Translations under genes and position numbers: made by a program | Part shown: in pieces, positions 1 through 64,000 of the stretch | How positions within the stretch are numbered: position 1 is the first letter of the stretch | Layout: every line of letters begins with the position of its first letter | From: Phaseolus vulgaris | Taxonomy: Eukaryota; Streptophyta; Magnoliopsida; Fabales; Fabaceae | Assembly: GCF_000499845.2 (NCBI RefSeq) | Contig: NC_023750.2 | Span: 9,259,845-9,323,844, forward strand | Direction of reading: 5' to 3' | Length of the DNA stretch: 64,000 nucleotides | The notes under the pieces: generated by a model | What the model was told of the DNA's origin: nothing | Databases searched by the model: none | What the model saw: only the letters and a program-made list of their open reading frames with translations

Positions 1-482
1 TGTGCTTTGACTGAGCATTAAATGATTTTGTAACTGAATACGCTCCAGTTTTAAATGCTTTGACCAGTCTTTGAATGCAATAAATAGTTTGTTCAGATTT
101 TGTAACAAACAACAACTGAGATTTAATCAAAGAAAAACAGATTTGAGTTTTTCACTGATTTGGCTTTTGAAGAGTTGGAGATTGCTTTGAGATTGCTTGG
201 ATCAAAGAGAGTGTGATATAGTATAAACCTGTGTGTTCAATCTCTCTATCCCTTGAACTCTTTAATTTCAGTTTTATATTTGTGAATTGGTATAAACAAC
301 CGATTGTTTCTACAAAACAACTGATTGTTTTTCTGGTGCTGTGCTAATTTGCTTTGTGTTTTTGGCAAACTGATTTCTTCATCAAGTTTTCTCAAAGTAA
401 TTTCATTATAGACTGAAAAGTTTGCGAAAACCCTCTTTAAACCATTCACCCCCCCTCTAGTTTAAAGCCATACATTCTTACA
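1..482 (+). repeat. 5' LTR of copia element, partial
   Basis: This is the right-hand part of an LTR whose start lies outside the window. It is collinear with 3001-3111 plus 4698-5343 of the 3' LTR and ends in CATTCTTACA. It contains copies of the AACCGATTGTTT motif near 298-335. Immediately downstream, ATTGACATCAAGAG occupies the primer-binding position; it is only loosely like the initiator-Met tRNA site TGGTATCAGAGC. Confidence 0.85.
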
Positions 483-543
483 ATTGACATCAAGAGTTTG
501 GTTCTTGAAATTTATTCAAGTGTGATCCTAAAACTATTTTTAA

Positions 544-1512
544 ATGGCTGATAGACTACCTTTTGGGGAAGGTGCTTCATCAACAGACCACCTTTGTTTT
601 GTGGTTTGAACTACCAATTTTGGAAAGTCAGAGTGAAAATCTTTGTGAAATCACTTGACAAAGGTATTTGGGATGCAATTGAAAATGACCCCTTTGTTCC
701 AAAATTTGAAAAAGATGGATCTTCCATTGAAAAACCTTGGTCTCAATGGACTGATTTTGAAAGCAAGAAGGCCAAATTTGATTGCATTGCTAAAAACATA
801 ATAACTTCTGCCTTGAATTCAGATGAATTTTTCAGGGTCTCTCAATGCAAATCAGCAAAGGAAATGTGGGACACCTTGGAGGTAACTCATGAAGGTACTA
901 ATGAGGTGAAAAGAGTCAGAAAACATACTCAATCTAAGAGCATGAAATGTTCTGAATACTCAATCTAAGACAATTGCTGAAGTTCAGAAAACGTTCACGC
1001 ATATCATCAATCACCTCATGAGCCTTGAGAAAACCTTTGAAAAAGAAAAGCTAAACATCAAGATCCTCAAGTGTCTTGATAGGTCTTGGCAACCTAAGGT
1101 AACTGCTATATCTGAATTAAAAGATCTAACATCATTGAGTATGGCTTCTTTGTTTGGCAAGCTTAGGGAACATGAGTTAGAAATGAATCGACTCAATGTT
1201 CAAGAAAGCGAAGACAAGCATGTAAGGAGTATTGCCTTAAAAGCTGTCAAGCACAAAAGCAAGCAAAAATCCAGTGATGAAAGTAATGAAGAGAACCTTA
1301 GTTTGCTATCTAGAAAGTTTAGCAAATTCTTGAAAAGGAATCGCAACAAAGACACCAACAAAGAAAGGTATGGAAACAAAAAATCCAATGATTTTAATTC
1401 CAATAACTATACCTGTTTTGATTGTGGTGAGCAAGGGCACATAAAGGCAGATTGCCCAAATAAAGAAAGCAAGGAGAAGAAGTCAAGCTACAAAGAAAAG
1501 AAGGGAAAGTAA
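544..1512 (+). pseudogene. copia gag (UBN2-type) with CCHC zinc knuckle, frameshifted
   Basis: This is the retrotransposon capsid/nucleocapsid gene. The ATG at 544 follows the LTR end by about 60 bases and opens MADRLPFGEGAS. One frame breaks near 595 and the protein resumes as CGLNYQFW..VRVKIFV, the classic start of copia gag. A second break near 965 is followed by the frame 1018-1512, which holds the capsid C-terminal part, a lysine/serine-rich stretch and a zinc knuckle, CFDCGEQGHIKADC, near 1417-1458. It ends at a stop at 1510. At least two frame disruptions make it non-functional as it stands. The gag at 15608 is a close relative. Confidence 0.85.
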
Positions 1513-1954
1513 AAAAGGGCCTACATAGCTTGGGATGAGAATGAAGTCTCCTCATTAAGTTCATCATCAAGTGAAGAAGAAAAGGCAAACATATGCTTGA
1601 TTGCTGAAGGAGATGATGAATCTTGTAGCTCTAGTGTACATCTACTGCATCATGAAGAAGATCAAAATCAATTGGATCCACATCATCAAAGAACACAGGC
1701 AAAAAGCCATGAGGTTAAGTGATTATCACTATCCCTATGTTGTTTTAATATCTAAATTCTTGCTTTATTTTGAAGTGAATCTTGAAGATGAGACATCTGA
1801 GTAGGTTAAGTCAACTCAAGAGATGAACAATGGCTCTCTAAGCAAGATGGGATTCACCAAAATAAACGGCAAATGGGTGAGTAAAAATGGTGATCATGGT
1901 GCCTCATTAAGTGTTGCAGCTGCTGATTTTGATTAAGAAGATCACGCTGCTGAC
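1513..1954 (+). other. Degenerate region between gag and coiled-coil ORF
   Basis: An acidic, serine-rich stretch follows gag (1530-1640: SSLSSSSSEEE-like in one frame). After that only short broken frames are visible. Normally protease, integrase, RT and RNase H would lie here. None of their motifs can be seen, so the pol region has been lost rather than merely mutated. Confidence 0.6.
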
Positions 1955-2242
1955 ATGGATTTTCACCATGAAGAGCAACCTGAAACCAATCAAGGTGCTG
2001 GAACCAGTGCAGAGAATCAAGGAGATGAAATGCCATCCATGTCTTCTTTTGAAAGATACATGGTGAATAGGCTTGATGGATTTGCCGAGAATCAAAGAAA
2101 TCTTCATGATTTGTGTGTAAGCAACTTCCAGAGTATAGACAACAGGTTCAACAACATGGATACACGGTTCATGACCTTGGATGAACAGATAGAAGTTGTT
2201 CAGAATCATATTTTTGCACTTCAGTATGACAAAGATGATTAA
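1955..2242 (+). CDS. Short coiled-coil ORF of a pol-less copia element
   Basis: A 95-residue open frame starts MDFHHEEQPETNQ and ends at a stop at 2240. The N-terminal third is acidic and Gln/Asn-rich. The C-terminal two thirds (about residues 32-90) show repeating hydrophobic positions (FERYMVNRLDGF..NLHDLCVSNF..IDNRFNNMDTRF..LDEQIEVVQNHI) that would form an amphipathic coiled coil. I do not recognise a named family. Its place, after gag and before the 3' polypurine tract, is where SIRE-type elements carry extra env-like or accessory ORFs. Expression is unknown. It could simply be the surviving end of a longer accessory ORF. Confidence 0.5.
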   Translation: MDFHHEEQPETNQGAGTSAENQGDEMPSMSSFERYMVNRLDGFAENQRNLHDLCVSNFQSIDNRFNNMDTRFMTLDEQIEVVQNHIFALQYDKDD

Positions 2243-2636
2243 AGGAAAAACAACCGGTTGAATTCATGAAATAATCGATTGTTTTTGGTCTTGTATCAGT
2301 TTAATTGCTTCTGTTTTAAATTTCTGTATGATGTGGAACAATTATCTTTTTATCTCTTCTTTTTGTCTATTTGTGAAGACAAATAGGGGGAGATTTATGT
2401 TGTGTTGTCTTTCGTTATCTTTTATTTCTGCAAAACTCTATGTGGTTTATAAGTGTTTAAGTAAACCTTATTTCTGCTGGTTTTTAAACTGTTGATATAC
2501 TGCTTCTGCTTTTTGCTCTAACTCTATATCAAATATATGGTGCTTTGCTTAAACTTTGTCTTGCAGGAATTGCTTCAGATTCAATCAAATCCAACACAAG
2601 CAACCAGGGATTTGTCTTCATCAAATAGGGGGAGAT

Positions 2637-5343
2637 TGTTGAATCAAGTCTGTTCAAGCTTTGAAGAATCCAAACCCTTTGAAGGTTGATGGAAGGCTAG
2701 ATGTGTTTGTTGTTGCTGAGCTGTCTTTATATAGGATATGAGGTAGATTATATGTGTTAAATCCACTCTTGATTGAATCTAAAGCTTAAGCATTCTCAAA
2801 CTTTTTAATTGAAAAGTGTTTTTCAAACTAAGTGAAAAACAACCTGTTGTTTTGTCGAAACAACCGATTGTTTTATACTTAGGTGTTTTTAGAAAGGTTG
2901 AAAACTGTTTTTGATGGTTTACTTGCCGTTAAACCAAAACAACCGATTAATTCGAGCATTCAACCGATTGTTTGTTTTGGGACCATAACAGAAAACTGTT
3001 TTGTGCTTTGACTGAGCATTAAATGATTTTATAACTGAATACGCTTCAGTTTTATATGCTTTGACCAGTCTTTGAATGCAATAAATAGTTTGTTCAGATT
3101 TTGGAACAAACTGTTGAAGCTGGAGGAAGCTTCTTCCCTACCAAGGCTTGATGTGTGTTTGATGAAGAAAATAGCTTGAGTGCTTTGAAGATTGTAATAG
3201 GCTTTTAGATTCGTTTGTAATTAGGCTTGTAATTGTGTATGGTTGCCTTTTGCTATGTGACCTATCCTAGATGCCTAACCAAGTCTAGATCAAGCACATG
3301 ATGTGGTTAAATGGTTTTTGAAAAGCTTTTTAAAGTATTTTTAAAAGTTTTAAATCAGTACACAAATAAATCTGTTTTATGGAGAAAGAATCGATTTATT
3401 TCTTCTCTGTTAAAAGGCTTTTCTAAAATTCTGTGAGGGCACTACAGGCAAAGCTTAGTTTGTTATTTCAGTTAAAGCTGAGCTGGCCTATTTGCTATCA
3501 TTTAATTTGTTTCACTGTGAAAGAATCGGTTTGCTCTTTGGTCAGTTGAAAGGTTTTTCACAAGTTAGTTAGGGCACCAAAGGTACAACTCAGACAGTTA
3601 TTTCAGTTAGCTGAGTTGGCGGTTTTCACAAAATAAAGCTGTTAAGTTCAAAAATGAATCTGTTGTTTTCATAACTGCTTTTCAACTGTTTTTTTTTAAA
3701 AGAAGTTAGAAACTGATTTCTATATAAAGAAGAGTCTCTCTCACATGAAAAAGTGCTGAGCAATTACGTTTTTGACAGAGATCAAACAATTTCCATGTGA
3801 GAAGAAAGATTGAAAGATTTTTGAAAGGTTTTCCAAAGAGATTTTCAAGTGTGCTTGTTCTAGGAAACCTTTGATCTTGGTGAAGGTGCTGGTGCAGTTT
3901 TGCAGCAAATTGAACTACTGGTTTTGAGTTCTTGCATCTTCTTTTCAGGTGTAATCTTTCCTTTATTCTGGTTTGTAAAGGTGTAAGTGTTAGTCACTCC
4001 TTGATAGGGTTTCTTGGAGTGCAAGGTGTGCTGAAATAGGGTTTTTCAGCATTGATTGTGTTGTTCTTGTAGTGTTCAAGAACTGCTGTGTTTGTAAGTA
4101 ATTGGTACTGTTTTTAGTGGATTCCACCTTGGGGTAAGGTGAGACTGGATGTAGCTCTGTATGAGTGAACCAGTATAAAAACTTGTGTGCCTTTTCTTCT
4201 CATCCCTGCACTCATTTCTGGTTTTGCTTATTTCTGTCAAGAACTAAATCTGTTCTTTTGAAATTGAATCTGTTAATTCTGGGTTTAATAAAAACTGTTC
4301 TTCCTGATCTGTTAAAGCTCTCTAATCATAATCAAGGCAGTTGTATATGCTGTTTTAATTGATCTGAAAACAAATTGTCTATTCATTAAAACATGAGAAA
4401 GATTTATTCTCATTAAGACCTTGTGTTGAATGAAGTTGATTGATTTCTTGGCATAGCTGTATTCTTCATACTCATAAAATCCAACTAATCTGATTCTGTT
4501 ATAATCCTCAGTTGATTACAATTCTAATTTGAACAAAGTCAAATTGTGCTAGACTGCTCTGAAGAATCAATCTGTTTTGTGTAAAAACAATCTGTTCTTT
4601 TTGCCTCTGGTATACTGTAAATTGTGTGTTCTTGCGAAAATTTTATAAGCTCAATTCACCCCTCCCCTCTTGAACTTAGACACTAATAGACCCAACACAA
4701 ACAACAACTGATATTTAATCAAAGAAAAACATATTTAAGTTTTTCACTGATTTTGCTTTTGAAGAGTTGGAGATTGCTTGGATCAAAGATAGTGTGATAT
4801 AGGATTTTAATCTTGTATTGATTTCAGATCTTTTCTGTAACAAGTGTAATCCTTTGTACTTTGAAGAAACTCTTTGTGTGAAGCTGAGAAGTGCTATGTG
4901 TTCTTGAGGTTGTCAAGATCAGCATTCTTAGTGGTGTTGTGCTAAGCCAAAGGAAGTGTGTGTCTTAAGGGGATTAAAGTCACTTCTTTGGTGGTGTTGT
5001 AAGTAATCTAGGGTTGATTGCTTAGTGGATTCCCCAATGGTTTCTGGGAAGATTGGATGTAGCTCTTGGTTAAGAGTGAACCAGTATAAACCTCTGTGTG
5101 CATTCTCTCTATCCTTAAACTCTTTAAATTGAGTTTTATATTTGTGAAATGGTATAAACAACAGATTGTTTCTGCGAAACAACTGATTGTTTTTCTGGTG
5201 CTGTGCTTATTTGCTTTGTGTTTTGGGAAACTGATTTCTTAATCAAGTATTTCTAGAAGTAATTTCATTCTAGACTTAAAAGTTTGCGAAAACCCTCTTT
5301 AAACCATTCACCCCCTTCTAGTTTAAAGCCATACATTCTTACA
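2637..5343 (+). repeat. 3' LTR of copia element, split by a solo LTR
   Basis: The LTR begins TGTTGAATCAAG at 2637 and ends ..CATTCTTACA at 5343. Without the 1591-bp insertion (3112-4697 plus one TSD copy) it is about 1.1 kb. U3 holds AACCGATTGTTT-type motifs near 2864, 2940 and 2964. Host sequence resumes at 5344 in the Athila LTR. Confidence 0.88.
3112..4697 (+). mobile_element. Solo LTR (copia-type, 1586 bp) with TSD CAAAC
   Basis: The insertion starts TGTTGAAGCTGG and ends AGACCCAACA, so it has TG...CA ends. It is flanked by CAAAC at 3107-3111 and 4698-4702. The uninterrupted site is visible in the element's own 5' LTR (AACAAACAACAACTGAG near 101-118), which confirms both the boundary and the duplication. 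No internal domain is present, so this is a solo LTR left by LTR-LTR recombination. A TATA-like TATATAAAGAAG lies near 3720. Confidence 0.93.
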
Positions 5344-5394
5344 ATAATTGCTTATATTTTAATATGAAATATTACTAAAATTTGACACTTATCA
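5344..5394 (-). repeat. Stub of Athila-like 3' LTR
   Basis: On the minus strand this reads TGATAAGTGTCAAATTTTAG.., matching the start of the 5' LTR at 11490. It is preceded by the purine tract at 5395-5408. The rest of the LTR lies left of the window, beyond the copia insertion. Confidence 0.8.
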
Positions 5395-5408
5395 ACTCCC
5401 CCCAACTT

Positions 5409-5576
5409 AGAATCTTGCTTGACCTCAAGCAAAGTAAATGAATATATTTGAATTCAAATATCAAAACAACTTAATTCATTAAACAACAAATTAAATTAGA
5501 ATCTTGTGATGCTTCGAAATTCAAATATAGAAATATATATATACAATCAACTTCCAGGATCAAATCAAAACAATAA
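5409..5576. other. Athila 3' untranslated region, no gene
   Basis: AT-rich sequence with no open frame of note. On the minus strand the segment beside the purine tract reads GAGGTCAAGCAAGATTC, a typical 3'-end sequence of this element class. Confidence 0.5.
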
Positions 5577-6670
5577 AATGACAATTCATCCAAAAAGTGC
5601 GATCAGCTGAACAGGTGTGCACAATTAAGACAGGCTCAGAGAGATGTCACTTTGCTACACTATTCACGTCTTGTCATACAGAGCCACATAGGTCACCAAG
5701 GGCAAGAACTTAGTCTCTTCGCTGAACAGGTTACAGCTCGAGACTGAGGGGTTTGTGTACCGACCAGTCCTCGGGCGTCGTTGACCGCTAGTGAGGTTGC
5801 GACCATGTAAGAGTGGTCAAGCAAACAAAGAGTGGTCAGACATCAGTCACCAGGATGTACCGACGTGCCACTGAGCAGTGTGGAGAGGTCGGACATCGAG
5901 ACTCAAACAGCAGAGCTGGGCCACGAGAGGTGGATCCCAAGCTGCGTATCAATTATCAGTGGGGAGAAGCCTAGGTCACGAGAGTCCATGCGTGTGGAGT
6001 GGATGACGCGTTCAGGCTAACACAAGTATGGCTCCACTCGAAGATACGACCTGTGAGGGTCACGTTCCAGGGGTTGAGATGCATGCATGGCACGCGAACA
6101 GCTATGATGCTCCTAGGACGGGCGACCCCAGAGATCAGGTGCACGAGGAGGCATCCAGGTGGTCGTCCCGTCAGAGGTTGCACTCCAGTAAGGGAACCCC
6201 ACGCGTTAGGTTATCCTAAGAGTGGGTAACGACGGTGTTGGGTCCACCCCCTCAGAAATGCCATTTTGGGTAAAGTGGAAACCCTAGTTTCAGCCTGTAT
6301 AAAGGGAAGTAACAAACTTAGTAAGATTCCCTATTCATTTGCGCCGCTTAACACACACAGTTATAGTTTTACATAAAGAGTTTTGGAGTTTCCTAGCCCT
6401 AAGATTGACTTGAGTGTCGGAGTGCAAACGACCTCTAGGGCGCCCTTTGTCTTTGTATTTTCAGGCATTCAATCAAAGGGAAAGCATGTGCGAGTGCAGG
6501 GATTTTGGGCGTGAAAGTGACGTAGACGCATGTAGACTTATTTGGTCAACCGACAGGAACACAACAATGAATCTGTTTATCATAAAGGGATTCGTTGTTC
6601 CTGACTCTGCTTCACCTTAATTGTTATTTGAACAAGTAAAGTTATGTCTTGGTCGGAGTGGGAATAGCAT
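5577..6670 (+). mobile_element. GC-richer LTR-like insertion inside the Athila 3' region
   Basis: Base composition changes sharply from AT-rich to about half GC, then back. A TATA-like CTGTATAAAGGG lies at about 6294 and the signature TTGAGTGTCGGAGTGCAAACGA..GGCGCCCTTTGTCTTTG at about 6410-6455. The same signature recurs at 15280/20565 and, on the minus strand, near 28500-28540, the last inside a clean solo LTR. I infer a plus-oriented solo or truncated LTR of that type. I could not find convincing TG/CA ends or a target duplication, so the boundaries are approximate. The short frames here are not credible genes. Confidence 0.5.
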
Positions 6671-7760
6671 TTCTCTTCTGCATGTCCATGGAGTTTTGAA
6701 AAATCCAAACATCTCAGAAATAGGTTCAAAAAATTGTCTTATCCTCAATCCCTTGAGTAGCAACTTTTTCAACTAGTTGATTTGAAAAATAACTATTAAA
6801 AATTTCTCATTTTTTAAGAAAACACTTCTTTCAAAAGAGATAAAGATCAAATGAGCTTGAATCATTTCAAGAAGTGAACTAACAAGTTAAAAACTACTAG
6901 ATAACACACACACATTAGTAGGGTCGTCAAGCTTTCCACATAGATTTGGAGGCATAAAAGAATCTTGTTCAACATGTTCTCCTTCCTTAAACATGATAAA
7001 GGGTAGGAAAATATCATTAAAGGTTTATGGTGCAAATATAACAAAAATTCTTGGCTCAAAGGGGATATATATAAAAAAGGAATTCTAATAAGATAAAGGT
7101 TGGCTATTTGGCTATGGGTTCCTAATTAACACAAATGCCTCAATCATCTTCAGACTATTTTATAATGTAACAAAAAATAAAAATTAAGCAACCACAACCG
7201 TCAATTCATTAGTAAAACTCTCAAAACTATTTGAGGTTCACACATTCACATGGTTTAATTCATCTCATTCCTTTTTGTTTTTTCATTCTCTGTTCTAATC
7301 TGTCATCATGTTAAATTTTCATGTATCACAATTTCAACTACATTTGAATAGGAATTCAATCTTATTTTCTTTTCTAACCTTTATTTAATTCATGCCACTA
7401 TTTAATATTTAAACACAAAGTTCTTTTTCCTACAATTCAAGTTTAATATTCTAGTTTTTTTTTTATTAAAAAAAAACTAGAAAACTAATTAAATATGGAA
7501 TTTATTAAAGAGTAATAATCCAAACATAAAAAATAACAAAATAAGCAATTACAACAAATTTATTCAAGATACAAAATAAGCAAATAACCATAAAACAAAA
7601 CAACTGAAGAATAATATAAATAAATAGAAAATTAAAACAAAATTCAAATAACTGAAAAGAAAAGGAAATTAGAAAGATAAAATAATATTTTTGCTCAATC
7701 CTCTCTTCCCAAGAAGTTATCCAACTCTGTTTTAAAATCTTTATCTATAATTATAGATGG
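6671..7760. other. Athila 3' untranslated region, AT-rich, no gene
   Basis: No sizeable frame and no domain. It contains long A/T runs and an inverted repeat around 7453-7482 (CTAGTTTTTTTTT..AAAAAAAAACTAG) able to form a hairpin. Nothing else stands out. Confidence 0.5.
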
Positions 7761-7884
7761 CCTTGCTTCATTTGTTGGATCTGCCCCCTGAATAATAGAA
7801 CATGTCCCTAGGCCAAAATACATAAGCTTCAAAATGGTCGAGAGGCATAAATGGATTGGGTTGCCTTTGAGGAATTTCTTTTTT

Positions 7885-8055
7885 TAAATCTCGCCCAGGC
7901 GAGATTTGTCTCGCTTTAGCAAGATTCCCTGCAAGAAAAATCAATTTTTCGTTCTCCAACTCGCTTGGGCGAGATTCCCTGCAAGAAAACTCACTTTTAC
8001 GTCGTCCAACCTCACCTAGGCAAGACATATGACGCCTGGGCGAGTTCCTCTGCAT
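7885..8055. repeat. Cluster of palindromic CTCGCCCAGGCGAG-type motifs
   Basis: GC-rich near-palindromes stand out from AT-rich surroundings: CTCGCCCAGGCGAG at about 7891, CTCGCTTGGGCGAG at about 7961, and diverged forms near 8011 (CTCACCTAGGCAAG) and 8031. They are spaced by copies of ATTCCCTGCAAGAAAA. Related motifs lie in the LTR of the same element (CTCGCTTGGGCGC near 11121, CTCGCTCAAGTGAG and CTCGCTTGAGCGA near 11187-11220). They may be family-specific regulatory or structural motifs; function unknown. Confidence 0.6.
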
Positions 8056-8179
8056 AAAACTATGGTTTTTTAAAAGATAAATCAAAACAAAGATAACAAA
8101 TCAACATAAAACTTAAATGTATATTGGGTTGCCTTCCAATAAGCGCTCGTTTCACGTCATCTAGCTTGACGCCTGCTTA

Positions 8180-8853
8180 TCTCAAGATGGACCAATCCCT
8201 TTGTTTTATCCTTTTGTATGCATTTCTCCCCTACATTAAATTTTTTTAGACCATAAAAAAGATTAAAATTTACCTCATCATTTTTAGTTCTAACTTGAAG
8301 TTCTCATTCGTCAACATAACTATGATTCCAGTAGTCTTCATAAAGGGTCTGCCAAGTATCAAGGGAACCTCTTCATCTTCTTTCATGTCCATTATAACAA
8401 AATCCATAGGGAATATGAACTTATCCACCTTCCCAAGAACATCTTCAACAACACCATAAGGATATTTGGTTACTCTATCTGCTAACTCTAATTCCATCTT
8501 GGTGGGTTTGATCTCCAAATCACTTATTTTCTCCATCTTTGCCAAAGGAATTAGATTTATGCTTGCCCCCAAATCCAGTAAGGCATTGTCAACAAATAAA
8601 GAACCTATAGACACAGGAAGATTAAAACTTCCTGGGTCCTTGGATTTTTTAGGCAAGCCTTTTTAAGTTACGGCATTGCATCTAGCTTTCTATTTATCTC
8701 TTCAATATAACTCATATTCTTCACGAATCTCTCAAATGTTGAATCTTGCTTTAGATTTCCTGCAAAATAATTTTTAGGGAACAAATTATCAAAAAACTTT
8801 CCCTCCTTCTTTTTTTTTGAAGGAGCATGATAAATCTTTTTCAAGAACACCTC
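8180..8853 (-). pseudogene. Aspartic protease and gag-pol linker of the Athila-like element
   Basis: Minus strand. The frame 8850-8668 (EVFLKKIYHAPSKKK..) is the linker before protease. It continues, after a frame change, into 8656-8270, a pepsin-like retroviral protease. The usual D-S/T-G loop appears as LLDLGASINLIP, with the Ser/Thr changed to Leu, and the flap-side motif EVPLILGRPFM is clear. Beyond the stop at 8270 another frame carries the family's usual continuation (DEVNFNLFYGLKK..) to about 8180. RT should follow but the element jumps directly to its 3' region. The altered catalytic loop, two frame breaks and missing pol make it inactive. Confidence 0.75.
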
Positions 8854-9825
8854 TGATGGTGTTGCCTTTATGACCGATTGGTTTCCTTGAATTTTTGATG
8901 TGGTTTGCAGAAACTCAATGGAAGGAATGGAACAAGGATGACTTCAATGGAGCTATGGTTTCCTTGAAGGTTCATGAGAGGTAGGGAGAGTGATTGGTTA
9001 GGACATATTGTAGAGGTGAAGAAGAAGATCAAGGTGTCTATCCTAGAGAGTCTAGGCAAGGGAGTGAGAAACTTGCAAATTTGGGCAGCAATTCACTCAT
9101 ATATTGATATTAGAGAAATGAGAGCCAAACACCTCAATTTATAGGGGAGAGGGCTAAACATTTTAGAGTCAAAATTTGAAAATTCAAAATAAAACTCTCC
9201 AATTAGAAGGTGCCATGTGGAGTCATGCTTTCCATGTTTATTTCACATCTTCCATGCTAAATTCTTTCCACTCCTAGGCTTCCATGTGGACGTTCATGTG
9301 CTCCATGCCAAGGTAATTTTCGTCCTCTAAAATACCCTATACGTTTTAGGGTTACATTGGTCTCAAAGAAGCCCAATCGTTATCCTAACTAGTCACTTTT
9401 AACCCTAATTAGACCTATTTTACTATTGGCCCAAATACAAGCCCAAAAACCTATGCTACTTGGCTCAAATACTTGATCCAATTGTTTTATGCCACTAGGC
9501 CTAATACATGGCCCATGAAGTCCTAAACAAATTTATACAATTTATTTAAGCTAAAGCTTCGCCCAAAAATAAAGTTGACTGGTTAGTCGAAACTCAGTAT
9601 TCTTGTGTTCTTCTGACCAAAGCTCTAGTTTATGTTTTATTGAGTTAGAGGTCTTCTTGGATATGTTTGTACATTCCTTCATCCTAGAGTTGTCCTCTTT
9701 ATTGGGCCTACAAAAATAAACAAAATCCCAATTAGGCCTATATTTGCAAAATAAATCCATCAACAACCTCTAGGTCTTCATCCTTCTTATTATGTGGTTG
9801 TGTGTGGCTGGGGGCTCTGCCATAA
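8854..9825 (-). mobile_element. Solo LTR (gypsy-type, 972 bp) with TSD ACCTC
   Basis: On the plus strand the insertion reads TGATGGTGTTGCC..CTCTGCCATAA. It is flanked by ACCTC at 8849-8853 and 9826-9830 and splits the Athila gag from its protease linker. The last bases should be ATCA: a truncated copy of the same LTR at 26549-26936 ends CTGCCATCA, so this copy has a C-to-A change at its tip. A TATA-like TATAAATTGAGG on the minus strand (about 9144) shows it is minus-oriented. Confidence 0.88.
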
Positions 9826-10500
9826 ACCTCTCTCCTTATTTTCACTTTTTTCCTCTTCACTTTTTTTCTGCGCTCTTTATTTCTCATCTTTCTCCCCCCT
9901 TAGTCTCATTTTTTTCTTTCTTTTTCAACCACTACATTATTACCATCCCTTTATCCTACTATTCTACCACTTTCAGAGGCAATGTTATTGCAATGCTCTT
10001 TTGGGTTGGTTTGGGCGTTGGCTGAAAATTGGTCACTTTGTCTCTCTGCTAATTGTTTGGCAATTTGTCCCACATGAATTTCTATATTTCTGATTGCCAT
10101 CATATTATTCTCTTGATTGGCCATAATAGCTTTCATGAATTTTTCCAATGTATCTTCAAATTTGTCCAGTCTTTCAGGAGCTGAAGGATATAAGGGTTGT
10201 TGTTGTTGTTGGAAAGGACCTTGATTATTGGATGAACCACTATCTTGATTCCACCCAAAATTTTGATTCTGATTGCTTCTCTAATCTTGAGAATAATTAT
10301 TGATGTTGGAGAAACCACTTTACCTTCCCTGATTACCCATGTAATTTACCTCAACTTTAGGTGAATTGTTCTGATAAGAATAACGACCATTAGGATGATC
10401 ACCTCCACAAAAATCACACCTAATTGGTTGGCTTTGGCTTTGAGATGAATGAATAGCATGCAATTGTTAGGGCAATTTAGCCATTTATGCAGTTAATTGC
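9826..10500 (-). pseudogene. gag of the Athila-like element
   Basis: Minus strand, read from 10500 down. A zinc-knuckle-like CDFCGGDHPNG lies near 10420-10385. A Gln/Asn-rich stretch follows (WNQDSGSSNNQGPFQQQQQ near 10255-10195), then LDKFEDTLEKFMKAIMANQE near 10168-10110 and LPSQTETNPKE-type sequence (TNPKEHCNNI) near 10011. Finally a highly charged Lys/Glu tail runs up to the solo LTR at 9825. These are standard landmarks of Athila/Tat gag. Several stops and frame changes interrupt it, and the N-terminal capsid half is absent: sequence before 10500 is replaced by a copia LTR fragment. Plus-strand frames across 9792-10093 are shadows of the charged tail. Confidence 0.78.
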
Positions 10501-10504
10501 TCAA

Positions 10505-10694
10505 TCTATTGCTCAATCGATTGTTTCTGCGAAATAACCGATTGTTTTTCTGGTGCTGTATTAAATTGCTGTGTTTTTGGCTAACTCGATTCTGAATCAA
10601 GTTTTCTCAAAGGAATTTCATTCTAGACTAAAAAGTTTGCGAAAACCCCTTTAAACAATTCACCCCCTCTCATTTAAAGCCATACATTCTAACA
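10505..10694 (+). repeat. 3' fragment of a copia LTR
   Basis: About 190 bp match the right end of the copia LTRs at 300-482 and 20380-20559, including ACCGATTGTTTTTCTGGTG and the terminal AAAGCCATACATTCTAACA. The left edge overlaps GCTCAATC of the Athila gag, suggesting a microhomology-mediated join. The right edge is the intact LTR terminus. It replaces the Athila primer site and gag N-terminus. Confidence 0.8.
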
Positions 10695-11490
10695 TAACAT
10701 TCAAATATGTTAAGTATTATCATTTAGGTCAGAACCTTAGAAGTACTTTCCAGTCAAATTTAAGATTCTAGATCATGGTAAACCAAGCATTACAAACAAA
10801 ACAATAATATCAATCATTAATCAAGAACAAAATATTATGTTTAGATATCATCTCAATACATAAGAGTTTGAACATATTACTCTCAATCCTAAAGGGTAGA
10901 ATTAGTTACACATGATGGCTATTACAAGCAGGGAGAGCAAGAAAAGAAGATCTAGGATGTTTCTCCTTGGCGATTTCCTCCTCTAATGTTTCTCACACCT
11001 CCTATTCTCCCAATTGGGTTACAATTCACTCAATGGTGTTTCCTTCTCAATCTTGCACGTCTAGGGTTGTGCCTTAAGCCTCATATTTAACCTAATTTTC
11101 TTGGGCTTAAGTGACTTCTCGCTTGGGCGCTAATGGGCTAACTTAGGTGAGTAAAATGTAAAAAAGCCCAATGTTACTGGAGCAATCTCGCTCAAGTGAG
11201 AATGATCTCGCTTGAGCGATTTGGGGCAACTTTGGTGATGCTGGTGCATTCCAACTTTCCCTTTTTAGCTTTGTATATTCTCTTTTTACCCAATTATCTT
11301 CATTATTCCCTAAAATCCTGAAATTAACACAAATTTGGGAATAAATCGTTCTTATTTAAATTAAAATCACAAAATATGTAAACAGGTATAATTTCATAAA
11401 TTAGGGGTTATTTTATACTTATTTTAGCAATTAATACCCATAAGTGCCTATATTTTAATATGAAATATTACTGAAATTTGGCATTTATCA
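10695..11490 (-). repeat. 5' LTR of the Athila-like element
   Basis: Minus-strand LTR starting TGATAAATGCC at 11490, just inside a copia integrase-RT relic (11491 onward). It contains CTCGCTTGAGCGA-type motifs near 11187-11220. Its inner end and primer site were removed by the 10505-10694 event, so LTR length is at least 796 bp. Confidence 0.75.
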
Positions 11491-11493
11491 CAC

Positions 11494-12445
11494 TAGTAGC
11501 TTCCAAAAAACTTATTGGATCATTTTCAACTAGATAAGTGTAAAAAACATATCCTAATGAGGTTTCCTTTCTTTGTCTTTTACTTCTCCTAACATCCTTA
11601 CCCATGACATCACTAGCACTATCTATAGGTTGTTAAAAAGTACCACTACTCTTCAAAGGAAAGATATGTTCAAAGAACTCAACATTTTTCGTCTCTACTA
11701 TAATGTTACGTTCTATTATAACACTATTAAGAACTAGAAACCTATAGGAAACACTATGTTCTGCATATCCTAAGAACATGCAATCAGATGTTTTAGAGGA
11801 TATTTTCCTTTTCTTAAGATCAAGTAACATCACTTTAGCTAAGCACCCCCACACTCTTAGGTATTTCAGATTAGGTTGATATCCTTTCCACAACTCATAA
11901 GGTGTTTTACCAGTTTTCTTATGTGGTATCCTATTTTGTAAAAAACACGCGGTAAGTAGAGATTCACCCTGCAGATTATCAGTAGCATTAGAACAAATAA
12001 TCATGGCATTTGTCATTTCTTTAAGAGTCCTATTTTTCCTTTCAGCTATTCCATTAGATTCAGATGAATACGGTGGGGTTACTTCATGAATAATACATTC
12101 TTCAACAAAATAATCATTAAATAAAACATATTCACCACCTATATCTGATCTAATTCTTTTAGTTTTCTTATTCATTTGGTTTTCTACTTCCGCCTTATAA
12201 GTTAAGAACATGTCAAAAGCTTCATCCTTATGTTTGATTAAATACACTTTGGTGTATCTAGAAAAATCATCAATAAATGTTACAAAATAATTTTTACCAG
12301 CTCTAGACATGGTTTGTTTTAAATCGGCAAGATTGATATAAATTAAACCAAGAAGTTCAGTTTGACGTTCTACAAAATGACATGTTTTCTTCGTTATTTT
12401 AGATTCGACGCATATATCACATTTACTATTTTGTTTGTCATTCAT
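11494..12445 (-). pseudogene. copia integrase, minus strand
   Basis: A 270-residue frame, 12445-11633, carries the integrase core. It starts after the zinc-binding region (CDICVESKITKK). The first catalytic Asp position is substituted: the usual HTDL reads INLADL. YFVTFIDDFSRYTKVYL is well kept. The second Asp is present in IRSDIGGEY, and the Glu in SNGIAERKNRTL. The C-terminal part reads TPYELWKGYQPNLKYLRVWGC and FLGYAEHSVSYRF. A linker into RT continues to about 11494. The frame is long because damage is mainly by substitution. Loss of the first Asp and missing RT argue against function. It is a different copia lineage from the SIRE-like ones. Confidence 0.82.
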
Positions 12446-12612
12446 GTTGATTAATCCTAGTCATTGCAATTTCATAACATACAAATAACTCACATGTCAT
12501 AATCTAGCATGCCACACATCATACGAATCAACAATATAAACAAAAGATCTAGATTCATTAATAACTTCATAAATGTTGAATACAAAAAGACCTTGATCAC
12601 AATATCCCTTTC

Positions 12613-13877
12613 CTACCAAAAAAATTTATTTTTTGTCATAAGAATCTTGTCAGATTCAAATGATACTTTAACCCCTACTTTGCATAGCAATGCTACACAA
12701 ATCAAATTAACTCTAATTGATGGCACATGTAGCACATCACTTAAAGCTAGAGTTTTACCTGATTTGAGCTTTAAAAAAGCCTTTCCTTTTCCTAGGACAG
12801 GAGTTGTCCTAGAGTCACCAAGATAAACTTGTTCTTCTCCATCCCCCACACTTGTGTAGGAGGTAAACCCATTTATGTTTGCACATATGTGTTTGGTAGC
12901 CCCAGAGTCTACAACCCATTTGCTCACATCGTTCACAAGATTTACTTGTGAAATGACTGCCACAATGGCATCTTCCTCTTTAGCTAGATTTGCCTTAGAA
13001 GGATAGTCATGTTTGGCCCTATGTCTGCACTGAGGTGCATGATGACCTGGTTTTCCACATACAAAGCAATTTCTCCTTTTCTTAAAGGTGGGGTTAGTTC
13101 CATTGGGACGAGATAATTTATTATTATATTTATTTTTATAATCAGATTTTTTCTCGTACCTTTTTGTTGATAGTTTGTCTTCTACCATGTTTGCTTTGGC
13201 AATCAAAGTTTTGGCCCTTGTAGCTGCACACTCCTTCTTATTTGTGTCTTCAATAATGATGTCGGTGATCAGATCTGATAGTGACATTTGTTTGTGCCTA
13301 TGCTTTAGTTGTTTTTTGTAACCAGTCGAAGATTACATAAGCTTTTCGATCAACAGTTTGGACACAAATTCATCATGCAAGGCTATACTCTCAGCTTTGA
13401 TATCTTTAAGCAACTTGTGCTATTCGTTTATATGAATTTTTATGTCTTTGTCTTCGATCATCTCCCTGCAATAATAGTTTCTGATCCCAAACTTTTATCT
13501 AACAACGTCTTCGGCAGTGTATTTAAGGATAAGGGAATACAAAATATATTTTCCTTCCTTGTAAGAGCAATAAACATATAACAGATTGTTAGATAATGCA
13601 TCGAGGAAGGTGTGACGACATAACTTATTTCCATGGGTCCAAGCATCAATTTGTTTCACAGTCGTGCTTGATTCGGGTTTAGAAATTCTAAGTGTAAAAG
13701 CGACTCCGTACATGTCCAACAGGGTAGACACATGTTCTTACCAGCGTCGAAAATTCTGACGAATGAAGACTTCAATTTTCGAGACGTCCGAAAATGGTTT
13801 CGCAAAAATGGTTTGCATTGTGGAAACAATGTTGATGTTTCCTGAGTAAAGTTGTTGTTGTTCGTATTGTTAACCAT
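12613..13877 (-). pseudogene. copia gag-protease, minus strand, frameshifted
   Basis: Gag begins near 13877 (MVNNTNNNNFTQE). After a frame shift it reads FRRWQEHVSTLLDMYGVAF near 13760-13705, and then WTHGNKLCRHTFLDALSNN. The frame 13287-12613 adds MSLSDLITDIIIEDTN, a lysine-rich linker, the zinc knuckle CFVCGKPGHHAPQC near 13074-13033, and protease with the catalytic loop WVVDSGATKHIC near 12923-12888. At least three frame breaks occur (about 13795, 13495 and 13330). Family: classic plant copia gag (UBN2) and retropepsin. The catalytic DSG is intact. Confidence 0.85.
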
Positions 13878-14523
13878 AAGTTCTTATGATTGTAGTAAAT
13901 AAGGCAATGAAGTTGTGAGTGAGATGAAAGAACGAAACCCCTCTTTATATAGGGAGAAGAATCCACATCCGTTGCATATTCACAACCTAGATTAGTGGCA
14001 CGTTCCATTAACTAGCCGCTGGAAACGGAGCAACCGTCGGAACTGTGGGGAAGATCGCGAAGAAGAAGGAACACAAAGAAAATGAAGGGCGTGAACCTTC
14101 CCGGTCGTGCGACCATGATTCTGAGTGAAGAAGGCAACGTCGCACGTCAATCTCGAAGCAGATCCAGTCTTCGGTACACTTCTGAGATCTCCTCCAACGA
14201 CATCGAAAAATCACTAAGGTTTGTATGTCAAAAAATAACACTTAATATTAAGAGTTTGTATGTCAAAAAAAATAAAATTAGTAGAATTGATATAGGTTTC
14301 TACTTCTGATGTCAAGAATTTTTAAACGGGTAGTGTGATATGGTAAGCTTGCATGAATAGTAGATTTTATAGTTGTTAATATTTTAGCAATTGTGGGTTG
14401 TGTCAATATATGTTATCATATGTCATAAATATCATACTTAATGAATATTTTTATTGTAAAATTGACTATTTAAAAATAGTTATATTTTAATTTTACTAAA
14501 TTCATTATGTGATAGTTAAGACA
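13878..14523. other. Probable leader of the minus copia relic plus unassigned AT-rich sequence
   Basis: 13878-14240 is GC-moderate and probably the 5' leader of the relic. A short direct repeat, GTTTGTATGTCAAAAAA, occurs at about 14220 and 14255. 14300-14523 is AT-rich with no frame. I see no gene. Confidence 0.4.
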
Positions 14524-15303
14524 TGTTATCGCGGTTGACCTTCGGGTTGACTGGATGGGCAAGCTTCGCTTATAATCTATCTCTTCTTGGTGCACTGGAA
14601 CAACACTCCGTTGAGACAAAGGAGACTCTGCCTGTTGATGACACTCTGACAATCAAGTCAGTGAGAACATACAAAATAATAATAAGTTTTAGTCTCTAGT
14701 ACTTAGAAAACAACCTCTCTTTATCGGGGCTCTCAAGCCCCTTTTATAGTTATTCCTCTAACAGCTTTCACGCACGAGAATATAATCTCTACTGAAAGTA
14801 TAAAATAATAACAAAAAACCACCTACTCACGTGAACCTTTCATGTTTGGGTGCTAACAACAGGAAAATATTTTGTTCACTAACACCTTTAGTCACGGTGC
14901 TAACAACAGAAGAGAATCTTGTGCACCATTATTCTCAGGTGCTATGTACTTATTTAATAGTTTTATATATTCAACTAACAACTTTATGCATATATTTATT
15001 TAACTAACAGCTCTGTGTATATCAACATTTATATTTAACTAACAACTTTATATTAATATATGACAAAACTTATTATTTTCTCTATTTTAATTATAGACAA
15101 AACTTATTAATATATGACAAAACTTTATATTATTTTCTATCGGGCTTACCAACGAAACTGGGTCGAGCCCATGACCCGCTTTTGGGCCCAAAGTCGAGCT
15201 GACCATACCCAAATCAAAACTGAGACTGAAACTACTTTATACACTTATTGTTTCTTTGCCCCAGTACAGACTTGAGCGTCGGAGTGCAAACGTTCATCAA
15301 GGC
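14524..15303. repeat. LTR-like sequence, boundaries unclear
   Basis: On the minus strand 14750-14524 resembles the promoter-to-end part of an LTR: CTATAAAAGGGGC near 14750, then TTGATTGTCAGAGTGTCATC and a terminus-like GCGATAACA at 14524. On the plus strand 15270-15298 carries TTGAGCGTCGGAGTGCAAACG, which continues after the copia insertion at 20565. Two LTR-type pieces in opposite orientation therefore seem to meet here. Between them (14940-15130) are short direct repeats (TTAACTAACAACTTTAT, ATGACAAAACTT). I could not define complete ends. Confidence 0.4.
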
Positions 15304-15569
15304 TGTTGATCAAGAGTGATCAAGGGCTTTGAAGAATCCAAATCCAATGTGTTTGATGCAAGGCTGGAGTTGTTGTTGTGTTTAGGGTAGGATCTGGGTA
15401 GTTTAAAAGTGTAATCCACTCTTTGTTGAATCTAAAGCTAATGTGTTTTTAAAAACGTTTTGAAATTAAGTGTTTTTCGAAAGGTTGTTAGGTGTTTTTC
15501 AAAAGGTTGAAAACTATTTTGGTTGTTTGACTTGCTATCAAACAAAACAATCGATTGTTTCGTGGTACT
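15304..15569 (+). repeat. 5' LTR remnant (about 266 bp) fused to gag leader
   Basis: This is collinear with the first part of the 3' LTR (19474 onward) up to CGATTGTTTCGTGG near 15564-15569. After that the sequence jumps to TACTTGAAAAATACTCAAGTGTGATCC, the leader just before gag, which is also seen at 505-530 in the element at the start of the window. About 820 bp of LTR plus the primer-binding site are missing. Confidence 0.85.
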
Positions 15570-15607
15570 TGAAAAATACTCAAGTGTGATCCTAAAACCT
15601 TTTTTCT

Positions 15608-16513
15608 ATGGCTGGAAAACTACCTTTTGAGGAGGGTGTTTCAATTAACAAACCACCTCTGTTTTGTGGTTTGAATTATAAGTATTGGGAAGCTAGAATG
15701 AAAATCTTTGTTGAATCCATTGATCAAGGAATTTGGGATGCAATTGAAAATGGCCCTTTCATTCCTAAAATTAAAAAAAATGGATCTTTTATTAAAAATC
15801 CTTGGTCCCAATGGACTAATGAAGAAAGTGAGAATGCCAAGTTTGATTGCATTGCCAAGAATATAATAACTTCTGCCTTGGATTCTAAAGAATTTTTCAG
15901 GATCTCAGAATGTGAATCTGCTAAAGAAATGTGGGATACACTTAAAGCAACTCATGAGAGTACCATTGAAATAAAGAAAGCAAAGACAAGAAGTCAAGGA
16001 AGAAGAAAAAGGAGGCAAAATAAAAAATGTCTCAATTTGTGTTTCATGGTAAAAAAGGAAGATGATGCAAGCAGTGGAAAATTGATGGAAAGCATGCAGC
16101 AGTGGTATCTGGACAATGGCTGCTCAAAACACATGACATGAGATAAATCTAAGTTTATGAGCATCATCTTCAAACAAGAAGGCCATGTAACATATGGAGA
16201 CAACAACAAAAGAAGAATTCTTGGAAGAGGCTCTATAGGAGACAAGAGTATCTTGCTTATTCATGATGTCTTGTATGTAGAAGGACTAAAACACAACTTA
16301 CTTAGCATTAGCCAACTATGTGACAAAGGCTATCAAGTAATCTTCAAGACAAACTCTTGTGAAATCTGCCTTCCAAACTCAAAAGAGGTAATGTTGATTG
16401 GTAAGAGAATCAACAATGTCTATCTCTTGGATATTTCTTCTCCTTGTTCTATTGGTTGTCTTCTTTCTAAGTATGATGAATCTTGGTTATGGCATAGAAG
16501 AACATTCATATGA
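15608..16513 (+). pseudogene. copia gag fused to protease and GAG-pre-integrase, with deletion
   Basis: The ATG at 15608 opens MAGKLPFEEGVS, and the UBN2-type capsid follows (CGLNYKYWEARMKIFVES, KNIITSALDSKEFF). Near residue 125 the frame jumps from IEIKKAKTRSQ into a Lys/Arg-rich linker and then MQQWYLDNGCSKHMT, the protease catalytic loop with DSG changed to DNG. The distal capsid and zinc knuckle are thus deleted. A stop at 16141 follows. The frame 16157-16513 continues protease (ILGRGSIGDKSILLIHDVLYVEGLKHNLLSISQLCDKGY) and the GAG-pre-integrase domain (SWLWHRR). Deletion, stop and altered catalytic loop show it is dead. Confidence 0.85.
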
Positions 16514-17682
16514 ATCAGTTAAACAAATTAATATCAAAAGATCTTGTGATTGGGTTGCCCAAGCTTAAGTTTGAGAAGGACCACATATGTGAAGCATGTC
16601 AAAAGGGAAAACAAGTTAAAAATTTCTTCAAAATAAAAAATGTTGTTTCATCTTTAAAACCCCTTGAGCTACTCCACATGGATTTATTTGGACCTTCAAG
16701 AACCATGAGTCTTGGTGGCAACTATTATGCTCTTGTTATTGTGGATGATTTCTCTAGGTACACATGGACACTCTTATTGGAATTAAAGAGTGATGCCTTC
16801 TCTGCCTTCAAAAAGCTTGCTTGAAGGTTACAAAACACAAAAAACAGCAACATTGGTTCTATAAGGAGTGATCATGGAGGGGAATTTCAAAATGAGAAAT
16901 TCAGCAAATTCTGTGAGAAGATGGGGATCTTGCACAACTTCTCTACACCAAGAACTCCTCAATAGAATGGTGTAGTTGAAAGAAAGAAAATATCTCTTGA
17001 AGAGTTAGCAAGAACCATGCTAAGTGAATCCTCCCTACCCAAGTACTTTTTGGTTGATGCTGTTAGCACCTCTTGCTATGTGATGAATAGAGTGCTAATA
17101 AGGTCAATCTTGAAGAAAACTCCCTATGAACTCTTCAATTGAAGGAAGCCAAACATTTGTCACCTAATAGTGTTTGGATGCAGTTGTTTTGTTATGAACA
17201 ATGCGAAAGAAAATATGAGAAAGTTTGATGAAAAAGCTGATCATGGCATCTTTATTGGTTATTCATTAAATAGTCGTGCCTATAGGGTCTACAACAAGAG
17301 GCTCATGATTGTAGAAGAATCTGTTCCTGTGGTGTTTGATGAAGTTGATCACAAAAACATTCAAGCCTCAAAGAACAACACAAAAGAGGATGAGGAGAAC
17401 ATCAATTTGCAGAAATTGGACTGCTGTGCATTAAAACAACTGGTTGATTCATCGAAACAACCAATTGAAATTCTACAGCAGAGTGAGTTGCCTAAAGAGT
17501 GGAGAATACCAAGAGATTTGTTAGTGGAGAACATCATTGGGCAGATAAAGGAGAGTGTTTCTACACGTAGCTCTATCTCAAACTTTTGTAGGCACACTAC
17601 TTTTGTCTCTCAAGTTGAACCAAAGTCTATTGAAGAGCCCTTAAAGATGAAAAATGGGTGGAAGCTATGCATCAAGAGCTGA
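16510..17682 (+). pseudogene. copia integrase with linker to RT, several stops
   Basis: The zinc-binding part is HICEACQKGKQVK near 16580-16620. The catalytic core has LLHMDLFGPSRTMSLGG (first Asp, about 16677) and YALVIVDDFSRYTW. After a stop near 16823 come SIRSDHGGEFQN (second Asp, about 16870) and a premature stop just before NGVVERK (Glu, about 16978). The C-terminal part is VFGCSCFVMNNAKENMRKFDEKADHGIFIGYSLNSRAYRVYN (17170-17305), followed by a variable linker (17360-17600). All three acidic residues are present but the frame is broken at least three times. Confidence 0.83.
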
Positions 17683-19137
17683 ATCAGTTTGCTAGGAATG
17701 ATGTGTGGTTTCTGGTTCCCAAGACAGATGAGATGAACATCATTGGATCTAAATGGGTTTTCAGAAACAAGCTAGATGAAGCTGGAGTAATTACTAGAAA
17801 CAAGGCAAGGCTAGTTGCCAAAGGCTATAATCAAGAGGAAGGAATTGACTATGGTGAAACATTTGCCCCTGTTGCAAGATTGGAAGTTGTGAGGTTGCTG
17901 CTGGCTTTTGCTTGTATGAGTGGATTCAAACTCTTTCAAATGGATGTGAAGAGTGCTTTTCATAATGGCTTTATCAATGAAGAAGTGTATGTTGAGCAAC
18001 CACCGGGTTTTGAGGATCATAACATCCCAATCATGTTTTTAAGTTGAAAAAGGATTTGTATGGGCTTAAGCAAGCTCCAAGGCAGTGGTATGAGAGGCTT
18101 AGCAACTTCCTTTTATCTCATGGTTATGAAAGAGGAATGATTGACAAAACTCTTTTCATCAAGAAGTCAAATTCTGAAATTATCTTGGTGCAAATCTATG
18201 TTGATGACATCATTTTTTGTGGTACCAAAGATAATTTGTGTGAAGAATTTGTGGCTGCTATGCAAGGTGAGTTTGAGATGTCTATGATGGGGGAGCTTTC
18301 CAGAATTGCAGGTCAAGCAAACAAAGGATGGAATTTTTCTATGCCAATCAAAATATTGCAAAGAAATTCTCAAGAAATTTGAAATGGAAAGTTGCAAGGA
18401 AGCTAGCACACTTATGCTTTCAAGTTGTTATATGGATGCAGATGCTGCTGGAAAAGAGGTAGATCAAACAAAATACAGAGGTTTAATTGGTTCCTTACTC
18501 TATCTCACATCAAGTAGACCAGATATCATGTTTGTCGTATGTCTTTGTGCAAGATATCAAGTAAATCCAAAGGAATCTCACTTCAAAACTGCAAAGAGAA
18601 TTCTTAAATATCTCAAAGGAACAACCAATGTTGGTCTATGGTATCCTTCTCACTCTCCTATACACTTAATTGGTTATTCAGATTCTGATTTTCCAGGGTG
18701 TAAGCTGGACAGAAAAAAGCACAAGTGGCATTTGTCATCTTCTTGGATCAAGTCTCATTTCTTGGCATAGTAAGAAGCAAGCTTGTGTAGCTCTTTCTAC
18801 TGCAGAGGCTGGATACATTCCTGCTGGGAGCTATTGTGCACAAATACTTTGGCTTAAACAACAACTTGCAGATTTTGAATTGAAGATCAACAAGGTTCCT
18901 TTGCTTTGTGACAACACAAGTGCTATAAATCTCACCAAAAATCAGATTCAGCACTCAAGAACTAAGCACATTGAGATTCGTCATCATTTCATAAGGGATC
19001 ATGTGAACAATTGTGAAGTAAAATTCATTGAAACAAAATTGCAACTAGCTGATATATTAACAAAACCTCTACAAAAAGAAAGGTTTTTCTTCTTAAGAAA
19101 TGAGTTAGGCATTCTTGACTCTCAAAATCTCTCTTAA
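17658..19137 (+). pseudogene. copia reverse transcriptase and RNase H
   Basis: RT begins NDVWFLVPKTDEMNIIGSKWVF (from about 17697) and holds NKARLVAKGYNQEEGIDYGETFAPVARLE and FQMDVKSAFHNGF. After a frame break near 18047 come LYGLKQAPRQWYERL and the catalytic YVDD (about 18197-18208). A second break near 18305 leads into EFEMSMMGELS and DQTKYRGLIGSLLYLTSSRPDIMF. RNase H follows with WHSKKQACVALSTAEAGYI and CDNTSAINLTKNQIQHSRTKHIEIRHHFIRD, ending ADILTKPLQKERF near 19085 with the stop at 19135. The domain order PR-IN-RT-RH is diagnostic of Ty1/copia. Catalytic motifs remain but three frame breaks disable it. Confidence 0.88.
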
Positions 19138-19473
19138 ACTATTTTTTATACTTAAAGTCTATTTCTGAAGACAAATAGGGGAGAATTAGTTGGTTTTTGT
19201 GTTGCCTGCTCTCTATAAAATGTTTCAAACTGTTAAATCTCTCTAATTTCTGAAATTGGAACTGTTTTCCTGCTTTTGCTGACAGAAACAACCGATTGAA
19301 TCGAGGAAACAACCGGTTGTTTGTCTGATACAATGTTTAGTAAATGTGATATTCTAACCTACTGCTATAGATGTTTTGTATTGCATAAGTTTTGTTTTGC
19401 AGGAACTGCTTCAGATTCAAACAAAGTCCAACACAAGCAACCAGGGATTTGTCTTCATCAAATAGGGGAAGAT

Positions 19474-20559
19474 TATTGATCAAGAGTGATCAAGGGCTTT
19501 GAAGAATCCAAATCCAATGTGTTTGATGCAAGGCTGGAGTTGCTGCTGTGTTTAGGGTAGTATCTGGGTAGTTTAAAAGTGTAATCCACTCTTTGCTGAA
19601 TCTAAAGCTAATGTGTTTTTAAAACCTTTTTGAAATTAAGTGTTTTTCAAACTAAGTGAAGAACAACTTGTTGTTTTGTCGAAACAACCGATTGTTTTAC
19701 TCTTAGGTGTTTTTGAAAAGGTTGAAAACTGTTTTGGTTGGTTGACTTGCTGTCAAACCAAAACAATCGATTGTTTCGTGGTTTCAATCGATTGTTTCTT
19801 TGAAAATCCTAACAGAATTCTGTTTTGGTGGTTGAATGTGCTTTAAATGTTTTCCAACTGAATACGCTCCTCTATTAAATGCTTTGACCAATCTTTGAAA
19901 AGTATAAATGGTTTGTTTATGTTTTAAAACAAACAAGAGAAATAGATTTGAGTTTTCAGTTTTGAAAAAGATTGCTTTCAAGTTTTTGAACATTCACATC
20001 AAGCTTTGGATTTTCTCAAGAAAGAGTTGAATAGGATTGCATCTATATTGATTTCAGATTGTTCTGTAAACAAGTGTAATTCATTTTGAATCTTCTGTAA
20101 TTTCTGGTGTTGTTGCCAAGAAGTGTTGTGTGCTCTTGAGGTGGTCAAGATCAACATTCTTGGTGTGTGTTGTGCCAAAGTGAGTGTGTTTCTTGAAGGG
20201 TTCAAGGTTACTACTTTGGTGGTTTGTGTGTAATTTGTTTTGATTGCTTAGTGGATTGCCCAGTGGCTTCTAGGGACTGGATGTAGCTCTTTGTTTAAGA
20301 GTGAATCAGTATAAACTGTTTGTGTATCTCTTTCTTCCCTTGAACTCCTTTAAATTCAGTTGTTATTGTTTTACTGGTATAAACAACCGATTGTTTTTCT
20401 GGTGTTTTGTTGTTTTGTGGTTAAATTCTTGGCTAATTGAAATTCTGATCTGGATTCACACAAAGGATTTTGTTCAAGCTGAAAAAGTTTTCAAAAACCT
20501 CTCTTAAACAATTCACCCGCCCCCCTCTCCTCTCTCATTTAAGGCCATATATTCTAACA
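19474..20559 (+). repeat. 3' LTR of the second copia element (1086 bp)
   Basis: It begins TATTGATCAAGAG; the 5' copy begins TGTTGATCAAGAG, so the invariant TG tip has mutated to TA. It ends ATTCTAACA. It holds AATCGATTG/AACCGATTG motifs near 19684, 19764, 19785 and 20386. Confidence 0.9.
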
Positions 20560-20564
20560 AAGGC

Positions 20565-20680
20565 GCCCTTCGTCTTTGCAGGTGAGAGATTCTTCAACTA
20601 AGAAAGTTCGATTCTGAGGCAGAGACGGGGGCAGAGATTGTCGTTCGAGTCAACCGATGAGCATAAGTATATAGATTATA
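20565..20680 (+). repeat. Continuation of the LTR-like sequence split by the copia element
   Basis: GCGCCCTTCGTCTTTGCAGG resumes the motif interrupted at 15298 (compare the unbroken form near 6410-6455). It runs to about GTCAACCGATGAGCA. AT-rich spacer follows. Confidence 0.5.
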
Positions 20681-21058
20681 TGTTTCACATAGTGATTTGA
20701 GATTGGTTCATATGAGATGGTTTTGTGTCCTCAGAGGGTGAGAAAGTTGGTTTCAAGTAACTCATGATAGGTAATTTACACGGTGTTTGGTTAAGCATAT
20801 TTACTTTAATCGATGACAATATAAAACGATAAAAATACGTTTGAATATATTAATTTTATAAGAAATAAGAGCGAGTGAATGGGTGAACGTGAAGTAGTAT
20901 TGTTGACAACATCAATGCAAACAAAAACTAGAAAGCCACATTTACATTTAACAAAATATAACTACAATTACAACAAACTTTAATAAAAAAATCGTCAAAT
21001 CAGAATCTAGATATAAAAAATATAATAAAAATTATGAAAAAAAATATTAAAAATATTA
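20681..21058. other. AT-rich spacer, no gene
   Basis: No convincing frame. GTTTCAAGTAACTCATGATAGGTA near 20751 recurs at about 22341, a direct repeat 1.6 kb apart with similar flanks. Confidence 0.5.
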
Positions 21059-21063
21059 ATTAC

Positions 21064-21187
21064 TGTTGGAGATCCCACATCGACTAGAGATGAGAGTCTT
21101 TCATAGTATATAAGTGGGTGCAAACCTCACCTTATTGAGCCGGTTTTATGGGGTTGAGTTAGGCTTAAAGTCCACTCTTCTGTAATA
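21064..21187 (+). mobile_element. TRIM solo LTR (124 bp) with TSD ATTAC
   Basis: It starts TGTTGGAGATCCCACATCG and ends CTGTAATA, where the family end should be TAACA. It is flanked by ATTAC at 21059-21063 and 21188-21192. It matches the LTRs of the TRIM at 21857. TRIMs are miniature LTR retroelements without coding capacity. Confidence 0.9.
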
Positions 21188-21192
21188 ATTAC

Positions 21193-21851
21193 CAAAAAAA
21201 AATTAATTATTAAAAAAATTAACATAATCAATTATGCGTTATAATATGTAATTAACTATATAATTAAATATATAATAATATAATATAAATAATATAAATA
21301 TATTTATATAATAATGTATATACACAATAAGAAAATTATTAGTATTATTAATATAAATATTAATTATAAAATAATAATAAAATTTAAATAAACTTTTAAA
21401 TTAATAATAATAATAAATATAAATTAAATAATTAATAATGATTAAATAATTGATCTTGACTTACTTTTATGAGGTAATCCATTATTATGTATTATTTTTC
21501 AAATGTTGTTTTTAAAATTTTTAATATTACAATTCAATTTATAATGAAAAAAATTATTTTAATGAAAACTTTCTATCGACAATTATAAGTAACTCTTAGT
21601 TTTAAAAAAAAAAATATAATTTAGAAAGTTTTAATTAAGTTAAATCTACACAAAAATATCATATTTCATTATACAAATGTTTTTAAAGAAAATGACAAAT
21701 TTATAAATTTATATTTAAATATTTTAAATAAATTAAAAAAATCATAATCATCACATCACTCACAAGACTTCAATAAATATCTACAAATACACTTTAGTAC
21801 CTTAATTCAAACAACTCCACTTTCTTCACATTTTCTTTCAAATCATTCTAA
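21193..21851. other. Very AT-rich spacer, no gene
   Basis: Long A/T stretches of the TAATAATAT type, no frame and no recognisable repeat family. Confidence 0.5.
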
Positions 21852-21856
21852 ATTCA

Positions 21857-22289
21857 TGTTGGAGATCCCACATCGACTAGAGATAAGGACATTTCATAAT
21901 ATATAAATGGGTGCAGACCTCAACCTCATGAGCCGGTTTTATGGGGTTGAGTTAGGCTTAAAGTCCACTTTGTAACATGGTATCAGAGCCATTTCGAGCC
22001 TATCCTAGCGAGTATTTGTTGGGCCTATCGTGCCACCCGCTATCGAGCCGCTATCGGACCACCCAAAATATATAGTCCCACGCACGAGCTTCTATCTATC
22101 ACTCTCGGCGTGAGGGGGGTGTGTTGGAGATCCCACATCGACTAGAGATAAGGACATTTCATAATATATAAATGGGTGCAGACCTCAACCCTATGAGCCG
22201 GTTTTATGGGGTTGAGTTAGGCTTAAAGTCTGCACCCATTTATATATTATGAAATGTCCTTATCTCTAGTCGATGTGGGATCTCCAACA
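21857..22289 (+). mobile_element. TRIM with mirror-ended 3' terminus, TSD ATTCA
   Basis: The 5' LTR is 21857-21977 (121 bp, TGTTGG..GTAACA). The primer site TGGTATCAGAGC at 21978-21989 matches initiator-Met tRNA. An internal region of about 130 bp and the purine tract GAGGGGGGTG (22112-22121) follow. The 3' LTR (22122-22230) stops 12 bp short of its end. It is joined to 59 bp (22231-22289) that are the exact reverse complement of LTR bases 1-59. Both outer ends are therefore U3 ends, and ATTCA flanks the unit at 21852-21856 and 22290-22294. The junction shares GTC with both partners. Confidence 0.93.
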
Positions 22290-22294
22290 ATTCA

Positions 22295-23035
22295 TTCTCT
22301 CAAATTTTCACGTATCTCCTCCGGAAAGTGAGAAAATTAGTTTCAAGTAACTCATGATAGGTACTTTAGGTTTTGTTAGTTTGTCACAAGAAAACGCACA
22401 ATTAAAGTGAACCAAAAGTCTAAAAAAAAAAGTCGATGCTAACTAAGAATACTTCCCATTCCAAAAAATATACACAAAAAAGCATAAACACTAATAATTT
22501 AGCATCAACATTTTGTAGGACACGTAAAACGAAACTGAAAGGTACAAAAAACGATTAATGAATTAAGCCTCAGTGAAGAAATAAAATATGAAGACGAGTG
22601 AGCTAATTTACTCTTAGAATCTTAACAAAAGCAACTAATGAAGAGTTAATAAGCTCCGATGAAGAAAAGGTAAACCACGATGGAAGAGAAAACTGTGACT
22701 GTATATATAGAATAAATATCATAAAAGCCAAAACCAAGTTAGCATTAGAAATGGTAGAAAAAATGAAACCAAGAAGAAAAGTAGTTTAATAGTAGTAGTA
22801 AAATTGTAGGATAAGATTTTGCGAAATCCTTAAACAAGCATAATTATAAGACAGAAAAACAACTATCATGGATGTATTTAAAGAAAATTACACAGTTAAA
22901 ACAGTAGAAAAATAAATTCATATCAAATTAAGCCAATAATATATTCTGTTAATTTCAAAATAATGAATTACTGAACACATAAAAGAATATAAATAACTTC
23001 ATAGGATCAATTCAAAAATAAATATAAAACATATT
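22295..23035. other. AT-rich spacer, no gene
   Basis: No convincing frame, RNA gene or repeat boundary. It contains the second copy of GTTTCAAGTAACTCATGATAGGTA (about 22341). Confidence 0.5.
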
Positions 23036-23040
23036 CAAAA

Positions 23041-23576
23041 TGTATTGGTCGGTACCAGACGAGTTAGTCTCGGCCTCGATAACCGATCGTTCGAGTCAAA
23101 GAATATATCAAGGCATCCAATAGATGATAGTAATGACATTTACAATGGAACTTAATGATTCATAATTCGTATCCCAAAATATGCGGAAAATATCTCTGAT
23201 AGATCATCTAAATATTGATTAACTAAAAGATGTTACATATATTCCTATATACCAATGTACCTCCCAATTAATTAGGGACACGATGCATATCATTCAATAA
23301 CTAATATCCGACTCATCATGGCAAGAGTCCATAATCAATACTATAAATAAAACTCTTTGCAAAGGTATGAGGTACGTTTTTACCAATTACAAAAATACAC
23401 TTTTTACACCGAGTACTAACTTGATCATCAAAGTACCTTTTTCAGGTCACCCCCGACCGAACATCAGCATTAAAGGAAGGAGACTCGAAGGAAGGAATTA
23501 GAGGATCACCGACACTTCAGCAATTGTACATCCAATCTCAGGTACTATCTAGGTCCTCTTTTCCTATACAGGTACA
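23041..23576 (+). repeat. 5' LTR of Tat element A (536 bp)
   Basis: It starts TGTATTGGTCGG and ends CTATACAGGTACA. It matches 31800-32315, 33096-33611 and the fragment at 55355-55696. Confidence 0.9.
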
Positions 23577-23578
23577 AT

Positions 23579-23596
23579 TGGCGCCCACCGTGGGGT
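23579..23596 (+). promoter_or_regulatory. Primer-binding site TGGCGCCCACCGTGGGGT
   Basis: It lies 2 bp after the LTR. This form of site is typical of Tat-lineage gypsy elements. The second Tat element has a degraded copy (TGGCACCCATCGTGGTGC at about 33614). Confidence 0.85.
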
Positions 23597-23639
23597 CGAG
23601 GTAGTAGTCAATTTCAGCAACAAGAATAGACCAACAACA

Positions 23640-24785
23640 ATGTTGTCAACAAGGAACAACACTAACAACGATCAAATGGCGGATGAACAGATTGCACTAA
23701 TCCAAGCCCTTTAGGCACAAATGGAGGAGATACGACAAAAAGGCATTGAAGATCAGTTGTGAAATGAAGAGGAATGACATCAGAATGAGGAGAAAGTACT
23801 CCTTTTTAGGAGCAGAATAAAGAGTTAAAGCAACAACTTGATGGGTGTGAACGAGAAAAACAGTCTCGAACACAAACTCATCAAAGTTTCAAACACACCC
23901 CTCTGCCTAACGACGATGAAGACCCGAGAGGACATCCTTTTACGGATGAGATAATTGAAGCACAACTCCCCTCCAAGTGGAAGGGACTGACCATTAAACT
24001 CTATGATGGCTCAACCGACCCGGACGAGCACCTCAATGTCTTCAAGACACAGATGACCATTTACACAACCAACAAAGTAGTATGGTGTAAGGTTTTTCCC
24101 ACCTCTCTCCAAGAAGGGACACTCATCTGGTTCACCTAGCTCCCTCCTAATTTTGTGGGTAGCTTTAAAGTTTTGACGGCTAAGTTCACCACTCAGTATT
24201 CAACAAGCCGACCGCATCACACTTCATCCATGTCCCTCCTTAACATAAAGCAAGAAAAGAAGGAGTCTTTGTGGGCATTCATGGATAGATTCAGTAAGGT
24301 CTGCATGAGCATTAGAAACCTCATGCCAGAAATAGCCATGCATCACCTGATCTCGGCAATTTGACATGGTCAGTTCATCAAAAGTTTGATTAAGAGACCG
24401 GCCAAAAATCTTGATGAGTTGAGAAATCGTGCAACCAAGTTCATGCAGATAGAGGAACACACAAACTATCATAGAAGCATTCAGTCCATGAATGGAGATA
24501 AAGAGAAGAAGGGGAAGACAAAAAGAGTCGACCTATATCAAGTCAATCCGACTGCGTCAGAGAAAATTGGGGACCCTGGTTTCTTAGTTACACCCCATTG
24601 AATGCTCCAAGGGGTAAGGTTCTGGAAAAGGCACTATAAGCCGAATTATTCTTGGCTCTAAGGCAGTCACAGAGTTTGAGGAATGCTGACATGCCTAAAC
24701 ACTGTCAGTACCACCGCAATTATGACCATACGACCTAGGGTTGTCGGGAACTGAAGGACATGATAAAAGAACTCATTCAAGCAGG
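23640..24785 (+). pseudogene. Tat gag, element A, N-terminal and capsid part
   Basis: The ATG at 23640 opens MLSTRNNTNNDQMADEQ. Early stops appear near 23713 and 23759. The capsid (Retrotrans_gag type) is recognisable: LPSKWKGLTIKLYDGSTDPDEHL near 23970-24030, then after stops SFKVLTAKFTTQYSTSRPHH (24155-24215) and LLNIKQEKKESLWAFMDRFSKV. A nucleocapsid-like stretch, DMPKHCQYHRNYDHTT.GCRELKDMIKELIQAG, runs from about 24688 to the solo LTR insertion at 24786. The corresponding region of element C (33674-34770) has the same landmarks. At least six stops interrupt it. Confidence 0.82.
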
Positions 24786-25692
24786 TGATGTGAGTTGATT
24801 TTTAGATGTTTTCATTTAGGTGAAACTTTACTTTAAGATTGAGATTTTAGAAATTAGATGTAAAGACCTAAGGAAAATTCTCACTGGACACTAACTTAAC
24901 CAAGTGGTTAAGTAGGTGTGAAGGTGCATTTCCCAAAGGCAAAGATAAAAAGACAATGTATGGTGAGAATGTATGCAAATTGCGAAAATAAAGAAGAAAG
25001 TTAGGAAAAATCAATGGAAAGGAAACATGAAGGAAATGGAAGAAAAAACTTATGGAGATAGTGGTGGGTGGTCACGCCACTTGGTGGGTGAAAACCATCA
25101 AGATAAGAGTTAGGCCGCCACTTGAGAGTTTCATTCTCTTCAAGATAAAACCAAAAGGAAAAGGAGACAATACTCACTCAAGCTCTCACAATATTTGTGC
25201 AGAGTAACTTTTCTATTCAATTTCAACATGTAAAATACAATGGGTAGGCCTCCTATTTATAGGTGAAAGAGCCTTGGAAAACAAGCAAGAGGGGTAGGAT
25301 GGGAAAAGGGAAAAAATGGGCAGCCTTAGGGTTTGACTAAGTCAAACCCGCATCCTAGGCTTGTCCTTCTAGAGACTGGGTCAAATTGCCTTTCGTAAAG
25401 GGCTAGGAACAAGCTAAAATGATACCTCATCCCTTTTATGCTAAAGGCACATTATTCTAGTCTATCTTTGCTATTTTGACCCCTAAAGTGAGCCCAAAAT
25501 TATTTACAACATATTCTATCTCTTAAGAAGACCAAAAGGAAAAATAGTTGGTGCTTTGGTTTATGCCCATCTCCTCTGGTCGGGTCCATAAGATCCTTGG
25601 TGGGGTCTTGAATTGTTTGCTGAGATGACTGCTCGCCACATGCTTTGTCTTTTTCTTCTTTGGTCATCTTCATAGCTACTTGGTTTGTATCA
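24786..25692 (-). mobile_element. Solo LTR (gypsy-type, 907 bp) with TSD GCAGG
   Basis: On the plus strand it reads TGATGTGAGTTG..TTTGTATCA, flanked by GCAGG at 24781-24785 and 25693-25697. Across it the Tat gag resumes in register with element C (34720-34745). The minus strand has CCTATAAATAGGAGG near 25260 and an AAGTGGCGG..AGTGGCGTG pair like that in the LTRs of the mirror-ended element at 35153, so it is a minus-oriented relative. Confidence 0.92.
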
Positions 25693-25697
25693 GCAGG

Positions 25698-26548
25698 CCA
25701 CTTGCACAAATTTCTCAAGACCGACACTAACTCATTCCGATCTCCACAAAGGGAAAGGTACCCACCCAGGAATCGTAAGGAACAATACGATTAGCGAGGC
25801 CGAGAAAGCTAACGTCGTTTGGAGGATAACCGACGTCTAACCAAGAGAAGAAGGAGTGAGAGCCCAGTATGAAGGACTCGACCACGAAGCAGGAGTCCTA
25901 GGAGAAACGATCGGACGAGACGCGACCCCTGGGAGGTTATCAATACTATAGTTGGTCTGATCCCATTCGGAAGCCCCGACCGAGACCTCAAAAACACAGC
26001 AAAACAAGTGACTACAATCGCTGGAGGCGGTTGCTCTAATTATGGTAGAAAGAAGCACCTTCGGGTTGTCTAGTCGGTCCATTTTGTAACCACCAGAACC
26101 CGACCGAGGATGCCTCTGATCACGTTCACTAACGACAATTTTACCGCAATCGACCCAACTTAGGACGACCCCATGGTAATCACTGTGGAGATAGATAAGT
26201 TCGCCATTCCAAAGGTTTTGGTGGACCAGGGCAGCTCGGTTGATATTTTGTATTGGAAGACCTTCAAGAAAATGAGGATTCTGGAGTCAAAAATTCAGCC
26301 TTATGATGAACAGATTGTCGGATTTTCAAGAGAGTGGGTAAACACAAGGGGATTCATCGATCTATATACTATGTTTGGGGAGGAAGGATACCTTAGTAAA
26401 ACGACAAGGATCAGGTATTTACTGGTAAAAGCAAATAGCTTCTACTCCCCACCTAGCGATGAAGTTTCCATCAGTAGCCGATGATATTGTAATAGTCTAT
26501 GTCGATCAAAAGACAACCCGCGAATGTTACGTCACCAATTTTAAAGTC
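25698..26548 (+). pseudogene. Tat gag C-terminus and aspartic protease, element A
   Basis: After the solo LTR the gag linker continues (SSTKGKGTHPGIVRNN-like) with many frame breaks. Protease is the frame 26173-26484: MVITVEIDKFAIPKVLVDQGSSVDILYWKTF, where the catalytic DSG-type loop reads DQG. Further conserved parts are VGFSREWVNTRGFIDLYTMFG and RIRYLLVKANSFY. The segment after the stop (26485-26548) still aligns with element C at 40160-40240. It then breaks off at 26548 into an LTR fragment instead of entering RT. Confidence 0.8.
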
Positions 26549-26936
26549 AAATACAAGCCCAAAACCCTATGCTACTAGGCCCAAATATTTGGTCCAATTA
26601 TTTTATGCTACTAGGCCCAATACATGGCCCATGAAATCCTAAAAAACTTTATACAATTTATTTAAGCTTAAGCTTGGCCTAAAAATAATGTTGACTAGTC
26701 AACAAAAACTCAATTTTCCTGTGTTCTTATGGTCAAAGCTGTAGTTTATGTTTTGATGACTTGGAGGTCTTCTTGGATATGTTTGTACCTTCCTTCACCC
26801 TAGAGTTTTCCTCTTGATTGGGCCTACAAAAAAAAATGCCCAATTAGACCCATATGTGCAAATAAATCCATAAACAACCTCTAGGTCTTCTTCCTCATTA
26901 TTATGTGCTTGGGTGTAGCTGGGGGCTCTGCCATCA
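26549..26936 (-). repeat. Truncated solo LTR marking an RT deletion
   Basis: It matches 9433-9825 of the solo LTR at 8854 and ends with the intact CTGCCATCA at 26936. The left part of the LTR is missing. To its left is Tat protease and to its right the RNase H-integrase junction (compare element C at 42391 onward), so about 2.1 kb of RT and RNase H present in element C (40240-42390) is gone. Best explained by a solo LTR followed by a deletion through its left half. Confidence 0.85.
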
Positions 26937-27850
26937 CTGCTCGATTTCTTCTTATCGACCAGGATCTCTACTGCCAAGGATACACTCGACCACTCTTAAA
27001 ATGTATCACCTCTGACCAAGCCGACTATGTCATGCAGGAAATACACTAGGGAGTATGTGATACGCAATCAGGAGCAAGAACAATGACTGCTAAAGTATTA
27101 CGGGCAAGTTATTATTGGTCGACCGTCCATGGTGACTATACAGATTTTGTGCGAAAATGCATTAAGTGTCAAGAATATGATAGCTCTACTCTTCAAAGGC
27201 CTGAGAATCTTCACTATATTCTCTCTCCATGGCCATTTGTGAAATGGGGAATGGACATCATCAGACTTCATCTATTGATGGGAATAGACTATTTTATCAA
27301 GTGGATAAAGGTCGAACCCCTGGCGGCCATCACAACACAGAATGTCCAAAACTTTGTTTGGAAAAGCATTGTATGTTGTTTTGGAATACCACATGCCATC
27401 ATCACTAACAATGGTAGAGAATTTACCAACCAGGACTGGTTGAGTTTTACGAAAAGCTTGATATCAAACATATCACAAGTTCAGTGGAGCACCTGCAAAC
27501 CCACTTGGTCAAGTCTTGTGGGCTTACCGGTGTTCACCACAATCAACTACGCAGGAAACCCCATACAGCCTGACTTATGAGACGGAAGCCATAATCCCAG
27601 TTAAAGTCAGAGAGCCCTTTGCACGACGACAAATTCTGGATCTGAATGTTAACAAGGAAAGTTTGTTGGTCGGACTTGACCTGATCAATGAATTTAGGGA
27701 CAAAATTAGAATAAGAGAAAAAACATGCAAGGTTCGGGCGGCAAGAAGGTATAATTCGAAGGTGAAACCAAGGAGCTTCCAAAAGGGAGATTTGGTATAG
27801 GTGATGCGTAGTGATGCTCAAAATAATGAAAACAAATTCTAAAGTAATTG
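26937..27850 (+). pseudogene. Tat integrase, element A
   Basis: It starts at the RNase H-integrase border (FLLIDQDLY-like) and runs through a zinc-binding region ending CIKCQEYDSS (27155-27187). The catalytic core has GMDIIRLHLLMGIDYFIKWIKVEPLAAITTQNV (27249-27345) and IITNNGREF, where the second catalytic Asp is Asn. The C-terminal part (27516-27800) reads TPYSLTYETEAIIPVKVREP and ends KPRSFQKGDLV, the start of the GPY/F-type region. The changed Asp, a frame break near 27500 and a stop at 27800 disable it. Confidence 0.83.
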
Positions 27851-28360
27851 GGAAGGACCTTTACGTATTTCAGACACAGCGTTCGGTGAAGTATATTATC
27901 TAGAATTCCTCTGCACTTATGAAGAATGTTTTCTTGACCAATACGATTTCACAAACTATCGCCGAACGCGATCAGAATACACTAAGAACTGCACCTGAAC
28001 TTGTCGACCAAGATAATTTATCTTTAACGCGATTAGAACGAATATCTATCACGATCACAATAAAATCGAAGTCCTCACTTCGGATTTGGCCAGGTTATTA
28101 AATAAATTCTCATCGTTAGAAGTTATATGGCATCGATCAATTTTCAAACCTAGTTGGTCAAGTCTAGCATTCATCATGCAATTGGATTGGCATTAACCTT
28201 AACGATAAGCTAAAACTATTTGGATTATAATAATTCAAGTTATTTTACTCTTGAGTCTTGGCTTAACGAGAGGTGTTTACAACAATAAGTTGTTTCAGAA
28301 AAAATAAAGGCTCGGTTAGCCACTACTAATGATTTTAAAGCATTGATAGCTTTTGTTATA
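27851..28360 (+). other. Tat A post-integrase region, no gene
   Basis: The integrase C-terminal tail is recognisable to about 27930 (compare 43415-43490). AT-rich 3' untranslated sequence follows up to the next insertion. Confidence 0.5.
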
Positions 28361-29532
28361 TGATCCTGCCGACAACTCGAACGTGGAGGAATCGCTTTGT
28401 AGCACTCTCTGTCCCGTCTACGCGACTGTGTTTTCTGCAAAGTCACCCTCAGAACCTTCTCTTGGATCTCCAAACGCGACCTGCAAAACACACAGACGGC
28501 GCCTCTAGCGGCCGTTTGCACTCCGACGATCAAGTTAGACCACAGAACCACCAAATGAGAAAAACTAGTAGTGTGTGTGAAAAAACTCTTGCTCTCTCTC
28601 CTTCTTCTTTTTTCCCCCTTCAATCTCTCCCTGATTCTATTTTATGTCTCTCTCTGTTTCTGGGCCTAACAAAATTCTGTTATGCTTTTCTGGCATGTGT
28701 CAGAACCCTGTTATGCTTTTCTGAGACAATGTACCTCCAGAATCAGTAGAGTGTGGGTGTCTGTGCGTGTCCGCGCGTCTCTGCGCTTGGCTGCGCTTGT
28801 CTGTACCTTTAGCGGTACGGAGTGCACCTTTGTCTGGACCGCGCCCTTCTCAGATGATGACACGTGGAGGCATGCGACTCACATCTGACCCTACACGTGT
28901 CACTACTTGAAGGGCTCTAGCGCTTCTCTTTGTGTACTAAGTTACTCCCTTGCGGAGTAACTTAGCATATTTCTTCCATCTGGGCAAATCGCATGCTCTC
29001 AGGAGAACGCCAGGTGTGGCTGGTCTAGGCACACTCACCAAGCGTTGCTCTCTGCGTAGACGACTTACCCTTCACGCACGTAATGGGTTGAGGGAGTCAC
29101 CAATCACTGATCGGTTTACTAGCTCCCTCAGGCCACTCTCGTGCGTGATTCCCTGAGATGTGCTCATGCGAGGTCCATGTGTAACGCTCTCGCTGGGAAC
29201 CTCAGTCCCAGCTTAACTGCGTGTAACACAAGACCCCGATGACTGATCAGTGCTCTATTGCTTCTCGCGTTCTGCCCCCAGGCGTTCGTATGGGAACTGG
29301 TCTGTTGGTGGCCACTTGGTTACTGACCACCGATCACCGTTCTGGGTGATCTGTCCCCTGACCTCTCTGCCGCCTGATCTGTCTGTGGTCACTTGGTTAC
29401 GGACCCCCCGATCACCGCTCTGGGCGATCGTCTCCCTGATCTCTCTGTCACCTGGTCCACGTGTCACCCTGCGAGTGGTCCACGTGGTCCTCTGCTGCTG
29501 ACGTCATCGACTACCGATGACCGATCGGATCA
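28361..29532 (-). mobile_element. Solo LTR (GC-rich, 1172 bp) with TSD TTATA
   Basis: On the plus strand it starts TGATCCTGCCGAC and ends GATCGGATCA, flanked by TTATA at 28356-28360 and 29533-29537. On the minus strand it carries TTGATCGTCGGAGTGCAAACG and GGCGCCGTCTGTGTGTTTTGCAGG (about 28535-28480), the same signature as the LTR-like pieces at 6410 and 15280/20565. It lies in the 3' untranslated region of Tat A. Short GC-rich frames inside it, for example 29250-29501, are not genes. Confidence 0.9.
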
Positions 29533-29712
29533 TTATAAGTTTTTGAAGATAGATTATAAAACAGCTCGATCAGACATCATTACGAAGATATGCGCAATTG
29601 AGATTTAAAGATTTTATCGGCAAACGAAAAAATAATATAGTGTTTAAAGTAAAAGTGCAGAAAGTAAATTTTTCAGCACCCACATCCCGAGCTCAGGATA
29701 TTCCAAATATAT

Positions 29713-31403
29713 TTATAAAGGTCTTGTAACTTCTGCCACGGAGACTTCGCCTTCCATATGATCATCACCTAGGTTATTACCTTGGCCTTCAGCATTCTCT
29801 GCTTCATCTTCTTCACCCTCGTCGACTAACAGTAATTAGCCATCTACGACATCCTTGTTCATGACATATCGATCGTCTTCCAGAGGAGTTCCATGAAAAA
29901 AGGCCGCGTGAGGAAGGCCTTGATAGAAGTAGTTCTTGCTTATACGCAAGATAAAAGATTGACATTTTTCCAACTCGTTGGATAATGCCTTCTCCTTCTC
30001 CGCGACATCGTTTTGGTGTTGAGCAAGCATAGTCTTCCCCATCTCAGCCTCGGCCTTCCACATAGCTGCCTCCCTTTTCGCCTCGTCGGCCTCCTTGGTG
30101 ACTTGGCACATTTTTTCATCCAACTCCCCCATGACATCAAGGGTAGTCTTGAGGGAATTAGACAATTCGTTAGGGTCCGCCTTTAGTTTCGCCACCAAAG
30201 TGGCCGAGTTCCTATCTAATTCTTCCCCAAGTGTCTGGTCAATAACCATGCCACGACTATGAAGCTCAGTCGGCTTTGTCACTAAGTCCTGCATTGGGAC
30301 AGTCGCCAAGATGCTTTCTTCTTCTAGAGTCAAAGCAATTTGAACACCTTGGACCAGCTACAGATATAGACCAACATACTTGGGTGACGAGAAGGTGACC
30401 CTGCCTCTGACCTTTGTTGTGTAGGTTCATCGGCGGCACGGTTGTTTTCGGCGGCACAACGTCAACCCATCAAAGCTACTTAATTTTTTGGTGGTCGCTT
30501 GCCTCCTCAACTGTTTCAAGTAGTGTGCCGACTATGGGTCCACACGAGAAATGATGGCTACAAAACTCAAACAAATTAAACACCTCGTCAACATAATGAG
30601 TACAACCAGGTACATAAAAAGTCTACATACCAGTAAAATTCGTCCACCTCTTGGACGATGCATACAACACTACCAACTCCCGAGTAGGTAACTTATTTTG
30701 GAGCTGGTCAGGAACATAAAAATTTCTTTCGCGTCATAAAAATAGGGTCTGCCGTCTATCTCTACAAAAAATTTGAAATACTTTTCTTTGAAATTTTTAT
30801 ATGACGAGGTGTAGGGCGCAAATTGAATACTCCCTGGTCAACTTGACAAAGACAGCCAACTCACTAGAGTAATCAAACGAGAGTTATAATAGAATAAAAA
30901 AAAATTGAGGAGTGGGCAGTAGCTTGAAAATATCACAAAATCCTAAAAGCTTGAAGGGTTGCCCACGAGTTGATATGCAACTGGGTCGGTTCCTTATTTA
31001 GGATCCGAAGGACTCCCATGGTAAATTCATCGAGGGGAAGTGTAACATGTAAGTCGGTAAAAAATGTGTTACAGACAAAAGAGAAGTCTTGGGGTGCGCT
31101 ATCCAAACCGTGGCACACTCGGTCGGTGTAGCCGCAAATATCGACAACCACCGCGTCTAAGGGCGAATCAGGTTTCAAGAAGGATACTTTGGATAAAAAC
31201 TTATCCAAATCATTCGGACCTCTAAAGTAAGTAGGGATATCCAAGACGCGTGGATCAACCCACTTGTAGCTCGGACCGTCTGACATAGGACCGATCCTGT
31301 CGTCCGAGTTACTCACGTCTCTTGCACCACCAAATATTGTGCGAGTCAGCGCAGAAGGCTGAATATTTAATATACTATCGAAAAAATTGGTAGAGGAAGC
31401 CAT
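29713..31403 (-). pseudogene. Antisense ORF of Tat element A (coiled-coil protein)
   Basis: This is an ORF on the strand opposite to gag-pol, between pol and the 3' LTR, known in Tat-lineage elements but without an established function. The ATG at 31403 opens MASSTNFFDSILNIQPSAL. The N-terminal domain continues (YKWVDPRVLDIPTYF) to a stop near 30933. A middle part (30880-30460) is broken. The C-terminal part (30333-29836) has a Lys/Glu-rich coiled coil (DEKMCQVTKEADEAKREAAMWKAEAEMGK) and a conserved ILRISKNYFYQGLPHA. An acidic tail extends past a stop at 29836 to the stop at 29713. Element C retains the coiled-coil and tail parts. Confidence 0.75.
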
Positions 31404-31799
31404 TACTAACCTTGGTGCAAGGAAAGCAAAAGAAAGATGGTAGACTCATCACTTGGAGCAAGCTAAGCGGTGATGAAGACATAAACCTTGCCTCGTTCAA
31501 ATGAGGCTCTATTTATAGAAAACCAAAGAGGAAAGAGATTATCATGTGAATCGCTCGACATCGTTGGATCAGCACTCATCCAATGGCTCGTATCACTCGA
31601 CATGTGAAACGACACAAAATTTCAACCATTAGATCTCTCCAATTGAACAGTACCCACCAAATGACAACTTTTTTTAAAAAAGCAAACGTCACATCTCTGC
31701 TAAGCATTTAATGCATTCAACAGTAACATCTCGCCTCGGGAACTCCAATGGTCATTTCCTGACTCTTCAGAAATGAATTTCTTTGAACCTGGGGGCTAG

Positions 31800-32315
31800 T
31801 GTACCGATACCGAATGAGCCAGTCTTAGCCTCGGTGACTGACCGCCCGAGTCAAAGAATACATCAAGGCACGCAATACATGATATTAACGACAGTTACAG
31901 CGAAACTTAATGATTCATAATTCGTATCCCAAAATATGCAGAAAATATCTCTCACAAATCAGCTAAATATTGATTAACTAAAAGATGTTACAGATATTCC
32001 TATATACCATTGTATCTCCCTATTAATTAGGGACATGATGCATATCAGTCAATAACTGATATCCGACCATCATGACAAGGACCCATAACCAATACTATAA
32101 ATAAAATCATTTGTGGAGGTATGAGGTACGTTTTTACCAATTACAAAATACACTTTTTACACAAAGTACTAACTTGATCTTCGTAGTACCTTTTTCAGGT
32201 CACCCCTGACCGAGCATCAACATTAAAGGAAGGAGACTCAAAGGAAAGAATAAGAGGATCATCGACATGTCAGCATTTGTATAACCAATCTCATCTCTTT
32301 GCCTATACAGGTACA
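31800..32315 (+). repeat. 3' LTR of Tat element A (516 bp)
   Basis: It starts TGTACCGATACC and ends CTATACAGGTACA, just after the purine-rich CTGGGGGCTAG. Confidence 0.9.
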
Positions 32316-32320
32316 TAAAA

Positions 32321-33095
32321 TATTTATAACCTATAATAAGAAAGAAAAGAATACTAAGAAAGTTTCTCAAAAATCTTTAAAAAATATTTACTAAAACTCT
32401 TAAATTTTCAAAACAAAAAATTTAAAAATAGGTTGAGGTGTTAATTCAGCCTTAAAAGAAAATGAATAAAGAATTAAGCTCTTTAAAAATATTAAAAATA
32501 AATAATATTCAAGACGAACAAGTAAATAAAATAACTAATGGAAGAAGTAAGGGAAAAAAACACATAGTTCCCTACAATTATTTTCTTCTTTTCTTATGAG
32601 CATCTTTGTTGTATGTCTTTTGGAAATTCTCTTTTATCAGAATTTTTATCTTCATAATTCTTTAAAGAAATATTTATCTGGAGTGGGTGTGCGAAGTTGT
32701 CTTCCTTAACTTATCCAATTACTATTAATATTAATAATGTCAGGTAATTTCTAATTATTATTAATATTAATAATGTCAAGTAATTTTGGGAGAAAGGGAG
32801 TTTCCAATACTATTTCTTCTGTTATGTGTTTGGTTAATATAAAATTATTTTTATAACAGTTTTCCATATTACATATACTTGTATCAGTTAATTTATATTG
32901 AATTTTTAAATTAAAATTATTTGCAGTAAATAGTTTCTAAAAAGTTCTCTCATAATATTCCAAATTAAACTTTCTCTTTATAATTTAGATATGTCACTCA
33001 GTCTATTAAAGGTATGAATTTTTTATATAAAAAAACTTTCCTATTCTTAATACTATATTTACGTGCCATTTTTATTGTAAGTGTTTAATATATAT
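32321..33095. other. AT-rich spacer between the two Tat elements, no gene
   Basis: No frame or RNA gene seen. A tandem duplication of about 38 bp, ATTATTAATATTAATAATGTC(A)GGTAATTT, occupies about 32719-32790. Confidence 0.55.
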
Positions 33096-33611
33096 CATAC
33101 CGGACGAATTAGTCTTGAATATGATGACAGATCGAGTCAAAGAATATTTTAAGGTATGCAATAAATAATAGTAACGACAGTTACAATAACACTGAATGAG
33201 TCACATTCATATCTTGAAATATGCAGAAAATATCTTTGACAAATAAGCTAAATACTAATTAACTGAAAGATGGTACAAATAGTCTTCATATATCCCAACA
33301 TATTTATATAGTAACATATCTCCCTCCAAATCAGGGATAACAATGAATATTAGTGAATAAATGATGTTCAACCCATCACAACAAGGGTCCATAATCAACA
33401 CTATAAATGAACCCTTTATAGAGGTGTAAAGGACGCTTTTATCAATTACAAATATACACTCTTTATATAGAATACTTACTTGATCGTCAAAGTACCTTTT
33501 TTCAGGTAACCCCCGACCGAGCATCAGCATTTGAGGAAGGAGACTCGAAGGAAGGAATAAGAAACAACAATCTCGTATACTATCTAGGCCCTCTTTGCCT
33601 ATACAGGTACA
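33096..33611 (+). repeat. 5' LTR of Tat element C
   Basis: It begins at a decayed CATACCGGACGAATTAG (TGTACCGG.. in the family) and ends CTATACAGGTACA, followed by a degraded primer site near 33614. Confidence 0.82.
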
Positions 33612-33673
33612 ATTGGCACCCATCGTGGTGCCGAGAGAGTAGTCAATTTCAAATCAACTCCAAACTAGCAACA

Positions 33674-35147
33674 ATGGTGTCAATTTCAGGAAGTGTGCCT
33701 TCTCAAGGAGTAGAATAAAGAGTTAAAACACTGACTCAACAAATTCAGACAAGAGGAGAAATCCCGATCGTGTGATCACACTCACACCAAAAAGACAATT
33801 GCGCAAACGCGTACTCATCAAAGCTCCAGGCAAACCGAGCAGTCCCACCGTGCCGATGACGATCCGAAAGGACATCCTTTTACGTATGAAATAATGGAAG
33901 CACAACTCCCCTCCAAATGGAAGGGACTGACTATCAGGATTTATGACAGTTCCACAAACCCTGACGAGCACTTGAATGTTTTTAAGACACAGATGAACCT
34001 CTACACAACGAACAAGGTCATGTTGTGTAAGGTTTTCCCCAACTCTATTAAAGAATGGTCGCTTAGTTGGTTCACCCGGCTCCTACCTAATTCGGTGGAT
34101 AGATTCAAAGCCTTGGCGGCTAAATTTACTACGCAATACGCAACGAGTCGACCGCATCATACGTCGTCGATTGGCCCTCCTTAACGTAAAGCATGAGAAG
34201 GAGGAATCTTTACGGGCATTCATGGAAAGGTTCAGTAAAGTTTGTATGATTATCAGAAATTTCATGCCAGAAATAGCCATGCATCACCTGGTCTCGGGAA
34301 TCTGACTAGGTCGATCACCGAAAGTTTGATCAGGAGACCAGCCAACGATCTTGATGAATTGAGGAACCGAGCAACAAAATTCATGCCGATAAAGGAGTTA
34401 AGCGACTTCCACAAAAGTGTTTGATCCGAGAATGGAGGAGATAAAGGGAAGGAAAAGGACAGAGGAAGTCCACCTACATCTGGTGGATCGAACAAATTTA
34501 GATAAAATCAAGGACCAAGGTTTCTTAATTACACCCCATTGAATGCTGCAAGGGATAAAATTCTGGACGAGGCACTACAAGCCAAACTGATCCCAACCCT
34601 AAAACAGCTACAAATTCCAAGAAATGTCGATATGTCCAAGCATTGTCAGTACCACCGCAACTTTGGCCATACAATCGAGAGGTGTCAAGCGCTGAAGGGC
34701 ATAATAGACGAACTTGTCCAAGTCGGTCATCTGTGCAAGTTTGTCCAATCAAACGCTAACTCATACTGATCCCCACAAAGGGAGAGGTACCTTGCTAAGG
34801 ATCAGAAAGAGCAGTACACAGAGCGTGGACGAGATCATGTCGTTTTGACGATAACCAACATCCAGCTAAGCAGAGAAGAAGGACTGAAAGTTCTGTGCAT
34901 AGGACTCGACCATGAAGCGAGAGTCCTCAAAGGAACGATCGATCAAGACATAGCACCTGGGAGGTCAACAACACCATTGTCGGTTCGATTCCACTCGAAA
35001 ACGTCGGTCGGAGCACTCCTTCCCTGGAGAACCGAGACCACAAATACACCGTGGGCCAAGTAAATACTATCGCTGGAAGATTCGCGGGAGGCAGATATTC
35101 CAGCTCCCCACACAAAAAGCATCTTCGAGCCATTCAATCGGTCCACT
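33674..35147 (+). pseudogene. Tat gag, element C
   Basis: The ATG at 33674 is followed by early stops. The frame 33894-34184 holds the capsid core (LPSKWKGLTIRIYDSSTNPDEHLNVFKTQM..FTRLLPNSVDRFKALAAKFTTQY). It continues in another frame (KHEKEESLRAFMERFSKVCMIIRNFMPEIAMHHL). The frame 34539-34769 has the nucleocapsid-like DMSKHCQYHRNFGHTIERCQALKGIIDELV, an HX-C zinc-binding pattern. The gag-protease linker runs to the mirror-ended insertion at 35153. At least five frame breaks. Confidence 0.82.
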
Positions 35148-35152
35148 CGGTT

Positions 35153-36156
35153 TGATGAGAATCAAATAAAGGAGGCTTTTATTAATGGAGGAAGAGGACA
35201 TCCACCCTCACATTTGAAGTTCTTCCTTCTAGTCTTCTCAAAATTAAAAGAAGACATAAAATAAAGATGAGGCCCAAGCCCAAAGCCCAAGCCCAAGCCC
35301 AAGAAGGCCAAAGCCCAAAGAGCCCAAGTCCATCCCATGAGGGGCAAGGCCAAGCTTTGAAATACTCTTGTATAGTTTTAGGAGGTGTGGTTATTAAATA
35401 AAGGTGTGTGAAAATGTAAAATAAAGTCACATTGTCCATGTGACTTAGGAGAGTGGTGTAGGTGTAGTTTTTGGGAGGTGTCATAGTAGAAAAAGGTCAC
35501 ACCTCCCATGTGACTTGTTTTTGGTGGGAATTTCAAATGAGTTTATTTGAAATTTCCCACCTATTTTTCAGCACCTTAGGCTATAAATAGAGGTGCTTCC
35601 TTTGTAAAATTCAGATTTGAATTCATCTAAAGAAACTATACTCAAAATTGGAGTGAGCATTTGGAGAGCTTTTGAGCTTCTACTCTAGTCTTATCTTGAA
35701 GGACCATGGTTTCCTCAAGTGGCGGCTTGCACACTCATCTAGGAGCATCCATACTTCTAGTGGCGTGATCATCCAACCATTCTTCCATCTTCATGAGCAT
35801 TCTCTTCTCCTTCCTTTCTTCTTCTTCAATTTGTTCATGTTGCCTTGTGTTTTGAGTTGTTGTTTCGGTTCTTCTAATTTTCCAGCACCTACATTCTGTT
35901 TGTTTCTTAATTCTGTTCGGTACATTTGATTTTAATTCAATTCTGTTCGGTCTCTTCTTTTTAAATTCCTTTGTTGATTCAATTTGACAATACTTGGTTC
36001 ATCCAAATGAGTTTGGGATTTGGTACTTGTTATTGGTGAGTTCTTGACTTAGAACCATGATCCAACTTCTAAGAAAGTGCCTCTATATTTTCCAGCTCAA
36101 GGTGATTCCTCAAAGTGTCAAGAATCTTGTTCTATGTGGCTATTGGAATCACATCA
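35153..36156 (+). repeat. Left LTR (1004 bp) of the mirror-ended element
   Basis: It ends ATTGGAATCACATCA and carries CTATAAATAGAGG (about 35581), a good TATA box, and a GCCCAA-rich stretch (35271-35330) in U3. Identical 85- and 100-codon frames here and in the right LTR are LTR sequence, not genes. Confidence 0.93.
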
Positions 36157-37666
36157 TGTGGTATCATGAGTCTTAGGTTCATTCTTGTTTAATTGTTGAG
36201 TTGTGTGCACTTTAATTTCAAGAGCTCTTTAATTTCTTGCAATTTAAGTTTCTGTTTTAGAATTTTATTTGAGTATTCTTGCTGTTTTTTTTTTCTTTTG
36301 CTCCAAGTGTTTGAGGAAAGGTTTATGGCACTCATAATTCTTATGAGTATGGTTGCTCTTTTGGAATGGCATTATCCTTCCTAGAGTTTACCTTAAGCTT
36401 CCTTTCACTTGTTACAATTTGTGTTGTGTCTTTTAATTTTTGAATCATGTCAAGGTTTGTCTTAGTCATGTTATTCCATATATGTCATTACTTCTAGTAG
36501 TACTTTTATTGTTTTGATTGTTTCTTGCTTTGGTGTCATATAATTTTCTGAATTGATGTTGATCCTTTGTGCATTTTCTTTTTAGAATTGAGTTCATACT
36601 TGTATTCTAGACCTATACAAGTTCCAATACATCATTTTCTATTATGTCTTTGCTAGTTCATCATCCTGTTTTTTATTCCTATTAGGATTCCTCTGTTTCT
36701 GAAAAAAAGTGCTTACTGTTTTTCCTTATTGCAACTGATTTACGTACTGTAAAATTCTGAAATTCTGGATTTGAGATATTCAAAGTGTTAGAAAAGAATA
36801 GAAAAAAGAATCATTCAAAAATATGAAGTACACAAAAAATGATAAATAAAATAAAAAAAGTGTACATTCCTGCCGAAAAAAATACGGTAATCTGGCAGTG
36901 ATTTTAAAAAATTTATTTCTCTCAATTGGCTTACTGTTTTCAATTGATTCCAGTGCCATTTTTGAGTTAACATCTTGAAGTTTCTGTGGTATAAATTTCA
37001 TAATCCAGTTCGCTCTACAACGTTCCAGTTAAATCAGTGAATATCAAGCACAGTTTGCATTTTAAAAAAAAAAAATTCCAGTAGCTAATTTTTTGTTTTC
37101 TTCATCTACTCTAGTGCTTTTCCTTAAGTATTCTTTTGTGTGCCTACTTTTCTCATTGAGTTCTTTATTTTCTTGATTGTCTTTCATTCTTACTCTTTGA
37201 GTTTGTCTTACATATAGTATTCCTTTTGCAATTACCTTTCCTTGCTTATACCTTTTCTTGTGTGTCTTTATTGTTTCATTGGTTTTGTGGTGGTTGCTTT
37301 TGAGATTGGTGTGCTTGCTTTGACATATTTCATTTGAGGATTCCAAGGCCTCAAGATCAGATTGGTGCAAGAACATTATTTCTTTGAGAGTGATCTCTTT
37401 TTTCAGCCTCATTTCACTTCGGCAGTTTCATTGCCAAGCTCACTGTTTTTGCTAATTTTGTTTCTTAACTTGTTTGCTGTTTTTGTGTGTTTGCTGTTTT
37501 TTTATTTGCAAAATGGCTGGCTATTCAAGTGGTGCATCTTACAAACAGCATTCTCCTTCCAAAGCTTCAGTCCTTGGTGAAGAAGAACATAGAAGAAGGA
37601 GGCATCACCATCATTATCATGAAGAGAGCTATAACCGTGACCAAAGATATCACCAAGTGTTCAACA
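36157..37666 (+). other. Primer site and long leader of the mirror-ended element
   Basis: TGTGGTATCATGAGTC directly follows the LTR and resembles the initiator-Met primer site TGGTATCAGAGC. Then comes a T-rich leader of about 1.35 kb with no credible frame. Gag starts at 37513. Confidence 0.75.
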
Positions 37667-37674
37667 TGATGTGA
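37513..37674 (+). pseudogene. Truncated gag N-terminus at the inverted-LTR junction
   Basis: The ATG opens MAGYSSGASYKQHSPSKAS, followed by an Arg/His-rich stretch (RRRRHHHHYHEESYNRDQRYHQ). After about 50 codons the frame runs into the inverted LTR at 37667 and stops at 37672. Position after the leader and the upstream primer site argue for gag. No capsid motif is reached, so family assignment rests on position. Confidence 0.55.
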
Positions 37675-38670
37675 TTCCAATAGCCACATAGAACAAGATT
37701 CTTGACACTTTGAGGAATCACCTTGAGCTGGAAAATATAGAGGCACTTTCTTAGAAGTTGGATCATGGTTCTAAGTCAAGAACTCACCAATAACAAGTAC
37801 CAAATCCCAAACTCATTTGGATGAACCAAGTATTGTCAAATCGAATCAACAAAGGAATTTAAAAAGAAGAGACCGAACAGAATTGAATTAAAATCAAATG
37901 TACCGAACAGAATTAAGAAACAAACAGAATGTAGGTGCTGGAAAATTAGAAGAACCGAAACAACAACTCAAAACACAAGGCAACATGAACAAATTGAAGA
38001 AGAAGAAAGGAAGGAGAAGAGAATGCTCATGAAGATGGAAGAATGGTTGGATGATCACGCCACTAGAAGTATGGATGCTCCTAGATGAGTGTGCAAGCCG
38101 CCACTTGAGGAAACCATGGTCCTTCAAGATAAGACTAGAGTAGAAGCTCAAAAGCTCTCCAAATGCTCACTCCAATTTTGAGTATAGTTTCTTTAGATGA
38201 ATTCAAATCTGAATTTTACAAAGGAAGCACCTCTATTTATAGCCTAAGGTGCTGAAAAATAGGTGGGAAATTTCAAATAAACTCATTTGAAATTCCCACC
38301 AAAAACAAGTCACATGGGAGGTGTGACCTTTTTCTACTATGACACCTCCCAAAAACTACACCTACACCACTCTCCTAAGTCACATGGACAATGTGACTTT
38401 ATTTTACATTTTCACACACCTTTATTTAATAACCACACCTCCTAAAACTATACAAGAGTATTTCAAAGCTTGGCCTTGCCCCTCATGGGATGGACTTGGG
38501 CTCTTTGGGCTTTGGCCTTCTTGGGCTTGGGCTTGGGCTTTGGGCTTGGGCCTCATCTTTATTTTATGTCTTCTTTTAATTTTGAGAAGACTAGAAGGAA
38601 GAACTTCAAATGTGAGGGTGGATGTCCTCTTCCTCCATTAATAAAAGCCTCCTTTATTTGATTCTCATCA
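37667..38670 (-). repeat. Right LTR (1004 bp), inverted
   Basis: It is the reverse complement of 35153-36156, complete at both tips: TGATGTGATTCC at the gag junction and GATTCTCATCA at the outer end. Confidence 0.93.
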
Positions 38671-38674
38671 CGGT

Positions 38675-39741
38675 TGCTAGAATTAGAGGTCTTAAATAAG
38701 ATGAGGGTGAATTGTTTATGAAAGATTTTCGCAAGTATTGAAGGTAGAATGAAAATTTATGAAGAATCAATCAATTGAAAATTATGTTCAACCAAAAAAA
38801 AATTGTTTTTAAGTTTGATTCCAAAAAATCAACCAATTATTTTCATGAAACAACCGGTTGCTTATACCAACAGATTTGAAAAAAAATGTTAAAACATTTT
38901 AATGAGTGTAGGGATAGAGTGCTACATCCTTTCACTCTTAACCAATAGCAACATCTAATCCTCAACTAACCACTGGGAATTCACTATGTAATCAAACCTA
39001 GATTACAAAACACACACCAAAAGTGATGATATTGAACCCCTTAAGAACACACACTAGTTTTGGCAAACCACTCAGTTTCCAGAAACACCTTCTGAAACTG
39101 CACCACACTAGAACACACAAAAATACAATGTTCAAGGAAGAAGAGGAACAAAATACGGCTAGGTAAATCAAAGCTTAAAGTTTAGAAGTACAAAACTCAA
39201 TCCTATTCCACACTTGAAATGGTCCAAAAGCTTTTTGAAATTTTGAATATTGTTTTTTATTCATCTTTCTTTCTTAGTTAGTGCAAAGGAGCATATAACC
39301 ATCTTTATATGCCTCAATCAAATGGTCAAAGCAGTTAAATCAAAAACCAAAAGTTGTTGGAATCATTTAAAACAAATTAAAACCTTTTAACAAAATTTTG
39401 TTAAGGTTTTAAAAAAAAAAACAACCAGATGATTTATCAAAACAACAGGTTGAATCTGTTTGACAGCAAAGCCAAAGCAAAGCTAAGCTTTTCCAAGCCA
39501 TTTTAAAAACCACTAAGTTTCAAACAACAAGTTGAATCGACATTTCAACAGGTTGAAATTTTACACCATTCTAGGAAACTCATCTTTTCAAAAAGGTAAA
39601 GATTCAATTAACCTTGGATCATCTTAAGTATTCTTCAAGCAGGGTCTTCATGCTTTCAAACAAATAAACAACACACACACATCAGTAGGGTCTTCAAGCT
39701 TTCCACTTGGATTTAGAGAGATCAAAGCACCTTGTTCAACA
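38675..39741 (-). mobile_element. Copia solo LTR, minus orientation (about 1067 bp)
   Basis: On the plus strand it reads TGCTAGAATTAGAGG..CTTGTTCAACA. On the minus strand it begins TGTTGAACAAGGTGC and carries CAACCGGTTG motifs (about 38850). Target duplication: TCGGT (35147-35151, now pushed away by the mirror-ended insertion) and CCGGT (39742-39746), one mismatch. Element A keeps the uninterrupted site near 26070-26090. Confidence 0.85.
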
Positions 39742-40230
39742 CCGGTAACCACCAAGAGTCGACCGAGGATATCGTCAATCACCTTCACATATGACAATTT
39801 CACTACCACAGACCCAACCCGTGACGACCCCATGGTCATCACCATGGATATAGATAAATTTTCCATCACCAAGGTTTTGGTGGATTAGGGCAGCTCGGTC
39901 GATATTCTATACTAGAAGACTTTCAAAACAACGAGAAAATAAAAAATTCAGCCCTGCAACAAACATATTGTTGGATTTTTCGCGAAGCGGGTGGACATAA
40001 TAGGATTCATCGATTTGTACACTACGTTCAGGGAAGAGGGGTATCTTTGCAAGACAATAAAAATCAGGTATCTTATTGTAAACGGAAATACCTCTTATAA
40101 TATATTGCTTGGACAGTCGCCCATAAATCGCCTGCAAGCAATACTATCCATTCCCCACCTCACAATGAAGTTCCCATCGGGACCCGGTGGCATCGTAACA
40201 ATCCTTGTCGATTAAAAGATAGCTCCTGAA
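39742..40230 (+). pseudogene. Tat aspartic protease, element C
   Basis: It aligns with element A 26095-26530. Two-frame fragments show PMVITMDIDKFSITKVLVD, a stop where DQG/DSG is expected, then GSSVDILY, IGFIDLYTTFREEGYLCKTIKIRYLIVNGNTSYNILLGQSPIN. The last segment is a typical retropepsin C-terminus, NILLG.P. Inactive through the stop in the catalytic loop. Confidence 0.8.
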
Positions 40231-40459
40231 TGTTATGTCGCGAGTTTGAAAGTTGAATCGACTAGTCGGTTATACAACACCTCATCGCACGGACGGTCTA
40301 TAGGATGGAGGGGACACTCTCCAAGGTGCAAGGAAATAACCAAGTAACAATCCCGAGAGAGAAGAACAAAAGTGCACATGGTCGCCCTTTTCGATCTCGA
40401 TTCTCGACTTGACAAAGCCGTATTGAACCAGGCGAGGACCTTCACCCTTTATCCCTACG

Positions 40460-41490
40460 AGATGATGAGCATGCGTCACACATGGGAACTTTTGTTAAAC
40501 TGGACGATAGCAAGCTGGTAAGCCAAACTTTGATTGAAAATGTTGATTTGTTTGCTTGGACAACTGTCGATATGCCTGGAGTGAGCCCGTATGTTATTAC
40601 ACATCGTCTCTCCATTTACAAAGAAGCCAAACCAGTACCCTAGAGAAAATGAAAGATGTGCGAAGAAAAGTTTGTAGCTGTACGACGAGAGACCGAGAAG
40701 TTGGTGAAAGTTGGCTTCATCAGAAAAGCACACTACACTACATGATTGGCCAATGTGGTCATGGTCAAAAATTAAAATGGCAAGTGGAGGATGTGCACTG
40801 AATATACTGACCTCAATAAAGCATGTCCAAGAGATTCTTATCCTCTACTGAGCATCGACCGCTTCGTCAACGAAGCGGCCGACCACAACATTTTAAGTTT
40901 TTTGGATGCATATTCTAGATATAACCAAATTCAGATGCATCCGAGAGACATAGAAAAAACAGCGTTCATGACCGACTATAATAACTTCTATTATGAAGTC
41001 ATGTCGTTTAGCCTTAAAAATGCAGGTGCCATTTATCAACGATTGATGGATTACATTTTCAAGGGGATGCTCGGCTGAAACTTTGAAGTCTATGTCGACG
41101 ACATTGTGGTCAAATCCGACTCATGCCAACAACGTATCAAAGACTTACAAGAAGTGTTTCAAGCCATTCGCGACCATGGCATGCGGCTCAACCTTAACAA
41201 ATGTGTGTTCGGGTTGAAGGAGGAAAGTTTTTGGGTATGCTCACTCACCGTGGCATAAAAGCAAACCCTGAGAAATGTAGGGCAATCATCAATTTGCAGA
41301 GCCCTAAGAATGTCAAGGACATTCAAAGACTGATTGGGCGACTTACAGTCCTCTTTAGATTTATACCAAGGCTAGGAGAGAAAACCAAGCTCATCGTACA
41401 ATTACTACACAAGGCGGCTGAGTTCCAATGGACGGACGAGTGTGAAAGGATTTTCCTTCAATTGAATTTTTTTTAGTGTCTACCCGATTA
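40460..41490 (+). pseudogene. Tat reverse transcriptase, element C
   Basis: The thumb-to-palm order is readable over several frames: FAWTTVDMPGVSPYVITHRL-like around 40550-40610, then WRMCTEYTDLNKACPRDSYPLLSIDRFV (40787-40870), LSFLDAYSRYNQIQMHPRD with the first catalytic Asp (about 40890-40950), and YYEVMSFSLKNAGAIYQRLMD. After a stop near 41077 comes the catalytic YVDD (about 41091-41102). The connection domain, IKANPEKCRAI..SPKNVKDIQRLIGRLTVLFRFI (41240-41375), follows. RT catalytic residues survive, but stops and frameshifts prevent one continuous product. Confidence 0.85.
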
Positions 41491-41507
41491 TTCAAAAGTT
41501 AAACGCC

Positions 41508-42262
41508 ATGAAGCCCATAACTATTTACCTCGTTATCTCTGAAGACGCGATTAGTGCAGCAATGGTTCAAGAGGTTGAAAAGGAGGAGCGACCAGTTTAC
41601 TTTATCAGTCGGGAACTTCACGACGCTGAGGTCCGTTACCAGATGATTGAAAAGGTAGCCTTGGCCTTGGTGATAACAACACAGAGAATGCGCGTGTATT
41701 TTAAGAAACATCGCATAATAGTCAAAACCAACTATCCGATAATAAAGATAATAGCAAAGCCAGATTTGGTCGGTCGGATGATCGGATGGGCCGTCGAGTA
41801 CCAACCTAGGGGGGCAACTAAATCACAAGTTTTGGTCAATTTTGCAGCCAAGCTCAGCCCTCATCCGACCGAAGAGGAGGACTCTCAATGGATCTTGCAT
41901 GTTGATGGCTCCTCCAACAATAGATCATGCGATGTAGAGATGGTGCTCGAAGGACCAGGTGACGTTCTCCTCGAGCAAGCCTTAAATTTTGAATTCAAAA
42001 CATCAAACAATAAAGTGAGTATGAAGCCATTATAGCTGGTCTCAATCTAACCCTAGATTTGGAAGTAAAAAGGCTTATTTTCATAAGTGACTCCCAACTT
42101 GTTGTCGGTCAGCTCAATGGAAATTCGAGGTCAAGGAATCGTTGCTCCATAGATACTATTATTTTGTTCATAATAACAATCGAGCACATCTGTCGGGAGC
42201 ATAATACCCGAGCCGATATGCTTTCACATTTAACCATCACTCAATCATCTATGTTACCCTGA
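41508..42262 (+). pseudogene. Tat RNase H and second (archaeal-type) RNase H, element C
   Basis: The frame 41508-42035 begins with the standard gypsy RNase H/tether region (ITIYLVISEDAISAAMVQEV..PVYFISRELHDAEVRYQMIEKVALALVI). From about 41889 a second domain starts, WILHVDGSSNNRSCDVEMVLEGP, with the DGSS catalytic start. Its later part is LIFISDSQLVVGQLNG (about 42075-42122) with another catalytic Asp, then EHICREHNTRADMLS. A second, archaeal-like RNase H after the first is a known feature of Tat-lineage elements. A stop at 42033 splits it. Confidence 0.8.
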
Positions 42263-42291
42263 AGAATCCCAGCATTAGTTCAGACAAATGC

Positions 42292-43540
42292 ATGACGACT
42301 GATGTACAACCAAACTGGATGACACATATCAAACAGATTTTAACAAATGGGGATTATGGAGCACAATCAGAAAAGACAATGAGACAGCAGACCGCTCAGT
42401 TTCTTCTTATTGACCAGGATCTCTATCATCGGGGATATACTCGACCACTCTTAATATGTATCTCTTTTAACCAGGTTGATTATGTCATGCAAGAAATATA
42501 ATAAGGGGTATGTGGTACTCAATCGGGAGCAAGAATAATGGTCGCTAAGGTATTAAGGGCAGGTTACTATTGGCCGACCGTGCAGGGAGACTGTACAAAT
42601 TTTGTTCAAAAATGTGTCAAGATATAGGAATACGACAATGTGTCTCATCAGAAGCCCTAGAATTTCCACTACATTCTCTCCCCATTGCCGTTTTTGCATT
42701 GGGGAATGGATATCATCAGACCCTTTACTCCAGGTAAGGGACAGTGTAAGTTCCTTCTAGTCGGGATAGACTATTTCACCAACTGGATAGAGGTTGAACC
42801 CTTGGCAGCGATCACAACTCGAAATGTTCAACATTTTATATAGAAAGTATTGTGTTCCATTTCGGGATTTCCCATGTGATCATCACCGACAACGACCAAC
42901 AGTTCATCAACCAAGTACTAGATGAATTTTATTAAAAGCTCGATATCAAACATATCACGAGCTTGGTGGAACACCCTCAAACCAACGGTCAAGCCGAAGC
43001 TGACAATAAAGTAATTCTTAACAAATTAAAAGAGCGACTCGGCCCAGCTAAAGGTCAGTGGACCGACGAACTTCTTGAAGTCTTGTGGGCTTACTGATGT
43101 ACACCATAGTCCACTACATATGAAATTCGTACAATCTAATGTATGGAACGGGGGCTATTATCCCAGTGGAAGTCAGAGAACCCTCTCTACGACGAAAAAC
43201 TCTAGAATTGAATCTCAACTAAGAAAGCCTATTAGTCGGCCTCAACCTAATTAACGAACTCAGAGATAAAAGCAGAATAAGGAAAGAAGCATGCAAGGTT
43301 CAGGTGGCAAGAAGACAAAATTTGAAGGTAACTCCAAGAAGCTTTCAAAAAAGAGACTTGACTTGGCGAATGCGTAGCGACGCCCGAAAAAAGGAAGGCA
43401 AATTCTCAAGCAATTAGGAATGACCTTTTCGCATTTCAGACACAGCGGTCGGCGGAGCCTATTATCTAGAATTTCTATCTGGAAAATTTGTACTAAGAAC
43501 ATGGAATGCCACGCATCTCAAATTCTATTATAGTTGACAA
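42292..43540 (+). pseudogene. Tat integrase, element C
   Basis: It begins TDVQPNWMTHIKQIL (42300), the linker before integrase. The zinc-binding region is around 42480-42640. The catalytic core shows GMDIIRPFTPGKGQCKFLLVGIDYFTNWIEVEPLAAITTRNV (about 42706-42820), then VIITDNDQQF with the second Asp intact, and HPQTNGQAEADNKVI with Glu as AEA/EAD (about 42970-43015). The C-terminal part has IIPVEVREPSLRRKTLELN (43160-43220) and ends near 43540. Stops appear near 42500, 42628, 42840 and later. Confidence 0.83.
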
Positions 43541-43649
43541 ATTTGTTTTATCCCTAAGGAAGGTTTCTGATTGAGAAGGTTTTAACGAGGCACTTTAAAA
43601 TTATATATTCTTGCATATTTTACACATTGTTGAACAGGTATTACTCAGT

Positions 43650-44065
43650 AACGACAGTTGCTCATATACTAGCGACCCCTACCGATCGCAAGGTTACCAC
43701 CACCCGACCAACTACCACTCGATAACAGCAGTTGTTTAACTACTAGCAACCCTTATCGATCAATTGCTCGGTCGAGGCAACTGCTTAACTACTAGCGACC
43801 CTTATCGATCAACCGCTCCATCAAGGAAACCGCTTAACTACTATCGACCCTCACCGACCAAACTACTATCTCGATAACGGTAGTCGCTTAACTATTAGAG
43901 ACCGTTATCAATCAACCGCTCAGTTGAGGCAGTCGCTTAACTACTAGCGACTCTCACCGATCGAACAACTATCTCGATAATGACAACTGCTTAACTATTA
44001 ATGGACATTACCGACCGAACGCTTACTAACCGATGATGGCAGTTGCTTAATTACTAGCAATCCAT
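43650..44065 (+). repeat. Tandem repeats of about 49-56 bp in the Tat 3' untranslated region
   Basis: The anchor GCTTAACTACTAGCGACC recurs near 43734 (degenerate), 43783, 43832, 43886, 43935, 43989 and 44045, with a weaker first unit near 43660. Spacing alternates between about 49 bp (units with CGGTCGAGGCA-like sequence) and 54-56 bp (units with TCGATAACGGCAGT-like sequence). Tat 3' regions are known to hold hypervariable tandem repeats. Confidence 0.85.
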
Positions 44066-44702
44066 ATCGGACGATGTGTACTTGATTAATCTGCAACGAT
44101 GTAGTTCGAACCAACATATTAATCGCAAGTACGCCTTTTTTCAAGGTATCATTTTTTACCACATAAATAAAGTTTTGCATGTAGCCCTGTGAGGCACATA
44201 AAGCCTACTTAATTCGCCATACAAGCAGTAAGTCATTCATGACTCATCAGGCCGATTTTTTACTTCGATTGATTTATTACAACTCATCGGTCGGATGGAA
44301 TTCTTACATGAATTATGGCCTCGTTCGAGTTATCAAGACCAACACATCAAATTCTCCTACTTTTATTAATGCTCGGCCATTTATTCTATTTTTTACGATA
44401 ACAAGTTATTGATATCCCTAAGTCAATATCAAAGGAAATTATTCCATTATACTTGGTAAAGATCATACCATTTATTTCGATTATTAACAAGCATCGTTAA
44501 AGCCCTATCTACAAACTATTAAAGACACGATCAATATTGCAAAAGGCTCAGTCAACCGAGTTCAAGATATTATGGCAAAGAAATCAAAGAAAGATTCAAA
44601 CATCGAAGTTATATCGTTCGGTAAAGATTAAATATTACGGATATTTAAAATTGTTCAAGCATAAAGTAAAAAAATGGAATTAAAACTGTTCAATGCTCAT
44701 AT
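44066..44702 (+). other. Tat C 3' untranslated region, no gene
   Basis: Moderately AT-rich and no frame. It continues across the MULE into 53136 onward, as judged from element A at 29600-29720. Confidence 0.55.
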
Positions 44703-44830
44703 CCCGGGTTCGGGATTTTAATCATGATGGGGTTATTTTTTTTGCTTTTTACCAAAATGGGGTCCATTTAAAAAAAAATTACAAATTTAGGCAAGTCGTG
44801 TCAATTCGGCACGACTTCATATGCACAAAT

Positions 44831-45498
44831 TGATGGCATTCCTTTGAGCTCTTCTTTGATTTTGATGATGATGGGTGCGGAAGCTTAGTGGAGGAGAGTG
44901 GAACAAGGCCTTCCTAGGAAGTGTGGGTGCCCTGAAGGTGCATGAGGAGTAGTGAGGGTTGGAGTGGTTCGGCCATCTCCATTTGAGGGTGAAGATTGAA
45001 GACTAACAACCTAATTCTAGAGAGAATTTGGCAAGGGAGTAATTTGAATGGCACTTGGGCAGCATTTCATTACTCAAAATAGTCTTGCAAATACATGAGT
45101 CAAGCCCTCTTATCTATAGTGTTTAGAGGGCTGGAAATTCAAAAGAAAGTGGAGGGAAATTCAAATGAGAAGCATTTGAATTTGGAGCCAATTCCTAGTC
45201 ACAAGGAAAGTGTGACTTGGTTTCTTTTTTTTGGCACCTCCTAAATCTACACCTACACCTTCTTTTTATGTCTCATGGAAGGTGTGGCTTAGCTTTATAC
45301 ATTTGCACCTCTTATATTTATATCTACGCCTCCCTTTATGTTCTACTAAAAATACTCAAAAGTAATTACAAAAGAAAGACATTCAATGATGTTTAGTTGG
45401 CCCATATCTTCTATTTGTTGGGCTTAAGCTGAAGCTTGAACTTGTATTTGGGCTTGGGCTTGGGCTTTTTCTATCATGGGCTTGGGCCTCTTCCATCA
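44831..45498 (-). repeat. Left LTR (668 bp), minus orientation
   Basis: On the minus strand it begins TGATGGAAGAGGCCCAAGCCC at 45498, after the purine tract AAGAAGGAGGGGA, and ends GGAATGCCATCA at 44831. U3 is rich in GCCCAA repeats, unlike the right LTR. Confidence 0.88.
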
Positions 45499-46704
45499 TC
45501 CCCTCCTTCTTGAGAGGATCTGTCCTCAGATCTACAAGTTTGATCTCGAACAACAGCCTTATTCTTATTTTGAAAACTAGGTTCGTCCTCCAGGATCAAA
45601 TGTCCATCTCTGTGAGTCATCAAACAAATCAAATGAGTTAGTTGGAGCAATTGTATAAAAATCATCTTTAGGAAGTTGCCATTCCTTTCGTTTTTCTTTT
45701 GTTTTTGGCAACTTCTCATAATATTTCTCTATTTGTTGTTGTACTTGTTCTTGAATCCTCTCATGCATTTTTTTATCAAATTCTGCTTTTGTAACTCCTT
45801 CCTTATGCACAAAGGTATGTGTATTAGGAATGGGCAATAAATCTAAAGGAATAAGAGGATCAAACTCATATACAACTTCAAATGAAGAAATGTTAGTAGT
45901 CTTGTGAACTACTTTATAATTATCCCTAGAGTTGTGATTGTCTCTCATGATTACTCTAAGCATAGTAGAAAGAATGATAATTTCAACTTCATTTTGGCCA
46001 TTTGTTTGAGGATGATAAGAAATTGAAAAGTTCAACTTAGTTCCAAGTTTTTCCAAAAGAATCCTCAAAAAATGGTTTTCACATTTTGGTTCTTTATCTA
46101 ACACTATGCTTGGAGATAAACCATAAAGTCTTATCACTTCTCTAAAGAAGAGCTTACCCATAACCATAAAATTAGATTCAAACCCTTTTGTTGTCCTATG
46201 AAGCTCTAATATAAAATCTAGGCTTATATCTTCCCATGGAACATTTGCAAAAGGTGAAGGATTATAGAGTTCATGAGACATTGCCTTAATTTTAGTTTTA
46301 AAACAAGAAATGCATCTAGGGTAATGTCTTTGAACATCGTTTCTCATGGGTGACCAAAAGAATTTTCTTTTCAAAAGCTCTAGAATGTTATCAACTCTAA
46401 ATTGGCCCATGAGTTCTCCTTCATGAAAAATTTCTCTTTTATTTGTGAAGGTAGTCTCGTTGGTACAACCATTGATCATGGAAATTTTAACACTTTGCAA
46501 TGGTTGTCTCAATAAGACATAACAAGTTTCTTTAGGCACTACCTCACATAAAAATTTATCTTTGTAGATGCCTATAGATAACTTGACCTTCAGTTGTTGG
46601 TGATATCTTAGTACATATTCAAAATAATTTACTACCTTTTTGTCTAGGCAAGGGCAGCAACAAACACATACTAAATACACCACACACATTGGAAGGCCCA
46701 ACAA
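45499..46704 (-). pseudogene. Defective gag-pol of the left partner: protease joined to integrase
   Basis: A single 375-residue frame (46704-45577) begins with a piece of protease (LSIGIYKDKFLCEVVPKETCYVLLRQPLQ) and passes directly into the integrase zinc region (HEGELMGQFRVDNILELLKRKFFWSPMRNDVQRHYPRCISCFKTK). RT and RNase H are therefore deleted in frame. The integrase core keeps WEDISLDFILELHRTT, with the first Asp present. It then lacks about 25 residues (the [12 protein letters not shown] segment), and has VLDKEPKCENHF for the second Asp motif and HPQTNGQNEVE with the Glu. The C-terminus changes frame near 45700. The long intact frame of a deleted gene suggests a defective member copied as such. 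Confidence 0.82.
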
Positions 46705-46744
46705 AGAAGAGACAACAAAGGAAGTGCAAATAGAAAATCAACAA

Positions 46745-47226
46745 AGGGAGTTCCATCTAATTTCTTTGCAACTTAGCTCTTGTTAATTACTTGTTAATTA
46801 CGCAATTAGACGGTGAGTGTATCTTCAAGGGCTCCAAGTGTCCAAGAAGCCTCACCTAGGGCCAACTAGTTTAAAACTATCTTGCTTAGCTTTTGTTAAT
46901 TGTTTTAATTACATCAATTGCCTTAGTTAGCTACGCTTGTTTTGCTTTGCTTTTGTATTGTTTAAGCTTTGCTAATTTTGCTTGGGTTGTAGATAACTTG
47001 CATTGTTTCTTGCATTAAAAATTTGATTTCTCCAACTTCATTGTGTTTTAAGTGGTTTACCAAGAGAAAGATTTGTGTGAAGATCTTGAGGGATAGTTTT
47101 TGGCTAAGGCAAGACTTCGTATTTAAGTAATCCATTGTGACTCACCTCTCTTACCTGGAAAACTACCTTCTTTAACTTCCCTCATTTTTCTCAAAGTAAA
47201 ACATTTCTAGACACAAAGTTCTAGTC
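46745..47226 (+). other. Leader of the right-hand chromovirus
   Basis: T-rich, uncoded sequence upstream of gag. The 5' LTR and primer site expected before it are absent. The head-to-head join with the left partner lies at about 46710-46745. Confidence 0.65.
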
Positions 47227-50200
47227 ATGTCTTCTCATTCTTCAAAGTCTATGGAAAGTGATGTGAAATCCATCAAATCCCTTTTGAAACAACTTGCCAA
47301 GGATGTTCAATTAATTTGCTATAGACAATTGGAGAACGAGTCTAAAATCAATGAACTAACTAGAGCAAAGGAAGAGAAATCACAAAATTCCAAAAAAACT
47401 CATACTCATGCATCACATTCCAAAGATAATGAGTCTCTAGGGGAGGAAAGCCTTAGAATCAATGATTACTACCAACCACCCCCTAGAAAATATAGGCAAA
47501 AGGAGCAAGAGGGCCCAAGGGAGGTTAGGGTAGACCTACCTCATTTCCATGGTAAGGAAAACGTAGAAATTTACCTAGATTGGGAAATGAAAGTAGAGCA
47601 ACTCTTTGCTTGCCATAGGGTGAGTGAAGAACGCAAGGTACCCTTAGCCACCCTTAGCTTCCAAAGGAATGCCATGTATTGGTGGACCTCTTTCGAAAGA
47701 GAAAGATGTCTTCATAGGGAACCTCCCATTGAGTATTGGAATGACCTTAGGGGGGCCCTAAGACGTTGACACATACCCTCATACTACCATAGGGAGTTAA
47801 TGGACAAGCTCCAAAGACTCCAACAAAAGAATATGAGTGTAGAGGAGTATAGGCAGAAAATGGAGCTTTATATGATGAGAGCATCTATTAGAGAATAGGA
47901 GGACACCACCATAGCAAGATTCCTTAGTGGCCTCTCTCTTGAGATAAGAGATAGGGTAGAACTCTTTCCCTACCAAGACTTGAATGACTTGGTTCAACTT
48001 TGCATTGAAGTTGAACAACAAAATTTGCGCAAAACTTCAAGTCAAAGGGTGGGTTCATACTCTAGCTTTTATCCCAAGAAAGACTATAAGAGGGAGGGTA
48101 GCACATCTAGAGAAAAACCAAAGGAAACTACCAAGCCCTTAGCAAAAGATGCCTCCACCCCACCCATCCGAACTAGGGACGTTAAGTGCTTTAAGTGCTA
48201 TGGAAGAGGGCATGTGCAAGCACAATGCCCAAACCAAAGGACTTTGTTTTTAAAAGGTGTAGACGAATACACTAGTGGTGAGGATGAGCCAAATGAGAGA
48301 GAGGAAGGGGGAGAGGATGAGAAGGTAGCTCCATTAGAGGGAGAATTGTTAATGATTAGGAGAACCCTCAACAATCAACCTAGCACATCCATGGAAACAC
48401 AAAGGGAGAACATCTTTCATACAAGATGTAATGTTTTAGAAAATATATGTTCCCTCCTTGTGGATAGTGGATCTAGTTGCAATTGTTGTAGTGCTAGAAT
48501 GGTTGATAAGCTTAATCTACAAGTAGTTCCTCACCCAAAACCTTACAAATTACAATGGATTAATGAAAATGGGGAACTAAGTGTAGATAAGCAAGTGGAA
48601 ATCAAGTTTTCCATAGGGAACTACAAAGACAAGGTTTTATGTGATGTAGTACCTATGGAAGCTTGCCACATCTTATTAGGGAGACCATGGCAATTTGACA
48701 AGAAAACCTTGCATGATGGTCTCACTAACGAGATTTCCTTCACCCATAAGCATAGGAAGTTTGTACTTAGTCCTTTACCACACTCTCAAGTGGTAAAAGA
48801 CCAAATACAAATGAAACATAAGAGTGATGAGGAAAACAAAAAAAAAAGAGTGCTAGAAAAAGAGAAAATCCTTAGGGATAGGAAGGCGTGGGAGAAGAGT
48901 GTTCCTTCCCACAAGGTTGCTCAACAAGAAAAGCCTTTTGAAAACATCTTGGAAAATTTGCTTCTTGTTGAACAACCTAGCCTAATCTTTTGTAAGGGAA
49001 CACTTGCATGCACTGCCACAAGTAATGAACCCATGAGTCTACCTCCTAAAGTGGAAAATCTTTTAAGTGAATTTGAAGATATATTCTCTAATGAGGGACC
49101 CATTGGACTCCCTCCCATTAGAGGTATAGAACATCAAATTGACTTCATTCTGGGGGCAAGCCTACCAAATAGGCCCGCTTATAGAACTAACCCCGAGGAA
49201 ACCAAGGAGATAGAGTCACAAGTTCAAGACTTGTTGGAGAAGGGTTGGGTTCAAAATAGCCTAAGCCCTTGTGTTGTACCTGTCTTGTTGGTGCCAAAAA
49301 AAGATGGAAAATGGCGTATGTGTTGTGATTGTAGAGCAATCAACAACATCACCATCAAGTATAGACATCCAATCCCAAGGCTTGATGACATGCTTGATGA
49401 GTTACATGGGTCAACCATATTTTCTAAAATTGACCTTAAAAGTGGATATCACCAAATTCGAATCAAAGAGGGTGATGAATGGAAAACCGTTTTTAAGACC
49501 AAGTTTGGATTATATGAGTGGTTGATAATGCCCTTTGGACTCACTAATGCCCCTAGTACATTCATGAGGCTCATGAATCATACCTTGAGGGATTGTATAG
49601 GTAAATACGTAGTAGTTTACTTTTATGATATCTTAGTGTATAGCAAAACCCTAGAAGACCATCTAAGTCACCTTAGGGAAGTTCTTCTAGTGCTTAGGAA
49701 AAATAGTTTATTTGCCAATAGTGATAAGTGCACCTTTTGTGTAGATAGTGTAGTTTTTCTAGGTTTCATAGTTAACAAAAGGGGGGTGCATGTTGACCCC
49801 GAGAAGATCAAAGCCTTCCAAGAGTGGCCAACTCCGCAAAATGTAAGTGATGTAAGAAGTTTCCATGGGTTTGCTAGCTTTTATAGAAGGTTTGTACCTA
49901 ATTTTTCAAGCTTAGTTTCCCCTTTAAATGAACTTGTCAAAAAATATGTTGCATTTTGTTGGAGTGATAAGCATGAGCAAGCCTTCCAAAGGCTAAAGGC
50001 TCAACTCACCAATGCACCAATTCAAGATCTCCCAAATTTTTCTAAAACCTTTGAGATAGAGTGTGATGCATCGGGAGTGGGCATAGGTGCGGTATTGTTG
50101 CAAGGTGGACACCCCATTGCATATTTTAGCGAAAAACTCCATGGTGCCACCCTCAACTACCCCACCTATGACAAAGAGCTTTATGCTCTTGTGCGAGCCC

Positions 50201-51957
50201 TAAAGACTTGGGAACACTACCTTGTGTCCAAAGAATTTGCAATCCATAGTGATCACGAGTCTTTAAAGTATTTAAAGGGTCAGCACAAGCTCAACAAGAG
50301 ACATGCTAAATGGATGGAGTTTCTTGAACAATTTCCTTATGTAATCAAATACAAGAAAGGAAGCACCAACATAGTGGCCGATGCTCTCTCAAGGCGACAT
50401 GTACTCTTTTCAAAATTAGGTGCCCATATTCTTGGATTTGATCACATAAGAGAGCTTTATCAAGAGGATCAAGAATTTTCATCCATCTATGCCCAATGTC
50501 AACATAGGGCACAAGGAGGTTACTATGTGGCCGAGGGATATCTTTTAAAAGAAGGAAAACTTTGCATTCTCCAAGGCACACATAGGAAGCTCCTTGTCAA
50601 GGAATCACATGAAGGGGGACTCATGGGCCATTTTGGAGTTGATAAGACTCTAGATCTTTTGAAAGAAAAATTTTATTGGCCACACATGAGAAAGGATGTC
50701 CAAAGACATTTCTCTAGATGCATATCATGTTTAAAAGCAAAGTCTAGAACAATGCCTCATGGACTCTACACCCCTTTGCCAATTGCAAATGCTCCTTGGG
50801 AAGACATTAGCATGGACTTCATTTTAGGACTCCCTAGGACTACAAGAGGCCATGACTCTATCTTTGTGGTAGTGGACCGTTTTAGCAAAATGACCCATTT
50901 TATTCCTTGCCACAAGGTAGATGATGCTCAAAATATTTCTAGACTCTTCTTTAGAGAAGTGGTGAGACTCCATGGTAAACCTAGAAGTATAGTATCCGAT
51001 AGAAATCCCAAGTTCATAAGCCACTTTTGGAAAACTCTTTGGGGCAAACTTGGAACAAGACTACAATTTTCAACTTCTTGTCATCCTCAAACGGATGGCC
51101 AAACCGAAGTAGTCAATAGATCTCTTGGAACTATGCTTAGGGCTATCATGAAGGGAAACCACAAATCTTGGGATGAGTACCTTCCCCACATTGAGTTTGA
51201 TTACAATAGAGTAGTCCACAAGACTACTAATGCTTCTCCTTTTGAAGTTGTATATGGATTTAATCCTCTCACACCTATGGATTTGTTACCTCTTCCTAAT
51301 CCACAAGAATTTGTGCATAAGGAAGGAGTAATCAAAGCCGATTTTGTGAAGAAAATGCATGAGAAGATTAAAATCCAAATACAACAACAAAACGAAAAGT
51401 ATGCAAAATACAACAATAAACGGAAGAAAGAAATAATTTTTGTGGAAGGAGACTTAGTTTGGCTTCACCTTCGAAAAGACCGATTTCCAACTCAAAGGAA
51501 GTCCAAACTAAGTCCCCGAGGTGATGGACCCTTCCAAGTCCTCAAGAGAGTCAACAACAATGCATACAAATTGGATCTACCTCTTGAATATGGAGTACAT
51601 GATACTTTTAAAGTAATTGATCTATCTCCATTTGTAGGTACCAATGAAGACGAGGACGACATGGATTTGAGGACAAATCCTTTCCAAGGGAGAGGGGATG
51701 ATGGAATAGGGCCAAGCTCAACACCCCATGAAAGACAAGAGCCAAATCTAGACTGTCTAGAGCCAAGAGAAGAGCTTCTAGCACAAGGTGGAGAGTGTCT
51801 AGCACAAGGTGGAGAGCGTCTAGAAGGAAGGGGAGAGCGTCTAGGACCTATTACTAGGTCCATGACCAAGCTACGGATAGGAGACATGGGCCAAGCTACG
51901 GATGGGAGAGAAAGCAACTTGTATATGCTACATGAAGGCCCATTAAGGGTAGCTTAG
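47227..51957 (+). pseudogene. Chromovirus gag-pol in one frame, nearly intact (2 nonsense codons, RT active-site change)
   Basis: One reading frame of 1577 codons runs from ATG 47227 to the stop at 51955. It is broken only by TGA at 47767 and TAG at about 47899, both in gag. Domains in order: capsid (LPHFHGKENVEIYLDWEMK, WWTSFERER), zinc knuckle [14 protein letters not shown] (48187-48228), protease [12 protein letters not shown] (about 48457), RT ([27 protein letters not shown]), RNase H ([37 protein letters not shown]), integrase zinc region ([24 protein letters not shown]), core ([43 protein letters not shown]), then [23 protein letters not shown]'s YxDD reads YFYD at 49618-49629: the first Asp is Tyr. 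No ordinary chromodomain follows. Lineage likely CRM-like (inferred). Confidence 0.9.
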
Positions 51958-52417
51958 TATTAAGTGTAGTGTAAATAGCATAAACTTGATTCCATGAGCC
52001 TTGACCTAGATTTGGCAAAGATATGGTCACGTTCAAGGATTCTCCACTAGGTCGGCCATGTCCTCCATGTGATGTAATTTGCATTTCATTTTGATTAGCA
52101 TTAGGGTTGCATTATGATCCTCCTTAGCCTATAAAAGGAAGAGCCAACACCTTGTATTGGCAAGACTATTTTGAGTAATGAAATGCTGCCCAAGTGCCAT
52201 TCAAATTACTCCCTTGCCAAATTCTCTCTAGAATTAGGTTTTTAGTCTTCAATCTTCACCCTCAAATGGAGATGGCCGAACCACTCCAACCCTCACTACT
52301 CCTCATGCACCTTCAAGGCACCCACATTTCCTAGGGAGGCCTTGTTCCACTGTCCTCCACTAAGCTTCCGCATCCATCATCATCAAAATCAAAGAAGAGC
52401 TCATAGGAATGACATCA
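51699..52417 (+). repeat. Right LTR (719 bp); its U3 also encodes the gag-pol C-terminus
   Basis: It begins TGATGGAATAGGG right after the purine tract CCAAGGGAGAGGGGA (51684-51698) and ends GAATGACATCA. The gag-pol frame runs 86 codons into it (to 51957). It includes short tandem repeats, CTAGCACAAGGTGGAGAG-like, at about 51778-51845 encoding [25 protein letters not shown]-like CCTATAAAAGG lies at about 52130. Confidence 0.88.
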
Positions 52418-53332
52418 CAAATCGTCCCAATTAGACACGACTCTGTCATGTCATAATGAAGTCGTGCCAACTTCGCACGACTTCTACCACGTCATTTTTT
52501 TTTAATTTTATTGTTTATATATTGGGCAGTAAGTTATGTAATGTTAAAAATTAATTTGATACATAACTTTCTAAGAGTGTTAGTTTTAAGGAACAAAAAA
52601 TTTGATAATCGTGTATGGATCATGTCCGACGCCATTAAATATCAAGATATCAAAAAAATTGCATACATGAGACATTAAATATCAAAATATACTTTTTGGC
52701 TAGTGGGAAACCATGTCCAGCGGCAATGTCCTCAGGAGTTAATGGCTCAAAGTTTGAATAAGCTGATTATCCAAACATGATGCATACACGATTATCCAAT
52801 TTTTTGTTCCTTAAAACTAACACTCTTAAAAAATTATGTATCAAATTAATTTTTAACATTAGATAACTTACTACCCAATATATAAACAATAAAATTTAAA
52901 AAAAAAATATGTGGCAGAAGTCGTGCCAATTTAGTATGACAGGGCAGAAGTCGTGCCAAGTTGGCACGACTTCAGTATAACATGACAGAGTCGTGTCTAA
53001 TTGGAACAATTTGTGCATATGAAGTCGTGCCGAATTGGCACGACTTGCCTAAATTTGTAATTTTTTTTAAACGGACCCCATTTTGGTAAAAAGCAAAAAA
53101 AATAACCCCATCATGGTGAAAAACCCCCCGGGTTCAGGACGGTATTAATAAAATATGCAAATCTTGCAATTACAAGGGCTCAAACACCTCCTCTAGGGAG
53201 GGTTCGACTTCAATATTGTCCCCCTGGCCTTCTACATTATTTGCATTGTCCTCTTCGTCTTCATCGACCGATATGAATTTTCCATCTATGATATCTTTAT
53301 TCATATCATATCGGTCGTCTTCTAGAGGAACA

Positions 53333-53823
53333 TGATAGAACAGTGGGAATAACAGTTAACTATTCTATCATTAACTATGAATTAACTAAGAGCTACAGAA
53401 TACTAAACTAGATTTAACTATCAACTTTTCTTCCTTCTTTCTATTTCCAAAATATCTCACTTATATAGGTGAGAATTAGGTTAATATATTTATTGGGCTT
53501 ACATGCTATTGGGCCTCCTAACATTACTATCTGCTCCAAAAAAACACTTTGTCCTCAAAGTGTGACCTTAGTATTAGTTGGACTGGTGTACGTGAGGTGT
53601 ATTGGAGCTGGCACGGGGTGCAGAAATAGTTTGGGGGTGCAGGAATAGTTTGGGCCGCGAAGGGTGAATTGGGCTTGGTATTGGGTGTTGGGTTATTAGG
53701 GTTGGTAGGAGGAATTGCTGGTGCGTTAGGGTTTTGGGAGAGGGGGTGCAGCTTCAGGAGTAGGGTTTGGAGTGGGTGGATGGCGCCGTTTGGGATTTAG
53801 GAGGGCAGGGCGCCGCTGCTGAA

Positions 53824-53854
<31 letters not shown>

Positions 53855-54591
53855 TAAACCATCTTTGGTGCTCTAATGGATACGAAGGAGGAAGGTGTTG
53901 GAGGTGGCATTGAGCGGTGTGGCGGCGGCGATTTGGGCAGTGTAATTTCAGGTGGGCGGCACGGCTAGAGTGCTTGTCGTTGAACGAAGTGGAGCTCGGT
54001 GAGCGACATTTGGGCTGCAGACGCTGTTGCGGCGTGTGTCTTCGTGCGCGTGGATGTTGGCGGCATTGGGTGGCGCGGCGGTTTGAGCGTGAGCGGTGTT
54101 GTGGCGTCTGACCTGGTATGTAACGTGGTGTACGCGGAGGCTTGCGATGCTGGGCGGCACGACGGTTGAGGCGCGGGCGCTGTTGCGGCGTGTGTCCTGG
54201 CGTGGAGGCTGGCGGCACTGAGCGGTGCAGAGGGGGAACTGTTGCGGCGCTGGTGGAGTTGTGCTAGTGTTGGAGTCGCTGGTGGGGATTTTTAGGGTTT
54301 CTTCCATAGCAGATAAGCACTTTAGAATGGAGTTTAGTATTTGATTTAGGTCTTTTGTTTGTGTTTGAGGAGGCATGGAGAACGTGAATGAAAGCACCAT
54401 TCATAGAACAGTGGGAATAACAGTTAACTATTCTATCATTAACTATGAATTAACTAAGAGCTACATAATACTAAACTAGATTTAACTATCAACTTTTCTT
54501 CCTTCTTTCTATTTCCAAAATATCTCACTTATATAGGTGAGAATTAGGTTAATATATTTATTAGGCTTACATGCTATTGGGCCTCCTAACA
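53333..54591 (-). mobile_element. Small LTR retroelement (1259 bp, 191-bp LTRs), TSD GAACA
   Basis: Direct repeats 53333-53523 and 54401-54591 (191 bp each) differ at only a few positions I could see. GAACA flanks at 53328-53332 and 54592-54596, and the Tat sequence AGAGGAACACGATGG rejoins across it. On the minus strand the LTR begins TGTTAGGAGGCCC. Inside are an ORF and a 3' segment with GAGGACAAAGTGTTTTTTTGGAGCAGATAG before the LTR, as in larger gypsy elements. It is probably a deletion derivative of one. Confidence 0.9.
53948..54400 (-). CDS. Pro/Arg/Ala/Gln-rich ORF in the small LTR element
   Basis: A 150-codon frame starts directly after the LTR. A more natural start is the ninth codon (ATG at 54376-54374), giving MPPQTQTKDLNQILNSILKCLSAMEETLK, a helical, gag-like N-terminus. 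The rest is low-complexity (Thr/Pro/Gln/Ala/Arg/His) and contains two diverged copies of an ARAHTPQQR-like segment, matching internal repeats in the DNA (TGTTGCGGCGTGTGTC near 54023 and 54181). Local GC content is far above the surroundings. I recognise no domain. It may be a gag remnant followed by repeat-expanded filler. Confidence 0.45.
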   Translation of the reverse strand: MVLSFTFSMPPQTQTKDLNQILNSILKCLSAMEETLKIPTSDSNTSTTPPAPQQFPLCTAQCRQPPRQDTRRNSARASTVVPPSIASLRVHHVTYQVRRHNTAHAQTAAPPNAANIHAHEDTRRNSVCSPNVAHRAPLRSTTSTLAVPPT

Positions 54592-55354
54592 GAACACGAT
54601 GGAAAAAGGCGTCTGACAGAGACTTTGGTAGAAACAATTCTTGCTTATACGTAGAATAAAATATTGACACTTCTCCAACTCAACGGATAGTGTCTTCTCT
54701 TTCTCTACGACCTCACTCTCTATCTTGGCAAGGTTGGCCTTCCCCGCCTCAACCTCAGCCTTCAAGACGACCACCTCCTTCTTTGCCTCGTCAGCCTCAC
54801 TTGTGACTAGGTGCAGTTTCTCATCCAGCGGCCCCATGGTTTCTAGTGTAGCCTTCAACGAATTAGAAGATTCGTTCAGCTCAGCTTTCAGTTTAGCCAC
54901 CACAGGTCGAGTTTCTCTCCAGCTCTTCTTTCAGTGTTCGGCCGATTACTAACAAATGGTTGTGCAACTTGGCCAATTCCGCACCAAATCACTTGTGGGA
55001 CAACCACTATGCTTTCTTCCTCGGGAGTCATCGCCACTTGAATGCCTTGGACCAACTAACGATGTTGGCCGAGCATGGAAGGTTGACGAGAGGAGGGTCC
55101 AGCCTCAGCACGTTGTTGGGCGGATTTGGTCGGACGACCTCTCTTCTTCGAGTTTATTGGGGCACAGTCGTTTTAGGAGGCACCACGTCGACAGGAGGGA
55201 CTGAGTTTCGCGTCCCAACCAGTTTGAAACTACTTTGTTTTCTCATGGCTGCTTGTCGTCTTCATTGTTTAGATAATTAGCAGATTCTGGATCTACCAGA
55301 GACATGATTGTTGCAAAACACAAACGAATTAAACATCTTGTTAACATAATAAAA

Positions 55355-55696
55355 AAAGGCTAACATACTTATATACTAACATATTTTCCTATAAATCAGG
55401 ATCACGATGCATATAAGTGAATAACTGATGTTCAGCCCATCACAACAAGAGCCCATAATTAACACTATAAATAAACCCTCTGCGAGGGTGTAAAGGACAC
55501 TTTTATTAATTACAAACATACACTATTTACACATAATACTTACTTGATCATCATAGTACCTTTTTCAGGTCACCCAATCGAACATCAGCATTTGAGGTAG
55601 GAGACTCGAACAAAGAAACAAGAAAATCATCGATACGTCAGCAATTGTACAACAATCCCAAGTACTATATAGGTCCTCTTTGCCTATACAGCTATA
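55355..55696 (+). repeat. 3' LTR remnant of Tat element C
   Basis: It matches the right two thirds of the Tat LTR (from TATACTAACATATTTTCCTATAAAT) and ends CTATACAGCTATA (family CTATACAGGTACA). A deletion removed the first third together with the purine tract and the antisense ORF N-terminus. Confidence 0.82.
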
Positions 55697-55701
55697 TATA
55701 C

Positions 55702-56024
55702 ATTAAAAGAGAAAATGATATAATTTTTATTTATCTTACAAAATTTGATATTTTAGTAATGTTTAAAAGATTCAAAATTTGACAAAAATTTTGTATGCCA
55801 CATAGAAGTAATTATCTGGTTAATGATTTGAGAAACTTTTTTTATTTAAGTTTATTTACTTTACCAATGGATTAATTAAATTTTTTTAGAAATTGAAGTG
55901 AAATTGTGTAATATTTGTGGAAGAAGATAACGTTGACTGAGTCACGTGAGCAACGTGTGATTTGGTTCCATACGAAATCACTCAATCTACCAAATAAATC
56001 ATGTACTTCCCTCCACCTCTCCTT
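55702..56024. other. AT-rich spacer, no gene
   Basis: Nothing beyond A/T-rich unique-looking sequence up to the transposon relic. Confidence 0.5.
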
Positions 56025-56261
56025 TTAAAAAATTTGACGGTTTTTTAAATGGTTTTTCTTAAGACTCGATAATCCAGCCTCGTGTAGATCCATAACAATG
56101 TTAGTATATACCTGACTGGTCCAGCTACCGTCAATTCTGCATCCTCGACGTACCTCTTGAATCATTGAATTTAGAAGAATTGGGTCCATCTCTATCGTCT
56201 ACTTAGTGAACTCTCGATTACCACCTGATAAATTTGGAGCAACATTCTTTCCGCGATCCAT
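56025..56261 (-). pseudogene. Myb/SANT-like ORF of a PIF/Harbinger transposon
   Basis: Minus strand, ATG at 56261: MDRGKNVAPNLSGGNREFTK, an in-frame TAG where the conserved Trp should be, then EMDPILLNSMIQEVRRG, DGSW and MDLHEAGLSSLKKNHLKNRQ, ending at TAA 56027-56025. The W..MD..LL..M pattern followed by K-NH-KNR is the trihelix/Myb-SANT-like domain of the second protein of PIF/Harbinger elements, which helps the transposase reach the nucleus and bind DNA. It is much shorter than the usual 250-300 residues, so it is truncated as well as interrupted. It lies 180 bases downstream of the transposase relic on the same strand. Confidence 0.75.
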
Positions 56262-56441
56262 CTAATTTACTTAAATAAAGTTAGGATGACAAACATTGGA
56301 AGAAAACATAAAATATATTATTTCATCAAATTAATTGTTTACATAATCTTCCCACATTTTGTTTGCTATAGTGTCCCTAATATGACACCCTACCCTATAA
56401 TCATGCTCACGAGCATGGGTAGGGGTTGATTGTACATCTTC

Positions 56442-57744
56442 TTATAACAATTCATGATCTACTTCTTCAATCAGAGACTCATCATTGTCGACCCCGCAAA
56501 GAAAGTTATGTAGAATACAACAAGCTAAAACAATTTTTGGCACAGTATTGGCATCATAATGTGGCTCAGTCCCACTTGCTATAATTGGAAATCGTTTTTT
56601 CAACACCCCAAATGTTCTCTCAATTACATTTCTAAGTGATGAATGTCGAAGATTCAACAACTCTTTAGCATTTTGTGACCGTCTTCGCAAATATTCTTTC
56701 AAATGATATCTAACCCCGCGATAAGGTGTTATTATATTTGGTTTTAACATAAAACCTGCATCACCAAGATAGTATTTTCCTTCAAAGATTGTGGAAAGTT
56801 GTGTTAGTATATACTACTATAACCTATTCATTGTTGTGCACACCCAATCTCCTAAAACTAACCTCCTGGAATAACCAAAGAATCGTCTCGTACCAAAGCG
56901 TCTTTCAATATCCTTGAATCTGAGGTAGTTCCTTCCCAACCGGTTAGGACATATGTGAACTTCATGTCAAAGTCACAAGCTGCAAATATGTTTTGGGTTG
57001 GCCAATCTTTTCTCCCTCGAAAATGAGGTGCAGCACGTGCAACCTTAACATGTACATGAGTCTCATCTATGGCCCCTAAACAATCTTAATGTAAACCAAA
57101 TTTCATTACTTTAATTAAACATAAAATAAATAAAACATTATACATGATTTAAAATAATATTATCATAAACAAACCTTAAAGTAAGGGTAAAATCGATTGT
57201 TGTTAAGGATGTGCGATTCTACAAGCGTTCCATTTGGTTGAATTAAAAATTCCCCCTTCAACCTTAAAATTGCATTCAAAAAATTATGAAAGTGACGGGA
57301 AACTATTTCTTCAAACCGATGGAAAAAGAATGACACACTTCAATTCTTTACATTATGCCCAATAATGTGCAGAAATTTCGCAATTTGTTCTTCCACAGTT
57401 GATCGATATGCATCTTTAACAAGTCCAGTTCCCCGTATTCGTTGACATAATTGAAGGAAAGCTTTCGGTCCCATGCGAATAATATCACGGCATTTTTCAG
57501 TGTGAACCAAGTACTCCATCAATTCTTGTCTACGACACTCTTTTTGTGGTTGGAACTCAATCATAGAGTTGCTTCTAGTACGCACCGTGCATAACAAATT
57601 CAATCTGAAACCAATCATACAAAGGATCATCACTGATGCACCTTCACTATTTTTCTTAATTTTTTCTTGGATTTGTGAAAATAAATTCATGTTCGCCGCA
57701 ACAAGATCGTCATAAATTGCAACCGTTTTTTCAAAATGTACCAT
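56442..57744 (-). pseudogene. PIF/Harbinger transposase (DDE_Tnp_4), decayed
   Basis: Minus strand. The N-terminal region (57744-57340) contains CRDIIRMGPKAFLQLCQRIRGTGLVKDAYRSTVEEQIAKFLHIIGHN, the usual helix-rich start. The core continues with GAIDETHVHVKVARAAPHFRGRKDWPTQNIFAACDFDMKFTYVL (about 57083-56945; first Asp near 57066) and TSDSRILKDAL (second Asp near 56922). The frame 56750-56442 has [13 protein letters not shown] and [17 protein letters not shown] (catalytic Glu near 56617), ending HNFLCG. A 90-bp AT-rich interval at about 57085-57177 with GT/AG-like edges interrupts the core like an intron. All three catalytic acids survive. Stops near 56870 and 57330 break it. Confidence 0.85.
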
Positions 57745-58120
57745 CTCTGCCTTGCCAAATTCATAATGTTATCCATGTAATCTTGAACTTTCATCCACAA
57801 CCATGATACGGTTACCGTTTCGGTGGGTGCAAAACTACACCAGCTCAGTAACCCTAAAACCTAATTTGCATTCATTTTAATAAAAAAAATTATTGTAAAT
57901 AATTTTATCATTCATTTCTGTAATATAACAAAAATAATATAAATATATACACAAATTAAATTTGTCAATATTATAATTTAATCAAACTACAAATAAATAT
58001 AAACAAACAAAATTAACAATTACATCAAATTAAATAACAATAATAAGTACGTCATTATCAAATTAATTAACTATAATAACAATAAAAGAGAAAAAAACCG
58101 TAAACATTAAAAATTTCTAT
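57745..58120. other. AT-rich flank, no gene
   Basis: No frame, and no terminal inverted repeat of the Harbinger element could be identified by eye. Confidence 0.45.
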
Positions 58121-60010
58121 TTCCATTCTGTAAAAAGTATATTTTTAAAATAAATAAATCTATTTTAATAAACAATTAAATGTTAAAAAAATAAGAACTA
58201 TCTACATATATTATTAAAAATTCTAATTTCTACTCCAAACTTTTTTTTTTTAATTACTACAACATTTTGTATAATTTTTTAATGATCACATTAATACTTT
58301 ATGTAAAATCTAAAAAATAAACCTAAACATTATAAATTTTTATTTCCATTATGTGAAAATATTAATTTTAATAAAAATTTCTAATTTTTATAAAGAATTA
58401 ACGTACACAAGATAATAACTATCTACATTTGTTATTAAAAAATCAAATTTCTTCTTTCCTGCTTTTTTTAATTACTACAACAATTTGTATAATTTTTTTA
58501 ATTATAACATTAATAATTTATGTCAAATATAAAAAAAAACCTACAAATTACAAATTTTTATTTTCATTCTGTAAAGATATTCCTTCTAAATAAATAAATA
58601 TATTTTTTATAAAGAATTAAATGTTTAAAAAATAATAAATATCTACATTTATTAAAAATTCAAATTTATTCTCTAAACTTTTTCTATTTTTTTAATTACT
58701 ATAACATTTTTTATAATCTTTTTAATTATAAGATTATTAATTTATGTAAAATCTAAAAGAAAAAAACCCTAAACATTAAATATTTCTATTTCAATTCTGT
58801 AAAAATATATTTTTAAAATAAATAAATCTATTTTTTATAAACAATTAAATGTTAAAAAATAAAAACTATATACATATATTATTAAAAATTAAAATTTCTT
58901 CTTTAAACTTTTTTATGTTTTTTTAATTACTAGAACATTTTTTATAATCTTTTTAATTATAAGATTAATAATTTATGTTAAATTTAAAAGAAAAAAACCC
59001 TACACATTAAAAATTTATATTTCCATTCTGTAAAAATATATTTTTAAAACAAATAAATCTATTTTTAATAAATAATTAAATGTTAAAAAAACAAGAACTG
59101 TCTACGTATATTATTAAAAATTCAAATTTCTTCTCTAAACTTTTTCTGTTTTTTTAATTACTAGAACATTTTTTATAATCTTTTTAATTATAAGATTAAT
59201 AATTTATATCAAATCTAAAAGAAAAAAATCCTAAACATTAAAAACTTTATTTCCATTCAGTACAAATATATTTTTAAAATAAATAAATCAATTTTTAATA
59301 AACAATTAAATGTTAAAAGAATAAGAACTATCTACATAGATTATTAAAAATTCTAATTTCTTCTCTAAACTTTTTTTTTTAATTACTACAACATTTTGTA
59401 TAATGCTTTTAATGATAATATTAATACGTTATGTAAAAAAAAAACTAAACATTATAAATTTTTATTTCCATTCTGTGAAAATATTAATTTTAAATAAAAA
59501 ATTCTAATTTTTATAAAGAATTAACACGTACACAAAATAATAACTATCTACATTTATTATTAAAAAATCAAATTTCTTCTCTGCTGCATTTTTTTATTTA
59601 CTATAATGTTTTTAATTATAACATTAATAATTTATGTTAAATATAAAAAGAACCCTAAAAATTACAAATTTTTATTTCCATTATGTAAAGATATCCATTT
59701 TAAATAAATAAATATATTTTTATAAAGAATTAAATATTTAAAAAATAATAACTATCTACATTATTAAAAATTCAAATTTCTTATCTAAACTTTTTCTGCT
59801 TTCTTTAGTTACTACATCATTTATTTTAATTTTTTAATTTATAAGATTAATAATTTATGTAAAATGTAAAAATAAAAACCCTACACGTTACAAATTTCAA
59901 TTTCCATTTTGTAAAAATATTCATTTAAATAAATAAATATTTTTCTTATAAACATTTAAATGTTAAAAAAATAATAACTATCTACACATATTATTTAAAA
60001 TTAAAAAAAA
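58121..60010. repeat. AT-rich tandem array, about 222-bp unit, 9 copies
   Basis: The anchor TTCCATTCTGTAAAAATAT (with variants) recurs at about 58121, 58344, 58563, 58791, 59021, 59251, 59465, 59685 and 59902, a period of 214-230 bp. Within a unit the order is: anchor, AAATAAATAAATCTATTTT, AATTAAATGTTAAAA, AACTATCTACATATATTATT, AAAATTCAAATTTCTTCTCTAAAC, TTTTTAATTACTA.AACATTTT, AAGATTAATAATTTATGT. Copies 1, 2, 3, 4 resemble copies 6, 7, 8, 9 (1111-1130 bp apart), a higher-order repeat. Confidence 0.85.
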
Positions 60011-60369
60011 TTTCATTAAATACAATAATAAATGACATAAATAACTTAGCAGGGAAAATTAATTTACTAACTTATTAACATAAATAACTACTCTAAACCC
60101 TAAATAAATTAAATTACAAAACCATAATACTAAAAAACTAATATAAATCTAAACCAAAAATTTAAAACACAAACCAAAAATACATATAAAAATAAAATAA
60201 AAAAAACCTAAACAAAAGTAGAAGAAGATCAATTCAACTAGGATGAACAAGAGCACCGCAAGAACACACTACAAAGTTGTGCCTAAAAAAAACAAAAATA
60301 AGCAACACGAAAATTAAAAAAATCTAGAAAAAAATTTAACATGACCGACTATCCCCTGCCTTATAAAAA
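60011..60369. other. AT-rich sequence, no gene
   Basis: A-rich, no frame and no family recognised. Confidence 0.45.
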
Positions 60370-60565
60370 CAACATAATCGATTATCCAAAGAATTCAGAG
60401 ACATAATTGATTATTTCTACAAATAAAAAACCCACATAATTGATTAATCAAACACATAATCGATTACCCTCACTTTTACACAGATAACATAATCGATTAT
60501 GCTCGACAAAAAGATATTTTAAACCATAATCGATTATGCACTCAGTTCTTTTTCAATCATAATCG
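60370..60565. repeat. Cluster of palindromic ATAATCGATTAT motifs
   Basis: About eight copies of the 12-bp palindrome or close variants occur in under 200 bp (near 60376, 60403, 60436, 60456, 60490, 60530, 60558). They are irregularly spaced and each is embedded in different sequence. The core AATCGATT is also the core of the AACCGATTGTTT motifs in the copia LTRs. No function can be read from the sequence. Confidence 0.7.
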
Positions 60566-60740
60566 ATTATCTGCAATACAAAACCAAGTCAATGCGAACC
60601 TCAGCTCAAACAACCACTGCAAAACTCACCCCATTCTACTATGATGCCTCACAAACCTCTCCAAGGCTAGTCTACCAATTCACAAGTCTGTGAACATACT
60701 TTGAGTTTCTTTCACTGAATTCTGAAGTTTCAAAGCACTG

Positions 60741-61056
60741 TGTTAACATATTTAGTTTTCTGTTTTAAGTTATTGGGCTTTGTTTGTTTGGCCCCACTTT
60801 CCTTTTTAGTTTCAGCTAGGTCTTAGTCTTTTTCTTATATATACATCGTGTATTTTACTCTCTAATACACAAGTAAATAAGAATTTCTTTTGTATTTTCT
60901 TTTCTCTGTTCTTCTCTCTTTTACGCTTGAGTCATTATCTCTTTTTTCATTTGCAATTAAGGTTCATCAGAACCTTCCTTTCTCCATTGTGATTACGTGA
61001 GCTCCATTTGATGCACCACATCAGACAAGGAATGTTCATCTTCATTGGTTGTAATA
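60741..61056 (+). repeat. 5' LTR of the third copia element (316 bp)
   Basis: It begins TGTTAACATATTTAG and has a TATA box, CTTATATATACATCG, near 60835. The end reads TTGGTTGTAATA just before the primer site; the family end would be ACA, so the terminal C has become T. Confidence 0.82.
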
Positions 61057-61186
61057 TGGTATCAAAGCTCTTCAAATGAAGAGATATGTTGCGCTTCTCT
61101 CTTATCTTTATTTCCCCTTTTGCTGTTTTTGGTTATCTTTTTTGTTCTCTTTCAAAATCTTCATTGGTTTCAAAATCTCTTAGGCA

Positions 61187-62000
61187 ATGTCTAATAAAAA
61201 CCCTAGTCTTCATAGTCTTAACAGACTATTACATGCAATTTATGTGGTAAATACGATCATACTGAGATTTCCTTCTCGTAATGTTAAAACCTCAAAGTTT
61301 TCTTCTACTAAAAAAGTCTGCACTTTTTGTAATCGCCTTGGCCACACTGTCGACACCTGTTATAAAATGCATGGGTTCCCTCCTAGCTACAAATTCACCA
61401 ATTGGACATCCCAAGCCAATAATATGATTACTACTAACATTTTTTCTGAGTTTTTTCCTAAATAACAGGATGTAAAGAGGATCCTGCCCCTCACACTCAA
61501 ATTAATCAAGTCGGCACCTTCTCTGGGGATTAAATCCCTAATACTGAGCAATCTTCAACAGGTAAGTTTCTCTCTTCACTATATGCTATAAAAGAATCTT
61601 GGATATTGATTCTGGTACCACAGATCATGTTTGCCACAATTTAAGCGTTTTTACTACTTGCACTAAAATTAAACCTGTCTTAAAACTCACACACCAACTT
61701 AAAGGCATTTTAACTTTCACTTCAACTTACTCCATTTTACAGGACACTCTCACCCAAGAGAGGATTGGTAGTTAAAGCCATTGTTGGCTTGTACCTTGTC
61801 ACTACCTTGCCTACTTCTAGTCGTTCTAAACCGCATTGTTTTGCTCCTTTTATTAATTATAATATCACGGACAAAACACTGTGCCACTATAGACTGGAAC
61901 ACCCTTCACTTGAAAGATTACATGTCTTAAGCAAACAATACTCTTTTATCATTGTTGATACTCATCATGTATGTGCACTTGTAGTCGTGCAAAACAGAGA
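61187..62000 (+). pseudogene. copia gag remnant, protease and pre-integrase, third element
   Basis: The ATG at 61187 (MSNKNPSLHSLNRLLHAIY) leads after about 45 codons to the zinc knuckle CTFCNRLGHTVDTCYKMHGFPPSYK (61319-61393). Nearly all of the UBN2 capsid is missing. Protease is represented by DIDSGTTDHVCHNL near 61602-61641 and TFTSTYSILQDTLTQERIG. The pre-integrase domain follows as LCHYRLEHPSLERLHVLS (61881-61934). Frames change near 61465, 61760 and 61965. Confidence 0.78.
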
Positions 62001-62980
62001 AAACTTCCTTTCACTTTAAGTAATATTGTTACCTTTGCTATTTTTTATTTTGTACACTTTGATATTTGGGGACCCTGTTCCATAATTTCTATACAAGGTT
62101 TTCATTATTTCTTTACTATTGTTGATGATTACTCGCATTATACTTGGGTTATTCTGTTGCATAACAAATCTGAAATGCGTCAGCACATCATTAACTTCAC
62201 TGTTTTCGTTCAAAATCATTTCAAAATTAATATCAAAACGATTCGTACTGACAATGGTGTTGAGTTTGCTATGTCAAATTTTTATGCTTCAAAGGGAATT
62301 ATGCATAAAAAAATCTTGTGTTGAAACACCACAACAAAATGGCGTTGTAGAACGTAAACATCAACGCATACTAAATGTAACTCGGACTTTACTTTTTCAA
62401 GCAAATTTTCCTTCTATTTTGTGGGAATTTGATATAAATCATGTTGTTTTCTTAATAAATGTTATTCCTACTCCGTTACTTAATAACATCACTCCTCAGG
62501 AAAAGTTGTTTGGAAAACCGTATGATATTTCATTTTTAAAAGCGTTTGGTTGTCTCTATTATGCTAGTACCATTACTGCACATAGGAAAAAATTATATGA
62601 TAGATCTATCAAAGGTATTTTTCTTGGCTTCCTGCAAAATACAAAAGGTTATATTATCTTAAATTTAAAGTTTAATAGCATAGAGATATCAAGAGATGTA
62701 ATCTTTCATGAAAACCACTTTCCATATAAATTGGACAGTTGTTTGCCTAAGGACCCCAACACTTTATCTCTCCCTATTTCTAACGCATATAATTCTGCTT
62801 TTGATTTATTTTCTGATACTGCACCTCCTGCCGAGCCATGTGCCTCTACTCCTGCACCCAATAATGTCCCTACACCAGCCTCATTATCCTCTGATCTTCC
62901 AGCAAATAGTGCCTCTACTCCTGCATCCAACACTGCACCTCCACCAGCATTATCACTGCTTGCACCTCCAGGAAGCACCT
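61971..62980 (+). pseudogene. copia integrase, third element
   Basis: After the knuckle-like CSRAKQRKLPF, the core reads FVHFDIWGPC (first Asp, about 62060), YFFTIVDDYSHYTWVILL, IRTDNGVEFAM (second Asp, about 62257) and, after a frame break near 62320, VETPQQNGVVERKHQRILNVTRTLLFQ (Glu, about 62349). The C-terminal part is TPQEKLFGKPYDISFLKAFGCLYYAS, KGIFLGFLQNTKGYI and SRDVIFHENHFPY. A Ser/Pro/Ala-rich linker (62820-63010) follows. The catalytic triad is intact, and one frameshift separates the Glu from the two Asp residues. Confidence 0.83.
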
Positions 62981-63159
62981 CACCCCAATTTCAAGAGATC
63001 AGCTCGTCCTCACCGACAACCTGCCTATCTTGTCGATTTCCACACTGCAACCAACACTGTAAGTCGTATATCCTATTCATAATTACTTGTCTTACAATTC
63101 CCTATCTTCCAATTTTAGAAATATTATTTTCTCTATCAACTCTCATCCTGAAACTCGGA

Positions 63160-63742
63160 CCTATAACGAAGCCTCAAAACATGCTTCTTGGCAATCTGCC
63201 ATGCAAGATGAGCTTCAAGCTCTTGCTACTAATAATACTTAGCAACTTACCCCTCTCCCTCCAGGAAAGAAAACCATTGGTTGTAAATGGGTATATAAAA
63301 TCAAATACCATTCTGATGGCACTGTTGAGCACCACAAAGCTAGAGTTGTTGCCAAAGGGTTCACCCAACTTGAAGGACTTGATTTCTTAGACACTTTTGC
63401 ACCCGTTGTTAAACTCACTACCCTCCGCCTTCTCCTTGTTGTTGCCACTACCAAAAATTGGATTGAAAACAACTTGATGTCAATAATTCCTTTCTTCATG
63501 GTGATATTCATGAAGAGGTATACATGACCCCCCACCTGGCTTCTTTCTTCCTTCTCCCCAGCATGTCTGCAAGCTTCAACGGTCTTTGTATGGACTTTGT
63601 CAAGCTGGTACGTCAATGGTACGCCAAGCTTTCTACTTTTCTTTTATCAAATAATTACTCTATTTCTATTATTGATCACTCTCTTTTTCTTAAATATAAT
63701 AAAGATAAACTCACTGTTATTCTTGTTTATGTTGATGATTTG
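63160..63742 (+). pseudogene. copia reverse transcriptase, N-terminal half, third element
   Basis: It starts ASWQSAMQDELQALATNNT with a stop where the usual Trp lies (63240), then [58 protein letters not shown] (63264-63437). Frame changes follow near 63465 and 63600. The fragment ends ILVYVDDL at 63742, exactly where another LTR begins. RNase H is outside the window. Confidence 0.83.
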
Positions 63743-64000
63743 TGTTGAAGATGGGAGCTTTGATGTATCAAATCCACATGAAGTTTGAAGTTGTGTTGCT
63801 ATCTAGGTTTGGGTTTAGATTAGGGTGTTTAGAATCTTTGTAAGATCATTCCTTGAAAGCCTACACAAAGCTTGATTAAATCTATTTTAAACAACTAAGT
63901 GTTTTTCCCATGCAAAGGGAAAAAAACCAGTTGAATTGTCGAGACAATCAGTTGTTTGTCATTTAGCTAGCAATGAGGTTTTGGAACTGTTTTTTGAATT
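63743..64000 (+). repeat. Start of a copia LTR inserted in the RT, runs off the window
   Basis: TGTTGAAGATGGGAGCTTTG begins right after YVDDL. The sequence resembles the U3 of the minus-oriented copia solo LTR at 38675-39741 and has CAGTTGAATTG..CAGTTGTTTG motifs. The preceding ATTTG (63738-63742) is the expected left target copy, to be confirmed beyond the window. Confidence 0.78.

Follow-up and report, generated by a model that had tools for sequence, protein, structure and literature searches.

Three LTR insertions with outer ends of one type lie within the window, the stretch of 64,000 nucleotides of DNA that was analysed. According to the positions of primer binding site (PBS), polypurine tract (PPT), gag and pol, E1 (21857-22289) and E2 (35153-38670) have U3 at both outer ends and E3 (44831-52417) has U5 at both (Table 1). 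All three start with TG, finish with CA, and directly adjoin an exact duplication of 5 bp on either side (ATTCA, CGGTT and CAAAT, respectively), confirming for each the mirror ends and matched duplications proposed in the initial annotation. In E1 and E3, registers sliding into the termini also match, over 6-7 bp. In none of the three do direct-repeat LTRs provide the usual outer ends, with U3 on one side and U5 on the other. Parts of LTR elements are found in every case: a PBS and a PPT in E1, a PBS-like site and the start of gag in E2, and PPTs and gag-pol in E3. A terminal inverted repeat DNA transposon was excluded by the PBS, PPT and gag or pol inside E1-E3.

Table 1. Coordinates of the three insertions and of the foldback host of E3, numbered from the first base of the window.
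Element	Feature	Position	Strand	Remarks
E1	Target duplications ATTCA	21852..21856 (left); 22290..22294 (right)		
E1	TRIM LTR1, 121 bp	21857..21977	+	Outer end U3 (TGTTGG)
E1	Primer binding site	21978..21989	+	TGGTATCAGAGC
E1	Polypurine tract	22112..22121	+	GAGGGGGGTG
E1	LTR2	22122..22230	+	Ends 12 nt short
E1	Inverted U3, 62 nt	22228..22289	-	Second outer U3 end
E2	Target duplications CGGTT	35148..35152 (left); 38671..38675 (right)		X2 begins at 38675
E2	Left LTR, 1004 bp	35153..36156	+	Outer end U3
E2	PBS-like site	36159..36170	+	TGGTATCATGAG
E2	Leader	36171..37512	+	Much of the P0122 upstream extension is encoded in the 3' part
E2	gag codons 1-51	37513..37665	+	98% identical to relative P0122
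E2	Inverted LTR	37667..38670	-	U3 outward, with U5 adjoining gag
E3	Target duplications CAAAT	44826..44830 (left); 52418..52422 (right)		
E3	LTR_a	44831..45498	-	Outer end U5; R-U5 ~44831-45095; U3 aligns with the E2 LTR
E3	Part a, degenerate element	45577..46650	-	Pre-RT fragment adjoins integrase
E3	a/b tail-to-tail junction	46640..46660		Position approximate
E3	Part b, Ty3/gypsy gag and pol	47200..51957	+	
E3	LTR_b	51699..52417	+	PPT 51688-51698 upstream; outer end U5
Host of E3	Foldback element	44712..53126		9-bp duplication CCCGGGTTC at 44703-44711 and 53127-53135

Anatomy of the three insertions

E1 is a TRIM with a primer binding site that is presumably of the initiator-Met tRNA type. 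The two members of its inverted end pair are identical over the outer 62 nt, and the switch point falls inside LTR2, at a GTC (22228-22230) common to LTR2 and the inverted U3. E1 additionally keeps a direct LTR pair, the second copy of which is cut. For E1 we detected no paralogous empty site, and a search with the TRIM LTR pattern returned 0 matches in the viral contigs and 0 in the genome contigs.

The arms of E2 are identical at 1006 of 1007 positions and enclose a gypsy leader and gag start, broken after codon 51, where the relative P0122 continues VFN-IAC. Where copying would have passed from gag to the LTR/PBS boundary, the two have 3-4 nt in common, a length hinging on an unseen codon. 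We corrected the LTR length to 1004 bp and dropped the idea that the right arm stops exactly at the unprocessed cDNA end, as the three extra bases can be gag-derived. A complication is that the E2 target extends into the left edge of X2, which is an older insertion, and that two older elements make up the flanks of E2. No relatives of P0122 were confirmed in the viral contigs.

E3 joins two partner elements tail to tail. Part b lies in one frame, open over 47200-47769 and 47899-51957 with in-frame stops between, and its pol has Pfam matches to RT, RNase H, integrase and a Tf2-1-like SH3 domain. No Pfam match to a chromodomain was obtained, a correction to the label of chromovirus initially given to E3. 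No RT or RNase H match was found in part a, and no relatives of the E3 pol were confirmed in the viral contigs. The terminal arms, which correspond to R-U5, are identical at 256 of 265 positions between LTR_a and LTR_b, and the two U3 regions align with a score of 37 (50 shuffles: mean 24, maximum 32); similarity between the LTRs breaks ~15-25 nt below a TATA-like box. The three insertions had been assigned to unrelated families, which holds only in part, because the U3 of the left part of E3 aligns with the E2 LTR (score 175).

Sharing of R-U5 could be taken as proof that both E3 partners were copied in one particle. We dropped this argument, since the gag start of P0129, a relative of part a, resembles by eye that of part b; the common R-U5 may thus be a standing family feature and not a product of the E3 event. 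As the a/b junction is placed only approximately, strand switching and end joining are indistinguishable at E3. E3 is one insertion, because the right arm of its foldback host carries the target uninterrupted and represents the empty site.

Matched duplications at like ends

An unbiased scan of the window recovered 146 mirror-ended TG..CA pairs. These cannot be counted as independent, since the E2 arms alone supply 72 registers, the E3 arms 46 and the foldback host of E3 14, the rest being seven pairs of E1 with a neighbouring LTR and seven others. An exact 5-bp duplication was present in three of the 146, always at the outermost boundary of E1, E2 or E3, and in none of the other 143; the shifted-flank control gave matches in 11 of 2920 tests. 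The probability that TG- and CA-anchored 5-mers match by chance is 0.0015 window-wide and 0.0019-0.0030 locally. At ~0.002-0.003 per element, we dismissed chance as the source of the duplications.

These figures also bear on whether the three structures could have arisen from nested insertions of the ordinary kind that were later altered by deletion, inversion or gene conversion. The region is rich in repeated and nested elements, as such a history would lead one to expect, but three coincidences of ~0.002-0.003 each would be required, and LTR exchange keeps the outer flanks and cannot give U3/U3 or U5/U5 around one duplication. Moreover, the right LTR of E2 taken alone is not bordered by a duplication (CAACA versus CGGTT), which also rules it out as an independent solo LTR, and the target of E3 is otherwise intact. 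Nested insertion with recombination, already considered a poor fit in the initial annotation, is in our view very unlikely.

An assembly or foldback sequencing artefact deserves consideration since palindromes are prone to artefacts and our analysis started from assembled sequence. However, a foldback artefact would invert the flanks too, whereas the actual flanks differ and carry duplications that match. Differences between the two sides of E3 run over its entire length, and even the E2 arms are one base apart. We regard this as the least probable of the explanations.

Proposed integration of aberrant cDNAs with two like ends

The anatomy of the elements, the duplications, the empty site of E3, the cut gag of E2 and the R-U5 breakpoint of E3 are best explained, as initially proposed, by integration of aberrant cDNAs. 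We consider it probable (roughly 0.78) that E1, E2 and E3 each go back to one integration event, in which integrase inserted an aberrant cDNA with LTR termini of the same type on both sides. Reverse transcription would begin in a particle, with the RNAs of two partner elements inside in the case of E3. The nascent cDNA strand would then jump to a strand of the same polarity (plus to plus in E1 and E2, minus to minus in E3) or, alternatively, two partial, possibly co-packaged cDNAs would be joined at their unfinished inner ends. Copying would proceed to the 5' end of the new strand, that is U3 for a plus strand (PPT cut) and U5 for a minus strand (tRNA junction), to yield a product whose two TG/CA ends are both correct and of the same type. 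Integrase would finally pair both like ends and insert them with the usual 5-bp stagger. In all three insertions the added end extends to a terminus defined by reverse transcription. By a simple estimate, overlaps of at least 3 nt are expected by chance at ~6% of junctions, which counts against the weight of the switch-point overlaps.

In a variant of this explanation, integrase would bring together the like ends of two cDNAs from one particle; the unfinished inner ends would be joined later by the host, with no template switch at all. The right LTR is the first cDNA end to be completed. E3 suits this variant best: both of its partner elements possess a complete right LTR, and its inner junction is free of LTR. 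Odd extra breaks would be required elsewhere, however, as the right part of E2 is a full-length LTR plus at most 3 nt and that of E1 is 62 nt of U3; overall, the variant is possible but somewhat doubtful.

Autointegration, in which a cDNA end attacks its own interior and inverts part of it before the product integrates, would account for the U5 end of E2 being joined to an internal site, as expected from an inversion (within the 3-4-nt ambiguity). It also has a precedent in the autointegration of LTR elements into circles (described in the available portions of PMC9694575 and PMC12786077). Yet the products described there are circles, without two free ends, the E1 junction uses no LTR end, and E3 combines two different elements, making this route unlikely.

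The initial annotation had further suggested, as a new idea, that a host lineage or a class of integrases might tolerate two like ends; as something new, this finds no support here. Such an integrase is unnecessary, because intasomes and concerted integration assays of RSV already use U3-type ends only (available text of PMC7955051). We also rejected one special integrase class since E1, E2 and E3 differ in element type and arm divergence. The clean integration scars around like ends suggest that retrotransposon DNA, when mis-copied so as to bear two such ends, can be inserted in the normal way. We tentatively propose, at somewhat less than even odds, that mirror-ended insertions are a regular but overlooked product of plant LTR retrotransposition, generated by same-polarity switching and by plant integrases accepting U3/U3 and U5/U5, and missed by annotation tools that seek direct LTRs only. 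If common, they would constitute an in vivo record of plant integrases joining like ends and bring same-polarity template switching to light, and the hairpin-forming loci created by them could feed into silencing. Any genome can readily be scanned for the signature of inverted LTR ends with an exact 5-bp duplication, and the idea is therefore directly testable.

Comparison with known systems

Searches of the open literature, judged by titles and abstract openings, brought up no mirror-ended LTR insertion. DIRS-type elements are similar in that their terminal repeats are inverted, and the term 'inverted LTRs' is used in a Dictyostelium paper. These elements use a tyrosine recombinase and are not known to make a target duplication. 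In contrast, E1-E3 show PBS, PPT, integrase domains (in the pol of E3) and 5-bp duplications, and do not qualify as DIRS-type.

The closest published case is that of the Angela, Squiq and Opie complexes, interpreted as the outcome of abnormal template switches among RNAs packaged together (Sabot and Schulman, 2007, PMC1950507). These are likewise complex switch products with one flanking 5-bp duplication, and a single target duplication surrounds the fused product here too. They differ in that two elements share a middle LTR between similar outer LTRs, with no inverted case described; a middle LTR common to two elements with similar outer LTRs in the same orientation is absent from E1, E2 and E3. 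Among Onsen intra-family recombinants, the bulk of LTR recombination is consistent with the first template switch, with exchange in R resembling the R-U5 boundary of E3, but the products are recombinant elements and the available text has no mention of 'inverted' (Sanchez et al., 2017, PMC5668417). Truncated or chimeric EVD copies in Arabidopsis mutants show that aberrant copies do become inserted in the genome, in some cases between clear target duplications; unlike E1-E3, the truncated insertions all keep two LTRs, and 'inverted' does not appear in the accessible part of that report (PMC10462705). Finally, although the accessible part of the RSV study concerns short oligonucleotides in vitro and no natural insertions, its identical-end intasomes are alike in that integrase acts on two identical U3-type ends (PMC7955051).

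Mirror ends at exact target duplications

All three mirror-ended LTR insertions, in which both outer ends are U3 or both are U5 where an ordinary LTR insertion has one of each, start with TG at the left boundary and finish with CA at the right (3/3), and each is flanked outside these boundaries by an exact 5-bp direct repeat (Table). A chance match of TG- and CA-anchored 5-mers has a probability of 0.0015 over the whole window, and locally of 0.0030 near E1, 0.0019 near E2, and 0.0022 near E3. A scan blind to the three loci collected TG..CA pairs whose mirror bases matched at 22 or more of 30 positions; it required an 8-base seed without mismatch and a span between 100 and 15000, and it skipped low-complexity starts. 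It returned 146 mirror pairs in the window, most of which are alternative registers of a few arms (72 from E2, 46 from E3, 14 from the foldback host of E3; 7 from E1 and its neighbour LTR, and 7 elsewhere). Exact duplications were found in three of the 146, precisely the outermost boundaries of E1, E2, and E3; a shifted-flank control gave matches in 11 of 2920 tests. The mirror ends at perfect 5-bp duplications described in the initial annotation are real and well supported.

Table. Coordinates of the mirror-ended insertions and surrounding features.
Feature	Position	Strand	Duplication or flanks	Outer ends	Description
Ordinary solo LTR	21064-21187		ATTAC		E1 TRIM family; ~0.8 kb upstream of E1
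E1	21857-22289		ATTCA	U3/U3	TRIM
E2	35153-38670		CGGTT	U3/U3	
X2	~38675-39742		TCGGT / CCGGT, one mismatch		TG..CA insertion inside a gypsy copy
Foldback element	44703-53135		CCCGGGTTC (exact, 9 bp)		Host of E3, which lies in one arm
E3	44831-52417		CAAAT	U5/U5	
E3 left part		minus			LTR_a, PPT, degenerate element with pre-RT fragment adjoining integrase
E3 right part		plus			Leader, gag, pol, PPT, LTR_b
Ordinary small element	53333-54591		GAACA		Direct LTRs of ~190 bp, 98.9% identical over 189 nt
Tandem array	58091-60006				Period 231, 8.6 copies
Copia-type element, perhaps	61057-63390				Open frame with retroviral SH3-like domain

The 64-kb window holds plant-like DNA rich in retrotransposons. 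By hand, two ordinary insertions flanked by duplications were identified: the solo LTR and the small element, whose second LTR does not start with TG. An automatic scan for ordinary LTR pairs, not designed for solo LTRs, missed the small element and returned five pairs, three of them within the tandem array at 58-60 kb. Because of this recognition by hand and these limits of the scan, three mirror forms against two clear ordinary elements give no rate. The array is very AT-rich (GC 0.138 at 58-60 kb). The possible copia-type element has at 61057 a PBS-like TGGTATCAAAGC, a kind of near-match expected by chance.

Structure of the three insertions

E1 has a 121-bp LTR, the PBS TGGTATCAGAGC, and a polypurine tract; its second LTR ends 12 nt early and is followed by 62 nt of inverted U3, with GTC at the junction common to both partners.

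In E2, a TG spacer separates the 1004-bp LTR from a PBS-like TGGTATCATGAG; then come a ~1.3-kb leader, gag codons 1-51, and a full inverted LTR. The protein relative P0122 (264 residues), 98% identical to E2 over these 51 codons, runs on through VFN-IAC into a Retrotrans_gag domain, so that the break in E2 falls within gag, from which the sequence passes straight to the LTR/PBS boundary; should intact copies encode the asparagine as AAC, 3-4 nt at the break would be attributable to either side. As a complication, the target CGGTT of E2 spans the left edge of X2, the older insertion adjoining its right end. The left CGGTT ends in a T that matches the first base of X2, which fits a later arrival of E2, and it is from this nested order that the reading of E2 as one insertion draws its support.

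In E3, Pfam recognised only an integrase zinc-binding domain in the left part, and the gag-pol frame of the right part is interrupted by in-frame stops. The inner junction near 46650 is without an LTR, an R-U5 query over 46400-47300 giving only a 10-base chance match. Among the best 120 of 6179 matches to its pol, Lolium multiflorum proteins score highest, and the highest identity, 77% each, is reached by one protein from a metagenome and one from Cajanus cajan. Matches to the left part include Phaseolus vulgaris and Cajanus proteins, and the legume origin implied in the initial annotation is plausible. The pre-RT/integrase join of the left part is shared by P0129 (Phaseolus vulgaris, 64% identity) and by metagenome P0124, P0128, and P0157, with an RT match in P0124 and P0128. 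Given these relatives, 45577-46650 belongs to an existing, non-autonomous-looking lineage. This lineage is gypsy-derived, and by eye the gag start of P0129 resembles that of the autonomous partner in E3.

The U3 of LTR_a scored 37 against that of LTR_b (50 shuffles: mean 24, maximum 32) and 175 against the E2 LTR. The two E3 LTRs switch from unlike to like ~15-25 nt below a TATA-like box, at about the expected start of R. The foldback host is presumably Mutator-like, judged by the length of its duplication. Once E3 is removed down to a single CAAAT, its flanks match the other foldback arm without a gap at the site; E3 is one insertion. If both arm pairs began identical, E2 (1 difference over 1007 positions) would be much younger in relative age than E3 (9 over 265 in R-U5), and the events would be separate in time.

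Origin of the like ends

LTR-LTR recombination within an insertion leaves the ends that touch the flanks unchanged and so cannot yield like ends at one duplication; this origin was rejected. In all three cases, the extra inverted end starts at an internal break and continues to a terminus defined by reverse transcription. In E1 and E2 this is where plus-strand DNA has its 5' end (U3); in E3 it is the minus-strand 5' end (U5). Such an extra end is exactly what would result if a nascent strand switched onto a strand of the same polarity and ran off its end. For E3, two co-packaged cDNAs joined at their unfinished inner ends would explain as much. The use of two like ends is biochemically ordinary: gain-of-function U3 oligonucleotides serve both for complexes of RSV integrase and for assays of concerted integration (PMC7955051). 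The best explanation is a known process, in which aberrant reverse transcription precedes normal integration, here in a variant form that is new. The proposal that aberrant cDNAs had integrated is kept, given the single duplications and the ends defined by reverse transcription; the suggested new integrase class, tolerant of two like ends, was not borne out, since the known process suffices and RSV integrase is assayed with U3-only ends.

Comparison with published work

The titles and abstract openings retrieved from an open-licence library contained no mirror-ended LTR insertion, which is weak evidence of absence as subscription papers fall mostly outside it. Related products are known: most within-LTR recombination of Onsen fits the first template switch (PMC5668417), and truncated EVD and ATCOPIA21 insertions are reported in Arabidopsis mutants, two with clear duplications (PMC10462705). 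Template-switch complexes with 5-bp duplications, in which two elements share a middle LTR, were counted twice in ~7 Mb of Triticeae sequence, once in rice, once in maize, and never in Arabidopsis (Sabot and Schulman 2007, PMC1950507). From these complexes, among which the inverted form is undescribed, E1-E3 differ in being mirror-ended.
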